Origin: Arenicola marina
Taxonomy: Eukaryota; Annelida; Polychaeta; Arenicolidae
Reading direction: 5' to 3'
Length of the DNA stretch: 64,000 bases
Assembly (NCBI GenBank): GCA_964019135.1
Contig: OZ025248.1
Location: forward strand, 46,307,670-46,371,669
Shown: positions 1-64,000 of the stretch, in pieces
Layout: each line of letters begins with the position of its first letter
How positions within the stretch are numbered: the first letter of the stretch is position 1
Position numbers and translations under genes: made by a program
Notes under the pieces: generated by a model
Told to the model about the DNA's origin: nothing
Database searches by the model: none
The model's input: the letters and a program-made list of their open reading frames with translations, nothing else

Positions 1-170
1 GTACAGGGTGTGTGTGTGTGAGGGGGGGGGGGGTGTACAGGGTGTGTGTGTGTGAGGGGGGGGGTGTACAGGGTGTGTGTGTGTGAGGGGGGGGGTGTAC
101 AGGGTGTGTGTGTGTGAGGGGGGGGGGTGTACAGGGGTGTGTGTGTGGGGGGGGGGAGGAGTGGGTACAG
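1..170. repeat. 31-34-bp GT/G-rich tandem array, window edge
   Basis: About five copies of a unit starting GTACAGGGTGTGTGTG and followed by a run of G. It lies in DOP1 intron 13. It may be anchored to the next exon beyond the left edge, as other arrays in this gene are, but that cannot be seen. Confidence 0.8.
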
Positions 171-557
171 GGTGTGTCATAGTGACGTTCATCACTATGG
201 CGTTCTCTCTTTGTGTTGTTCATCATTATGATGTTCAGACATTACAGCATGAAGATCTACTGATGAAAGTTTAACGTGTAAAGCGACTGATTCGAATATC
301 AAGACATGTGGGTTAATATGAAGATTTGGCTGTTTTATAACATGTCATCGTAATAATATAACTCACGTATAACCCAAAGCCAGGCTTTACAACAATGAAC
401 CATTTGGTCACAGCTACCGCATCAACAGAGCCATAATAATACTGGCAACAGATACACAAACAGTAATACAGTAATACATCCGTTAAACTTTATTAAATAG
501 GATCTCTGTTTAAATATATAGTGCAAATAAAATAAAGGGGGGCGGGGGGGCACGTAC

Positions 558-698
558 CCTGTGGGCGTCCTCGTCAGGGGGTGGGGGGGTCTTGAGGACC
601 TGTTTGACGGTCTGCATCAGAGTGTCTGTGGGCAGTACCTTCATGGCGCTGACCAGGTCCACCAACAACAGCTGGTCCTCACAGGCTTGGGAAATCAC
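558..698 (-). CDS. DOP1: DOP1 coding exon 13 (last in window)
   Basis: Encodes residues 2147-2193 (47 codons), with DQLLLVDLVSAMKVLPTD and MQTVKQVLKTPP, matching the DOP1 segment that follows the IVW block. The acceptor is CCCGGCAG before GTGATT; the donor is CACAGG before GTACGT in phase 0. The frame continues directly from exon 12, so no exon appears to be missing from the 12-kb intron 12. The acceptor and first 30 or so bases are copied in a 91-bp array to the right. Remaining C-terminal exons lie outside the window. Confidence 0.88.
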
Positions 699-1978
699 CT
701 GCCGGGCGGTGGGTACAGAGTGAGGGGTACAGAGTGAGGGGTCAGGGAGAGGGGTACAACAGCTGGTCCTCACAGGCTTGGGAAATCACCTGCCGGGCGG
801 TGGGTACAGAGTGAGGGGTACAGAGTGAGGGGTCAGGGAGAGGGGTACAACAGCTGGTCCTCACAGGCTTGGGAAATCACCTGCCGGGCGGTGGGTACAG
901 AGTGAGGGGTACAGATTGAGGGGTCAGGGAGAGGGGTACAACAGCTGGTCCTCACAGGCTTGGGACATCACCTGCCGGGCGGTGGGTACAGAGTGAGGGG
1001 TACAGATTGAGGGGTTCAGGGAGAGGGGTACAACAGCTGGTCCTCACAGGCTTGGGACATACCTTCCGGGCGGTGGGTACAGAGTGAGGGGTACAGAGTG
1101 AGGGGTTCAGGGAGAGGGGTACAACAGCTGGTCCTCACAGGCTTGGGGAATCACCTGCCGGGACAGTCTCACAGCGGTCAGCGGTCAGAAACCACAGGGC
1201 GGTGGGTACAGAGTGAGGGGTACAGAGTGGGGGGTACAGAGTGAGGGGTACAGAGTGAGGGATACAGAGTGAGGGGTACAGAGTGAGGGGTACAGAGTGA
1301 GGGGTACAGAGTGAGGGGTTCAGGGAGAGGGGTACAACAGCTGGTCCTCACAGGCTTGGGACATACCTTCCGGGCGGTGGGTACAGAGTGAGGGGTACAG
1401 AGTGAGGGGTTCAGGGAGAGGGGTACAACAGCTGGTCCTCACAGGCTTGGGGAATCACCTGCCGGGACAGTCTCACAGCGGTCAGCGGTCAGAAACCACA
1501 GGGCGGTGGGTACAGAGTGAGGGGTACAGAGTGGGGGGTACAGAGTGAGGGGTACAGAGTGAGGGATACAGAGTGAGGGGTACAGAGTGAGGGGTACAGA
1601 GTGAGGGATACAGAATGATGGGTGCAGGGTGAGGGGTACAGAGTGAGGGGTACAGAGCGAGGGGTACAGAGTGAGTGGTACAGAGCGCGGGGCACAGAGT
1701 GAGGGGCACAGTGTCAGGGGCACAGAGTTATGGGTACAGTGTCAGGGGCACAGAGTGAGGGGTACAGAGTGAGGGGTACAGAATGATGGGTGCAGGGTAA
1801 GGAATACAGGTTGAGTGTAGGGAGAGGGGCAGAGGGGGAGGGGTAGAAAGCGAGGGTACAGGGCGATGGGTAGAGAGGGAGGGGTAGAAACCGAGGGTAC
1901 AGAGAGAGGGGCAGAGAGGGGGGGGGGGGGTAGAAAGCGAGGGTACAAGGCGAGGACCACATGGTGAGGGGCACAGAT
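665..1978. repeat. 91-bp array at exon 13 acceptor plus 15-bp GTACAGAGTGAGGG array
   Basis: Starting in exon 13, a unit of 91-92 bases recurs at 668, 759, 850, 941, 1,033, 1,124, about 1,335 and 1,427. On the minus strand each unit holds the acceptor GGCAG and about 30 bases of exon 13 (GTGATTTCCCAAGCCTGTG), followed by short GTACAGAGTGAGGG-like blocks on the plus strand. The short block expands by itself from about 1,200 to 1,700 and degenerates to 1,978. Short open frames across it are by-products. Confidence 0.92.
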
Positions 1979-4029
1979 TGAAAGGCTGATTTAGTGTGAG
2001 ATTGTTATATCAGATTCTCTCAGTATTCTGGGGTTGATAAAAAAGACGACATGAGAGCTTGGCCCAGTGGCTAAGCACATCAATATTAGAGCTGTATTGA
2101 GGAATAATGAAATGAAATTACTGTGAAACGTTCCCAGAGATACTTCTAAGAAAACAGCATCAGCATTAGCGTTCTTCAATGAAGAGGACACAAACATAAC
2201 TTCTGAAATCCCGTTAGGATTCAAACGAAATTAAACCAAACCAAGATACATAACACAATAAACACAACATAAATTATATGAAAATATAGTCCTAAACAGT
2301 TTAACTCTACTTAATAAAAAATATATATAAAAAAAAAACATATCGACATCAACATCAAATCTACATCAACAATGTATAGATTGAGCTGTTTACAAACTCG
2401 CGCCCTTATGTTGATGATGGGTTTGGTTAAGGCGGTGGTCCACGTGGTGGGGTCACGTCGGAGGAGCGCGTGACAGATTTAAATGATTACAAGGCGAACA
2501 CGCAGGCGCAAGCTACATGTACAAGCGCGGTTTCCGGAGCAGCTGTTACGGAGTGGGCGATAATGAATGCGCTAACTAGAGAAGCGGCGGCGTGGTTATT
2601 ATTACACCCCATAGCATATATATCTATCTGTCAAAAAATTATCAATATCTACTAAATATATGAATCTACATTTACTGGCAAAGGATGCACTGATAAATTG
2701 CTGTTTCATGCTACCTGTGTACACATATGGATCAATCGGGGTAAAGAAATGGGAGTCAGGGTCCCGGTTGCGCTGTCAACGGTGTTCCCGCGATGTCTGA
2801 GGATGCGACATCGAATTCGGGCGGACAGACACACTGCTATGACCCATAAGTCATTTCATTTGTTAAGGTCGACAGCCTTGGAAGAGGTAAGGCGTCCAGC
2901 CACTTGTATATGGTTTGGGAATCCCCATGGATCAAATGTAATACACGAAAATATCCATATAACATAACAATAAAGGTATATTTTATGGGGCACGCTGTGT
3001 AATTATTTGCTGAACTATTAATCAAACACATGTATCCGACAGTAAAGCAAGGATAAAGCTCTGTATTTCAGGAAGGCTTGGCTGTACCGTCATGCCGTAT
3101 ATACGACTGATCACAGCCAGGAGCGCGTGAAGCTGTCTACAATGACGTCCATATAGCCTGTCTACAGACGCCATTTTAAACACGATTTAAAAAAATTACA
3201 ATGGGGTTGAAATCATGTGTGCGACAGTACGGTAAGCCACATGGTGAGTCACAGCGATACGTGCTGGCACTATTATTACAGAGCAGTGATCGATTCGTAT
3301 CAGACGCCAACGCCAAGTGGTTAAATGATAATGCTACATGTTTTGTTTGTTATCATTGATTGAGGTGAGCCGCATCTAGCATCAGTGGTGAGCAAGTCAC
3401 TGCATCCCCTCGTGGAGCCCTTGACAACGACTCAAGCGTGTGCTGATTGGTCAAGAGGTTAGGCGGCGTATTCACTGTACAATAACGGGACGCGCGATGT
3501 GACGTCATTATCACGTGACACAACGACATCGCCACATAGTGCGATAATCTCGCGATTGACATCCCGTGTTCATGGCCACGTGCTACGGTGTCATCACGCC
3601 CCACGCGACTTGAAGCGAGTGCAGAGGTGACGTAACGTCATTGTCACGTGATACTGGCGTCCTGATCTCACCAAATGCAGTCTGGTGGGCGGCATTTTGG
3701 TTCCCGCCTTCCTATCGGGATTGAATCCAAAGGTGATCGAGTCTTCCTTGCTGTTCAGACGCCGCAAGCAATTGCTAAATGCCATGATGGAGAGCTGCTC
3801 TAGCTGCGAGGGAGGGAGGGGTGGATGGCCGATTAGTCTTCACACTGGTTAGTTAGCATTATGTATCCATCTGCAGGCGCACGCGCAGTAGGGCTTCTGG
3901 TCGAGGCCATGCCAGTTAAACAGGGTTAGTACATAACTAAAGTTCAAATGTTGAAACACGCGGAAATGTTTCACACAATGTTGTTCGGTTTCATCAACCA
4001 ATTGATGGCGATGAAATAATTTCGTGTCC
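1979..4029. other. DOP1 intron 12, unique sequence
   Basis: Intronic sequence with no recognisable exon, RNA gene or array. A short AT-rich stretch lies at about 2,260-2,350. Open frames here are short and resemble no family I know. Confidence 0.6.
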
Positions 4030-4160
4030 TAGGCCGCTTTGTGCACACAAGAGCTAAACTAGGAACTCCCGGGAAAATGAAGGATGAATGGATGAAACAT
4101 GGATTCGAACCGAGGGTCTATTGACTAGTCTGGGGCGCTAACCACAACACCAGGGAGGTT
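4030..4160 (-). mobile_element. tRNA-derived SINE, family A, copy 1
   Basis: On the minus strand the sequence has a box A-like CTGGTGTTGTGGTTAGCGC and a box B-like GGTTCGAATCC about 40 bases apart, the tRNA-like head of a SINE. The 3' part matches the tails of the copies at 20,738 and 33,375 (AAGGATGAATGGATGAAAC on the plus strand). It is not a tRNA gene, since it lacks a cloverleaf with paired acceptor ends. Confidence 0.75.
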
Positions 4161-4690
4161 GTTTTGTTCTTTTTAAGAATTTGTTCGCTTTCTCTAATTC
4201 TGCATATTGTTTGCCTCGCGACACAGTGCTTGAATTAAATATCATTCCGCTTGTCATTCTTAACTTGGCTAACCGAATCCAAAATCGAAAGGTTTATTTC
4301 CACGTTTAAACAATAGTTGACTATATCGGTTACTTATGAACGCACATCTGAACTTCTGTCAATTATTCATAAATACTGTACCAGAAATGACACGTGAAAC
4401 TTGTCATTTGTGAAACTTTCATGTGTGAAACACTTCCCCGCAGAGAATGGTATATAAGATACAGGTACCCGTGTCCATTCAGGTACCCATGGCGTGTTCG
4501 AAGCACATATTGAAAGCAGAGAAGGGGGTTCACAGAGGGACGGGGGTGGAGGGGGGGGGGGGTATGCAAAGATACATGGGTAACCAGGTTTGTTTCCCAG
4601 TGCGTGAGCTTATCATGCAATGAATATATGTACACGGGAAGTCTGTGACGAGGTGTCATGGCGCTCGCTGACAAGGCAGACGCCCGTCAC
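4161..4690. other. DOP1 intron 12, no feature seen
   Basis: Intronic sequence between the SINE and the 16-bp array, including a short G-run at about 4,550. I see no gene. Confidence 0.55.
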
Positions 4691-4694
4691 AGCC

Positions 4695-7600
4695 CGGGGA
4701 CGTCAGTGGCAGGGAACGTCAGTGGCAGGGAACGTCAGTGGCAGGGAACGTCAGTGGCAGAGGCTGTCAGTGGCAGGGGACGTCAGTGGCAGAGGATGTC
4801 AGTGGCAGAGGATGTCAGTGGCAGGGGATGTCAGTGGCAGGGGATGTCAGTGGCAGAGGATGTCAGTGGCAGGGAACGTCAGTGGCAGAGGCTGTCAGTG
4901 GCAGGGGACGTCAGTGGCAGGGAACGTCAGTGGCAGGGGATGTCAGCGGCAGAGGCTGTCAGTGGCAGGGGACGTCAGTGGCAGGGGACGTCAGTGGCAG
5001 GGAACGTCAGTGGCAGAGGCTGTCAGTGGCAGGGGACGTCAGTGGCAGGGGACGTAAGTGGCAGAGGACGTCAGTGGCAGAGGCTGTCAGTGGCAGGGGA
5101 CGTCAGTGGCAGAGACTGTCAGTGGCAGGGGACGTCAGTGGCAGAGGATGTCAGCGGCAGGGGATGTCAGTGGCAGGAGATGTCAGTGGCAGGAGATGTC
5201 AGTGGCAGGGAACGTCAGTGGCAGGGGACGTCAGTGGCAGAGGATGTCAGTGGCAGGAGATGTCAGTGGCAGGGAACGTCAGTGGCAGGGGACGTCAGTG
5301 GCAGGGGATGTCAGCGGCAGAGGCTGTCAGTGGCAGGGGACGTCAGTGGCAGAGGATGTCAGTGGCAGGAGATGTCAGTGGCAGGGAACGTCAGTGGCAG
5401 GGGACGTCAGTGGCAGGGGATGTCAGCGGCAGAGGCTGTCAGTGGCAGGGGACGTCAGTGGCAGAGGATGTCAGTGGCAGGAGATGTCAGTGGCAGGGAA
5501 CGTCAGTGGCAGGGGACGTCAGTGGCAGGGGATGTCAGCGGCAGAGGCTGTCAGTGGCAGGGAACGTCAGTGGCAGGGGACGTCAGTGGCAGGGGACGTC
5601 AGTGGCAGGGAACGTCAGTGGCAGAGGCTGTCAGTGGCAGGGGACGTCAGTGGCAGGGGACGTAAGTGGCAGAGGACGTCAGTGGCAGGGGACGTAAGTG
5701 GCAGAGGCTGTCAGTGGCAGGGAACGTCAGTGGCAGGGAACGTCAGTGGCAGGGGACGTCAGTGGCAGAGGATGTCAGTGGCAGAGGATGTCAGCGGCAG
5801 GAGATGTCAGTGGCAGGGAACGTCAGCGGCAGGGAACGTCAGTGGCAGGGGATGTCAGCGGCAGAGGCTGTCAGTGGCAGGGGACGTCAGTGGCAGGGGA
5901 CGTCAGTGGCAGGGAACGTCAGTGGCAGAGGCTGTCAGTGGCAGGGGACGTCAGTGGCAGAGGCTGTCAGTGGCAGGGGACGTCAGTGGCAGGGGACGTC
6001 AGTGGCAGGGGACGTAAGTAGCAGAGGACGTCAGTGGCAGAGGCTGTCAGTGGCAGGGGACGTCAGTGGCAGAGGCTGTCAGTGGCAGGGGACGTCAGTG
6101 GCAGGGGACGTCAGTGGCAGGGGATGTCAGCGGCAGAGGCTGTCAGTGGCAGGGGACGTCAGTGGCAGGGGACGTCAGTGGCAGGGAACGTCAGTGGCAG
6201 AGGCTGTCAGTGGCAGGGGACGTCAGTGGCAGGGAACGTCAGTGGCAGGGAACGTCAGTGGCAGAGGATGTCAGTGGCAGGGAACGTCAGTGGCAGGGGA
6301 TGTCAGTGGCAGGAGATGTCAGTGGCAGAGGATGTCAGCGGCAGGGGATGTCAGTGGCAGGAGATGTCAGTGGCAGAGGATGTCAGCGGCAGGAGATATC
6401 AGTGGCAGAGGATGTCAGTGGCAGGGGATGTCAGTGGCAGAGGACGTCAGTGGCAGGGGATGTCAGTGGCAGGGAACGTCAGAGGCAGGGGACGTCAGTG
6501 GCAGGGGACGTCAGTGGCAGGGAACGTCAGTGGCAGGGGATGTCAGCGGCAGAGGATGTCAGCGGCAGGAGATGTCAGTGGCAGAGGATGTCAGCGGCAG
6601 GAGATGTCAGTGGCAGAGGATGTCAGTGGCAGAGGATGTCAGTGGCAGAGGATGTCAGTGGCAGGGGACGTCAGCGGCAGGAGATGTCAGTGGCAGGGAA
6701 CGTCAGTGGCAGGGGATGTCAGTGGCAGGGGATGTCAGTGGCAGGGGACGTCAGTGGCAGGGAACGTCAGTGGCAGGGGATGTCAGTGGCAGGGGATGTC
6801 AGTGGCAGGGGACGTCAGTGGCAGGGAACGTCAGTGGCAGGGGATGTCAGCGGCAGAGGATGTCAGCGGCAGGAGATGTCAGTGGCAGAGGATGTCAGCG
6901 GCAGGGACCGTCAGCGGCAGGAGATGTCAGTGGCAGGGAACGTCAGTGGCAGGGGATGTCAGTGGCAGGGGATGTCAGCGGCAGAGGATGTCAGTGGCAG
7001 GGGATGTCAGCGGCAGAGGATGTCAGCGGCAGGAGATGTCAGTGGCAGAGGATGTCAGTGGCAGGGGATGTCAGTGGCAGGGGACGTCAGTGGCAGAGGA
7101 TGTCAGTGGCAGAGGACGTCAGCGGCAGGGGATGTCAGCGGCAGAGGATGTCAGTGGCAGGGGATGTCAGCGGCAGAGGATGTCAGCGGCAGGAGATGTC
7201 AGTGGCAGAGGATGTCAGTGGCAGGGGATGTCAGTGGCAGGGGACGTCAGCGGCAGGAGATGTCAGTGGCAGGGGATGTCAGCGGCAGGGGATGTCAGTG
7301 GCAGGGGACGTCAGTGGCAGAGGATGTCAGTGGCAGGGAACGTCAGCGGCAGGAGATGTCAGTGGCAGGAGATGTCAGTGGTAGGGGATGTCAGTGGCAG
7401 GGAACGTCAGTGGCAGGAGATGTCAGTGGCAGAGGACGTCAGTGGCAGAGGATGTCAGTGGCAGGGAACGTCAGCGGCAGGAGATGTCAGTGGCAGGAGA
7501 TGTCAGTGGTAGGGGATGTCAGTGGCAGGGAACGTCAGTGGCAGGAGATGTCAGCGGCAGGAGATGTCAGTGGCAGGGGATGTCAGTGGCAGGGAACGTC

Positions 7601-9280
7601 AGCGGCAGGGGATGTCAGTGGTAGGGAACGTCAGCGGCAGGGGATGTCAGTGGCAGGGAACGTCAGTGGCAGGGGATGTCAGTGGCAGGAGATGTCAGTG
7701 GCAGGAGATGTCAGTGGCAGGAGATGTCAGTGGCAGGGGATGTCAGTGGCAGGGAACGTCAGCGGCAGGGGATGTCAGTGGCAGGAGATGTCAGTGGCAG
7801 GGAATGTCAGTGGCAGAGGATGTCAGCGGCAGGAGATGTCAGTGGTAGGGAACGTCAGCGGCAGGAGATGTCAGTGGCAGGGAACGTCAGCGGCAGGAGA
7901 TGTCAGTGGCAGGGAACGTCAGTGGCAGGGGACGTCAGTGGCAGGAAACGTCAGCGGCAGGAGATGTCAGTGGCAGGGGATGTCAGCGGCAGGGGATGTC
8001 AGTGGCAGGGGACGTCAGTGGCAGGGGATGTCAGTGGCAGGGGACGTCAGTGGCAGGAGATGTCAGTGGCAGGGGACGTCAGTGGCAGGAGATGTCAGTG
8101 GCAGGGGACGTCAGTGGCAGGAGATGTCAGCGGCAGGAGATGTCAGCGGCAGGAGATGTCAGTGGCAGGGAACGTCAGTGGCAGGAGATGTCAGTGGCAG
8201 GGGATGTCAGCGGCAGGGGATGTCAGTGGCAGGGGACGTCAGTGGCAGGGGACGTCAGTGGCAGGGGATGTCAGTGGCAGGGGACGTCAGTGGCAGGAGA
8301 TGTCAGTGGCAGGGGACGTCAGTGGCAGGAGATGTCAGTGGCAGGGGACGTCAGTGGCAGGAGATGTCAGCGGCAGGAGATGTCAGTGGGAGAGGATGTC
8401 AGCGGCAGGAGATGTCAGTGGCAGGGGATGTCAGTGGCAGAGGATGTCAGTGGCAGGGAACGTCAGCGGCAGGGGATGTCAGTGGCAGGGGACGTCAGTG
8501 GCAGAGGATGTCAGTGGCAGGGAACGTCAGCGGCAGGAGATGTCAGTGGCAGGGGATGTCAGCGGCAGGGGATGTCAGCGGCAGGGGATGTCAGTGGCAG
8601 GGGACGTCAGTGGCAGAGGATGTCAGTGGCAGGGAACGTCAGCGGCAGGAGATGTCAGTGGCAGGAGATGTCAGTGGTAGGGGATGTCAGTGGCAGGGAA
8701 CGTCAGTGGCAGGGGACGTCAGTGGCAGAGGATGTCAGTGGCAGAGGATGTCAGCGGCAGGGACCGTCAGTGGCAGGGAACGTCAGTGGCAGGGGACGTC
8801 AGTGGCAGAGGACGTCAGTGGCAGAGGATGTCAGCGGCAGGGACCGTCAGTGGCAGGGAACGTCAGTGGCAGGGGACGTCAGTGGCAGGGGACGTCAGTG
8901 GCAGGGGACGTCAGTGGCAGGGGACGTCAGTGGCAGGGGACGTCAGTGGCAGAGGATGTCAGTGGCAGAGGACGTCAGCGGCAGGGGATGTCAGTGGCAG
9001 GGAACGTCAGCGGCAGGAGATGTCAGTGGCAGGGGATGTCAGTGGCAGGAGATGTCAGTGGCAGGGGATGTCAGTGGCAGAGGACGTCAGCGGCAGGGGA
9101 TGTCAGTGGCAGGGGATGTCAGTGGCAGAGGACGTCAGCGGCAGGGAACGTAAGTGGCAGAGGACGTCAGTGGCAGGGGATGTCAGTGGCAGGGGATGTC
9201 AGTGGCAGGCGAAGTCAGTGACAGGGGATGTCAGTGGCAGAGGACGTCAGTGGCAGAGGACGTCAGTGGCAGGAGATGTG
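4695..9280. repeat. 4.6-kb array of a 16-bp unit in DOP1 intron 12
   Basis: About 285 copies of a 16-base unit, GTCAGTGGCAGGGGAC with variants (GGAA, GAGG, GAGA, and AGCGG for AGTGG). The variants recur in larger blocks, for example between 5,150 and 5,560, showing higher-order amplification. Because the unit has no stop codon and 16 is not a multiple of 3, all three plus-strand frames stay open for hundreds of codons; these are not genes. The outermost copies degenerate at 9,200-9,280. No exon boundary is visible at either end. Confidence 0.95.
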
Positions 9281-10320
9281 TACACCCAGAGTGACCAGGG
9301 ATATCCATGTTCAAGAGAACAACCGGTACACAGGGAGTCACTATGTGTAAATAACGTACCACATAACAACTCAAGTTGTTAAACAGACGGTAAGATGCCT
9401 TGTCAAATATAGAGTGACATATATACTCGTACAGATCGTGTTTGCTGTCGTCTGTTACATGTGTGAGTGGGCGCGAACAGGGAAGATAGCTGTGATCATA
9501 GATAGATGAGAAGTAGATATTTTCGGAATATCCGACGCCAGGCAATAGGTTATTAGTGGCCGGTATGTTAAGGAGGAAGTCCCCACGATTTGGAACGTCA
9601 CCAGAGATCACCAACATGCCGGTTAGTCAACGCGGACATATTGTTAGGAAGCGGTAGCAAGATGTCAAGTTGTGAAACGTTTGTAAAATGATGACAAAAA
9701 TGGCGCAGTAACAAAAATAGCATAACAAACATAACATTCTGTTAGAACTAAGAAAACACTATAGAAAACAATAAGACTTTACTAAGCAACGGTATTTGAA
9801 TAACAAGTTGTCCAGTAACATCATAAATACTACGCACAAATATTTAACTTACAAAAGAAAAATGCACATAAACAAATCCATAACAACGAAAATGCAAATA
9901 TCACAGCAATAACAAAGCGGGGTAGCAACCACGTGCAGCCACATGTGCAGCCGAATGTGTCCGTAACGGTGTACCGACAGACTGTTTCATTCAGTAGCTT
10001 GGACATATAGTTCTCCCATTAAGCCCTACATTAAGTACACGTCACCACAAGGACTAATCACTAATCTATGTAAAATAAAACAAATGCCCAAATAATGGTC
10101 GTTGCTGTAAGATACCCATCTCACGATTAAATCATTAACCACAAAGTTCATATATCATATGAAGGGTACGGGGTACCGGGTGCGATGGACGTGGCGGAGT
10201 GGGAGGACGAGGCGGGCGTTGATACGAGAGGCAGGGGGAAACCTGGTACCTTTAAAACGGGAGAGGCGGGGGCAAGACAGAGGGAGATGTGTTTTTGATA
10301 TAGAAGGGAGTGGGGGGGGG
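9281..10320. other. DOP1 intron 12, no feature seen
   Basis: Mostly unique, moderately AT-rich intronic sequence from 9,300 to 10,150, then G-rich degenerate sequence leading into the exon 12 array. No exon or RNA gene is recognised. Confidence 0.55.
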
Positions 10321-12768
10321 GGCTATTTGTTATGGGAAGCGGGCACGATGAAGAGAGATATGGGAGGGTGATGAGCGTGTGTACGAGATGGCTGGCACGT
10401 GGCACGTGGAGGAGGGGGATGTGTGTTTGACAAGGGGGCGGCACCCGAGGGAAGGAAGACATGTGTTTGACAGGGAGGACACGGGGAGAAAGATGTGGGT
10501 TTGGCAGAGAGAGTATGGGGGGGGGGTCTTTGACAGGAGGACGGCACACATGGGGAGGGAGCTGTATGTTTGACAGGGGGAGGGTGATGTTGGGTTGACA
10601 GGGGGGGAGGCGGCCTCCGGGAGAAAGAACTGTGTGTTTGACAGGGGGGAGGGGAGGCACACGCACCCGCTTCGCGTTGGACACCCCCCTTTGTTAGGGG
10701 AGGGGGGAGGTACACAAGGGTAGGGTGGTGTCGCTTTGACAAGGCGGGTGGGGGCGCCCCAACCCGCTTGGTGTTGGAAACCCCCATTGCTAGGAGAGGG
10801 GTCACACGTACCCGTTTAGCGTTGGACAGACCCCGCTGCTAGGAGAGGGGGAGGGGGAGGGGGCGGGGTCACACGTACCCGTTTGGCGTTGGACAGACCC
10901 CGCTGCTGGGAGAGGGGGAGGGGAGGGGGCGGGGTCACACGTACCCGCTTGGCGTTGGACAGACCCCGCTGCTGGGAGAGGGGGAGGGGGAGGGGTCACA
11001 GGTACCCGTTTGGCGTTGAACAGACCCCGCTGCTAGGAGAGGGGGAGGGGGAGGGGGCGGGGTCACACGTACCCGCTTGGCGTTGGACAGACCCCGCTGC
11101 TAGGAGAGGGGGAGGGGGAGGGGGCGGGGTCACACGTACCCGTTTGGCATTGGACAGACACCGCTGCTAGGAGACAGGGAGGGGACGGGGGGGGGGTCAC
11201 ACGTACCCGTTTGGCGTTGGACAGACCCCGCTGCTAGGAGAGGGGGAGGGGGAGGGGGCGGGGTCACACGTACCCGCTTGGCATTGGACAGACCCCGCTG
11301 TTGCTAGGAGACGGGGAGGGGACGGGGGCGGGGTCAGACGTACCCGGTTGGCGTTGGACAGACCCCGCTGCTTGGAGAGGGGGAGGCGGGGGGCGGGGTC
11401 ACGTACCCGTTTGGCGTTGGACAGACCCCGCTGCTAGGAGAGGGGGAGGGGGAGCGGGCGGGGTCACACGTACCCGTTTGGCGTTGGACAGACCCCGCTG
11501 CTAGGAGAGGGGGAGGGGGAGGGGGCGGGGTCACATGTACCCGTTTGGCGTTGGACAGACCCCGCTGCTAGGAGAGGGGGAGGGGGAGCGGGCGGGGTCA
11601 CACGTACCCGTTTGGCGTTGGACAGACCCCGCTGCTAGGAGAGGGGGAGGGGGAGGGGGCGGGGTCAGACGTACCCGCTTGGCGTTGGACAGACCCCGCT
11701 GCTAGGAGAGGGGGAGGGGGAGGGGGCGGGGTCAGACGTACCCGTTTGGCGTTGGACAGCCCCCGCTGCTTGGAGAGGGGGAGGTGGGGGGCGGGGTCAC
11801 GTACCCGCTTGGCATTGGACAGACCCCGCTGCTAGGAGAGAGGGAGGGGGAGGGGGCGGGGTCACACGTACCCGTTTGGCGTTGGACAGACCCCGCTGCT
11901 AGGAGAGGGGGAGGGGGAGGGGGCGGGGTCACACGTACCCATTTGGCGTTGGACAGACCCCGCTGCTAAGAGAGGGGGAGGGGGAGGGGGCGGGGTCACA
12001 CGTACCCGCTTGGCGTTGGACAGACCCCGCTGCTAGGAGAGGGGGAGGGGGAGGGGGCGGGGTCACACGTACCCGTTTGGCGTTGGACAGACCCCGCTGC
12101 TAGGAGAGGGGGAGGGGGAGGGGGCGGGGTCACACGTACCCGTTTGGCGTTGGACAGACCCCGCTGCTGTGAGAGGGGGAGGGGAGGGGGCGGGGTCAGA
12201 CGTACCCGCTAGGCGTTGGACAGACCCCGCTGCTAGGAGAGGGGGAGGGGGAGGGGACGGGGTCACACGTACCCGTTTGGCGTTGGACAGACCCCGCTGC
12301 TAGGAGAGGGGGAGGGGGAGGGGGCGGGGTCACACGTACCCGCTTGGCGTTGGGCAGACCCCGCTGCTAGGAGAGGGAGAGGGGGAGGGGGGGGGGGGGC
12401 TCACACGTACCCGCTTGGCATTGGACAGACCCCGCTGCTAGGAGAGGGTGAGGGGGAGGGGGCGGGGTCACGTACCCGCTTGGCGTTGGACAGACCCCGC
12501 TGCTAGGAGAGGGGGAGGGGGAGGGGGAGGGGTCACACGTACCCGCTTGGCGTTGGACAGACCCCGCTGCTAGGAGAGGGGGAGGGGGAGGGGGCGGGGT
12601 CACACGTACCCGCTTGGCGTTGGACAGACCCCGCTGCTAGGAGAGGGTGAGGGGGAGGGGCGGGGTCACGTACCCGCTTGGCGTTGGACAGACCCCGCTG
12701 TTGCTAGGAGACAGGGAGGGGACGGGGGGGGGGGGGTCACACGTACCCGCTTGGCGTTGGACAGCCCC
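10321..12768. repeat. 66-67-bp array at exon 12 donor
   Basis: About 30 copies run from the end of exon 12 leftward to about 10,800, with degenerate copies on to about 10,640 and related G-rich sequence beyond. Each unit on the minus strand contains the exon end CTGTCCAACGCCAAGCGG and the donor GTACGTGTG, then a C-rich tract. On the plus strand each unit carries three to four G-runs of at least four bases (GGGGGAGGGGGAGGGGG), the template strand for DOP1. The first unit is the real exon 12 donor. Confidence 0.94.
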
Positions 12769-12872
12769 CGCTGCCGTCGGTCGTGCCATACAATGGCCAT
12801 TGCAGCGATCAGGTTACAGGCATGATGCTTGGAGATCGGACTCAGGAACTCCAGGATGTGCTTTCGTAGGTT
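12747..12872 (-). CDS. DOP1: DOP1 coding exon 12
   Basis: Encodes residues 2105-2146 (42 codons, phase 0 at both ends), reading HILEFLSPISKHHACNLIA and AMAIVWHDRRQRGLSNAKR, which matches the DOP1 C-terminal helical region. The acceptor is TGATTTAG before AACCTA; the donor is AAGCGG before GTACGT. The last 30 or so bases plus the donor seed an array of about 30 copies of 66-67 bp to the left. Confidence 0.9.
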
Positions 12873-12949
12873 CTAAATCACAGGGAAAACAAGTAAATGT
12901 CACTGGCCAGTGTACTGAAGTGGCTTAGACATATTGGTGAACCATGTCA

Positions 12950-13080
12950 CTTCCGTACAAATGAAGGCAATGTTTAGGTGAGACACCTCCCGACATAACT
13001 GTACCGAGAGTGGGTACAGGAGCCAGGGCTCGAACCCACGACCTGAAGCTCAGCAAGCTTACCAGCTAAGAGGCTAACTA
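12950..13080 (-). mobile_element. tRNA-like SINE, family B, copy 1
   Basis: On the minus strand, GGTTCGAGCC near 13,030 (box B-like) follows a box A-like TTAGCTGGTAAGCTTGC. The layout and sequence around GGCTCGAACCCACGACCTG match the element at 33,645. It lies in intron 11. Confidence 0.6.
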
Positions 13081-13299
13081 GTATTTATTTGCGTCGGTGG
13101 AGTGGGCTATATCTCAGCCGCGCCAGTTTAATTTCTGTTTCTCCAAGGAAGTACCCTCGAAAGGGCTTCGCTTTGCAAGGCATTGCACCAAGTTAAATCA
13201 TAATATCAATCTTTTTCGGTTAAAGTTTCAATGCAGTTAAGAAGAAAATATCGCCATAAATGTCTATGTTGTGGGCGAAAGAATTGTCCTACACTGCTC

Positions 13300-14134
13300 A
13301 TCCCTGCCTACCTTGGGCAGACCCATGGGCCAACACGGCTCCTCCCCGCCTACCTTGGGCAGACCCATGGGCCAACACGGCTCCTCCCCGCCTACCTTGG
13401 GCAGACCCATGGTCCAACACGGGTCCTCCCCGCCTACCTTGGGCAGACCCATGGTCCAACACGGCTCATCCCCGCCTACCTTGGGCAGACCCATGGGCCA
13501 ACACGGCTCCTCCCCGCCTACCTTGGGCAGACCCATGGGCCAACACGGCTCCTCCCCGCCTACCTTGGGCAGACCCATGGTCCAACACGGCTCCTCCCCG
13601 CCTACCTTGGGCAGACCCATGGTCCAACACGGCTCCTCCCCGCCTACCTTGGGCAGACCCATGGGCCAACACGGCTCCTCCCCGCCTACCTTGGGCAGAC
13701 CCATGGTCCAACACGGCTCCTCCCCGCCTACCTTGGGCAGACCCATGGTCCAACACGGCTCCTCCCCGCCTACCTTGGGCAGACCCATGGTCCAACACGG
13801 CTCCTCCCCGCCTACCTTGGGCAGACCCATGGGCCAACACGGCTCCTCCCCGCCTACCTTGGGCAGACCCATGGGCCAACACGGCTCCTCCCCGCCTACC
13901 TTGGGCAGACCCATGGTCCAACACGGCTTCTCCCCGCTTACCTTGGGCAGACCCATGGTCCAACACGGCTCCTCCCCGCCTACCTTGGGCAGACCCATGG
14001 TCCAACACGGCTCCTCCCCGCCTACCTTGGGCAGACCCATGGTCCAACACGGCTCCTCCCCGCCTACCTTGGGCTGACCCATGGTCCAACACGGCTCCTC
14101 CCCGCCTACCTTGGGCAGACCCATGGTCCAACAC
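13300..14134. repeat. 42-bp in-frame array at exon 11 donor
   Basis: About 20 copies of a 42-base unit running left from the end of exon 11. On the minus strand each unit reads EEPCWTMGLPKVGG in the DOP1 frame and contains the donor CCCAAG before GTAGGC. The copies differ mainly by GGTCCA versus GGGCCA. Several frames stay open on both strands; only the DOP1 frame has a biological reason to be considered. Confidence 0.95.
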
Positions 14135-14292
14135 GGCTCCTCACGGCCGGTGTCTCTGGATCGTTTTTCCGAGGCGTTGGCGGCCTTCCAGACGTCCAGC
14201 AGGCTGGCCACGATCCGGGGCAGGATATTGAGGAGGTGCCGCCGGGCGTCCAGACGCGGATCCTCGAACACCTCCTTGGCAGGACTCGGCTC
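14110..14292 (-). CDS. DOP1: DOP1 coding exon 11
   Basis: Encodes residues 2044-2104, containing HLLNILPRIVASLLDVWKA and ending EPCWTMGLPK. The acceptor is TGTCTTCAG before GAGCCG. The first donor is CCCAAG before GTAGGC in phase 0. The frame remains open through the adjoining 42-bp array, so each of about 20 array copies offers the same donor in the same frame and use of a distal one would add multiples of 14 residues. The nearest donor is used here because it gives the shortest, family-like protein. Confidence 0.88.
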
Positions 14293-14489
14293 CTGAAGAC
14301 AACCATGGACACACGGTATCAGTCAGAGGGGTCTTCACCTACACTGGGGGTTAAATCTAAGCCAGTCGTCTCCAATCACACCTGTCCAAATGTCTATGTT
14401 CGTGCAGGAGGAAGATCCCATGCAAAGAATAGGGAGTTACTCAAACAGAGAGGGCCCCTCTCTTCCTGCGATATGACCCACACAGGTTA

Positions 14490-14759
14490 AAGCGTCCTAC
14501 ATAAAGAATCAACAGACCAACCAGTCATGCCCTAACTCTGGCTGCCCAGGTATGGTTAATACGGTGGTCATGTTTTCATGGGATTCAAGTGGTAGTATTT
14601 GACAAGTTTTAACAAATGTATCACATTTGGAATGGAGTTTTTCCATTTACAAGTATAAATGTAATTCTTAACAATAATAAATATCTGATTGACCAGTATC
14701 TTGTTTTGTCCGTTTTCTAACCCCAGCATAGATGATTTAAAATTTAAATTACCTCGCAA
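14490..14759. other. DOP1 intron 10, unique part
   Basis: AT-rich intronic sequence upstream of the exon 11 acceptor, with no feature recognised. Confidence 0.5.
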
Positions 14760-15318
14760 TCACCCTGCTCTTCACGTAGCCTCAACACAATTATTAACCC
14801 TCCCAATCACCCTGCTCTTCACGTAATCTCAACACAACCATTAACTCTCTCAGACTCACCCTGCTCTTCACGTAATCTCAACACAACCATTAACTCTCCC
14901 AGACTCACCCTGCTCTTCACGTAATCTCAACACAAGCATTAACTCTCCCAGATTCACCCTGCTCTTCACGTAATCTCAACACAACCATTAACTCTCTCAG
15001 ACTCACCCTGCTCTTCACGTAATCTCAACACAATCATTAACTCTCCTAGACTCACCCTGCTCTTCACGTAATCTTAACACATCCATTAACTCTCCCAGAC
15101 TCAACCTGCTCTTCACGTAATCTCAACACAACCATTAACTCTCCCAGACTCACCCTGCTCTTCACGTAATCTCAACACAACCATTAACTCTCTCAGACTC
15201 ACCCTGCTCTTCATGTAATCTCAACACAACCATTAACTCTCTCAGACTCACCCTGCTCTTCATGTAATCTCAACACAACCCTTAACTCTCTCAGACTCAC
15301 CCTGCTCTTGCCGTAGGG
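14760..15318. repeat. 49-bp array at exon 10 donor
   Basis: About 12 units spaced 47-49 bases apart, from 14,763 to the exon 10 end at 15,301. On the minus strand each holds ACGTGAAGAGCAGG followed by GTGAGTCT, a copy of the last exon bases plus a near-consensus donor. At least one copy (about 15,101) has lost it by C-to-A on the plus strand. 49 is not a multiple of 3, so the DOP1 frame is not kept. Confidence 0.94.
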
Positions 15319-15523
15319 TGTGAAAACGTTGACGAGGTTGCTGAAGATGTGTCCTGAGGAGGAGGTGTCGTTGACGATATTATTGGAAGAGGCGGAGAGG
15401 GGCTGGCCAGTGGCAATGTCCTGCTGCCCAGAATCCAGCAGACAGTAGTGACACATCGTGGTCAGGGACTCCAGCAAGGTAGTCAGATGGTCGGGGGGAA
15501 CCTTGCTCGCCTCACAGCTCCCG
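15301..15523 (-). CDS. DOP1: DOP1 coding exon 10
   Basis: Encodes residues 1969-2043 with PPDHLTTLLESLTTMCHYC followed by LLDSG, a strongly conserved DOP1 segment. The acceptor is TATTTAG; the first base C completes a serine. The donor is AGCAGG before GTGAGT in phase 0, a near-consensus site. The last 16 or so bases and this donor are repeated about 11 more times in a 49-bp array running down to 14,760. Confidence 0.92.
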
Positions 15524-15880
15524 CTAAATAGACACACAGACAGACTGAAACAGCTCTAGTTACATATGTACAAATAACTAGCGTGGAAAGAACTATACAC
15601 AAACATTTTCATTCGCATCCACAACACGCATTTTCCGACCGTTCACAAACCAAGGACAGCACACATTGTCCCACTTGGCTGATCTATGTAAATCTTCCTT
15701 TGGATATATATTTCATGCTATGCCAATAAATGAAAATTGGCGTGAAATCCTTTGAATCTCTTCAGTTATTACTTATATAGAAAGGATTCAGAACATTATG
15801 TTTAGAAGCCGCGCGCCGCTCGTGTTACTATACCGCATTATACATGATACTACACACATCTCTCCAACAGCCAAACTGAC
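15524..15880. other. DOP1 intron 9
   Basis: A 357-base intron with normal GTCAGT and TATTTAG ends. No repeat or other feature is seen. Confidence 0.7.
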
Positions 15881-18157
15881 CTGTTGGACACGTCACCCTT
15901 CTCGTAGACCCGCCCGAGAATCTCGATGTTCTTACACAGCTGGTTCGTCACGCTGACCAGCGTGTGACTCAGGGCCCGGCACATGTAGGGCATGGCCGAT
16001 ATCACCATGGTAACCCAGTGCCGGTGCATGTGGCACAGGTGTTGCTGTTTGAGAGCGCTGAGGACTGCCGACAGCAACATGCCCTGGTACACCACGGGTT
16101 TGTTCTGGAAGAAGCGCACCCCTCCCAGGGTGGAGGACTGGAAGTTTATCTTCGATCTTTCCCATTCTTGCGGCAGCGTGGCGCAGTTATCGGCTTCCAT
16201 CTTGGACCGCCGTATTTGATCTTCCAGCACCATGATGACCAAGAGCAACTTGAGCAGCTTCACCTGGAAGGTTTCGTTGGTGTTGGCGTCCATGTTTTCC
16301 TCGTTGAAACTGATGATGGCTTCGGTGAAATTACTGGCCTCCTCCTGCCCCGACGTCCTCTGGCGAGCATTGTAGACACTGGCCAGGACGCAGTGGAGCA
16401 GCGTTTTCTGCACTTTGCACCTGGCGAGCAGGTCGCCGATATAGGTGGAGAAGCCCTTGCCGCTGTCCTTGGCGATGTTGATGAGCTCGGACAGCAGCAG
16501 CGTGAGTACCTCGCAGCCCAGGATCTGCACCTCCTTGTTGCCGTTGAGCTCCTGCTCGCACAGCTGGCTCATCATCAGGTTGGGGTAGTAGCTCCGGGTG
16601 AAGTAGAGGCACAAGGAGATGAGGATCTCCACCAGCATGGCGTTGCGGAAGGCCGTCAGGTCGCCCGGCAGGTCGCTGAAGAAGTTCTTGCCGAAGACGG
16701 AGCGGCGGTGGCGGAGCAGGAGGTCGTGGAGGGCAGAGGGGTGCGGGGTGTCGGCGCTGCTCAGGCTCGTGGTGGCCAGGGCACACGTCACCAGCCGGGG
16801 GTTGGTGGCCAGGATGGCCCTCAGGCACGACATGGCGTACAGCGTACGCTGGGCGTCGTACTTCTGGGTGTACAGCAGGATGTGCGTGTGCAGCGGATGC
16901 ACGGCCGGCAGCTCCCGGTTGCTGTGCTCGTTGAGGGCGCACGTGCTGCCCATGCCGTCCACGTCGGCCTCCGAGAACGTGTCGCCGTCCGAGACTTTGC
17001 TCTCGTTCTCGCCGAGTGTCGACTGCATGCTGGCGAGGCGGGGGCGGCACGTAGCCTGGCTGTCGCCCCCCCGGCTGCTCGAGTCCCATGTCTCGGGGTC
17101 CTCACCACCCCGCATCGCCGTCTCCACGAGCTCCGCCAGGATAGACCCCACCACCCCCTCCGGGGTTAGCTCGTCCGCCACACCCTCCGGGGAGAGCTCC
17201 CCCACCACCGCGTCTGGGGTGGAGGTAGGGTCGCCCTCCTCGTTGTGAGAGTCAGTCAACGCCCCCTCCACCTCCCCCTCTCGCTCCCTCTCCCCTATCT
17301 CTTCTCCTTCCATCTCACTCTTAACAACGGGGTCCGTAGACTCCCCGCCATTTGACTCCGCGAGTCTAATACTGTCGCTCAAAGTTCCTGAATCGACGCC
17401 ATTTGCTCTCACAATGATAGGGCTCGCGTTATTTATACCCGCGGTCTGAGTATTCCCGCTATTTGTACCCGCGGTCTGAGCATTCCCCCTATTTGTACCC
17501 GCGGTCTCACCCTTCACGCCACTCTCATCCAAATCCTGCTTTTGGCAGCTATTTTCATTCGCAGCATGTTTTTTCCCGCCATTCTCGCCTCCAATCTCAC
17601 CCGGGCCTTTGCCCTTAGCCGTATACGTCTCAGTCGCTTCTGTGCCCTCCTCCAACTCCTCCACCTCCTCACCCTCCTCCTCGCCCTGCTCATCCCAGTC
17701 GAAGGAGATCCCTTCCTGCTTACACGTCTCCGCGTTCAGGCGTCGAATCTTCTGTAGGTCCGGGAAGTTCTGCGTTCGGGGCAACCCGTCGAAGCCGTCG
17801 AAGTAGATGACGCGATCCAAGGAGTCCTGCGAGCCGAACGGGTTGAGGCGCAGGTTGAGGTCGATCGGGTTGACCTTCTCGAAGTGTAGCTCTGTCTCCA
17901 CCTTGGTGCCCCTGGCAGTCCGGGTGGCCGAGCCGCCGCCCTCCCCCGTCAAGGTGGTCAGGGCCAAGGTCTGCAGCTCCTCAGAGCCCTTTTTGGTCAT
18001 GGGTCGCCGCCCCTCGCTGCTCACGTGGTAGATGACGTTGCCGCCCTCGCTGCTGATGGCGTAGATCTTGGCCTCGGCGCCCTCCGATTGGGAGTCCGAG
18101 TCGCTCGCCAAGCGGATCCTCTTCGGCTCGTGGATGTTCACGTGCTGGATGGATATT
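15881..18157 (-). CDS. DOP1: DOP1 coding exon 9 (large central exon)
   Basis: Encodes residues 1210-1968 (2,277 bases), the largest exon. It begins with ISIQHVN and KIYAISSEGGNVIYHVSSEG, then RVIYFDGFDGLP, all conserved in DOP1. An acidic, probably disordered stretch of about 250 residues follows, with a short TAGTNSGNTQ repeat and a duplicated ELSPEGV-like motif. The rest is helical and conserved (LPAVHPLHTHILLYTQKYD, GKNFFSDLPGDLTAFRNAM, LCLYFTRSYYPNL, EVLTLLLSELI, MLLSAVLSALKQQHLCHMH). The acceptor is TTCAATCAG; the donor is CAACAG before GTCAGT in phase 2. A long open frame on the opposite strand is a shadow of this exon. Confidence 0.94.
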
Positions 18158-18399
18158 CTGATTGAAGTCGAAATAAATAAAATAAAAAACATAAGATGAA
18201 AAAAACTGTTAAAAAAAGATTTGCTCACATCAATAAATATATACTACATTTATGGCCGCCCCAGTGCTAATGTTACTCTTTCAAATGTACCGACATTAAC
18301 TAACCTTATCTTATCCTAAGGTAATTTGGGTAAATGTTCGGCACCGTGCTTCCATGACTAAATTCTAACAGAGGATACATCTTAAAGCAGCCTACTTAT
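18158..18399. other. DOP1 intron 8, acceptor-proximal part
   Basis: T/A-rich sequence with a plausible pyrimidine tract before the exon 9 acceptor, followed by unique intronic sequence up to the MITE. Confidence 0.55.
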
Positions 18400-18736
18400 T
18401 TACCAGGCCTGTCTCTAACTTATCACAGGGTGCCGTTAAAGCCAGGCCGCATTTGCTGTCTTTGCGGTGTTGCAGCGCATAATGGCGCGGCTGGCGCTGA
18501 TCGAATAAATGTGCCCTGAAAAAGCCCTGACATTGCAAGTTAGGACAATAAATCAAAGTATTTTCCCTCCGCCAGGTCAGTAAATTGCATAAGGACTCTG
18601 GAAAGATCCATATTTTGTCGGCTAGTTAAAAACTGTGCGCCCTATACGCGAAAATGTGCGCTGCAACACCGCAAAGACAGCAAATGCTGCCTGGCTCTAA
18701 CGGCACCCCGTGATGCGTTGGAAACAGGCCTGGTAA
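18400..18736. mobile_element. 337-bp MITE with 9-bp target duplication
   Basis: Terminal inverted repeats of about 80 bases begin TTACCAGGCCTGT and end ACAGGCCTGGTAA, and both arms contain CAGCATTTGCTGTCTTTGCG or its complement. The 9-base direct repeat CCTACTTAT flanks it at 18,391-18,399 and 18,737-18,745. There is no coding capacity. The 9-base duplication is typical of Mutator-like elements, though the family is not proven. Confidence 0.88.
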
Positions 18737-18757
18737 CCTACTTATATGCGCCCTCTT

Positions 18758-19163
18758 AGATTGTTTACATTCTAGAATCAAGACTAACAGTATCTCAAAA
18801 TTATTATGTATATATGTCTTATATTTCGTTGAGTCTGCAAAACAACAATGTCAACATCAAACTGCGCGGTCTAGTTTATCGCGCGCGGACGTCCTAGCGA
18901 GTCGCGGTCGACATCACACAGAATACCGAACTGCGAAGATATATAAAGCCGGCCACCAACTTCTGCTCCGGTGAACAAATTTGCTTCTCTCCGAATAGCC
19001 CACAGGCTTTCAGGATTTAAATTCAAAACAAAATATACCTATTTGAGATGGAAAAGAGATTGGTAATATAAAAATTACAGAACATATTGCTTTAAAGGAA
19101 GCCGTCAGCATGGTCTATAACGCTGCTTTACCGATTCATATAATACCCAAGTGTCTATCCTCC
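18758..19163 (+). mobile_element. 0.4-kb dispersed element with TATA box, copy 1
   Basis: This sequence is about 80 percent similar by eye to the reverse complement of 35,165-35,562. Shared landmarks are TAGAATCAAGACTAA, CGCGCGCGGACGT, CGGTCGACATCACAC, ATATAAAGCCGGCCACCAAC and CAGGCTTTCAGGATTTAAAT. The TATA-like motif followed by a conserved leader suggests a transposon promoter or a solo LTR. It lies in DOP1 intron 8, directly beside the MITE. Confidence 0.75.
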
Positions 19164-19457
19164 AAATTACCGAATTTTTCGTCCTGTCTGTAGCTCACAA
19201 TAAAATTTGGAAGTGACCACCAGTCCCGATTTCGCCGCTTAACCAAGCAGCAGCTCTTTTTGTAGGTGTGTCCGCGATTAACCACGATTAATTATATGCA
19301 AACCGGAAATGACGCCTACTGTGTGAGAAAAACAAGAGAGCGTGATCATCGCTAATATAAATAGCTGAACTCCAATCATTGTTTTTTTACGAAGACAGTC
19401 GTTGCAAGAGATATATCAATATTTTTGGTTGCTATTATTCCATGAAACATTAAAATC

Positions 19458-19679
19458 ATGATCATCTGCGCGGCTTTGAAGTGCCGCAATTCATCCGTAA
19501 ATCGCGGCCCCGATCTCTCGTTTCACGCGTTACCCCTGAAGGCTACCTCCACTGTAAAGAGTTCCCTCCGCGAGACAACTTCCACTTATAACGTAAGGCG
19601 GCGCCACATGAACGGTCACAATTTACGTCACTTGCTCCGGCAAAATGGCGCGCGGCTCGACATAGATGGGGGCGGCTAG
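19458..19679 (+). pseudogene. THAP-like N-terminal fragment
   Basis: A 73-codon frame begins MIICAALKCRNSSVNRG, the C-x4-C-x-N-S start of a THAP zinc-finger domain, with LSFHALPLK as the usual F-x-x-P-x region. It then diverges and stops without the conserved Trp or the second ligand pair (C-x2-H). A TATA-like ATATAAATAG lies about 110 bases upstream with an ATGCAAA octamer further up. It is probably a decayed THAP transposase or host-gene copy in DOP1 intron 8. The assignment rests on a short motif. Confidence 0.45.
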
Positions 19680-19907
19680 CCTTAATTTTTCTCTAATTAC
19701 CAGTCGGCCGCAATGAAGCGTTAACACTCGCCAATTTAATTTTAAGATGTAAACTTTCGGTGCAGGTGGCGATTAGATTAGGTTGGACATCCGGTTGGAC
19801 ACCCTACTTAATAAGCTGAATCTTAAACTGATTAATGAATCTTAAACTGCTTAAGATCCAGACGTAATCCGGACATGATCCTATCAAGCCCGTCCCACCC
19901 CGCCCAC

Positions 19908-20164
19908 CTGGCGGTGTCCGGGTGAAGCAGTATGACGAGGATGGGTTCGAGGACGCGGGTGATGTCTCCGCGCTGGATGGCGTGGGTGAGCCAGGTCTGT
20001 GTGAGGGCCCGGCACGGGTGGATGTCCGACTGCAGGGGGTCCAGGAAGACCAGCATGGACCGGTCGAAGGTGCGGACGTCATGGGCGGCGCCAAGCGTGC
20101 TCAGGCGGTCCCGGAGGAGGTGCCACAGCACCACAAACCGCTGGCTGGCCGCGACGCGCACGCT
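19908..20164 (-). CDS. DOP1: DOP1 coding exon 8
   Basis: Encodes residues 1125-1209 plus two bases, with the family-diagnostic sequence RFVVLWHLLRD, RTFDRSMLVFLDPL and RGDITRVLEPILVILLHP. The acceptor is CCGTGTAG before AGCGTG in phase 0. The donor is GCCAG before GTGGGC in phase 2, giving an arginine codon completed by exon 9. There is no tandem array at either end. Confidence 0.93.
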
Positions 20165-20539
20165 CTACACGGCAGGGGGCGCACCAAGGTTATATATATA
20201 TCACAGGAAATCTACTGGATTTGAGGGTATCTAGTGGAATAGTGCAATCTAGGAATCTACTGGATCTGAGGGAATCTATTGCATCTGAGGTCATCTGCTG
20301 CATATCATGGCATTCACTACTAACACCACAGGATAAGCCGTATTATATTATATTGTGGATGCATCATATATTGCATCTTATTCGGTTTATTTGGCTTTGA
20401 AAACGAACCAATACTTGAACTAAGCAAGCACACTCTTAGTCACTTTACCACATTTGCTTATATATTCGTCAAGAGGAGGTCACATATATACAAATAAACA
20501 ATATTTATTATAGCATTATTTATAAGCAGTCTCACCAAC
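20165..20539. other. DOP1 intron 7
   Basis: A 375-base intron with GTTGGT and GTGTAG ends. It holds three short GAATCTACTGGATCTGAGG-like repeats at about 20,215-20,310. No gene. Confidence 0.6.
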
Positions 20540-20692
20540 CTTATTATCACTCAGTAGGTCGTTGCCAATGACGTCCTCGCAGACCCAGGGGTCGGGCGCC
20601 ATCTGGTGGAGCAGGAAGAGAAGTTCCACACTGCGGGCGTGGCACTGCGGAGTGGCGTCCCCCAAGTACAGCCACAGGTTCCTCGTCACGAT
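20540..20692 (-). CDS. DOP1: DOP1 coding exon 7
   Basis: Encodes residues 1074-1124 (51 codons, phase 0 at both ends), including RNLWLYLGD, ARSVELLFLLHQMAP and WVCEDVIGNDLL. These match the DOP1 segment that lies just before the conserved VLWHL block. The acceptor is GGCTGCAG before ATCGTG; the donor is AATAAG before GTTGGT. A SINE and the 43-bp array lie immediately upstream in intron 6. Confidence 0.9.
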
Positions 20693-20737
20693 CTGCAGCC
20701 AGTCAACAGATTACATCAGAAATCAAGTGATTGGGGC

Positions 20738-20900
20738 TTTTAGGCCATTTTTGTGAACATTAGAGCTAAACTGGGCCAAGGAACCTCCCGGGATGATGAA
20801 GGATGTAAGGATAAAACATGCCCCGGATTAGATGCCCGGCCCCGGATTCGAACCAAAGTTTAATCTGCGGTCGAGTGCGCTTACCACTACACCAACCTTA
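20738..20900 (-). mobile_element. tRNA-derived SINE, family A, copy 2
   Basis: On the minus strand a box A-like GTGTAGTGGTAAGCGCAC and a box B-like GGTTCGAATCC are followed by the family tail. It is related to the copies at 4,030 and 33,375. It lies in DOP1 intron 6 and its end abuts the 43-bp array. Confidence 0.8.
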
Positions 20901-22385
20901 TAGAGGTTAATATTGCTGTTAGTATAATGGGAGGTTTACCTCTTAGAGGTCGATATTGCTGTTAGTATAATGGGAGGTTTACCTCTTAGAGGCGAGGTTT
21001 ACCTTATAGAGGCGTGGTTTACCTTATAGAGGTCGGTCATGGTGTTGGTATAATTCGAAGTTTACCTTATAGAAGTTGGTCTAGGTGTTGATATAATGCG
21101 AGGTTTACCTTATAGAGGTTGGTCCTGGTGCTTAAATAATGCGAGGTTTACCTTATAAAGGCGAGGTTTACTTTATAGAGGCGTGGTTTACCTTATAGAG
21201 GTCGGTCATGGTGTTGGTATAATTCGAAGTTTACCTTATAGAAGTTGGTCTAGGTGTTGATATAATGCGAGGTTTACCTTATAGAGGTTGGTCCTGGTGC
21301 TTAAATAATGCGAGGTTTACCTTATAGAGGTTGGTCTTAGTGTTGATATAATGCGAGGTTTACCTTATAGAAGTTGGTCTTGGTGTTGATATAATGCGAG
21401 GTTTATCTTACAGAGGTTGGTCCTGGTGTTGATATAATGCGAGGTTTATCTTACAGAGGTTGGTCTTGGTGTTGATATAATGCGAGGTTTATCTTACAGA
21501 TGTTGGTCTTGGTGTTGATATAATGCGAGGTTTATCTTACAGATGTTGGTCTTGGTGTTGATATAATGCGAGGTTTATCTTACAGAGGTTGGTCCTGGTG
21601 TTGATATAATGCGAGGTTTATCTTACAGAGGTTGGTCCTGGTGTTGATATAATGCGAGGTTTATCTTACAGATGTTGGTCCTGGTGTTGATATAATGCGA
21701 GGTTTATCTTACAGAGGTTGGTCCTGGTGTTGATATAATGCGAGGTTTATCTTACAGAGGTTGGTCCTGGTGTTGATATAATGCGAGGTTTATCTTACAG
21801 ATGTTGGTCTTGGTGTTGATATAATGCGAGGTTTATCTTACAGAGGTTGGTCCTGGTGTTGATATAATGCGAGGTTTATCTTACAGAGGTTGGTCCTGGT
21901 GTTGATATAATGCGAGGTTTATCTTACAGATGTTGGTCCTGGTGTTGATATAATGCGAGGTTTATCTTACAGAGGTTGGTCCTGGTGTTGATATAATGCG
22001 AGGTTTATCTTACAGAGGTTGGTCCTGGTGTTGATATAATGCGAGGTTTATCTTACAGATGTTGGTCTTGGTGTTGATATAATGCGAGGTTTATCTTACA
22101 GAGGTTGGTCCTGGTGTTGATATAATGCGAGGTTTATCTTACAGATGTTGGTCTTGGTGTTGATATAATGCGAGGTTTATCTTACAGATGTTGGTCTTGG
22201 TGTTGATATAATGCGAGGTTTATCTTACAGATGTTGGTCTTGGTGTTGATATAATGCGTGGGTTTACCTTACAGAGGTTGGTCCTGGTGTTGATATAATG
22301 CGAGGTTTATCTTACAGAGGTTGGTCTTGGTCTTGATATAATGCGTGGGTTTACCTTATAGAGGTTGGTGTTGGTGTTGATATAA
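20901..22385. repeat. 43-bp array at exon 6 donor
   Basis: About 34 copies of a 43-base unit run left from the end of exon 6. On the minus strand the unit holds ACCAACCTCTATAAG followed by GTAAACC, the real exon end and donor. Copies near the exon and at the far left keep GTAAAC; the central copies read TGTAAGATAAACC, losing that GT. The unit length does not preserve the reading frame. Confidence 0.93.
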
Positions 22386-22656
22386 TGCAGGTGTTGGGGC
22401 GTCAGTGACGGCTGCATCACCACCGACACAGTGCCGTCCAGCGGGTGTGCGTGGCCGGCCTCCCCCTGAGGATCCCCCTGGTCCTGGTCCTGCCCTACTT
22501 TGCTCTGTGTCTCGGCCAGAACGGACTGGGTCAGGCCCACCAGGTCCTGCAGGGTGGCAATGGCGGTGCTCTGCACGGCGAAGTTATCCACGAAGCAGGC
22601 GCACGTGAGGAGGTAGCGCAGCCACTCCGGGAGGTCGTGGGTCCGGACCTCGTCAT
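22355..22656 (-). CDS. DOP1: DOP1 coding exon 6
   Basis: Encodes the end of codon 973 and residues 974-1073. It reads HDLPEWLRYLLTCACF, VQSTAIATLQDLVGLTQS and later GTVSVVMQPSLTPQHL, matching the mid-protein helical block of DOP1. The first two bases complete an aspartate with the G from exon 5. The donor is TATAAG before GTAAAC in phase 0. Both ends abut minisatellites: a 73-bp array of about 70 copies upstream and a 43-bp array of about 34 copies downstream. The acceptor (TTACGGCAG) has no obvious pyrimidine tract because array sequence occupies that position. Confidence 0.9.
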
Positions 22657-22661
22657 CTGCC

Positions 22662-25600
22662 GTAACCACAACCATATAATGTACATACACTGGGACCACC
22701 TCATCCATCTATCCTTCCCGTCCATAGCCCACACGGACCACAACCATATACATGTACATACACTGGGGCCACCTCATCCATCTATCCTTCCCGTCCATAG
22801 CCCACACGGACCACAACCATATACATGTACATACACTGTGACCACCTCCTCCATCTATCCTTCCCGTCCATAGGCCACACGGACCACAACCATATACATG
22901 TACATACACTGGGGCCACCTCATCCATCTATCCTTCCCGTCCATAGGCCACACGGACCACAACCATATACATGTACATACACTGGGGCCACCTCATCCAT
23001 CTATCCTTCCCGTCCATAGGCCACACGGACCACAACCATATACATGTACATACACTGTGACCACCTCATCCATCTATCCTTCCCGTCCATAGCCCACACG
23101 GACCACAACCATATACATGTACATACACTGGGGCCACCTCATCCATCTATCCTTCCCGTCCATAGCCCACACGGACCACAACCATATACATGTACATACA
23201 CTGGGGCCACTTCATCCATCTATCCTTCCCGTCCATAGGCCACACGGACCACAACCATATACATGTACATACACTGGGACCATCCCATCCATCTATCCTT
23301 CCCGTCCATAGGCCACATGGACCACAACCATATACATGTACATACACTGGGGCCACCTCATCCATCTATCCTTCCCGTCCATAGCCCACACGGACCACAA
23401 CCATATACATGTACATACACTGTGACCACCTCCTCCATCTATCCTTCCCGTCCATAGGCCACACGGACCACAACCATATACATGTACATACACTGGGACC
23501 ACCTCATCCATCTATCCTTCCCGTCCATAGGCCACACGGACCACAACCATATACATGTACATACACTGTGACCACCTCCTCCATCTATCCTTCCCGTCCA
23601 TAGGCCACACGGACCACAACCATATACATGTACATACACTGGGGCCACCTCATCCATCTATCCTTCCCGTCCATAGCCCACACGGACCACAACCATATAC
23701 ATGTACATACACTGTGACCACCTCATCCATATATCCTTCCCGTCCATAGGCCACACGGACCACAACCATATAATGTACATACACTGTGACCACCTCCTCC
23801 ATCTATCCTTCCCGTCCATTGGCTACACGGACCACAACCATATAATGTACATACACTGGGACCACTTCATCCATCTATCCTTCCCGTCCATAGCCCACAC
23901 GGACCACAACCATATACATGTACATACACTGGGACCACCTCATCCATCTATCCTTCCCGTCCATAGGCCACACGGACCACAACCATATACATGTACATAC
24001 ACTGGGGCCACCTCATCCATCTATCCTTCCCGTCCATAGGCCACACGGACCACAACCATATACATGTACATACACTGGGACCACTTCATCCATCTATCCT
24101 TCCCGTCCATAGGCCACACGGACCACAACCATATACATGTATATACACTGGGGCCACTTCATCCATCTATCCTTCCCGTCCATAGGCCACACGGACCACA
24201 ACCATATACATGTACATACACTGGGACCATCCCATCCATCTATCCTTTCCGTCCATAGCCCACACGGACCACAACCATATACATGTACATACACTGGGGC
24301 CACTTCATCCATCTATCCTTCCTGTCCATAGACCACACGGACCACAACCATATACATGTACATACACTGGGACCATCCCATCCATCTATCCTTCCCGTCC
24401 ATAGCCCACACGGACCACAACCATATACATGTACATACACTGGGGCCACTTCATCCATCTATCCTTCCCGTCCATAGGCCACACGGACCACAACCATATA
24501 CATGTACATACACTGTGACCACCTCCTCCATCTATCCTTCCCGTCCATAGGCCACACGGACCACAACCATATACATGTACATACACTGTGACCACCTCCT
24601 CCATCTATCCTTCCCGTCCATAGGCCACACGGACCACAACCATATACATGTACATACACTGGGGCCACCTCATCCATCTATCCTTCCCGTCCATAGGCCA
24701 CACGGACCACAACCATATACATGTACATACACTGGGACCACCCCATCCATCTATCCTTCCCGTCCATAGGCCACACGGATCACAACCATATACATGTACA
24801 TACACTGGGGCCACCTCATCCATCTATCCTTCCCGTCCATAGCCCACACGGACCACAACCATATACATGTACATACACTGGGGCCACCTCATCCATCTAT
24901 CCTTCCCGTCCATAGCCCACACGGACCACAACCATATACTTGTACATACACTGGGGCCACTTCATCCATCTATCCTTCCCGTCCATAGGCCACACGGACC
25001 ACAACCATATACATGTACATACACTGGGACCATCCCATCCATCTATCCTTCCCGTCCATAGGCCACATGGACCACAACCATATACATGTACATACACTGG
25101 GGCCACTTCATCCATCTATCCTTTCCGTCCATAGGCCACACGGACCACAACCATATACATGTACATACACTGGGACCACCCCATCCATCTATTCTTCCCG
25201 TCCATAGGCCACACGGACCACAACCATATAATGTACATACACTGGGACCACCTCATCCATCTATCCTTCCCGTCCATAGACCACACGGACCACAACCATA
25301 TACATGTACATACACTGGGGCCACTTCATCCATCTATCCTTCCCGTCCATAGGCCACACGGACCACAACCACATACATGTACATACACTGGGACCACCTC
25401 ATCCATCTATCCTTCCCGTCCATAGGCTACACGGACCACAACCATATACATGTACATACACTGGGGCCACCTCATCCATCTATCCTTCCCGTCCATAGGC
25501 CACACGGACCACAACCATATACATGTACATACACTGGGGCCACCTCATCCATCTATCCTTCCCGTCCATAGGCCACACGGACCACAACCATATAATGTAC

Positions 25601-27832
25601 ATACACTGGGGCCACCTCATCCATCTATCCTTCCCGTCCATAGCCCACACGGACCACAACCATATACATGTACATACACTGGGGCCACCTCATCCATCTA
25701 TCCTTCCCGTCCATAGGCCACACGGACCACAACCATATAATGTACATACACTGGGGCCACCTCATCCATCTATCCTTCCCGTCCATAGGCCACACGGACC
25801 ACAACCATATACATGTACATACACTGTGACCACCTCCTCCATCTAACCTTCCCGTCCATAGCCCACACGGACCACAACCATATAATGTACATACACTGGG
25901 GCCACCTCATCCATCTATCCTTCCCGTCCATAGCCCACACGGACCACAACCATATACATGCACATACACTGTGACCACCTCCTCCATCTAACCTTCCCGT
26001 CCATAGCCCACACGGACCACAACCATATAATGTACATACACTGGGGCCACGTCATCCATCTATCCTTCCCGTCCATAGCCCACACGGACCACAACCATAT
26101 AATGTACATACACTGGGGCCACCTTATCCATCTATCCTTCCCGTCCATAGGCCACACGGACCACAACCATATAATGTACATACACTGGGGCCACCTCATC
26201 CATCTATCCTTCCCGTCCATAGGCCACATGGACCACAACCATATACATGTACATACACTGGGGCCACTTCATCCATCTATCCTTCCCGTCCATAGGCCAC
26301 ACGGACCACAACCATATACATGTACATACACTGGGGCCACCTCATCCATCTATCCTTCCCGTCCATAGGCCACACGAACCACAACCATATACATGTACAT
26401 ACACTGGGGCCACCTCATCCATCTATCCGTCCCGTCCATAGGCCACATGGACCACAACCATATAATGTACATACACTGGGGCCACCTTATCCATCTATCC
26501 TTCCCGTCCATAGGCCACACGGACCACAACCATATACATGTACATACACTGGGGCCACCTCATCCATCTATCCTTCCCGTCCATAGGCCACATGGACCAC
26601 AACCATATAATGTACATACACTGGGGCCACCTTATCCATCTATCCTTCCCGTCCATAGGCCACACGGACCACAACCATATAATGTACATACACTGGGGCC
26701 ACCTCATCCATCTATCCTTCCCGTCCATAGGCCACACGAACCACAACCATATACATGTACATACACTGGGGCCACCTCATCCATCTATCCTTCCCGTCCA
26801 TAGGCCACATGGACCACAACCATATAATGTACATACACTGGGGCCACCTCATCCATCTATCCTTCCCGTCCATAGGCCACATGGACCACAACCATATAAT
26901 GTACATACACTGGGGCCACCTTATCCATCTATCCTTCCCGTCCATAGGCCACACGGACCACAACCATATACATGTACATACACTGGGGCCACCTCATCCA
27001 TCTATCCTTCCCGTCCATAGGCCACACGAACCACAACCATATACATGTACATACACTGGGGCCACCTCATCCATCTATCCTTCCCGTCCATAGCCCACAC
27101 GGACCACAACCATATACATGTACATACACTGGGGCCACCTCATCCATCTATCCTTCCCGTCCATAGGCCACACGGACCACAACCATATACATGTACATAC
27201 ACTGGGGCCACTTCATCCATCTATCCTTCCCGTCCATAGGCCACACGGACCACAACCATATACATGTACATACACTGGGGCCACCTCATCCATCTATCCT
27301 TCCCGTCCATAGGCCACAGGGACCACAACCATATACATGTACATACACTGGGGCCACCTCATCCATCTATCCTTCCCGTCCATAGGCCACACGGACCACA
27401 ACCATATACATGTACATACACTGGGGCCACCTCATCCATCTATCCTTCCCGTCCATAGGCCACACGGACCACAACCATATACATGTACATACACTGGGGC
27501 CACCTCATCCATCTATCCTTCCCGTCCATAGGCCACACGGACCACAACCATATACATGTACATACACTGGGGCCACTTCATCCATCTATCCTTCCCGTCC
27601 ATAGGCCACACGGACCACAACCATATACATGTACATACACTGGGGCCACTTCATCCATCTATCCTTCCCGTCCATAGGCCACACGGACCACAACCATATA
27701 CATGTACATACACTGGGGCCACCTCATCCATGTATCCTTCCCGTCCATAGGCCACACGGACCACAACCATATAATGTACATACACTGGGACCACCTTATC
27801 CATCTATCACTTCTGTAGGCCACACGTTCAAG
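22662..27832. repeat. 73-bp array at exon 6 acceptor
   Basis: About 70 copies of a 73-base unit (some 72) fill most of DOP1 intron 5. On the minus strand a unit reads TATGGACGGGAAGGATAG, then ATGAGGTGGCCCCAGTG, then TATGTACATGTATATGG and TTGTGGTCCGTGTGG. The last copy runs into the exon 6 acceptor with GGTTGTGGTTACGGCAG. Overlapping open frames of 64-160 codons repeat at 73-base steps and are not genes. Confidence 0.95.
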
Positions 27833-28396
27833 GGTACCTCTCACCTCATGTACAAGTTGCACACAGCAACATCACACGACAAACAAGATTTTACGGACTT
27901 GACTCAGTGGCGTCCATATTACCAAAATGACACGGATAAGTTCTAGGGATCCGCTAAAAACGTCTTCAGTCCGGCCAGCCTTTGTGAAACATTTATTTCA
28001 ATCTCTAATGTATCTGTAGAACGTCTGGGCTCTATTAAACATTGCATATAATGACATTTACGGTAACGCCATTAGTCCGAACACTTGAGCAACTTGAAAC
28101 GAATACTATGAGATTAGACTTTTAACGTTTGACATTTTATGCCTTTTCACGCCTAGAAATTAACCTTGAAAGTTCCTATTTTATAGCACGATGATTTGAT
28201 TAGCGTTTAACCGCACTTTCAGTCTCTACGACTATATGGTGCAAAACGATGTGACATTAAATATGTATCATACAGTTGTGAATACATGTATTGAATTATG
28301 CAACACCAAAAAACGTAGACGTACAAGGCCAAACCTCAGGTGCATGCGTTTTCAAAACAAAAGTAACTCGACTGGTCATGACGTTATAACACTGAC
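27833..28396. other. DOP1 intron 5, donor-proximal unique part
   Basis: Unique, AT-rich sequence between the 73-bp array and the exon 5 donor. No feature is recognised. Confidence 0.55.
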
Positions 28397-29690
28397 CTGG
28401 GTTGAAGGATCCAAGGATGGTCTTGTGGTAGTTGGTGCAATACATCGGGAAGGAGGACAAATCAACGAGCAGCTGACACGCGCTGCCGAATGCTCGCAAC
28501 AGGTCACGTGACACCTCCTCCACCTTGTAGCACAGCACATCTGAGAAGCGTCGTCCGTTAGCGCCGGTATTCTGTAATCCGGCGCGTGACGTGGGGCATG
28601 GGTCCTCCTCGGGCGGTGGTCCACCCGGCCTCCAGCCGTCCAGTCCCCGCCAAGCCCCCATGGACGTCCCTTGAGGGGGCAGCACCAGCTGGCGGAGCAA
28701 CATATTGGGCAGCTCGGGGTCGCGGATGATCTTGCTGGCGATAAGCGAGACGAAGAGCTTGTGGAAGCACTGGACGCAGGTCTGCATGAGAGTGAGGGAC
28801 GCTGAGCGCTCGGCCCAGGGCTGGCGGCGGAGCACCTTGCGGGGAGACATGCGCACCTGTGGGGCCTCCTCGGGGAAGTTGTCTCCGTACTGCACGAAGT
28901 CGTTGAACGATTCCGTGTCCTCAGACTTGCTGACGTCATCTGTATCCAGAGACATTGGAGGACTTCTGACGCCATCCGAGTCCGGAGACAATGGCGGACT
29001 CGTGATGTCATCAGTATCCCGAGATATTGGAGGACTTCTGACGCCATCCGTGTCCGGAGACAATGGCGGACTCGTGACGTCAGTACCCGGAGACATGGGC
29101 GGCATTATGACCTGATCCCCCCCGTTTGGTGATCCATTCTGCTTGCTGTCGTCATCAGTACCTGTGTTACCAATATCGTCGTTATCTGGCGACACCCCAC
29201 CTTTCTTCACAGCTTCGCTGACGTGACCGTTGACCAACCTACAGCTTCCGTTCTCCATATCACTACTTAATGAGGCACTTTTTAATTGCTCCTTATCTAC
29301 GTATCCATTCGGGGTTTCCTGTTTGATGTCCTGGCGGCGAGCGTCAGGCGACCCTTGACCTTGCCTGACCTTGGCGGGAGAGCTCTCCGCACTCATAAAC
29401 ACGTCGCTCTCACTCAGGGGCCAATCTGTCACGTGATCGTCGTCAACCTCTGGCGACATCATTTTCGTGGGCATTTTGTACGGCGAGTTTTGGCGGCTAC
29501 CTTCCATGTCACTTCCGGCCATGCCGACGGGGTTGACCGACGGTAGGACGCGGCCCAGCAGCTTGGAGCACAGCTTGAGGCTGGCGTCCATCTCGGCGTC
29601 CGTCAGCTTGTCGCAGTGGACGGACAGCGACAGCGTCACCTGGCGGAGTAGCTCTGGGATGTGTTCAGTCTGGATCTCGATGTACGTTTC
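28397..29690 (-). CDS. DOP1: DOP1 coding exon 5
   Basis: Encodes residues 542-972 plus one base. It opens with ETYIEIQTEHIPELL, a well-conserved DOP1 segment that follows directly on exon 4. About 200 acidic, low-complexity residues follow, containing four to five 12-residue Ser/Pro/Asp repeats of the form SPPLSPDTDGVR (28,940-29,110). The end is helical again (LTLMQTCVQCFHKLFVSLI, VLCYKVEEVSRDLLRAFG, ACQLLVDLSSFP). The acceptor is TTGCAG before GAAACG; the donor is CCCAG before GTCAGT in phase 1. The middle is probably disordered and varies between species. Confidence 0.92.
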
Positions 29691-30093
29691 CTGCAACGAC
29701 GATCAACTAAACGGTCAGAATAGATCGCTGTGCACTTTACAAATGACCACGTACCTGTGTACAGTGGGCGGAAGACAAGCGGCCGCAGCTCACATGCCAA
29801 ATCACATTTGTCTCGTGAACTTGGTTGGATGAAGTAAACCCCAAAGTGACAAGTATGCGCTACTCATTACCAGGAATTCAGGTACCGCATGTTTATAACG
29901 AAGGGTTCCAACATTATCGCCATGGTTGGGCATAACTGTACATGCTCGCTATATATGGCACCATATGGTCTAACAGAATAGCTTGATCTACATTTGGAAC
30001 CCCGAAAACATTGAACAGAAAAGAAAGGCTTTTTTACGACTATTTTCCAAACGTGTAACGAGGCCTAAGAACTTGAAACCCAAAAAGACTAAC
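29691..30093. other. DOP1 intron 4
   Basis: A 403-base intron with GTTAGT and TTGCAG ends and no array or mobile element. Confidence 0.7.
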
Positions 30094-31026
30094 CAGAGAA
30101 ACTTTATCCAGCAGGAAGTCGACAAGGTTGCAGAGCTCAGCCAGTGACATCTCGCCGCCAGCGCCCCCTCGCGGCGACCCATGGTGAGAGTTACCGCAGT
30201 CTATACAGGACCTCTCGAAGGTACGGCCGATAAAGTCCCAGATAAAGTAGGGTTCGAAGGCCCCGAACAGGAGGTTGGCGGTCTTCACGATCTCCCCCAT
30301 CACCGACTTCTCCTCGTGCTTGGCCTTGGGTTCCTTCCGGCGCGTCAGGAGTCTACTCTGGAGGCTGGATATGGAGTTCTCCCGGGACAGCCCCAGATTG
30401 GAGGAGTCCTTGGCAGCGGGGTCTTCCGACTCCACCTCGGTCTGACCCGCAGCCATACACTCCCGGTACATACAGCGGAATACCTCCAGAAGAATATCCT
30501 CCAGGATAGCCGAGCCGATCTCAGGCTTATCCAGGAGGCTGATCAGGATTCGGAAAGGGCGGAGGTTAGCGGGACGCCCCTCACCCGATGAGTCCTCCTC
30601 AGAGGTCAAGGCCGTTTCCTGGATGCAGTTCTTCACCGCCAGGATGAGAAGCTCCTTGGAGTAAGTGTTAAAATAGTCCATCTCCACCTCGCTGCTCTGG
30701 GTACTGGCGCTATCCCGCCGCTGTTCTAAGCCACTCCCTCCACCTCCCACGCCGGCGACCCCTAGTGTACCACGTGACCTGGGAGGCTCCGCGGCGCTGT
30801 GGAGCGGAAGTCCATTGGAGTCGGCTCCCAGCAGCCACGCGTACAGACGGCGGTTAAGGGACATGTCGCGACGCAGGACGACCTTGACGACGGCTGTGAT
30901 GACCTTGACCATATCGGGACGCGTCAGCTGGCTGTTGTGCATCGGGAAGCCGCAGAGAAGCAGGTCGAGTGCACTGCGCTGCACCAACACGCTGGCGTCC
31001 TGCACCGACGTGCACATAGCCTCGAT
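30094..31026 (-). CDS. DOP1: DOP1 coding exon 4
   Basis: Encodes residues 231-541 (311 codons, phase 0 at both ends). Conserved DOP1 blocks include TSVQDASVLVQRSALDLLL, LRRDMSLNRRLYAWLLG, FRILISLLDKPEIGSAILED, VKTANLLFGAFEPYFIWDF and LVDFLLDKVSL. Between them is a variable Gly/Ser-rich insert at about residues 295-330. The acceptor is TGTTTCAG before ATCGAG; the donor is TCTCTG before GTTAGT. This completes the N-terminal helical domain, which in the family is implicated in membrane and MON2 association. Confidence 0.93.
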
Positions 31027-31556
31027 CTGAAACAGACACTCAAACAAGTTATGCGTGTGCGTGGAGAGGGGTGGGATCAGTGACCAGCAAACTCTCCAGA
31101 TTAACTATGAATGCGGCAAACTGCGTTCTGGCCGTGAGAGGAAGGAGAGTGGCATGTTGAAGTGGGAGCCTGATGTGGAAGGGCTGGGAAGTGGTTGCAT
31201 GTGGATGTGGTTTTGTCCTTACAACCCCAAAACAAGATCTTTTAGTGCAAGTGAAATCCTTATTTCTAACTACCTGGAATGGCTAACGTGCACTACCGTC
31301 ACTACAAATGACTCCACCTTACATATGATGAGAGGGAAGTGGGTGGGCGGGGGGTAATCCCGCTGTTAACTTGAGGACTCAATCTATGCCGCATACAGAA
31401 TATCCTCTCATCATTTATCATTTGTTTACAAGATTCATTGCAAGGTTTTAAAAAAAACACCAAAATGAACCATATTAATACAGTGGTTCATCACTGAAGT
31501 CAACTGAAGTAATGTCAAGCCATGGATAAGTTAAACCGGATATAACGTCAGCGTAC
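31027..31556. other. DOP1 intron 3
   Basis: A 530-base intron with GTACGC and TTTCAG ends and no array or mobile element. Confidence 0.7.
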
Positions 31557-31746
31557 CATGAGGTCAATGTTGGTGCCCATGATGTGGAGCTGATCCTCTG
31601 TCGTCTGCTTCCGGTTGTAGTGGGCCAGGACGAAGTTAATGGCGGCCAGGCGCACGGAGGGGCTAGACAGCACACACTCCCACAGACACCCGTAAAAATA
31701 CACCGGGTCTGTCGACTCAACAAACTCCTCCAGCAACCGAGTCACC
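31557..31746 (-). CDS. DOP1: DOP1 coding exon 3
   Basis: Encodes residues 167-230, including FYGCLWECVLSSPSVRLAA, FVLAHYNRKQ and DQLHIMGTNIDLM, matching the second conserved block of the DOP1 N-terminal domain. The acceptor is CTCCACCAG and the first base G completes the split arginine codon. The exon ends ATG before a GTACGC donor in phase 0. Neither end is part of a tandem array, although a G-rich low-complexity stretch follows the acceptor on the intron side. Confidence 0.92.
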
Positions 31747-32139
31747 CTGGTGGAGGGGGGGGGGGTAAGGATAGGGGGAGGGGGGGTGGAGGGAATATCA
31801 CGATAGTTAAGTCATGCATCTCTTATGCAATGCATACAGTTTGCGCCGAGCTATTGCATACAACAAACTGCGCTATGAACATTGACTTCGGCTGACTGCA
31901 CCGCAAACGAGTCTACGTCCGCCTACATAGAAATGTTTGGCGGTATCATAAAAAGTGGCAAACTAAATATCAATCAGTTAAAGCAGTATATGAGTTAAAC
32001 AACATCGAGAGTTATCAATCATATAGCACTGTGTGCTTGAGGAAAGTGTAATACTTGCACAGGCTGCTAATGCACCCCACCCCACCACCACCCAACCCGC
32101 GCTCTGTCCTCAAGCCCCCCCCCCCCCACACCTCCCTTC
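31747..32139. other. DOP1 intron 2, acceptor-proximal part
   Basis: A G-rich plus strand (C/T-rich in the transcript) of about 50 bases serves as the pyrimidine tract of exon 3. Unique sequence follows up to the 78-bp array. Confidence 0.6.
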
Positions 32140-33040
32140 GCCTCGTGCACCGTCCTACCACACACCTCCAGCCCGGGGAGCCCTCCTCTCCCCTCCCTGC
32201 GCCGTCCCACCACCCACCTGTCGAAGTACTCGGACCCCTCCTCCAGCCCGGGCAGCCGCTCCCCCCCACTCCCCTGCCCCCGTCCTATCACCCACCTGTC
32301 GAAGTACTCGGACCCCTCCTCCAGCCCGGGCAGCCGCTCCCCCCCACTCCCCTGCCCCCGTCCTATCACCCACCTGTCGAAGTACTCGGACCCCTCCTCC
32401 AGCCCGGGCAGCCGCTCCCCCCCACTCCCCTGCCCCCGTCCTATCACCCACCTGTCGAAGTACTCGGACCCCTCCTCCAGCCCGGGCAGCCGCTCCCCCC
32501 CACTCCCCTGCCCCCGTCCTATCACCCACCGGTCGAAGTACTCGGACCCCTCCTCCAGCCCGGGCAGCCGCCCCCCCCCACTCCCCTGCCCCCGTCCTAT
32601 CACCCACCTGTCGAAGTACTCGGACCCCTCCTCCAGCCCGGGCAGCCCCCCCCCCACCCCACTCCCCTGCCCCCGTCCTATCACCCACCTGTCGAAGCAT
32701 TCGGACCCCTCCTCCAGCCCGGGCAGCCCCCACCCCCCACTCCCCTGCCCCCGTCCTATCACCCACCTGTCGAAGTACTCGGACCCCTCCTCCATCCCGG
32801 GCAGCCCCCACCCCCCACTCCCCTGCCCCCGTCCTATCACCCACCTGTCGAAGTACTCGGACCCCTCCTCCAGCCCGGGCAGCCCCCCCCACCACTCCCC
32901 TGCCCCCGTCCTATCACCCACCTGTCGAAGTACTCGGACCCCTCCTCCAGCCCGGGCAGCCCCCACCCCCCACTCCCCTGCCCCCGTCCTACCACCCACC
33001 TGTCGAAGTACTCGGACCCCTCCTCCAGCCCGGGCAGCAG
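32140..33040. repeat. 78-bp in-frame array at exon 2 donor
   Basis: About 11 copies of a 78-base unit (starts at 32,219, 32,297, 32,375, 32,453 and so on, with small length shifts in the C-runs) run from inside exon 2 leftward. On the minus strand each encodes [13 protein letters not shown] and carries the donor GACAG before GTGGGT. 78 is a multiple of 3 and the DOP1 frame stays open through the whole array. One copy near 32,530 has CCG in place of CAG at the donor. Confidence 0.95.
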
Positions 33041-33352
33041 GCCGAGCAGTAGGCCCGTCATGGCCGGCTTGACGTGCTTGCCCAGGGGAACCACGTGGGT
33101 CTCGTACAGGGCCAGCAGGGTCGGTTTGACGTTCATGGCCGCCTGGCCCAGCAGCGGGAAGAGCCCGGCGCTGTAGGTGAACAGGTCGGCGGCCAAGCGG
33201 CCGGTGCCGATGCACTTGAAGATGATGTCATAGGTCTCGAGGGCGCGCAGGTGGACGCCGCTGGGCAGGGCCGGGTGGAGGCACTGCGCCAGGCGCTTGC
33301 CGATAGTCACCCGGCGGGGGATCACCGGGTACTTTACGTGACTGCTGAGGAT
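33000..33352 (-). CDS. DOP1: DOP1 coding exon 2
   Basis: Encodes residues 50-166 plus two bases of the next codon. It carries the most conserved N-terminal block of the family: [51 protein letters not shown] and [13 protein letters not shown]. The acceptor is GCCTGCAG before ATC in phase 0. The donor is GACAG before GTGGGT in phase 2, completed by the first base of exon 3 to an arginine. The last 40 or so bases with the donor are repeated about 11 times into the intron in a 78-bp array, and every copy keeps this reading frame open. Confidence 0.93.
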
Positions 33353-33374
33353 CTGCAGGCAAATAAACATTGGT

Positions 33375-33580
33375 GTTTTAAGCCGCGTTTGTGCACACAC
33401 GGGTTAAATTGAGCCAAGTACCCACCCGGGGCGACGAGGGATGAATGGATGAAACACAAGCAGCCGCCAAGGACATTGAAGGACCATTAGATGCCCCAGA
33501 TTAGGTAATCAGATCCGGATTCGAACCCAAGACCTATTGATCTGCGATCTAGTGCGCTAACCACTACACCAGGGAGGTCA
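33375..33580 (-). mobile_element. tRNA-derived SINE, family A, copy 3
   Basis: This is the best-preserved copy. On the minus strand CCCTGGTGTAGTGGTTAGCG is box A and GGTTCGAATCC is box B, about 40 bases apart. The tail continues to about 33,375 with sequence shared by the copies at 4,030 and 20,738. It lies in DOP1 intron 1 near the exon 2 acceptor. Confidence 0.85.
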
Positions 33581-33644
33581 CCCTGGAGATGAGGCCACAT
33601 ATAACTTATTGTAGGTACAAAGGAATAAAGAAAAGAATAGTTCG

Positions 33645-33790
33645 TGTTTTGGGCCTCTTTAGTACAAATGATGGCTAAATTGGGTCAAGAAACAATGAAA
33701 TGAGTTTGGATGAAACTTCCCCTAGATACATGTGTCAGGGTTCGAACCCACGACCTGCACCTTAGTCTGCTTACCAACTAAGCTTATTAC
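33645..33790 (-). mobile_element. tRNA-like SINE, family B, copy 2
   Basis: A box B-like GGGTTCGAACCC lies near 33,728, and a box A-like TTAGTTGGTAAGCAGAC lies beside it on the minus strand. The tail shares GTACAAATGA and TAAATTGGG-type sequence with family A tails. It resembles the element at 12,950. Confidence 0.6.
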
Positions 33791-34585
33791 TAAGCTGAGG
33801 AGGCTCCCAAACAGTAATAAAAACACTAATCACTGCGACAACATTAAACACTGTAATATAGAATACAACAGTTTCAAAGTATATCTACATGGTATCAATT
33901 CATATTTTTAAATGTTTATGTAAAACGAAATTTCATATCAGTCATTGAAGAGATAAAAAACTTTAAAGAAAATACCGGCGGACTGCAATGTGATATAAAA
34001 ATAAAAATCTGTTGGTATAAAATCTATTTGCCGTTAATCGTTCCGTTTAAAAAGAAGGCATTATCGAGAAAATCGCAATGCGTTGACGTCGCTGACGACT
34101 ACCTTCCGCTGAACCAACACTTCGTTTACATGCAAGCGGCGCGTCTTTGGAACAAGCTATCGGCCTAACACCTCTCATGAATAGTGGGCGCATTTTTTTG
34201 GGCCATGTTCGGTATCCCGCCCCGGGCCTGCAACACGTGACAGGGAACTTCCGAGTATGCCGATAGGGATATGCCTATTACAATGAAATGCACACACCGT
34301 TCACATCCGGTGCACATGAAGGCACTGGAACCAACCTACTCTCATCACCTTTCAATCAGCCGCCATCTTCTCCCGAATGCCCCGTGCTGTTTAGAACGGG
34401 GCACATCGGCATACCGAATGCATGCGCGCGCATCCATACCCGGGTGAAAGAAGTGTCGGGCGGTGAACCGATGCGTAATGTGCGTATTCGGTCCACCAGG
34501 GATACACCCGGGGTACCAATGAAATGCGCCCCTTGACAAGCGAATTTGACTCATAAACTTGAAAGATCGACGCATTTAGAACAAA
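33791..34585. other. DOP1 intron 1, no gene seen
   Basis: AT-rich up to 34,080, then GC-richer. Short inverted similarity exists between about 34,200-34,290 and 34,400-34,540 (CCGATAGG or CATGCCGAT-type and ATGAAATGC motifs), perhaps remnants of a small element. No exon is recognised. Confidence 0.4.
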
Positions 34586-34804
34586 ATGGTGTACTGTTCA
34601 GCTGTTGGCTGTAACAATTCAAGTGCAAAAAAGGACAGCCAAAATAGGATATCTTTCTACCGCTGTCCACTAGGCGACCAGCAGCTTTTGCGGCAATGGC
34701 TACGCAAGATTGCTCGTGTGAGTTTTAAACTCACCAAACATTCAACAGTATGTTCCGACCAGTTTGAGAAGAATTGCTTTGAGTCGACCCGGCTGTTAGC
34801 TTGA
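34586..34804 (+). CDS. THAP-domain fragment with altered zinc ligand
   Basis: A 72-codon single-exon frame reads MVYCSAVGCNNSSAKK, then ISFYRCPLG, RQWLRKIAR and HSTVCSDQFEKNCFE. This follows the THAP zinc-finger order: C-x4-C-x-N, F-x-x-P, W, then VCS-x-x-F. THAP domains use C-x2-H as the second ligand pair; here the His position is Gln (CSDQ). The frame stops just after, without the AVPTIF motif or any transposase or protein partner domain. It sits antisense in DOP1 intron 1 and could be a decayed P-element-like or host THAP copy, or a first exon. Confidence 0.55.
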   Translation: MVYCSAVGCNNSSAKKDSQNRISFYRCPLGDQQLLRQWLRKIARVSFKLTKHSTVCSDQFEKNCFESTRLLA

Positions 34805-35164
34805 CGCACCGCTCCTCCCCACCACCCCTATAGACCGCCACCCCACCCACCCTAACCCATACGGCCGTTCTGTAGTACGGCAGTCCTGTCCATACACTCT
34901 TCAGTGACAGTGAGTTTCTAAGACAGAAGCTGTATCAAGTTGCATACTGCCGCTCCCGGGACCGGGGGGGCGGGAGGTCTACATATAGTTAGTTATGTAC
35001 ATATGTCCCGCCAAAATGTCTCCTTTTTTCGCCTTTGTTCTCTCAATCCCCGAAGCAGAAATCAACAATTTTTCTCAACATGCCCATCTGAGGCTGACGT
35101 CTTTTTCAAACTTAGAGTTCTTGACTATATAGTCTAATTGATATCGAAAGTGTTCAAATAAGTA
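34805..35164. other. DOP1 intron 1, no feature seen
   Basis: C-rich for the first 50 bases, then unique sequence up to the dispersed element. No exon is recognised. Confidence 0.45.
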
Positions 35165-35562
35165 TCCTCCAGACACTTTGTCATGAATGGCGATGCCTAT
35201 TTTATATGCCGTTTTGAAGCAATATATTCCGATTTTTTTTGTATTACCAACCTCTTCTCCATGTCAAATAAGTAAATTCTGTCTTGAATTTAAATCCTGA
35301 AAGCCTGTGGGCTCTCCGGAGAGAAGCATTTTGGTCACCGGAGCAGAAGTTGGTGGCCGGCTTTATATCCTTGCGCGCCGGTATTTTGTGTGTGATGTCG
35401 ACCGCGGCTCGGTATCACGTCCGCGCGCGATATAAATAAACCGCACTGTTTTTTGTTCAAATGTTTGTTTTACAGACTCAAAGAGATATAAAACATATGC
35501 ATCATAATTGTTGAGATACTATTAGTCTTGATTCTAAAATGTAAATTTTTTTAGATGGCCCA
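35165..35562 (-). mobile_element. 0.4-kb dispersed element with TATA box, copy 2
   Basis: This is the reverse-oriented relative of 18,758-19,163, sharing on the minus strand ATATAAAGCCGGCCACCAAC, TCTGCTCCGGTGA, CAGGCTTTCAGGATTTAAAT and the outer TAGAATCAAGACTAA. It lies in DOP1 intron 1. The two copies have diverged by many substitutions and small indels, so neither insertion is recent. Confidence 0.75.
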
Positions 35563-35990
35563 TGTAAGTATATTGCTTTAACCAAAATGTTGTCAGTATC
35601 TATTTTAGATGTCATTTTTAACCAAAAAAATTATCTTTCAGTGACCACAAAATCGGGCACTTTACTCTCCAAATCCTCTCTACGGCATGAGCGGCACACC
35701 CCCACCCTCTGGTCCCCGATTAAATCATCAGTTGGTGTAAATTCGGTGTTTACTTCAACTTCTTTGTCCGACTCGCCAGAAATTATCGGTGGTAGTAGTC
35801 GTCTAAACCTACTGGTCGCTTCATCGTCGGTGACGTCATCATCAGTGCACTGAGGCGGGTGCCCATGGCAAGTTGGGTGGTCGTGCAAAAGTACTTGAAA
35901 CTTCACTAATGTATGCTTTAAAAAAAGAAAAGAAATGTAAATGATATGTGCCCGGCATTTCCCTTTACAGAAATATAGAAATAGCCTGAC
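35563..35990. other. DOP1 intron 1, donor-proximal part
   Basis: Unique sequence ending at the exon 1 donor. Open frames on either strand here are short and show no recognisable family. Confidence 0.5.
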
Positions 35991-36144
35991 CTTGTTGAGT
36001 TTTCCCAGGGCTGAGATGAGGTCGGCCCATTCGTACGTCGACTCGAAGTTCTTCAGAGCCTTGTCCACTTGCGAGATGTAGGCTCGGTACTTGGAGTCAC
36101 CGAGCAACTCGCACTCCTCCAGGTTTAACATGCTCATGGTGTCC
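35991..36144 (-). CDS. DOP1: DOP1 coding exon 1 (start codon exon)
   Basis: Encodes residues 1-49 of the assembled protein, including [13 protein letters not shown] and [14 protein letters not shown], which match the conserved DOP1 N-terminus. The acceptor TTCTTACAG lies just upstream and is followed by GGACACC and an ATG at 36,137; a second in-frame ATG lies at 36,131. The first is chosen because it comes first and has A at -3. Seven bases of 5' UTR precede it, so an upstream non-coding exon must exist. The exon ends AACAAG before a GTCAGG donor in phase 0. Its acceptor side is the first unit of a 76-bp tandem array. Confidence 0.9.
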
Positions 36145-36520
36145 CTGTAAGAATAACACATTGAAGCTTCCGTACCATTCCATCTCACACTCCTCCAGGT
36201 TTATCATGCTCATGGTGTCCCTGTAAGAATAACACATTGAAGCTTCCGTACCATTCCATCTCACACTCCTCCAGGTTTATCATGCTCATGGTGTCCCTGT
36301 AAGAATAACACCTTGAAGCTTCCGTACCATTCCATCTCACACTCCTCCAGGTTATGCTCATGGTGTCCCTGTAAGAATAACACCTTGAAGCTTCCGTACC
36401 ATTCCATCTCACACTCCTCCAGGTTTATCATGCTCATGGTGTCCCTGTAAGAATAACACCTTGAAGCTTCCGTACCATTCCATCTCACACTCCTCCAGGT
36501 TTAACATGCTAAGTGTCCCT
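36126..36520. repeat. 76-bp array at exon 1 acceptor, with start codon
   Basis: Five units of about 76 bases run right from the start of exon 1. On the minus strand each carries TTCTTACAG, GGACACC, ATGAGCATG and AACCTGGAGGAGTG, copying the acceptor, the start codon and the first exon codons. One copy lacks three bases near 36,353, and the outermost (36,500-36,520) is degenerate. Confidence 0.93.
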
Positions 36521-37175
36521 GGACACCTTGAAGCTCTGGTGCCAGTTGCAACATGGTGATGCTGACTTTTCTGTTACTTCAGGTTCAATACGTATGAGGT
36601 TGTCATGGAGCTTGTATATTGAGACTGGTTTGGAGGCGCAGTTTTCTCGCCTGTGCTACGCTTAGAGGCTTCCATACCACCATGTGCTGCATAACAGCAA
36701 CATACAAGGCTGCAGAATGTAAGAATGCTCATTTATAACATTCATAAACCACGTCACCAAGCACCCCCCCCCCCCTCCCCCCACCACGCTCCTCCATCAA
36801 CATAAAACGTTATGATTACGGCACGGAGACGGCTACAAAACACTGATATAATCAAAACATAGAACCACCTGTTACCACATTGCAACATATTATTCGTTCC
36901 ACGGACGAACATGACAATGTATCAAGGAAGTTTTGCGCGAATTGGGTCAATACGTTCAATAACATATTAACCTTCTTTTCAAAATAGTGTTATCGGTCCA
37001 TAAATGGTTCTTCATCATTTAATGCCACGCACTCTGCGCTACATGCCGAGATAGCGACATACACACATACGGATCGTATGCTCACTGCTACGGAAACATC
37101 AACGTCAAATCAGGCGAAACGTGCGTAAACGTATTTCTAAAACTTGATGAGCAAGACGCTGCTTATGCCGTTCTG
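36521..37175. other. Upstream of DOP1 exon 1, no gene seen
   Basis: A C-run lies at about 36,765-36,785 and the rest is unique AT-rich sequence. The 5' non-coding exon and promoter of DOP1 should lie at or beyond here but I cannot place them. Confidence 0.4.
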
Positions 37176-38024
37176 TATTGTGGCCCAAAAGTACAATCTA
37201 GCGGCGCCGCGTTTACTGACTGCGGCGTGGCGTTTGCACATACAGGCAGCAGCGCCACGCTGCCACTTTTAACGCCCCAAAAGTACAATCTGGCGGCGTG
37301 GCGTTATCAAAACCTGCGGCGCGGCATTTGTGCGACCTGCGGCGTGGCGTTTGTGCGGCCTGCGGCGCGTCATTTGTGTGACCTGCGGCGTGGCATTTGT
37401 GCAGGTCAAACAAACGACGCGCCGCCGATCGCACAAATGACGCGCCGCAGGTCGCACAAATGCCGCGCCGCAGGTCAAACAAACGACGCGCCGCCGATCG
37501 CACAAATGACGCGCCGCAGGTCAAACAAACGACGCGCCGCAGGTCAAACAAACGACGCGCCGCAGGTCGCACAAATGCCGCGCCGCAGGTCGCACAAATG
37601 CCGCGCCGCAGGTCAAACAAACGACGCGCCGCAGGTCAAACAAACGACGCGCCGCAGGTCAAACAAACGACGCGCCGCCGATCGCACAAATGCCGCGCCG
37701 CAGGTTGCAACAAATGCCGCGCCGCAGGTCAAACAAACGACGCGCCGCAGGTCGCACAAATACCGCGCCGCAGGTCAAACAAACGACGCGCCGCCGATCG
37801 CACAAATAACGCGCCGCAGGTCAAACAAACGACGCGCCGCCGGTCGCACAAATGCCGCGCCGCAGGTTTTGATAACGCCACGCCGCCAGATTGTACTTTT
37901 GGGGCGTTAAAAGTGGCAGCGTGGCGTTGCTGCCTGTATGTGCTTACGCCACGCCGCAGTCAGTAAACGCCACGCCGCAGTCAGTAAACGCCACGCTGCT
38001 AGATTGTACTTTTGAGCCACAGTA
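37176..38024. mobile_element. 849-bp foldback element with 23-bp internal repeats
   Basis: Both ends carry long inverted repeats of roughly 160-180 bases, starting TATTGTGGCCCAAAAGTAC on the left and TACTGTGGCTCAAAAGTAC on the complement of the right. The centre is a 23-base GC-rich repeat (CGCGCCGCAGGTC with AAACAAACGA or GCACAAATGC) that flips orientation at about 37,400 and is expanded on the right side. The 6-base GTTCTG flanks both ends (37,170-37,175 and 38,025-38,030), consistent with a target duplication. Open frames here follow from the repeat. Confidence 0.85.
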
Positions 38025-38789
38025 GTTCTGCGTGGTCAGAGCAGCAGTTCCTGGATATTATAATGTATTTGAATGACATCTTGCGCGCTGTTCGTCACAT
38101 GCTAAGTGCCATGAGTCTGAATGTATAGAAGAAGCGCATCGCAACTAAGGATATATATTGTCCCATATCTTGCCCGAGCCTTTCGCGAGGATAGGATCAG
38201 AGATTTGCGCTGAAATAAACCCATCTTGCACTAGAAGCAATGGCACATGTATTCTCTCGCACGAATCCAAAGTCAAATTTCACCCTGAGCGATGTAAAGC
38301 GTAAGGTTTTAAAAGTACCCCGTACCCAGTGCGGGATGGGTTTATCCCGGACCTGGTGTCAAGCTGGACCGCAGCCACTGAGTTCGCTTATGACATTATC
38401 AATAAAGTAAAGCTGAGACTGGATTTAAAGGTTATAAAATGCAAGAGGAATTCGCATAGGCAGTGTGTTTTTCAATTGCCAATAAGATATGTTTAAACTA
38501 AAGGTTATAAAATTGAAATTAAACTGACATAACTTCTACTCAGTTTCAGTTCCGATTTGATAATAACATCCAGTTTTTGCACCCTCTCTTCGCAATGGCA
38601 GTCCCAGCACTACAACGCCTAGGCCGGCGTACATCTACGTACTTCACACGTTGGCAAACGCTGTATAACGCACACTTAGCGCTGTGAAATGGCCCACCGG
38701 CCGCGGGCGGACCGGAGGGGCATGGAGTCCCGATCTCGGCCTACCTTAGGAGAGCAGGGGGTGTTGACAAAGATTTCTGGATTTCACAC
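38025..38789. other. Intergenic or 5' intronic, no feature seen
   Basis: Unique sequence with no recognised gene. A GC-rich patch at about 38,680-38,740 carries no repeat. Confidence 0.4.
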
Positions 38790-39977
38790 AAATGTGATGA
38801 AGACGCCACATATATGTCCCATATTCATGCCCATGATACATTTATGAAGAGTTAGGCGCAAAGATTGAAGGCCCCAAGTGCTACTCGCAAAGTCAAATTT
38901 CAATGCAAATGCGATCAGCCACATGCATGTCCTCACTATTGTACTCCGGCGCGGGGCAGGCAGAGCAGGCGTTATGGAGCAGGCCCGGCTTCTCTGTGGT
39001 GTTTTTCATGGCCAGTACCCTTTGCGTGACTATGACTAGATCACTATTTATAGCCATTCGGGCTCCCTTACAGACGTTCCATATAAAGCCATCGATGAAT
39101 ACATGTCTCCGTTTCTGATTGTATTAATGGACAGTCTGTATAAGACGAGGCTAACGATGCCCATAGTAATCTCGGGCGGTCCTCTGTTCCTGTCTACATA
39201 TGCTTTTATAGCTTGGGTTCTACCTGGATTTGTCGCAATTTACATGATTATTATCGATTTTCCTCATACATACTACGTCACTGCATAACCAAAGATCACC
39301 ATGCCAAGGTAGCACAGAACGTGCACTATCCGGCAAATAACGATAGTCATATGTTTTAATGGAAATGTGATGAAGACGCCACATATATGTCCCATATTCA
39401 TGTCCAGGATACATTTATGAAGAGTTAGGCGCAAAGATTGAAGGCCCCACGTGCTACTCGCGAATTCATCAAAGTCAATTTCAATGCACCACCATGCGAG
39501 CACGACGCGGTGGACAAGCCCGCGATCAGCCCCCGCACAGGGAGGAGCCATAAGCATGTCCTCACTATTGTACTCCGGCGCGGGGCAGGCGGAGCAGGCC
39601 CGGCGTCTCTGTGGTGTTTTCATGGCCAGTACCCTTTGCGTGACTATGACTAGATCACTATTTATAGACATTCGGGCTCCCTTACGGACGTTCCATATAA
39701 AGCCATCGATGAATACATGTCTCCGTTTCTGATTGTATTAATGGACAGTCTGTATAAGACGAGGCTAACGATGCCCATAGTAATCTCGGGCGGTACTCTG
39801 TTCCTGTCTACATATGCTTTTATAGCTTGGGTTCTACCTGGATTTGTCGCAATTTACATGATTATTATCGATTTTCCTCATACATACTACGTCACTGCAT
39901 AACCAAAGATCACCATGCCAAGGTAGCACAGAACGTGCACTATCCGGCAAATAACGATAGTCATATGTTTTAATGGT
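38790..39977. repeat. Tandem duplication of about 0.6 kb
   Basis: Two direct adjacent copies, 38,790-39,362 and 39,363-39,977, both start AATGTGATGAAGACGCCAC and end CATATGTTTTAATGG. They are nearly identical; copy 2 has about 60 extra bases near 39,465-39,530 (CACCACCATGCGAGCACGAC region) that copy 1 lacks, and copy 1 has a short insertion near 38,975. Each holds the same 61-codon frame (MSPFLIVLMDSLYKTRL start), which has hydrophobic segments but matches no family I know. Confidence 0.9.
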
Positions 39978-40795
39978 GGCAAGCCCTATATGAACCGCGC
40001 CCAGTGAGTGTCAACTCTCATGCCTTCAGACCGATCCTTCGGAGTCCAGGCGTCCCTGCCAGTGCCGTCACCTTATCGGACATGGCGTCATTTACCTCAC
40101 TGTGGGTCAATGATGATTAATGTTCCGCTCATGAAATGACGTGTTGGTATTCTAGTCCAGGCCATGTACGAGGAAGCTAATCTGGACCAGACGCCTCTCG
40201 GAATAATGTGGGAGCGTGAACCAATATCCAGACGGAGGGGGGGGGGGGCACCCGGTTCCCAACACAATGGCAATCCAGACAAACAGGGGGGAGGGGGGGG
40301 GGGTCACCCGATTGTCAACACAATGGCAATTCCGTGGGCAGTTCACACTTTTTGACAGGCACACATGATTTCAACATCTTTTTCTTCATAAGACAGCACA
40401 TTTCATAATCGCAAACTGTCAAAATCACTGCCACGGCCCGACGCGACAGACGGGGGGAAGGGAAATACACCACGCTGTACCGGATAAAATGGACATTATC
40501 ACTATCAGTAGATAGTCGCCTCGAGTAGCCAAATACGTGGAATGCAATGACGTCAGAGAGGCCCCACAGATCGCTACTGTGCAGGACAGAACACGGATCA
40601 CACCTATTAATTTTTTATGCGTATCCTAGTGGATAGGCGCAGGATAACGCATTAACAGTGTCCAAGGCGGGGGCATGGGGGCAAGGCGGTGGCTTCGGGG
40701 GGAGGGGTACAACGGGCCTACATCCCTTGACACATGGTTTTGCCCCATCTCCACTTCCCAAAGATCTTTGGTTCGATAATAATACATCATTATAT
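39978..40795. other. Intergenic, no gene seen
   Basis: Unique sequence with two G-runs inside a short duplicated block (40,215-40,265 and 40,285-40,330, both beside CAACACAATGGCAAT). No gene is recognised. Confidence 0.45.
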
Positions 40796-41555
40796 GACTG
40801 AAAGACGGCATGACAGCACGACGTGCGATGAGGTGACTGAAAGTTGGCATGACTGCACGAAGAGCAGTGAGGTCACTGAAAGATGGCATGACTGCACGAA
40901 GATCAGTGAGGTCACTGAAAGATGGCATGACTGCACGAAGATCAGTGAGGTCACTGAAAGATGGCATGACTGCACGAAGATCAGTGAGGTCACTGAAAGA
41001 TGGCATGACAGCACGAAGATCAGTGAGGTCACTGAAAGATGGCATGACTGCACGAAGATCAGTGAGGTCACTGAAAGATGGCATGACTGCACGAAGATCA
41101 GTGAGGTCACTGAAAGTTGGCATGACAGCACGAAGATCAGTGAGGTCACTGAATAATGGCATGACTGCACGAAGATCAGTGAGGTCACTGAAAGATGGCA
41201 TGACAGCACGAAGATCAGTGAGGTCACTGAAAGATGGCATGACTGCACGAAGATCAGTGAGGTCACTGAAAGATGGCATGACTGCACGAAGATCAGTGAG
41301 GTCACTGAAAGATGGCATGACTGCACGAAGAGCAGTGAGGTCACTGAAAGATGGCATGACTGCACGAAGATCAGTGAGGTCACTGAAAGATGGCATGACT
41401 GCACGAAGATCAGTGAGGTCACTGAAAGATGGCATGACAGCACGAAGATCAGTGAGGTCACTGAAAGATGGCATGACTGCACGAAGATCAGTGAGGTCAC
41501 TGAAAGATGGCATGACAGCACGATGTGCGATGAGGTGACTGAAAGTTGGCATGAC
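40796..41555. repeat. 39-bp tandem array
   Basis: About 18 copies of a 39-base unit (GAAGATCAGTGAGGTCACTG, then AAAGATGGCATGACTGCAC). Being a multiple of 3 without stops, it keeps several frames open on both strands; these repetitive peptides are not supported as genes. It is separated by only about 30 bases from the next array. Confidence 0.93.
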
Positions 41556-41584
41556 AGATGGCATGGTTGGATGTCGGAAATGAG

Positions 41585-42895
41585 TAAGGGTCTATACAGG
41601 AACAGAACTGGTGTGGGTCTATACACGAACAGAACCGGTCTCGGTCTATAGATACAGGAACAGAACTGGTGTGGGTCTACATAGGAACAGAACCGGTGTG
41701 GGTCTACACAGGAACAGAACTGGTGTCGGTCTATCGATACAGGAACAGAACCGGTGTGGGTCTATACAGGAACAGAACTGGTATGGGTCTATACAGGAAC
41801 AGAACTGGTGTTGGTCTACACAGGAACAGAACTGGTGTCGGTCTACACAGGAACAGAACTGGTGTTGGTCTATACAGGAACAGAACTGGTCTCGGTCTAT
41901 ACAGGAACAGAACTGGTCTCGGTCTATAGATATAAAACAGAACCAGGTGAACAGAACCAGGTAGTGTAGAACAGAACTGGTGTCGGTCTATACAGGAGCA
42001 GAACTGGTCTCGTCTATAGATATAGGAACAGAACTGGTGTCGGTCTACACAGGAACAGAACTGTTGTGGGTCTATACAGGAACAGAATTGGTGTGGGTCT
42101 ATACAGGAACAGAACTGGTGTGGGTCTATACAGGAACAGAACCAGTGTTGGTCTACACAGGAACAGAACTGGTGTTGGTCTACACAGGAACAGAACTTGT
42201 GTGAGTCTATACAGGAACAGAACTGGTGTTGGTCTACACAGGAACAGAACTGCTGTGGGTCTATACAGGAACAGAACTGGTGTGGGTCTATACAGGAACA
42301 GAACTGGTGTGGGTCTATACAGGAACAGAATCAGTGTTGGTCTACACAGGAACAGAACTGGTGTTGGTCTACACAGGAACAGAACTTGTGTGGGTCTATA
42401 CAGGAACAGAACTGGTGTTGGTCTACACAGGAACAGAACTGGTGTGGGTCTATACAGGAACAAAACTGGTGTTGGTCTATACAGGAACAGAACCGGTGTC
42501 GGTCTACACAGGAACAGAACTGGTGTCGGTCTACACAGGAACAGAACTGGTGTCGGTCTATACAGAAGCAGAACTGGTCTCGTCTATAGATATAGGAACA
42601 GAACTGGTCTCGTCTATAGATATAGGAACAGAACTGGTGTCGGTCTACACAGGAACAGAACTGGTGTCGGTCTACACAGGAACAGAACTGTTGTGGGTCT
42701 ATACAGGAACAGAACTGGTGTGGGTCTATACAGGAACAGAACTGGTGTGGGTCTATACAGGAACAGAACTGGTGTGGGTCTATACAGGAACAGAACTGGT
42801 GTGGGTCTATACAAGCACAGAAACGAAACTGGTGTGGGTCTACACAGGCACAAAACTGGTGAGGGTCTATAGAGGACCAGAACTGGCAAGTGTAT
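41585..42895. repeat. 27-bp tandem array
   Basis: About 45 copies of a 27-base unit (GGTCTATACAGGAACAGAAC then TGGTGTG) with variants CTACACAGG, TTGGTCT and TCGGTCT. Slightly longer units with GATATAGGAACAG occur near 41,650, 41,730, 42,010 and 42,590. The open frames are multiples of the repeat. No exon boundary is visible beside it. Confidence 0.93.
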
Positions 42896-44779
42896 GCAGT
42901 TGGTCCAGAGTGGAGGTTTCACGGAGGGGGGGATTGTCTTTTTAATGACAAAAATCCGCTCTCTTAGGCGTGAAGGTACCAGAGGAAACCTCCAACCAGA
43001 TAAACCTCATATGTACCTGTATAACCGCATTGTTTGGCAACAAATGGCTCAAACAAGGCAGAGTGTAGATGAAATCTTGGTTGAATCAAGCTTGTCATGT
43101 CAGGTTTTCAGATGACGTCGCTAATCGCCTCATTTTTTGGTAATTAGTCATGTTCATGAGCCAATGTGGCGGTGAGGAACGATTGCGACACAAAGTATGT
43201 TACAAAAGTTGACTAAATAAGAAATGGTAGGATACAAATATATGTTTAATATCGACAGACCCCTCCATGAAAGTATGTAGTTCCATAAAATGTTATAAAT
43301 TTTCCCTATTAGTTATCACCCTGTACACAACAGTGGCCAGGGTGATTTAGCACTAAGATGTATGATGTTTATGTAAGACTTATTATAATATAAAATGCTT
43401 TTATAGGTTGTACCGTCAAAGATACGCAGTCACCCACGCAGACACATCATACCCGCCTTTCCTGCCTGTGGATATGAGACTGTTGTGTGGAGCAACAACT
43501 GTCTCACATGGGACTAGACAAGTAACAGCCCTAAAGTAAAGACGAGACTTTACAAGTGAGACTAACTTTACTGCGGATCTAAGAACAATAATCAATATCT
43601 ATGAATATCGAAATCAGTACTAACCTGTAATGTATACCAGGCAGTGGGACTGCACTACTTGTCAATAACTTGAACACCTTCACCAGTGTGCTTAGATCGA
43701 CGTGAAAACTCGCTAATAATAGTGACTAATAAGTTATGTTGCATTGCTGCTGGGGAACATTTGTTCACTTCTCTTACACGAACAGATAAACGTCAACATT
43801 TGCGAGAGGTTCTTTGGATCGCTCTGCTTATCGAAACTGCTGAGTTTGCTTTACCATGCGAATGGCAGTCTCCTGCATAGCCCACCGCTACGTGGCGCGC
43901 TCATAGAGCGAGTGGAACAGAGGGCCTTTGTATTTGACCCCGATATCCCCTGGCTTAGAAATCTGGGCCAATATCCAACCTGGATATTTGCTCAACTGGT
44001 CTGCATAATTACAAGCTTCATGCATAATTATTCACTTAATTGCATAAAATTGACATGTGGTGTTTTCATAATTGCGGCTTAATTCTTCGTGACCTATGAA
44101 TAAAGACATTTTTCTTCGGGATCTGGGAACACGCCCCCCCCCCCCCAACCGCGGTCATCACGCCCCGCCAGTCGTCGCAAATTTTCAGAGCAGAGAGCCC
44201 TCCCCCGGGCGCAATTTAACACCCTTTCATAAACTCTTCCCCGTTATGCGTAACAGACGGAAAATTGTTGATGAAAAAGAAGTGATATTTGAAAACTTCG
44301 ACCGGGGGTGTGTGGGGGGGGGGGGGGGCACTACATTACTATGGTGGTGGGGGTGTGCCGCGTTATGCCGTAGAGAGCATTTGGAAAGTGAGAGAAAAGT
44401 GCACGATTGTGTGGTCATTGAGAGACAATGTTTGGCTGAAAAAGTCATCTAAAATGGACAGAATTGTTTGGTTAAAAAGGCATATAAAATAGACATTGAC
44501 AGAATTTTTTAGTTAAAAAGCCATCTAAAGTACGGGGGGGGGGGGGGGCTGAAAATTTGCATTCATAGCGCGGATTTGCCGGGGAAAGAAATACACCGAG
44601 CCGAGCCGAGCTGCATGTGGTGGCGACAACCGCGGAACTACGTTACATCCCCTATATAGCAATCTCTTTCCATTAGCAGAATCCCGCCCGAAATCTGGGC
44701 GGCCTTTACACGGTCATAAAACTACTTTTCCGCCTCGGTATTCAGCAATTAACTACATATTTACATAAAGTAACTGTTC
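42896..44779. other. Intergenic, no gene seen
   Basis: Unique sequence up to about 44,120, then C- and G-homopolymer tracts at 44,130, 44,315 and 44,535 with short duplicated phrases (GACAGAATTGTTTGGTTAAAAAG-like at 44,455-44,525). Open frames are short and I recognise none. Confidence 0.4.
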
Positions 44780-45573
44780 AGGGCTACACAGTTCTCGCGT
44801 TCTGTTTACGGTTTAGGTCTTTTGGGGACCAACAAAAAAACATGGGCTCTTAGAACGAGTGCGCATCACGCTGGTGCCTTGCTACAGCTGCGTGACGCGC
44901 ACTCATTGTGGTCAACGTTTGAGTGTTGGGAACCGGCCGGCTGCGCGGTTTGTGAGTGAAGAGTCAAGTGGGTGTGAAACAATATTTTGTTTGCTTTGGT
45001 CCAGGCATTGCTAACTATGAAATTATGATATAGTTAAAGATGAGACATTTATCTCTCTATAATGCATGTGTAGTATTTCTGGTCCCAGGCCCGAATGGCT
45101 GCCGAAAGTTTTCTACCGGCAGAACTTTCTGCGGGTTTCGAACCGGCGACCTTCCGCATCCCGAGCGAACACCTTACGCGTTAGGCCAAATTAAACTTCG
45201 CATTTGGCACGAGGCGCTTGGTGTCTATCATCCACCGGGCCTGGGCCGAGATATCACACATGTGGTCCGTTCGATGAGACTGTTGGAAGCGTTGTATTTT
45301 GAGGCAATTCATCGATGTTAACATTTCTGGACAAACGGAACACCATTTTCCTCAGTCCATATAAGGAGCGTTGTTACGTAACCATAGATACCGCGCACAG
45401 ACATGCGAGGCGTAATGATTATTACGTCATACGACATTGAAAACCCCGCGCAGTACATTAGATCGCCTGACACTGACAGTCACTCATGAGACGACCGCAT
45501 TCTGGTTTATCAACTGTCTAACCGCTCATATATTACATAAATCTACTCGGATGGTTATAATTTTGATATGCAC
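44780..45573 (-). mobile_element. Unclassified transposon family X, copy 1
   Basis: This is the reverse complement of a sequence shared with 52,335-52,918 and 56,775-57,386. Shared landmarks are TTTTGGGGACCAACAAAAAA, GCGTGACGCGCACTCAT, GGCCGGCTGCGCGGTTTG, TTTGCTTTGGTCCAGGCAT and CTACTCGGATGGTTATAATT. It is interrupted by a SINE at 45,071-45,264. Beyond its right end (45,860-45,920, minus strand) is a fragment matching 56,600-56,666, so the family extends further than the shared core. Confidence 0.8.
45071..45264 (-). mobile_element. tRNA-derived SINE, family C, with 6-bp target duplication
   Basis: These 194 bases are absent from the other two copies of family X at the same point. CATGTG flanks the insert (45,065-45,070 and 45,259-45,264). 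On the minus strand a box B-like GGTTCGAAACCC follows a box A-like GGCCTAACGCGTAAGGTG. Its head differs from families A and B. Confidence 0.8.
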
Positions 45574-46500
45574 AGAACTTCAGTGGTTATTTGTGCGTCC
45601 AAGGACAGCTTTCAGCGACAGACATTAACTTTAGATGCCGCCTGGCCTGTTGGGCACGCGGTGTTAAGATTGACTTGCCCGCCTGAAAATTTACCTATCC
45701 TATCAAATTGTAAAACAACAACCTTGAAACAACTGATACACAATTTATTTACAAGGTCAAGGATTTCGACGATTCTGCAACGTCACTTTCCGAAAAGTGA
45801 GCGCCTATCACTGAGCGCACAGTTTTCCGATTATATTGTCGATTATATATCTGACGTAGACCATAAGTATGCCTGTCTCGTGGTGTCTCGATAAGATCCC
45901 GTAGCGACTGTACAGCCCTATAGAAACTAATTTTGAAATAAATTATTTTATCATCTTAAAAGTTTTGTCTTGAAATTGTATCAGAAAAAAGTCCGTGCTG
46001 TAGCCGGTCGGGGTGGAAATAGGCGGGAAATGCTTAGTAATGGAAAAGCTAAACAAGAATCAGGAGTATTAACTTAGTTGCTTCTATGCCAGTTATTATG
46101 TAACCAAATCATCAACACTCGATCTTCCAAACCTCTATCTATACTCTGGCTAGATATTAAGTATATTAAATTGTTTGTAATAGCGAGCTCTAGCGAGCTA
46201 TTATGGTAACGTATACGAAGAGAAACAACAAGAATAAGAGAAACAAATAACAGAAAAATGTATGTAAAATATCAAAAATGATATGTTTGGCTTGCCATAC
46301 ATTGCCATACTATACGATAAAAAAAAACGTCAACCGCGCGTCATGGCCGCGAAGGGGCCAGTTCAGTTGCAGTAAAACAGAATGTACGCCTAAGATTATT
46401 GTTTCATTGCATTATCTGTCCGAATAAGGTAGAATAATGATTATGAAAACTATAAAACAGGTACAAGTGCCGACAAGTATCGTAAAGGTGAAGTAAATAT
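45574..46500. other. Mosaic of transposon remnants and unique sequence
   Basis: The minus strand at 45,860-45,920 resembles the GLYSHFGILSR coding fragment of 56,600-56,666; a 108-codon plus-strand frame across 45,568-45,894 is probably its shadow. The remainder to 46,500 is unique AT-rich sequence. Confidence 0.5.
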
Positions 46501-46529
46501 AACACTCTCCCGGCGACTGGCGGAACGCC

Positions 46530-46860
46530 GACTGTTGGGACATTATAATGCATATCTTTGGCGGGATGACGTATACCATGCACGTGCTCGTGGCATATCA
46601 TTCGGTTGCTTAGGAACTCCCACTGTGACGTCATTTGACGTTACTCATCTATATAGGGCATGTCAGTTCTCGCGGGTTCTACTTCCGGCCTGGCATTTTG
46701 GGGACAAACAAACAAACACGTGCTTTTTGTTCAGTGTGCAGCCTGACTCGCCCCCTGCGTAACAATGGATACCACGCGCAGAGCACTGTCATACTAGTTA
46801 CGACATAGGACGCGGAACCAGGCAAGCTGCGCGGCCGGCGAGGCAAACAAGGGGTGGCTC
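46530..46860. repeat. Dispersed repeat shared with 49,750-50,000 and 52,915-53,050
   Basis: The segment around TTGGCGGGATGACGTATACC and CGGTTGCTTAGGAACTCCC matches the reverse complement of 52,955-53,045. The segment with TTTTGGGGACAAAC, GTTACGACATAGGACGCGG and AACCAGGCAAGCTGCG matches, in reverse orientation, 49,760-49,920. It is probably another TE relative of family X, since TTTTGGGGAC is shared. Confidence 0.6.
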
Positions 46861-47639
46861 GCAAATCGTCTTTTGTGCTTCTTAAATAAACAACTGTTAA
46901 TTTTTTGTGTCCATATGTTGGTAGATGACACTTTGAACATGCCATTTTCCATAATATTGGCCACGTTCAGTAACCTAGGCGCACAACAGGTAGATGGTTT
47001 CCCAATGTTTACACTAATCTGGAGTGATCGGGTGAGAGGTATGGACAGCCTTTGCCGTCAAAATTAGTTTTTCAATCCTGAATGCAACTACCATTCAAAT
47101 AACAAAATTTCAAAAGAACAACATTGTAAATTCACTGTGCTAACATTATCTTTCTAAATTGCCTCAGTTTTGTTACAATCATAGTTTTGATGGGTATTTT
47201 GACAAAGAGTTTCATGAGAACCACAAAATAGACCAGTACTGTGACTTTTCCATTTCCACAGAGTGAGCTACCTACATGTAATTATCGGCTTACCGGTATA
47301 ATGCTTTGGATCAAATAGCTACACGCATTTTTAAGTTAAAGTGGGGCGGCAAACTTAATATCCAAGAAGTATATACATGTATGCAGTCGACTTCAGTCAT
47401 ACCTCAGTTTAACGGGTCCTTTCAAATATGCTAGCAAAAAAAGATAATCTATGCTTCCTCTTTATGGGAATGGTGGAATTAAGCCTTTATTTAAAAAATA
47501 AAACCAAAAGCTTTTAGATTTTTATAGGTGTACACTGGTGTTGATATTATTAATTTGTATAGCTGATGTGTCTATGTTCAGCTTACTGGTAGCTTTAGTT
47601 CTGCATAAATCTTTAATTGCAACATTTCCTTTTATTTTT
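46861..47639. other. Intergenic, no gene seen
   Basis: AT-rich unique sequence. No repeat or gene is recognised. Confidence 0.4.
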
Positions 47640-48830
47640 AATTAATTAAATTACACTTTCTTTAGCTACTTTTGACATAAACGCACAAGGAAACGCTCAA
47701 TGTAATCATACAGAATCCATAATAATTCAGTGTATAACCTTCACAACATATGGTATAAAATAAAATATGCAGGTATTTCAAATGTAGCAGATACAAAAAT
47801 AAAGTGAAGGTACAAAACAAGAGATACTTCATACTTCATCAAATTCATAAAATTTTCTTTTAAGGTTGTCCAATTACGGTAATTTTGATTAAATTACACC
47901 TTTCATAGCTACTTTTGTCCTGATGTCTATACATGAAACATATAAGTAAAAAAAACTTTTAAAAAAACTATTAAAAATATGGATAACAATGAACCCATAA
48001 GGAATTCAGTAACATTATGAAATATATTTATATATATATTATATATGGAGATATATAGAGACATTTTCATTTAACCAGCATAAACATAAAAAATCCCAAT
48101 AAAGGGATCATCAATATATATTTTACATTTTGTTAGGTCAACTTCATCTCTTAATTCTCCTGCGTTCAACTACAGTAATGACAAGGGCACACTCCTTGGT
48201 TAATAAATCCTGTGTACCTTAATAAATATAATAATCATCAACTTTGGGTGACAAATATTGTTCATGACATTTGCAAATTGATATCTACATTGAAATTAAT
48301 GCTGCATAACTCTATAATGATAGATGTCATTATTATATTGTCCGACTTAATTTTGATTAAATTACACCTTTTGGTACTGTTGTCCTGAGGTCTATACATA
48401 TGATATATATTAATAAAACCCAAAACTACAAACTAAGAAAAATATCTATAATAACAAGTAGCACATAAGGACACAAGTAACATTAAACATTTTTTGGCAG
48501 GGTTATATACATATATTTTCATTTAACCAGCATTCACATCACAAACAACAATAAAATGATACTAATCATCAATATATATGGCGCATGTTGTTACTTTTAT
48601 TCTTTTCTCTACATATAGCTACAGTTGTGACAAGAGCACCAAGACATATTGCTTTGCTAATAAATCCTGTATGTCGTAATTAATAAACTGGTGTTGAATA
48701 GTCACTTTTTCAGACTTCTGCTCGGTTGCTATAGTATATATTATAACGTGTTCCATTATTATATTTGAAAAGACCAGTTTACAACACTTTAAAATATAAC
48801 TGGACATTGCAATTCAGTAGGCTATAATAA
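47640..48830. repeat. Diverged tandem duplication, about 0.45-kb units
   Basis: TTGATTAAATTACACCTTT recurs at about 47,885 and 48,350, with a related start near 47,645. Each of the last two is followed in the same order by GTCCTGA, GTCTATACAT, a run ending ATTTTCATTTAACCAGCAT, ATCATCAATATATAT, TGACAAG and TAATAAATCCTGT. The copies are heavily diverged, AT-rich and non-coding. Confidence 0.7.
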
Positions 48831-49750
48831 TAAACTTTCTACTTTCTGTTATTCATGACATTGGCAAATTCATCAATTTTCTTGAAATATTCTAGAGTTT
48901 TATGCAGTCTGTTAACTTTTTTATTTCTTCATAGATTTAGTTGACATTTGCATACACATACTTTGTAATCTTGTCTAATTTATATTTACATACTTTGCAA
49001 TGTTTTATTGGTATGTTCACTTGATTGCTCACTTGCAAAAAATATAATAAAAAAATGTAAAAAAAATCATAGATAAAATCATATGTAAAAGACATATCAT
49101 TTCCCCTATGCTTAGATCTATGTGTGATATATATCTCAGACAAATATGTGGGTACATTGTACACATTATTTGACATCAAATTTTTGCATACAAAGGGCAT
49201 GATTGAGGATTTATATAATGTCACAATATTTAAGTTAATACAGTTAAGGTTTGTTTAAACTTGATAATGTTATTCCCATTCAAAGCTTTATTCAAATAAA
49301 GGTTAGTTATAATTTGTCAAAGCCTTCAAAATGAATTTCTTGATTCGGACAAAAATGTAATAAAATCATTCGTGGTAAAATAATGATTAAGTATTATTGA
49401 GCCCAAGTGGCTCTATCATACCTGCTCATAAAATCACCCATATGCATCAGCAGTATAATGCTAAGAAACATTGGATATATGTTCGTCAATTACAAGATGA
49501 ATCCATATGTCGAAAACAATAACCGTTTCCCCATTTTTGCGAATTATGGTTTATTCCGCTTGTCATCTGTAATTCGGCCGTCAGCAACACAGTCAGGCTA
49601 GCTCAAATATTGGGTATTCAGCGGGCTGTAGTGCGCCAAGTTTACTGACCGCAGTTATTGATACGGGAAAATACAAGTTCAAAGTGTCTTTCAACAATAT
49701 ATTGTCACTAGATAGTTAACAGGTGCTTATTTAAGTTGCATAAGGGTCTA
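48831..49750. other. Intergenic AT-rich, no gene seen
   Basis: Very AT-rich sequence with short frames only. Confidence 0.4.
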
Positions 49751-49999
49751 GAAGGGACCCACCCTTTTCTCGCCTCGCTCACCACGCAGTTTGCCTGGTT
49801 CCACGTCCTAAATCGTGACTAGAATGACAGCGTGTTGATTTGTCAAGCAGGGAGCGAGTGAGCTGCGCAGTGAAAACTTAAGATCGCATATAACGTCGTT
49901 GTCCCCAAAATCTGACCTCGTGAGATATCGCACACATAAAACGAGATTCACTTGCATGCCCTATTGAAACGAAATGAGTTTTACTCGTTTGTTCACTTG

Positions 50000-52334
50000 C
50001 TGATTTATGACGCTTTTGCTTGGTAGCGAGCCCGGATGCGCTGGCACCGACACCACATGGCAAGGGGCATTCAAGACGTTGGAGATTCTGGACCTCAGGA
50101 TATACAGTGAAGAGCATCAAACAAAGATAATTCAGTACTGACCTACCTGTGAATCGAGTTCCCGAAGTGTATAGTACAAGAGGCCTCGCACCGACGCGGT
50201 GAGCCAGCTAACACACAACGTTCGCAGATGTTGGTTTTTGGTTGTGATCACGTCATCTCAAAGTTAACATCAGGACAACGTTGTTACAACGTACATCGCA
50301 AACATTGAAGAAATAAATTCTAGACTTTATCCCATAAAAATAAAACCTTTGCCATGTGTAGTGACTAATACAGCTTGGCTGCGTGTAGCAGTTGTTATAA
50401 ATAAAAAATGACGAGAAGTCGAGAGTGGACGTTTTCCCAACGTTAGGACAACGTTACCTGAAAAATTAGACATCATCAAAATAATATGCAATTGGTGGTT
50501 TTTGGCAGTCATCCTTCTGATTAATTCAACATACACGCAGGTGTTTCTCACAGAAGGCACAATTTTAATACTGGACTGAATGTCGGACAACGTTATCTGA
50601 AAATGTTTGGGCAACGTTAAAAAAACCATAAATTTTTTACGTTATCTCAACCAAAACCAAACTCCTAAAAAAGGTTGTCATGACGTTAACTTGTTAGCTG
50701 GGGAGAGAGTGAAGACAATCCATTTTTGGGAAGACACTTCGAGACGGGCCGCAGACGGAGACGACAGAACCGGAAGCAGCGAGGCGACCCAGTTGGACGG
50801 TCGGGGCCAGGTACGGGTTGGGGGTCACGTCTGGTTGGTAGACGAGACGCGCGAGCTGTGCATGTATTGTTCGCGAATTTGGAGCTGGAGTGGCCATTTT
50901 TGTCGGATCTTTGTTGTGGTTGCACACTGGTAGGGTGAATGATTAACTTTTGCTCCAGGGATAAGATTGGATAGGAGTTCTACCGTTGTAACGCCTTTTA
51001 ATAGTATGCAAATTAGGTGGGCGTGTCCAGGTAAGTTCTTAAACGTAGTGGGTTCAGGTGACCCCACCATGTAAATGCCTCGTCGGGGTTTGTAGAATTT
51101 CCACATGCACGCGCATGTTGGGACCCAGCAACGGTTGGGTCATGTGACCCGATGCCGTGGGGCCGATTCCCCAATAAAATTAAGACGCGCCGGGCAATCA
51201 GGAGTGCTCAATTGCTGGACTCGCCATGGTACTCGCCTCTTTTTCTCTTTCCGGACCAGGTAAGTTACTCCCTAGGTCTACGGTAGTTAAGCTTTCGGGA
51301 TCTACTTGGTAGGTGATAGACATGACTGGTTCCAGTGATTCTCTGGTCTATCTTTTGCTTTATCTATAGTTTATTCCCGGGTTTCACTAAATAAATTAAA
51401 TGTGACTCGATTTGACCTACAACAGATGACCCATTCCGAGGGTTAGTTGGGGTAAAGTTAGTGGCAAACACGGCGTCTGATTCTTTTATTCGTCATAATT
51501 TAGGCGGTGTATAACAGATAAGACATTTCTGGGATCGTGTTTAAGCTAGGGAACCCTTTAATTTATGAATTTAGTTATTATCACAGTGAAAAACAAGACA
51601 GGTAATAATTTAAATACGATCTTTGTGCAGCCTTTATCTACAGCAGATGCTATATTCCTGGGATATATGCACAGGGCAAGATCAGCTATTTGAGAAGTGC
51701 TATACAGTATATATGAGGGTATAGGCACAAGTTTGGAGCTAGTGGATTTAGACAATTTTAGCGTTTTCCTCTTGCCGTGCTTGGTTATCACTTGAGTCCA
51801 TGTTTCTATGTACATGCAGCCGTTATGGGGATAATTAGGGTAGTTAATGTGACAAAGTCAGTTTTACGGGATTTCAAGTTTACAGAGGTGACACCTAGTG
51901 GTACTCTTTGAGATAATTTGTTGTTAAAAGTGTCGCCATCTACTGTATTTTTGTATGTGGTGCCATCTAGTGAGGCACCGCTGTTTAAACATCCGCTTTC
52001 GCTTGGGGACATTCCCTTCTTCTTAATGTCGCTCAACGAACAAGACGTCTTTCCGACCCAGAGTCACCTTAACAGATTAGGGTTTTTTTCGCTTTGCCGT
52101 CCGTCAGGTTAGTTTGTGATACATTTCAGACGACGTTATATCACTCGTTATAACTATTTTGAACTGTATTTGTAATATTTGTGTAATCAGTTTGGAGACA
52201 ATTCTTAGTCAGTTTTAAGCGTGGAAATACACCACGTGTGTATGCCGCTTTATGTCTCGAGCATTTGATAAAGCCGGTTGATTTAACTTTTAGGGTCTAC
52301 CAACGCTGAAATGAATTAAACACCCGCAAGAAGA
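50000..52334. other. Intergenic, no gene recognised
   Basis: From 50,210 to 50,700 the motif CAACGTT or ACAACGT recurs six or more times. Around 51,120-51,270 the run GGTTGGGTCATGTGACCCGA, AATAAAATTAAGACGCGCC and TTTCCGGACCAGGTAAGTT could be a TE leader with a polyadenylation signal and a donor, but no coding region supports it. The rest is unique. Confidence 0.35.
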
Positions 52335-52918
52335 CTGCATATCAGAATTATAACCATCCGAGTAGAGTTTCGTAATATATGAGCAGTTACACATTTGATA
52401 AACCAGAATGCGGTTGTCTCATGTGTGACTGTCAGGCGATCTAATGTGTTGCGCGGGTTTTTCCATGTCGTATGACGTAATAATCATCATGACTCGCATG
52501 TCTACGCGCGGTATCTATGGTTACGTAACAACGCTCCTTTTATGGGCTGACCAGGCAAGGAAAATGGTGTTACGTTTGTCCAGAAATGTAAACATTGATG
52601 AATTGCCTGAAAATATAACGATTCCAACAATCTCATCGCATGGACCACATGCATTATGGAGATATAATATAATTTAACTGTATTATCATTTCGTAGTTAG
52701 CAATGCCTGGACCAAAGCAAACCAAAAATGGTTTCATACCCACTCGATTCAAACAAACCGCACAGCCGGCTGGTTCCTCAAACTCAAACGTTGACTGCAA
52801 TGAGTGCGCGTCACGCAGCTGTAGCAAGGCACCAGCCTGATGCGCACTCGTTTTAACGTGTTTTTTTTGTTGGTCCCCCAAAACCGGCAATAGAACCCGC
52901 GAGAACTGTACAGCCCTT
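52335..52918 (+). mobile_element. Unclassified transposon family X, copy 2
   Basis: This copy runs from TGCATATCAGAATTATAACC to GCGAGAACTGTACAGCCCT and matches 56,775-57,386 in the same orientation and 44,780-45,573 in reverse. It represents the SINE-free state at the site interrupted in copy 1. Confidence 0.8.
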
Positions 52919-53502
52919 TGTCTTTATCGCGGTTGGAGTAGTTGTGACGTCAAAATGTTAAAAAACATTTGGGAGTTCCTAAGCAACCGACTGGTATGCC
53001 ACAAGCACGGTTTACGTCATCCCGCCAAAGATACGCTTTATGGCAAGCCGATGTTGGATTTATTTTGAATATTAGAAGAGAGAATAGAGAAGCCGCTGAA
53101 AAAGAGACGCCGGCGTCTGGACTTCTTCCCTATTCAACGGTCGTCGACATCTCGTCCTGAGAAGCCGAAGAAAGTTAAATACGCAGATAAACTGAAGGAG
53201 GTGTCCAGACCGATTTCACCAGATGTTGACGCTCTCTTTCTGGACATGTAGTCCCATTCGTAGCGAAGAGTGGCCCGAACTTCCCAAGCGTGAAGATTCG
53301 TCGTTTTTGAGTTCGCCAGAAGTGCACTCTGCTCCGCGGCCTGTTCACTTCACAACCTCGGCAGAGCATCAAAATCAGGATACATCGCCAAAGACTGACG
53401 ATCTGATCGGTATAACAGGCACAGTCACCGACGAGGGCCCCACTGACCATTCTGGGGAACCTGTCGAGGCCGGGTCGTTTGATGCTGAACCAAGACGACT
53501 AT

Positions 53503-53885
53503 GGCACGCCAAACACGACTTTGTTGCTTGTTTTTTTTTCTTTGTGTCAAAATGCATTCGTCGATGCTTGTTTTCATTCGTCGATACTTGTTTTTCATTC
53601 GTTGATGCTTGTCTTTTTATTCGTCGATACTAGTTTTACATTTGTTGATGGCTAAATCCATTCGCAGTTGGTAACTTTACTTCGTCGATATCTGTTTGTC
53701 GATGCTTATTTCTATTCGGGGTAGACAATTTTCATTCGTCATTGCATGCTTTCATTCGTTGGTGTCAAATTTCACTGGGCACTCGCGTGCCACCTAGCGA
53801 GCGGAGGACAACACGCGGTGCAGCAATAAACGGCGGAAAACTGCGGAAACTGCGCAAGTCGCGGAAAAGAGCGATTATGGTAGCA
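53503..53885 (+). repeat. Left arm of inverted pair with CATTCGTCGATGCTTG repeats
   Basis: Contains GGCACGCCAAACACGACTTT, then about eight degenerate 20-base units around TTTTCATTCGTCGATGCTTG, then TGACGTGCC-type sequence with CTAGCGAGCGGAGGACAACAC and CGGCGGAAAACTGCGG. All of it recurs in the opposite orientation at 55,620-56,515, where a MITE interrupts it. It may be the two ends of one element or two inverted copies. Confidence 0.7.
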
Positions 53886-55619
53886 TGTACACACAAGCAG
53901 TCGATATTATTTGAAAGACATAGCCGATGCTTAGCCTAAAGGGAAAATGCAGCATATTAAATATCTATTTGACGATGTTACTTTCTACGGATAGGGGAAA
54001 TTATGGCAGGCGCGGGTTTCGGGTAACTCTGGATCAGTATGGCGGAAATCTCGCTGTTGGGTGGAGAGGCGGGGCAGGAGAGGGGTCGGATTAAGTGGAG
54101 GCGATGGGGAGTAGGGGGAGTAAAAGTTTGTTCCAGATTCCCTGACGACATCATCTATCGTCCAAGACAAACACGTGCTCCGGGACAGAAAACTACTTGC
54201 GTATGCAGGGTTAGGTTGACTATGGTATTGTTATTTACCATTACAAAGAAAAGAGATGTCTTTCCTTTAACAGCTTATATTTAGAACAGCTTGATTAAAG
54301 TGTTCGTGCCACGATTTTGTCTTGCTCAGAGTTAACTTGGTTTAGGGAAGATAAACAAATAACAAATTATTTGAATGGGAGTTTACAGTTTTTATTCCAC
54401 GATATAACTATAAACGGGTTCGTTAAAGTAGCAAAATGAGGTCCGACGAGTTTATTTCTGGGAGCATTGCATCTGAGCGTTATTTGAAAATTCCCAAATG
54501 ATATCACAAGATTGACAGGTGAGCTTTGATGCAGTGCGTAGACATCTGTGGTCGAGAGTGTGTATTGTTTTCATGGTTGAGTGCGTTTCGTTGAGTTCAA
54601 GCCAATGAGCAGACAGAATCTGAGTCTCAATCTAAAAGCACGTGCGTTTGTATTCCCCTTTGACGTCACTTTCCTCGCTCGCAGAAGTTAAATTGGTAAG
54701 TGCGAAAACAAGTGGAAAAAGTATGTCCTTCTACTATTTGGGGCGTTACAGCTCGATAATATAAGCGCGGACACACAGAAGATTAATATGAGGTAAAATT
54801 GTTTTGGCGTGGCACGAACACTTTAAGAACAGTTTAATAACAGTCCTGTCTCAAGCGCCCCCGTTACACATGCCTGGTTGCTATGCAACAAGGCCCATAT
54901 GTCACGTGGGTGTGCTCAGATTCCGATTTGCAAAGACTGTGTATAACGACTGATATCATCGCTTTATAACAAGTTATAATGGGTACAGGTCGGATAAAAA
55001 TTTATGTGATCAGTAAAATTTATATCCATGAATTAGATTTGTATTATCTCCAGACAAAACAAGTTCCAGAAGATCATATCAAAATCCGGGGGGGGGGGGG
55101 GGGGTAGGCGGCGGGCACTGTTATACGAATCTGGTGGGGGGGGGGGGGGTTCTGCGGGTTCCCCTTGATGCCTAAAGGAGCGAACATTTGTGGTGCAAAA
55201 GATACCCCTATATAGCGGATATTTGAAAACTTGCACCTTCATAGAGCCAGTTTCAGCGAATAAATACCTCTTCCGAGCGAATTTTAGCGGGAAAACGCCC
55301 CGACCGAGCGGATTTGGGCGGTGAAAGAGGAGGGGCTTTACCGCAGAACCCCCCGCCTACAGCAATGTATAAGGTACACCCTCGGAATTAAAATAAAACC
55401 ACTTTCCTGCTACGCAGAGCGCAGTGAAACATTACATGCGCCGGTTGGCATTTATATCAGCTGCTTTCCCGGCGTGTATGCCTCCATCTCATTCTTGAAA
55501 TGGTATCGTTTGATAGTCAAGATATTAATCTACGCACAGATTGTTAACCAATGATAAACGTTTGAAAATATGCAGCTATAAATCCGTACTCACCTTTTGC
55601 TTTATCCGTGTTGACTATT
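53886..55619. other. Between the inverted arms, no gene recognised
   Basis: Unique sequence with two G-runs at 55,090 and 55,138. If the arms are ends of one transposon, this is its interior, but no transposase-like frame is present. Confidence 0.4.
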
Positions 55620-56515
55620 TTGCGAGGCTTTCGCGGTTTTCCGCCTTTTATTGTGTTGTGCTCCACTCGCTAGGTGGCACGCGTGTGTTAGAACCCAAAA
55701 CGTCATAGTGACCAAAACGTCATACCTTGGTAGAATGAAATATACAGTTTAAAGTTTAATTTCAACCATCCCGGTTATCGCTCACACAACCCTGCGTGGC
55801 GTTTCTGCAGGAGACAGGGCGGGGCCACTCGGGGCTAAAGGATTGCAAATCTAAGGTTTCTTGGAATAGAAGGTTCCAAGGGATGGACCTGGAGGGAGGG
55901 CGGGGGGGGGGGGGGGGCGCGATACCCATATTCCATCGTTTATGAAAGCACTTAAATATATCTGAAACTGAAGAGTTACTGCCTCATATATTCATATCTC
56001 CCGTCAACAGACACTGCGATCGAGGCACAGTGTGAAACTGTACATTTGCTCCTAGATGGCTCAGACCGTGTGATCTGACGTTTTCGTCACAATGACGTTT
56101 TGGGCCCTAACACGCGTGTGCCTCGTGAAATTTGACACCAACGAATCCCTGCCAACGAATGAAACCTTGCAACTACGAATGAAAATCCTCCACACCGAAG
56201 GGAAACAAGCATCGACGAACTAAAACTTGCAACAAAGAAAAGGGGTTTAGCCATGCACCGAAGGAAAGTAGGCATCAACGAATTAAAAATTCTAACTCAG
56301 AATGGACTCAGCTTAGCTACGTAAAACAAGCATCGGCGAATGTAAAACACGCAACGCCGAGTGAAAAAGAATCATCGACGAATGAAAAAGAAGCATCGAC
56401 GAACGAAAAAGAAGCATCAACGAATGAAAAACAAGCATTGACGAATGGATTTTTACACTCAACAAAAAAAAACAAGCGACAAAGTCCTGTTTGGCGTGCC
56501 ATAGACGACCGGGTA
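55620..56515 (-). repeat. Right arm of inverted pair, interrupted by a MITE
   Basis: The reverse-oriented counterpart of 53,503-53,885. CGCGGTTTTCCGCC, CTCGCTAGGTGGCAC and AAATTTGACACCAACGAAT lie in order on either side of the 55,688-56,110 insertion, followed by a run of degenerate GAATGAAAAAGAAGCATCGA units to 56,460. Confidence 0.7.
55688..56110. mobile_element. 423-bp MITE with 10-bp target duplication
   Basis: The ends are TTAGAACCCAAAACGTCAT and, as complement of the right end, TTAGGGCCCAAAACGTCAT. CACGCGTGTG flanks both sides (55,678-55,687 and 56,111-56,120). The matching arm at 53,780-53,800 lacks the insertion, giving an empty site. A G-run of about 18 bases lies at 55,900. It is non-coding. 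Confidence 0.87.
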
Positions 56516-56668
56516 CATACGTCCTTGAGAGGCAACAAATTCCTTGCGGCTGAACGGGCGATTGATCTCATCAACGAGACCATCAAGGGGATAGGGCTGT
56601 ACAGTCACTTCGGGATCTTATCGAGACCCCACGAGACAGGGATACCTATGCTCTACGTCAATGCCTAG
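56438..56668 (+). pseudogene. Protein-like transposon fragment
   Basis: The downstream part of this frame (VWRAIDDRV, AAERAIDLINETIKG, GLYSHFGILSRPHE) has balanced, protein-like composition. Its last 60 bases recur on the minus strand at 45,860-45,920 with amino-acid-conservative changes, which suggests a coding remnant of a repeated element rather than chance. The upstream part is repeat DNA of the inverted arm. I do not recognise the protein. Confidence 0.45.
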
Positions 56669-56774
56669 CATCAATAGCCTGTACGTGCTGCCTACCTTCC
56701 GGTTGTTTGCCTTCACTCGCCTCACACACAAGATCAGCTACAGCTGTCCTTGGAAGCACAAGTAACCAAGTTAT

Positions 56775-57386
56775 GTGCATATCCGAATTATAACCATCCG
56801 AGTAGATTTATGTAATGTATGAGCGGTTAGGCAGTTGATAAACCAGAATGCGGTTGTCTCATGGGTGACTGTCAGTGTCAGGCGATCTAATGTGCTGCGC
56901 GGGGTTTTCCATGTCGTATGACGTAATAATCATCATGACGCGCGTGTCTGCGCGCGGTATCTATGGTTACGTAACAACGCTCCTTATATGGACTGAGCAG
57001 GTGAGGACACTGGTGCTCCGTTTGTCGTAGAACTGTAAACATCGATGATATGGCTCAAAATACAACGCTTCCAACAGTCTCATCGAACGGACCACATGCA
57101 TTATGGAGAGATAAATGTCTTATCTTTAATTATATTATGATTTTATAGTTAGCCATACCTGGACCAAAGCAAACAAAAAATAGTTTGACACCCACATGAT
57201 TCTTCACGCACAAACCGCGCAGCCGGCCGGTTCCCAACACTAAAACGTTGACTACAATGAGTGCGAGTCACGCAGTTGCAGCAAGGCACCAGCGTGATGC
57301 GCACTCGTTCTAAGAGCACGTGTTTTTTTGTTGGTCCCCAAAAGACCTAAACCGGAAATAGAACCCGCGAGAACTGTACAGCCCTA
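56775..57386 (+). mobile_element. Unclassified transposon family X, copy 3
   Basis: Runs from GTGCATATCCGAATTATAAC to GAACTGTACAGCCCTA; the same order of landmarks is in copies 1 and 2. A protein-like frame lies immediately upstream (56,438-56,668) and another immediately downstream (57,395-57,715), so the shared core may be an intron or internal region of the element. Confidence 0.8.
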
Positions 57387-57394
57387 TACCCGCT

Positions 57395-57715
57395 GGAGTA
57401 AAAGAAAATGTTTACTTCCTACTGGACAACACGGACAACGCGAGATCAGAAGGAGAGCGCAGTGTGTTTTGGGATGACTGTGGGGTGTGGAAGAGCAATG
57501 CAGGGGGAACCCCCGCAGCCTACTATACCTGGAACGAGCAGAACAAGATGATGTACGTTGTGTTGAAAGATGGAAATTACGCCTTCAAGGGGCAAGCAAA
57601 CAAGAAAACTGTCTACGTGCCTCTTGATCCCAAGCCAACCCCAGACGATGTTCTTGCCGTTCTTAGATATTTCACCGCCCTTAAAGCTTACAGTAACTAT
57701 ACAAGAGGCGTATAA
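57395..57715 (+). pseudogene. Unknown protein-like fragment
   Basis: From about 57,395 one frame reads VKENVYFLLDNTDNARSEG, then VFWDDCGVWKSNAGGTPAA, YYTWNEQNKMMYVVLKDG, KKTVYVPLDPKP and DDVLAVLRYFTALKAY, and stops at 57,715. There is no good ATG at its start; the first is internal at 57,464. It looks like the C-terminal part of a globular protein, probably encoded by a transposon or a duplicated gene exon joined to family X copy 3. I cannot name the family. Confidence 0.5.
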
Positions 57716-57779
57716 TCTGGCTGACGTCAATACCCTCTAGGATCGGCAATGCAGAAACAAAAAGTAACCCAGATGAAAG

Positions 57780-58790
57780 AATACAATGGTATTTACCATA
57801 GTAATTACCGTGATATTTACCATGGTATAAATACTATGGTATTTTCGCGAAAATTTCAAGGTATTTACATCAAAATACTATGGTAAATTGTGATATTTAC
57901 CACAGTAAACCTGAATTTTACCTTGAGATACCATGGTAATTTGTGGTATTTACCACAGTAAACCGGGGTATTTACCATGGTAAACCAGGGTATTTACCTT
58001 GATATACCATGGAATATTATTGTGATAAATTGTGGTATTTACCGCAGTAAACTAGAATATTTACGGCATAAACTAGGGTATTTACCTGGAGATACCAGGG
58101 AATTTACCTTGAAATACCAGGGTATTTACCTTGAAATACCAGGGTATTTACCTTGAAATACCAGGGTATTTACCTTGAAATACCAGGGTATTTAACTTGA
58201 AATAACAGGGTATTTACCTTGAAATACCAGGGTATTTACCTTGGAATGCCAGATTATTTACCTTGAAATACCACGTATTTACCTTGCAATACCAGGGTAT
58301 TTACCTTGAAATACCAGGGTATTTACCTTGAAATAACAAGGTATTTACCTTGAAATACCATTGTATTTACCTTGGAATGCCAGATTAATTACCTTGAAAT
58401 ACCAGGTATTTACCTTGAAATACCAAGGTATTTACCTTGAAATACCGGGTATTTACCAGAGGGTATTTACCTTGAAATACCAGGGTATTTACCTTGAAAT
58501 ACCAGGGTATTTACCTTGGAATGCCAGATTATTTACCTTTAAATACCAGGTATTTACCTTGAAATACCAGGATATTTACCTTGAAATACCAGGGTATTTA
58601 CCTTGAAATACCAGGGTATTTACCTTGAAATACCAGGGTATTTACTTTGAAATACCATGGTATTTACCTTGAAATACCAGGGTATTTACCTTGAAATACC
58701 AGGGTATTTACCTTGAAATACCAGGATATTTACCTTGAAATACCAGGGTATTTACCTTGAAATACCAGGGTATTTATCTTTATCTACCTT
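57780..58790. repeat. 22-bp GGTATTTACC-type array
   Basis: From 58,080 about 32 copies of a 22-base unit (ATTTACCTTGAAATACCAGG then GT). From 57,780 to 58,080 are older relatives with ACCATGGTAAAT and related near-palindromes. The unit is partly self-complementary (GGTATTT and AAATACC). Open frames are repetitive and not genes. Confidence 0.9.
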
Positions 58791-59109
58791 CCCACTGGGC
58801 ACACGACGAGATTTCAACGTCGTTGATCAACCAGATTTCGACGACATTTCAACGTTATATGGCGGCGAGCCCTCGTGAAAGAAACTGGTTGTACCCAGGA
58901 CTTGTTTATGACCAGTATAGTATATTCGTCAATTTTCAACTTGATTTGACCAGTAAGTCGCAGCAACGCACTTGAGGATAAAACTGGCTGACCATGAAAC
59001 GAGAATGTAACATTTCGCACCTAGAACCATAGTCCGGAGCCCGGCTCCCAGAGCCATAGTCGGGGTGGGAGGGAGTGGTGTATATCGAGGTCCAAGTGGG
59101 TTGGTCTTG

Positions 59110-59290
59110 TGTCCGCGGTACTCTTCTTCTTTCGGCTGGTGTCGTCGGACCCCTGGGAACTATTCTTCTTCAGACTGGTGTCTTGTGTCTGCGGAACTCT
59201 TCTTTTTCCGGCTGGTGTCTTGTGTCTGCGGGACTTTTCTTCTTCCGGCTGGTGTCTTGCGCCGGCGAAATTTTTCTTCCGGCTGGGGCC
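59110..59290. repeat. 40-bp CTTCTTCCGGCTGGTGTCTT array
   Basis: About five degenerate copies of a 40-base unit containing TTCTTCCGGCTGGTGTCTTG and TGTCTGCGGAACT. Confidence 0.8.
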
Positions 59291-59319
59291 TTGTATCCGC
59301 GGAACTGCCCCCCCCCCCC

Positions 59320-59700
59320 CCCTCTTTGCAAAATCTGTGCCCCACACGGTGATCAAAAAATAATGGAACCCTTGGACGCAATTTTGTTCAGCCCTTCCCC
59401 CCCGGTCGCAAGATTGCATAACTGTGCCCCCCTCCCCCCCCCCCAGGGGCGGATCCATCTGGATAGGGGGGGGGGCATGGGCGTGTCTAGGAGGGGGGGG
59501 GCACAGGGGGCGCGTGCCCCCCCCCTTTCAGACCCTAAAGTATATATGTGCCCCCCCCCCCTTTTGCAAAATCTGTGCCCCCCACGGTGATCAAAAAATA
59601 ATGGAACCCTTGGACGCAATTTTGTTCAGCCCTCCCCCTCCGGTCGCAAGATTGCATAACTGTGCCCCCCTCCCGCCCCCCCCCCCCCCCCCCCCTCCCC
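59320..59700. repeat. Direct duplication of about 120 bp with C/G homopolymers
   Basis: TTTGCAAAATCTGTGCCCC through GATTGCATAACTGTGCCCCC occurs at 59,326-59,435 and again at 59,560-59,665, almost unchanged. Long C-runs lie beside both copies and G-runs between them. Confidence 0.88.
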
Positions 59701-60780
59701 CCGCTGCCGTCAATTTTTTTATTGTGCCCTCCCTTTCAAGGATTCCTGCACACGCCACTTGGGGGGGGGGGGGGTGGCGGGTTCAGATTCTGCTCAATAT
59801 GTGCTGGATAGAGGGGGCCGGTTTTGGTTTTCATATGTTTAAGGGTAGAGGCCATTCCTCCTCGGGATAATTCCCCCATGACAACCCCCCTCCCCACCAC
59901 CCCCACTAGATAAAAACGATACCCATTCAGCACGTTTCCGCTAAAAAAAATCAAAATCATGTTCTTTCAATTATTCGCTGCGTCTTAGTTAAAATAACAG
60001 ATTTTTCTTTAAAAACTGATTTTCAGGAACAATAGTAAGCATAGCCATCAATTAATATATATAGGTTTTTTAATTTATTCATCGGTACTCACAACCCTAC
60101 GATCAAAAAGTAAGATGCTCCACCACGGCGCCAGTGGGATTCACAATGACTGGCGGCGTTTGACTGCGCCTGGTTCTAAACTCTTCTCGCCAAAATTGTG
60201 CGCCGATCTAATGTTTACTTTCAGTGGAAAAAGTTACTTTCATTGGGCTGAGCTTTGGCTTTGAACGGAACGATAAGTAGGCCTACTGCACAGAGCGGAT
60301 CCAGTGGGTGGGGAGGGGCGCTACCCGGCCCCGGCCCCCCTTCGAGGGTCGAACTTTATACCATTCAATATATGAACAGCAAAAGCTGGGCCCTCGAAAC
60401 TCTCGAAACCGGCCTATCATCCGGTATAGTAGTCCGGCCAAAATAGGGATATACCCAAGACAAATTGCAATAGTAATGAAACCTGTTTTTCTTATTCCTT
60501 AGGTATCTAGGAGTAGTGTTTCCAAAATCTACCAAAATCTATTCATTGGAAGATAGTTTTAAGGGGGTTGCTTTCTTTACCCTATTAACCCCCACAAGAA
60601 GCAACGTATTTTTACATAAACGAAATGACAGGAAGGCGAGGCAGTTGAGACCCGCACTACGAATTGTGACCTACAATACCCATATTTCCAGTTTGCGTGA
60701 TAGAGAGTTATTTAAACTGCACAATACAACAAACATAAATAAAAATATATTGTTTAAATTTTATAGGAATCTTTACATTC
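59701..60780. other. Intergenic, no gene recognised
   Basis: Homopolymer-rich to 59,920, then AT-rich. A 111-codon frame at 60,516-60,851 has no recognisable family and overlaps an inverted repeat at its end. Confidence 0.4.
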
Positions 60781-60784
60781 AGAA

Positions 60785-60870
60785 TCTCTTTTTCCGACTG
60801 TCGATCGATGCAGTGTATTTGCATGGCGAGCCGGATGGGTCTCAGGTTTGACCGACTTTTTCATACATGG
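60785..60870. repeat. Inverted repeat arm shared with 62,835-62,910
   Basis: ATTTGCATGGCGAGCCGGAT and GGGTCTCAGGTTTGACCGAC match the complement of 62,835-62,910 (GGGTCTCAAGTGTGACGGAC). With the arms 2 kb apart, they could be two copies or the ends of an element that contains the degenerate array. Confidence 0.5.
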
Positions 60871-61059
60871 TCCGATATTCGCAATTCAATCGATTGTTGA
60901 GGCGTTTCATCCTGATCATATATGAATAAAATATGTATGTGGAAGGGGATTTGGGGGTCTGTCAATGTAAAATTTCATCGGTACAGATGGTACTTAGCAG
61001 GATCCAAGGGGGAAGGGATGGAGCGGGGGTTAGGGGGCTTAAGGAGTTTAAGGAGAGGG

Positions 61060-62345
61060 GACATACTCTAATTTAGGGGAGGCGAGATTGGGATAGTAGT
61101 GAGGGCATGCAGACACTCCAAGTTTGGATGCTACCCCAAGTTATTGGAGGAAAGACACCCGAAGTTGGGGCGGTACCCCAAGTTAGGGGAGGGGAGACAT
61201 TCAAAATTCAGGTGATGCCGTAAGATAGGGCAGGGAAGATACTTCAAAATGGAGCACTACCCCAAGATAGGAGAGGGGAGGCACCTCAAGTTAGGGGAGG
61301 GGACACTCCCTGTTATGGAAGGGGAGACGCCCTAAGTTAGGAGAGGGAAGACACCAAGAGTTGGGGTGGTAGCCTAATTTAGGGGGTAGGTGGACATTTA
61401 ATATTCGGGTGGTACACCAAGTTAGGGGAGGGAAGACATCCAAATTTAGGGAAGGGGAAACACCCCAATTTAGTTGTGGTGCGCAAGTTCTGACAAGTTG
61501 TAGTACCCCAAGTTCGGGTAGTACCCCAAGTTTCGGGAGGGGAGAGACCCCAAGATAGGGGTGGTACCCCAAGTTTCGGGAGGAGAGAGATCCTAAGTTA
61601 TGAAAGGGAAGACAGGAGTTTTGACAGGAGAGGCACCTCAGATTAGGGGAGGGGAGACACCATGCATTGGGAAAAGGGAGGCAACCCAAATTGGGGTGGT
61701 ACTCCAAGTTAGGAGAGGGGAGACATCCCAAGTTAAAGGAGGGGAAATACCCCAAAATAAGGGACGGGAGACACCCCAAGTATAGGTGGTGCTTCAAGTT
61801 TGGGGAGGGGAGATACCCCAAGTTAGGGGAGGGGATACACCCCTAATAAAGAGAGAAAAGACACCCCAGGTTTTTAACGTGTACTGCAAGTGTAGAGAGG
61901 GGAGAGGCAAGTTATGGGGGGGGGGGGGGTAGACACCCCGAATTAGGGGAGAGAAGACACCCCAGGTTGAGGAGGGGAGACACCCAATATTTAGGGAGGG
62001 AAGACACCCAATATTTGGGGAGGAAAGACACCCAATATTTGGAGACGGGGAGGCATCAAGTTTGGCGATGGGAGAGGCCTTAACTTATGTGAAGGGAGAC
62101 GCTCCAAGTTGGACCACCCGAACTTGGGGTGGTACCGCAAGTTAGAGTGGTACCCCAAGTTAGAATGGTACCCGAAGTTAGGAGAGGGTAGACACCCTAA
62201 ATTAGAAGAGGGGAGACGCCCCAAGTTAAGGGAGGGGTGACCCTCAGGTTGGGGTGGTATCCTAAATTACGGGAACGTAGACACCACAAGTTATGAGAGG
62301 GTAGAACCCCCAAGTTTGGGGAGGGGAGACACCATGTTGGGCGGG
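61060..62345. repeat. Degenerate GGGGAGACACCCCAAGTTAG array
   Basis: Irregularly spaced units of about 20-40 bases combining GAGGGGAGACACC, CCCAAGTTAGGG and GGTGGTACCCCAAGTT. The repeat is old and interrupted. No gene. Confidence 0.8.
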
Positions 62346-63811
62346 GGTGGGGGGGTGCTAGGGGGCATAGCATTCCCTGATAACGAAAAATAACTTTCTT
62401 GATTCCCAGGTCACGATGAGTTTAAACAAGCGTTTATTTAATATTAAAATTCCCATTTCACGATTAATTAAAATCCTTGATCACGACGGGTCGCTTTCTA
62501 CCTCATTCCCAGTTCACGAAGAATTATTTTCATCAATCTCAGTTCAAGGTCAAGGTCAAATGAAAAACCCATTCCCGAGGAACATAAATACCTCCCCTGC
62601 CGCCCCCCCCCCCACCTCCCCCCGATGTTGGGGGTGAGGTACACCTCATTTACCTAGCTATAACGTTTCACTTATCAAAAGTGTGAAACGTTGCAGATAG
62701 AGTCGCCCCCCCCCCACCCCCGTCCCAATTGTGTTACCCTGCCTATCTAGATCGGCACTGCGATAGATCTGGCAAAAGATAAAACGCGTACATAGTCGAT
62801 TAAATTGTGGAAATCGGATAATTTATGGAGAAGTTACAGTCCGTCACACTTGAGACCCATCCGGCGCGCTGTGCAAATGCACGGTGTCGATAGACGGCCG
62901 CAAAAAACAAAACCTGAAGCGGGGTCTCTCAATCAAAAAATGTAGAAATTTTAATATGAAAGATATTTTATTTTTGTTTGTTGCATTTGGTAGATCAAAT
63001 AACACTCCATTACATATAGTTGGGGTAGTCTACGAAGGTCTAAATTCGTAGTAGGGGTCTCAATTACCAAGCTTTTCTGCCACTTCGTGTTAGGACAAAT
63101 ACGTAATCCATCCTTATGTTACGGGGTTAGGGTAAACCACACCCGCCAAAAATATGTTCCAATGAATAGATTTTGGTCGATTTGGGAAATTATATTACCA
63201 GATATATAAGGAATGAGAAAAGACAGGTTCGACTACTATTGCCATTTGTTTCTGGTTGACCACTGATTCTGCCCAGGCTGCCCAGACTATATCTGAATCC
63301 CACCCTGCTGTAAGCCGCGATCAGCGTAACTTCAAGTAACGTCACAGCGCTGGTACTGAATGTTCATGACGTTATAATGTATAGCTCATTTAGCGCGGTG
63401 CATGAGCACGGGCGGCCATTACCCGGCAGAAAATAAAAAGTCGCCTCCAGCGAGCCCCCTTCGGTATTTTCGGCCCCCTCCAGCTCCCTTCGGTAATTAG
63501 ACGGACCGGTTTTGGTGTAGGTTCGGATTCAATGAAGCATTTGTATTTATATCCAACGAGTTGACATATAAAACATAAGTACAGTCAAGATATTGCATGT
63601 GTCAGCAAAAAGTAAATAAATAAATTACGATATACCAGTGTATCATTTTTTCTTTTATTATCGTTTAGTGAATAAACTTAAGTAGTCTCGGGGAAAATCA
63701 GATGAACCACGAGTAAATTTCAGGTCGTCGTCGCAAAGTCACGCGGTTTCATCAGTTCATTCGTCCTAAAACTCGAGAAAGAAGGTTTAGGCCTAACGTC
63801 GCTCATCAGAA
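62346..63811. other. Upstream region of TIMM13
   Basis: C-runs lie at 62,605 and 62,705, with an inverted repeat arm at 62,835-62,910. From 63,300 to 63,811 is the presumed promoter and 5' leader of TIMM13. A duplicated CAGC(GA or TC)CCCTTCGGTA phrase lies at 63,450-63,495. No TATA box is evident. No other gene is recognised. Confidence 0.45.
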
Positions 63812-63934
63812 ATGGATTTCACTGAAGCTGGCGCCCTGCCACCGGGCTCCAAATTTGATGGGGCTCAAAAGGAACAGCTCATGGAACAAGTCAAGACCCA
63901 GATTGCGGTAGCAAATGCACAAGAATTATTACAA
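63812..63934 (+). CDS. TIMM13: TIMM13 first coding exon (partial gene)
   Basis: The ATG at 63,812 opens 41 codons ending LMEQVKTQIAVANAQELLQ, which is the near-invariant N-terminal helix of TIMM13. A consensus donor GTGAGT starts at 63,935 in phase 0 and the frame beyond it reads into intron. TIMM13 pairs with TIMM8 as a hexameric chaperone in the mitochondrial intermembrane space, escorting hydrophobic precursors to the TIM22 and SAM machineries. The twin CX3C cysteine motifs that define the family must lie in the next exon, outside the window. No TATA box is evident in the 300 bases upstream. Confidence 0.9.
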
Positions 63935-64000
63935 GTGAGTGAACTGCCACTGGACTGGTCAGGCTGTAGCCTGAAAGTTCAGACGTTACAGTCCTGACAC

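Follow-up and report, generated by a model that had tools for sequence, protein, structure and literature searches.

Mirage-type minisatellites at exon ends of DOP1 and of sampled genes in a minisatellite-rich, annelid-like genome

Tandem arrays copy or abut exon ends in DOP1 and in a sample of other genes from the same annelid-like genome, which is rich in minisatellites, and they are best explained as minisatellites of the mirage type. The attraction of arrays to the junctions is real, yet modest. We consider it probable (roughly two chances in three) that these arrays reflect a widespread tandem turnover, a filter imposed by splicing and an around threefold excess near exon ends.

Arrays at the exon ends of DOP1

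The window, the stretch of 64,000 nucleotides that was analyzed, carries 13 DOP1 exons on its minus strand (36144-35991 ... 698-558; Table 1), which on joining at GT/AG yield a single frame of 2193 amino acids without a stop. With the first 1233 residues of the model as the query, Pfam Dopey_N was matched at positions 1-305 of 306. The count of 26 DOP1 exon ends refers to the exons inside the window; a further exon end, read as DOP1 from LLHSIMHNVFPYLKNH, lies less than 4 kb to the left of the window, and there a 99-bp array copies the donor.

Table 1. Features of the DOP1 region, in the direction of the gene.
Feature	Position	Strand	Basis	Remarks
E1 acceptor array	36108..36521	-	TRF	76 bp x 5.5; copies acceptor, 37 exon bases
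Exon 1	35991..36144	-		start codon of model ATGAGCATG; acceptor end with array
Exon 2	33000..33352	-	splice model; Dopey_N match	
E2 donor array	32165..33038	-	TRF	78 bp x 11.2; copies donor, 38 exon bases
Exon 3	31557..31746	-	splice model	without array
Exon 4	30094..31026	-	splice model; Dopey_N match	without array
Exon 5	28397..29690	-	splice model	ends without array
Coding repeat, exon 5	28924-29082		TRF	36/72-bp, in-frame
E6 acceptor-side array	22665..27813	-		73 bp x 70.7; ends 8 bp short of acceptor, acceptor uncopied
Exon 6	22355..22656	-	splice model	array at either side
E6 donor array	21012..22392	-	TRF	43 bp x 32; copies donor, 37 exon bases
Exon 7	20540..20692	-	splice model	without array
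Exon 8	19908..20164	-	splice model	without array
Exon 9	15881..18157	-	splice model; TPR_DOP1 match	ends without array
Coding repeats, exon 9	17146-17221 and 17430-17507		TRF	27- and 30-bp, in-frame
Exon 10	15301..15523	-	splice model; TPR_DOP1 match	
E10 donor array	14760..15309	-	TRF	49 bp x 11.3; copies donor, 8 exon bases
Exon 11	14110..14292	-	splice model	
E11 donor array	13286..14142	-	TRF	42 bp x 20.4; copies donor, 32 exon bases
Exon 12	12747..12872	-	splice model	
E12 donor array	10798..12774	-	TRF	67 bp x 29.6; copies donor, 27 exon bases
32-bp array	4696..9279	.	TRF	x 143; away from any junction
E13 acceptor array	665-1466	-		91 bp; copies acceptor, 34 exon bases; 14-bp repeats overlap and extend to 1911
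Exon 13	558..698	-	splice model	

Comparison of the TRF arrays with the splice junctions confirmed three statements of the first-pass annotation: a minisatellite is present at 8 of the 26 ends, the unit contains exon bases, the splice site and intron bases in seven of these eight arrays, with the E6 acceptor array as the exception, and the remaining 18 ends lack an array (for a TRF period of at least 20 bp and within 60 bp of the end). A two-copy repeat of 19 bp is found at 19817-19854, 54 bp off the E8 donor. The 2193-residue frame uses the outermost site at all seven copied ends and at the E6 acceptor.

The copied sites, or decoys, retain the splice signal to different extents. Decoy acceptors are mostly intact (48 of 51 copies), and AG is kept in all five other copies of both the E1 array and the E13 array (for the latter within 665-1162). 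GT is kept in 10 of the 11 other copies of the E10 donor array and in 19 of 19 in the E11 array, which sits within a stop-free frame; when the authentic copy is counted in, GT is present in all 11 aligned copies of the E2 array and all 30 of the E12 array. The E6 donor array has AT in place of the donor GT in 21 of its 31 aligned copies. Decoy donors in the genome sample described below are intact in 230 of 238 copies (18 of the 19 sampled donor arrays; one could not be aligned).

DOP1 contains nine large arrays, and the one at 4696-9279 is the only one off a junction. Taking array-free insertion points as the null, the probability that at least eight of nine lie near an end is 6.6e-6, and that at least seven of nine cross one 2.4e-6. 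Since DOP1 was chosen for its looks, a sample of the genome provides a fairer test than these within-gene values.

Excess of arrays near exon ends in the genome sample

The sample outside DOP1 covered three Pfam families and 52 gene clusters, and comprised 132 donors and 141 acceptors (273 ends) from 156 of 188 exon matches. The other 32 matches, for which there was no locus with 400 bp flanks, were left out, and among the retained 156, splice sites above the score threshold were lacking for 24 donors and 15 acceptors, which were dropped. The regions were chosen: some myosin and HECT rows were skipped, including rows on small contigs, clusters of alternative exons and rows with stop codons, and SNF2 rows did not enter the sample. 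Strict-length filters undercount the background close to locus ends and the enrichment figures were therefore taken from counts without them.

An array edge lies within 60 bp of 43 of the 273 exon ends, against 14.3 for random non-coding points (sd 3.8, maximum 26 in 1000 draws), which bears out the expectation that array edges are more frequent at exon ends than elsewhere in non-coding DNA. In array-free coordinates 14.0 are expected (3.1x), and for large arrays the numbers are 27 observed and 6.0 expected (4.5x). In the same coordinates the overall excess is gone at 60-100 bp from the exon ends (4 versus 4.1 expected); for the chaperonin family by itself this interval was also raised (2 versus 0.6, p = 0.11). 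Enrichment was found in every one of the three families (2.1x, 4.9x and 2.5x), and arrays that cross the junction (22 versus 7.4 expected) and arrays that merely abut it (21 versus 6.6) are similarly enriched.

The earlier proposal that the junction attracts amplification thus holds in part: the excess, around threefold, is real, but it is modest. Given how common arrays are, chance would account for around one third of the junction arrays. Arrays make up 57% of the DOP1 introns, and the mean over 81 exon records in 3-kb loci is 20% of the DNA. The array density of DOP1, which had been called exceptional, is not clearly so: 8 of 26 ends compare with 46 of 273 sampled ends that carry or touch an array, around one in six (Fisher p = 0.105, one-sided binomial p = 0.059). 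The enrichment of DOP1 in junction arrays is at most mild.

Splicing, unit register and the origin of the excess

In the reading that we favor, short tandem duplications would arise and expand throughout non-coding DNA, with unequal exchange or slippage of the ordinary kind as the mechanism. If a duplicated segment by chance spans an exon end, the array would be tolerated because splicing keeps to the outermost copy, first in line among donors and last among acceptors, and the extra splice-site copies would end up inside the intron. Arrays wholly within exons would persist only if in frame. In addition, the DNA within around 60 bp of exon ends, on either side, gains or keeps arrays around three times as often as non-coding DNA elsewhere, a factor that rises to 4.5 when large arrays are considered. 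That the decoy sites are for the most part intact counts against this reading.

Arrays that cross the junction are more frequent at donors than at acceptors, both in the sample (19 of 132 versus 6 of 141, p = 0.005) and with DOP1 included (24 of 145 versus 8 of 154, p = 0.002), a bias that becomes weaker under stricter filters (p = 0.024 and 0.022). A need to splice at the outermost site would lead one to expect such a bias, and we infer that RNA splicing does use this site and that the preference for donors stems from the filter. Among 31 crossing arrays, the best period given by TRF is a multiple of three in 8, not above chance (p = 0.45), so the extra copies show no sign of a frame constraint. 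The three arrays within DOP1 exons have periods of 27, 30 and 36. It is reasonable to suppose that growth of an array would be tolerated on the intron side only.

The units themselves are mutually unrelated, as the first-pass annotation had it: the nine DOP1 arrays, including the one in intron 12, are not alike, and a comparison of the DOP1 units with 134 sampled units gave no similar pairs at E 1e-5. Shared or mobile units were considered as a source, and none were found among the 134 sampled units or between these and the nine DOP1 arrays. Inner copies are alike, and in several DOP1 arrays the greatest divergence is found in a copy at the edge, a pattern that ordinary tandem turnover also gives. 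Similarity is clearly lower for the authentic copy than for the inner copies in only three of eight DOP1 arrays (the E6, E10 and E12 donors), not in those of E11 and E13, and the lowest copy is the far-edge copy in the E2, E10, E11 and E13 arrays. Hidden exons behind the background arrays were rejected as well: 7 of 103 background edges look coding, compared to 5% by construction.

With respect to the origin of the excess, it is possible, though on balance doubtful, that tandem duplication is simply more frequent around exon ends, with RNA-DNA hybrids, nucleosome-edge breaks or transcriptional pausing as possible triggers. The presence of the excess at both sides of the junction, within around 60 bp and for crossing and abutting arrays alike, is consistent with such a junction-linked mutation, and so is the greater length of junction arrays (486 versus 221 bp, p = 0.0002, and 469 versus 244 bp, p = 0.04, for long loci, arrays being cut at locus ends). 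Against it, there is no strand G-richness of the kind that would signal R-loops (mean GC skew 0.010 at donors and -0.009 at acceptors), and array edges in introns are not predicted by local GC. GC-rich surroundings were discarded as a cause, the flank GC being 0.451 at background array edges and 0.443 at random positions. Furthermore, the position of the splice site within the unit is uniform (31 of 32 crossing arrays, one unaligned array left out; KS p = 0.29), which argues against a fixed breakpoint. By eye there seemed to be a preferred exon length per unit, but its ratio to unit length is uniform. Considering this register and the similar enrichment of abutting and crossing arrays, a cause located exactly at the junction, such as the nicks at splice sites suggested before, is without support.

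An unlikely alternative, although one that fits the absence of a fixed register, is that the haplotypes of a highly heterozygous outbreeder recombine mainly in exons and that exchange fails where homology ends, giving rise to tandem duplication; an excess at both sides of exon ends is then predicted, as observed. Amphioxus is a highly heterozygous animal. It is also an animal in which mirages have been described (PMC3087553, PMC3902484). The generalization that exon ends are tandem-duplication hot spots in some animals, as diverged haplotypes can recombine only within exons and recombination breaks down at the exon edges, is if anything more doubtful.

It is decidedly unlikely that arrays form evenly and accumulate at exons because exon-anchored arrays are hard to delete cleanly. 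The greater length of junction arrays would fit, but their percent match does not differ from that of background arrays (92 versus 93, p = 0.96), so that there is no sign of longer survival, and the excess is over by 60 bp instead of fading across hundreds of bases.

The remaining possibilities are far weaker. Mirages have been proposed as a source of new introns in amphioxus globins (PMC3087553), but that the present arrays mark introns that arose when an exonic AGGT segment was duplicated in tandem is very improbable, as none of seven DOP1 arrays (the E1 acceptor array being excluded) resembles the opposite intron end (blastn-short, E 0.01, 100 bp either side) and the two intron 12 arrays show no relation to one another. 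Equally improbable is pure chance, by which dense arrays must touch many exon ends and DOP1 was singled out for its striking look: arrays do make up much of the DOP1 introns and of the 3-kb loci, and around 14 of 273 ends would carry one by chance, but the observed 43 exceeds the maximum of all placebo draws, the background level is reached by 60-100 bp and all three families are enriched. Kilobase-long arrays are difficult to assemble, yet an assembly artefact is hardly credible given that the copies differ individually and that the frame is unbroken through all 13 DOP1 exons.

Relation to the mirages of amphioxus and implications

Mirages have been described in amphioxus as minisatellite-like tandem duplications of an intron/exon boundary, in the genes for Adh3, the globins BflGb6 and BflGb9, PGBD5 and troponin C (PMC3087553, PMC3902484). 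The first-pass annotation had named such arrays for amphioxus Adh introns. The accounts in PMC3087553 proceed gene by gene and term the mechanism unclear. The arrays reported here are likewise minisatellite-like and combine exon, splice site and intron in seven of the eight DOP1 units. They occur, as in amphioxus, at both 5' and 3' boundaries, as the crossed donors and acceptors counted above demonstrate, and AG/GT signals are retained in many but not all copies in both systems; for amphioxus, exclusion of the cluster boundaries from homogenization has been described (PMC3087553, PMC3902484). Further traits of the kind are regular mRNA splicing, for which the frame built from the outermost sites is intact here, and length polymorphism between alleles. 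A cephalochordate host, a non-structural trait of the published cases, is absent. The host had been taken for a lancelet, which is wrong, as the mitochondrial order nad3-nad2-cox1-cox2-atp8-cox3 is a common annelid order. The GFP family gave no match, but as its control came up empty too, this carries little weight. Unlike the amphioxus cases (PMC3087553, PMC3902484), the arrays thus belong to another phylum by mitochondrial gene order, occur at around one sixth of the exon ends and come with a measured excess. The mirage as a kind is known from amphioxus; the present arrays, from a different animal group and with the excess quantified, extend it.

Two other systems are comparable in part. The minisatellite of human IFI6 (6-16) is likewise a tandem repeat that adds donor sites (PMC4526556; title of Turri 1995), but it concerns a single gene, and two of its downstream units are reported to serve as donors (PMC4526556), whereas the inner sites of the present arrays would go unused. 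Intron gain by tandem duplication of an AG/GT segment also involves a duplication that spans splice signals, as outlined in PMC3087553; the arrays here are located at one intron end and give no sign of a new intron.

The occurrence of arrays at around one sixth of exon ends, the threefold excess over some 60 bp, the donor bias and the uniform register turn an anecdote into something that is testable in annotated chromosome-level genomes. If exon ends were indeed tandem-duplication hot spots because of failed recombination between haplotypes, high heterozygosity would have led independently to the mirages of lancelets and to those of this annelid-like animal, and splice sites would continue to be copied anew from exon ends. 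Should copies of splice sites be so frequent and yet ignored, each such genome would constitute a large natural test of the choice of the outermost site by the spliceosome.

Arrays at the exon ends of DOP1

The assembly comprises 867 Mb in 762 contigs, and the window occupies positions 46307670-46371669 of its contig C1. The DOP1 exon ends, which were placed by hand on the basis of open frames and GT/AG sites, join 13 exons on the minus strand into a single stop-free frame of 2193 amino acids, within which Pfam identified Dopey_N (in the first 1233 amino acids) and, in single exons, TPR_DOP1_M and TPR_DOP1. As described in the first-pass annotation, eight exon ends were found by TRF to border a minisatellite (the acceptors of exons 1, 6 and 13 and the donors of exons 2, 6, 10, 11 and 12), and seven of the units indeed combine exon bases, the splice site and intron bases. 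Sequence comparison shows the gene's nine large arrays to be mutually unrelated, in line with the same description. The array at the exon 6 acceptor ends 8 bp before the junction, and in the array at the donor of that exon the donor GT reads AT in 21 of the 31 aligned copies.

Many exon matches genome-wide (Myosin_head, Cpn60_TCP1 and SNF2 among the searched families) fall within open frames that run for several hundred to more than 1000 codons, perhaps due to adjoining stop-free arrays. Further repeats and gene features are listed in the table.

Repeats and gene features observed in the window and elsewhere in the assembly
Location	Feature	Observation
Window 21012-22392	Exon 6 donor array	GTAAGA five bases upstream of the donor position in most aligned copies
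Window 28924-29082	Tandem repeat in DOP1 coding exon	Period 36 bp, divisible by three
Window 17146-17221	Tandem repeat in DOP1 coding exon	Period 27 bp, divisible by three
Window 17430-17507	Tandem repeat in DOP1 coding exon	Period 30 bp, divisible by three
Window 38837-39902	Pair of similar segments some 600 bp apart	Open frames on both strands; resemble a repeated element
L125 (locus left of the window, C1:46303670-46307669), 1-1659 and 1658-3268	Exon end read as DOP1 (LLHSIMHNVFPYLKNH)	99-bp array copying its donor, then 38-bp array; locus partly N
Contig C4:367768-384767	Myosin gene	Repeated matches to profile positions 89-154 and 590-640; look like alternative-exon clusters
Contig C204:10752-11582	Long SNF2-domain match	Several in-frame stops; small contig

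Array density at splice junctions

An array-independent sample was taken from the genome-wide exon matches to three families only, Myosin_head (77), Cpn60_TCP1 (49) and HECT (62). The 156 of 188 matches whose fetched locus extended at least 400 bp on each side were kept, and a simple splice-site score near the Pfam matches located a clear site for 132 donors and 141 acceptors (273 ends).

Junctions attract arrays, moderately. In four 30-bp bins that cover the 60 bp on either side of the exon end, ordered from inside to outside, array edges number 17.1, 9.8, 14.7 and 11.0 per 10 kb, compared to 3.7 at 60-100 bp from the exon end and 2.5-4.9 farther out. With array-free positions taken as the opportunity, 43 were observed against 14.0 expected (3.1-fold, p = 3.5e-10; p-values from the pool assume independent ends, whereas the ends derive from 52 gene clusters, and are thus somewhat optimistic). 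The excess is 4.5-fold (27 versus 6.0) when only arrays with a minimum of 150 bp and 3.9 copies are counted, and the families, each alone, give enrichments of 2.1, 4.9 and 2.5; the chaperonins show a raised count at 60-100 bp too (2 versus 0.6, p = 0.11). The proposal that the junction attracts arrays was supported by direct comparison with random points: 273 non-coding positions averaged 14.3 (sd 3.8, maximum 26 in 1000 draws), versus 43 for the real ends. The density in DOP1, which had been considered exceptional, is not clearly different from that of the sample, as 8 of 26 ends compare with 46 of 273 that carry or abut an array with a period of at least 20 bp and at least 2.5 copies (Fisher p = 0.105; one-sided binomial p = 0.059), or with 59 of 273 when all arrays are counted (p = 0.32).

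Shape of the effect and possible causes

Crossing arrays, whose unit spans the junction, are more frequent at the sampled donors (19 of 132) than at the sampled acceptors (6 of 141). The difference has p = 0.005, or 0.024 and 0.022 when either of two stricter filters is applied; with DOP1 included the counts are 24 of 145 versus 8 of 154 (p = 0.002). Among the abutting arrays of the sample this donor bias is absent (11 donors, 10 acceptors). The position of the splice site within the unit is unrestricted (KS p = 0.29 for 31 of 32 crossing arrays; exon lengths for the register test were compiled by hand), and for 8 of 31 crossing arrays the period that TRF ranks best is divisible by three. The decoy sites are largely retained, AG in 48 of 51 acceptor copies and GT in 230 of 238 donor copies (18 sampled donor arrays, one more being unaligned). 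Junction arrays are longer than background arrays and alike in percent match (92 versus 93), and no similar pair from different places occurs among 134 array units.

Tandem duplication and expansion are ordinary events in the host genome, and duplication across an exon end keeps the outermost site within its original exon context. The message may then be preserved by first-donor recognition during transcription, or by recognition of the exon as a unit. At acceptors, the first AG to be encountered would be that of an upstream copy, so that crossing arrays would be less tolerated; the resulting expectation of fewer crossing arrays at acceptors agrees with the donor bias. The threefold extra density requires a further cause beyond such splicing tolerance, and neither composition, strand skew, shared units nor hidden exons accounts for it. 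Two candidate causes, junction-linked mutation and a breakdown of recombination where homology ends, are each consistent with an excess that reaches 60 bp on both sides and with the free register, and the present data do not separate the two. An origin of introns by duplication is not favoured, as seven DOP1 arrays were compared with the opposite end of their own intron and none was similar.

The host and known boundary arrays

In lancelets, atp6 follows atp8. The mitochondrial contig of the assembly, C762, carries nad3-nad2-cox1-cox2-atp8-cox3 on one strand (genes other than cox1 were recognised by eye from translations), and atp6 is absent between atp8 and cox3, which contradicts the earlier assignment of the host to the lancelets and fits an annelid. 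The same protein-gene order is tabulated for the annelid Travisia in a section of PMC8924214, whose authors call it common in Errantia and Sedentaria; departures from it in other annelids appear in a passage of PMC7682095. The GFP family had zero matches in the assembly, which is weak evidence, as the same search was matchless in every control genome as well.

The name mirages was given to tandemly copied exon-intron boundaries in amphioxus Adh3; such copies occur also in globins, PGBD5 and troponin C, and their mechanism is called unclear in the passages concerned (PMC3087553, PMC3902484). In human IFI6 a minisatellite provides donor sites, according to an excerpt of PMC4526556, and for the minisatellites in earthworm metallothionein introns the relevant part of PMC12783039 mentions no copies of boundaries. 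Titles and abstract beginnings of open-licence papers yielded no genome-wide mirage count and no annelid mirage, an absence that is not proof. The junction arrays seen here are assigned to this known kind, in another phylum.
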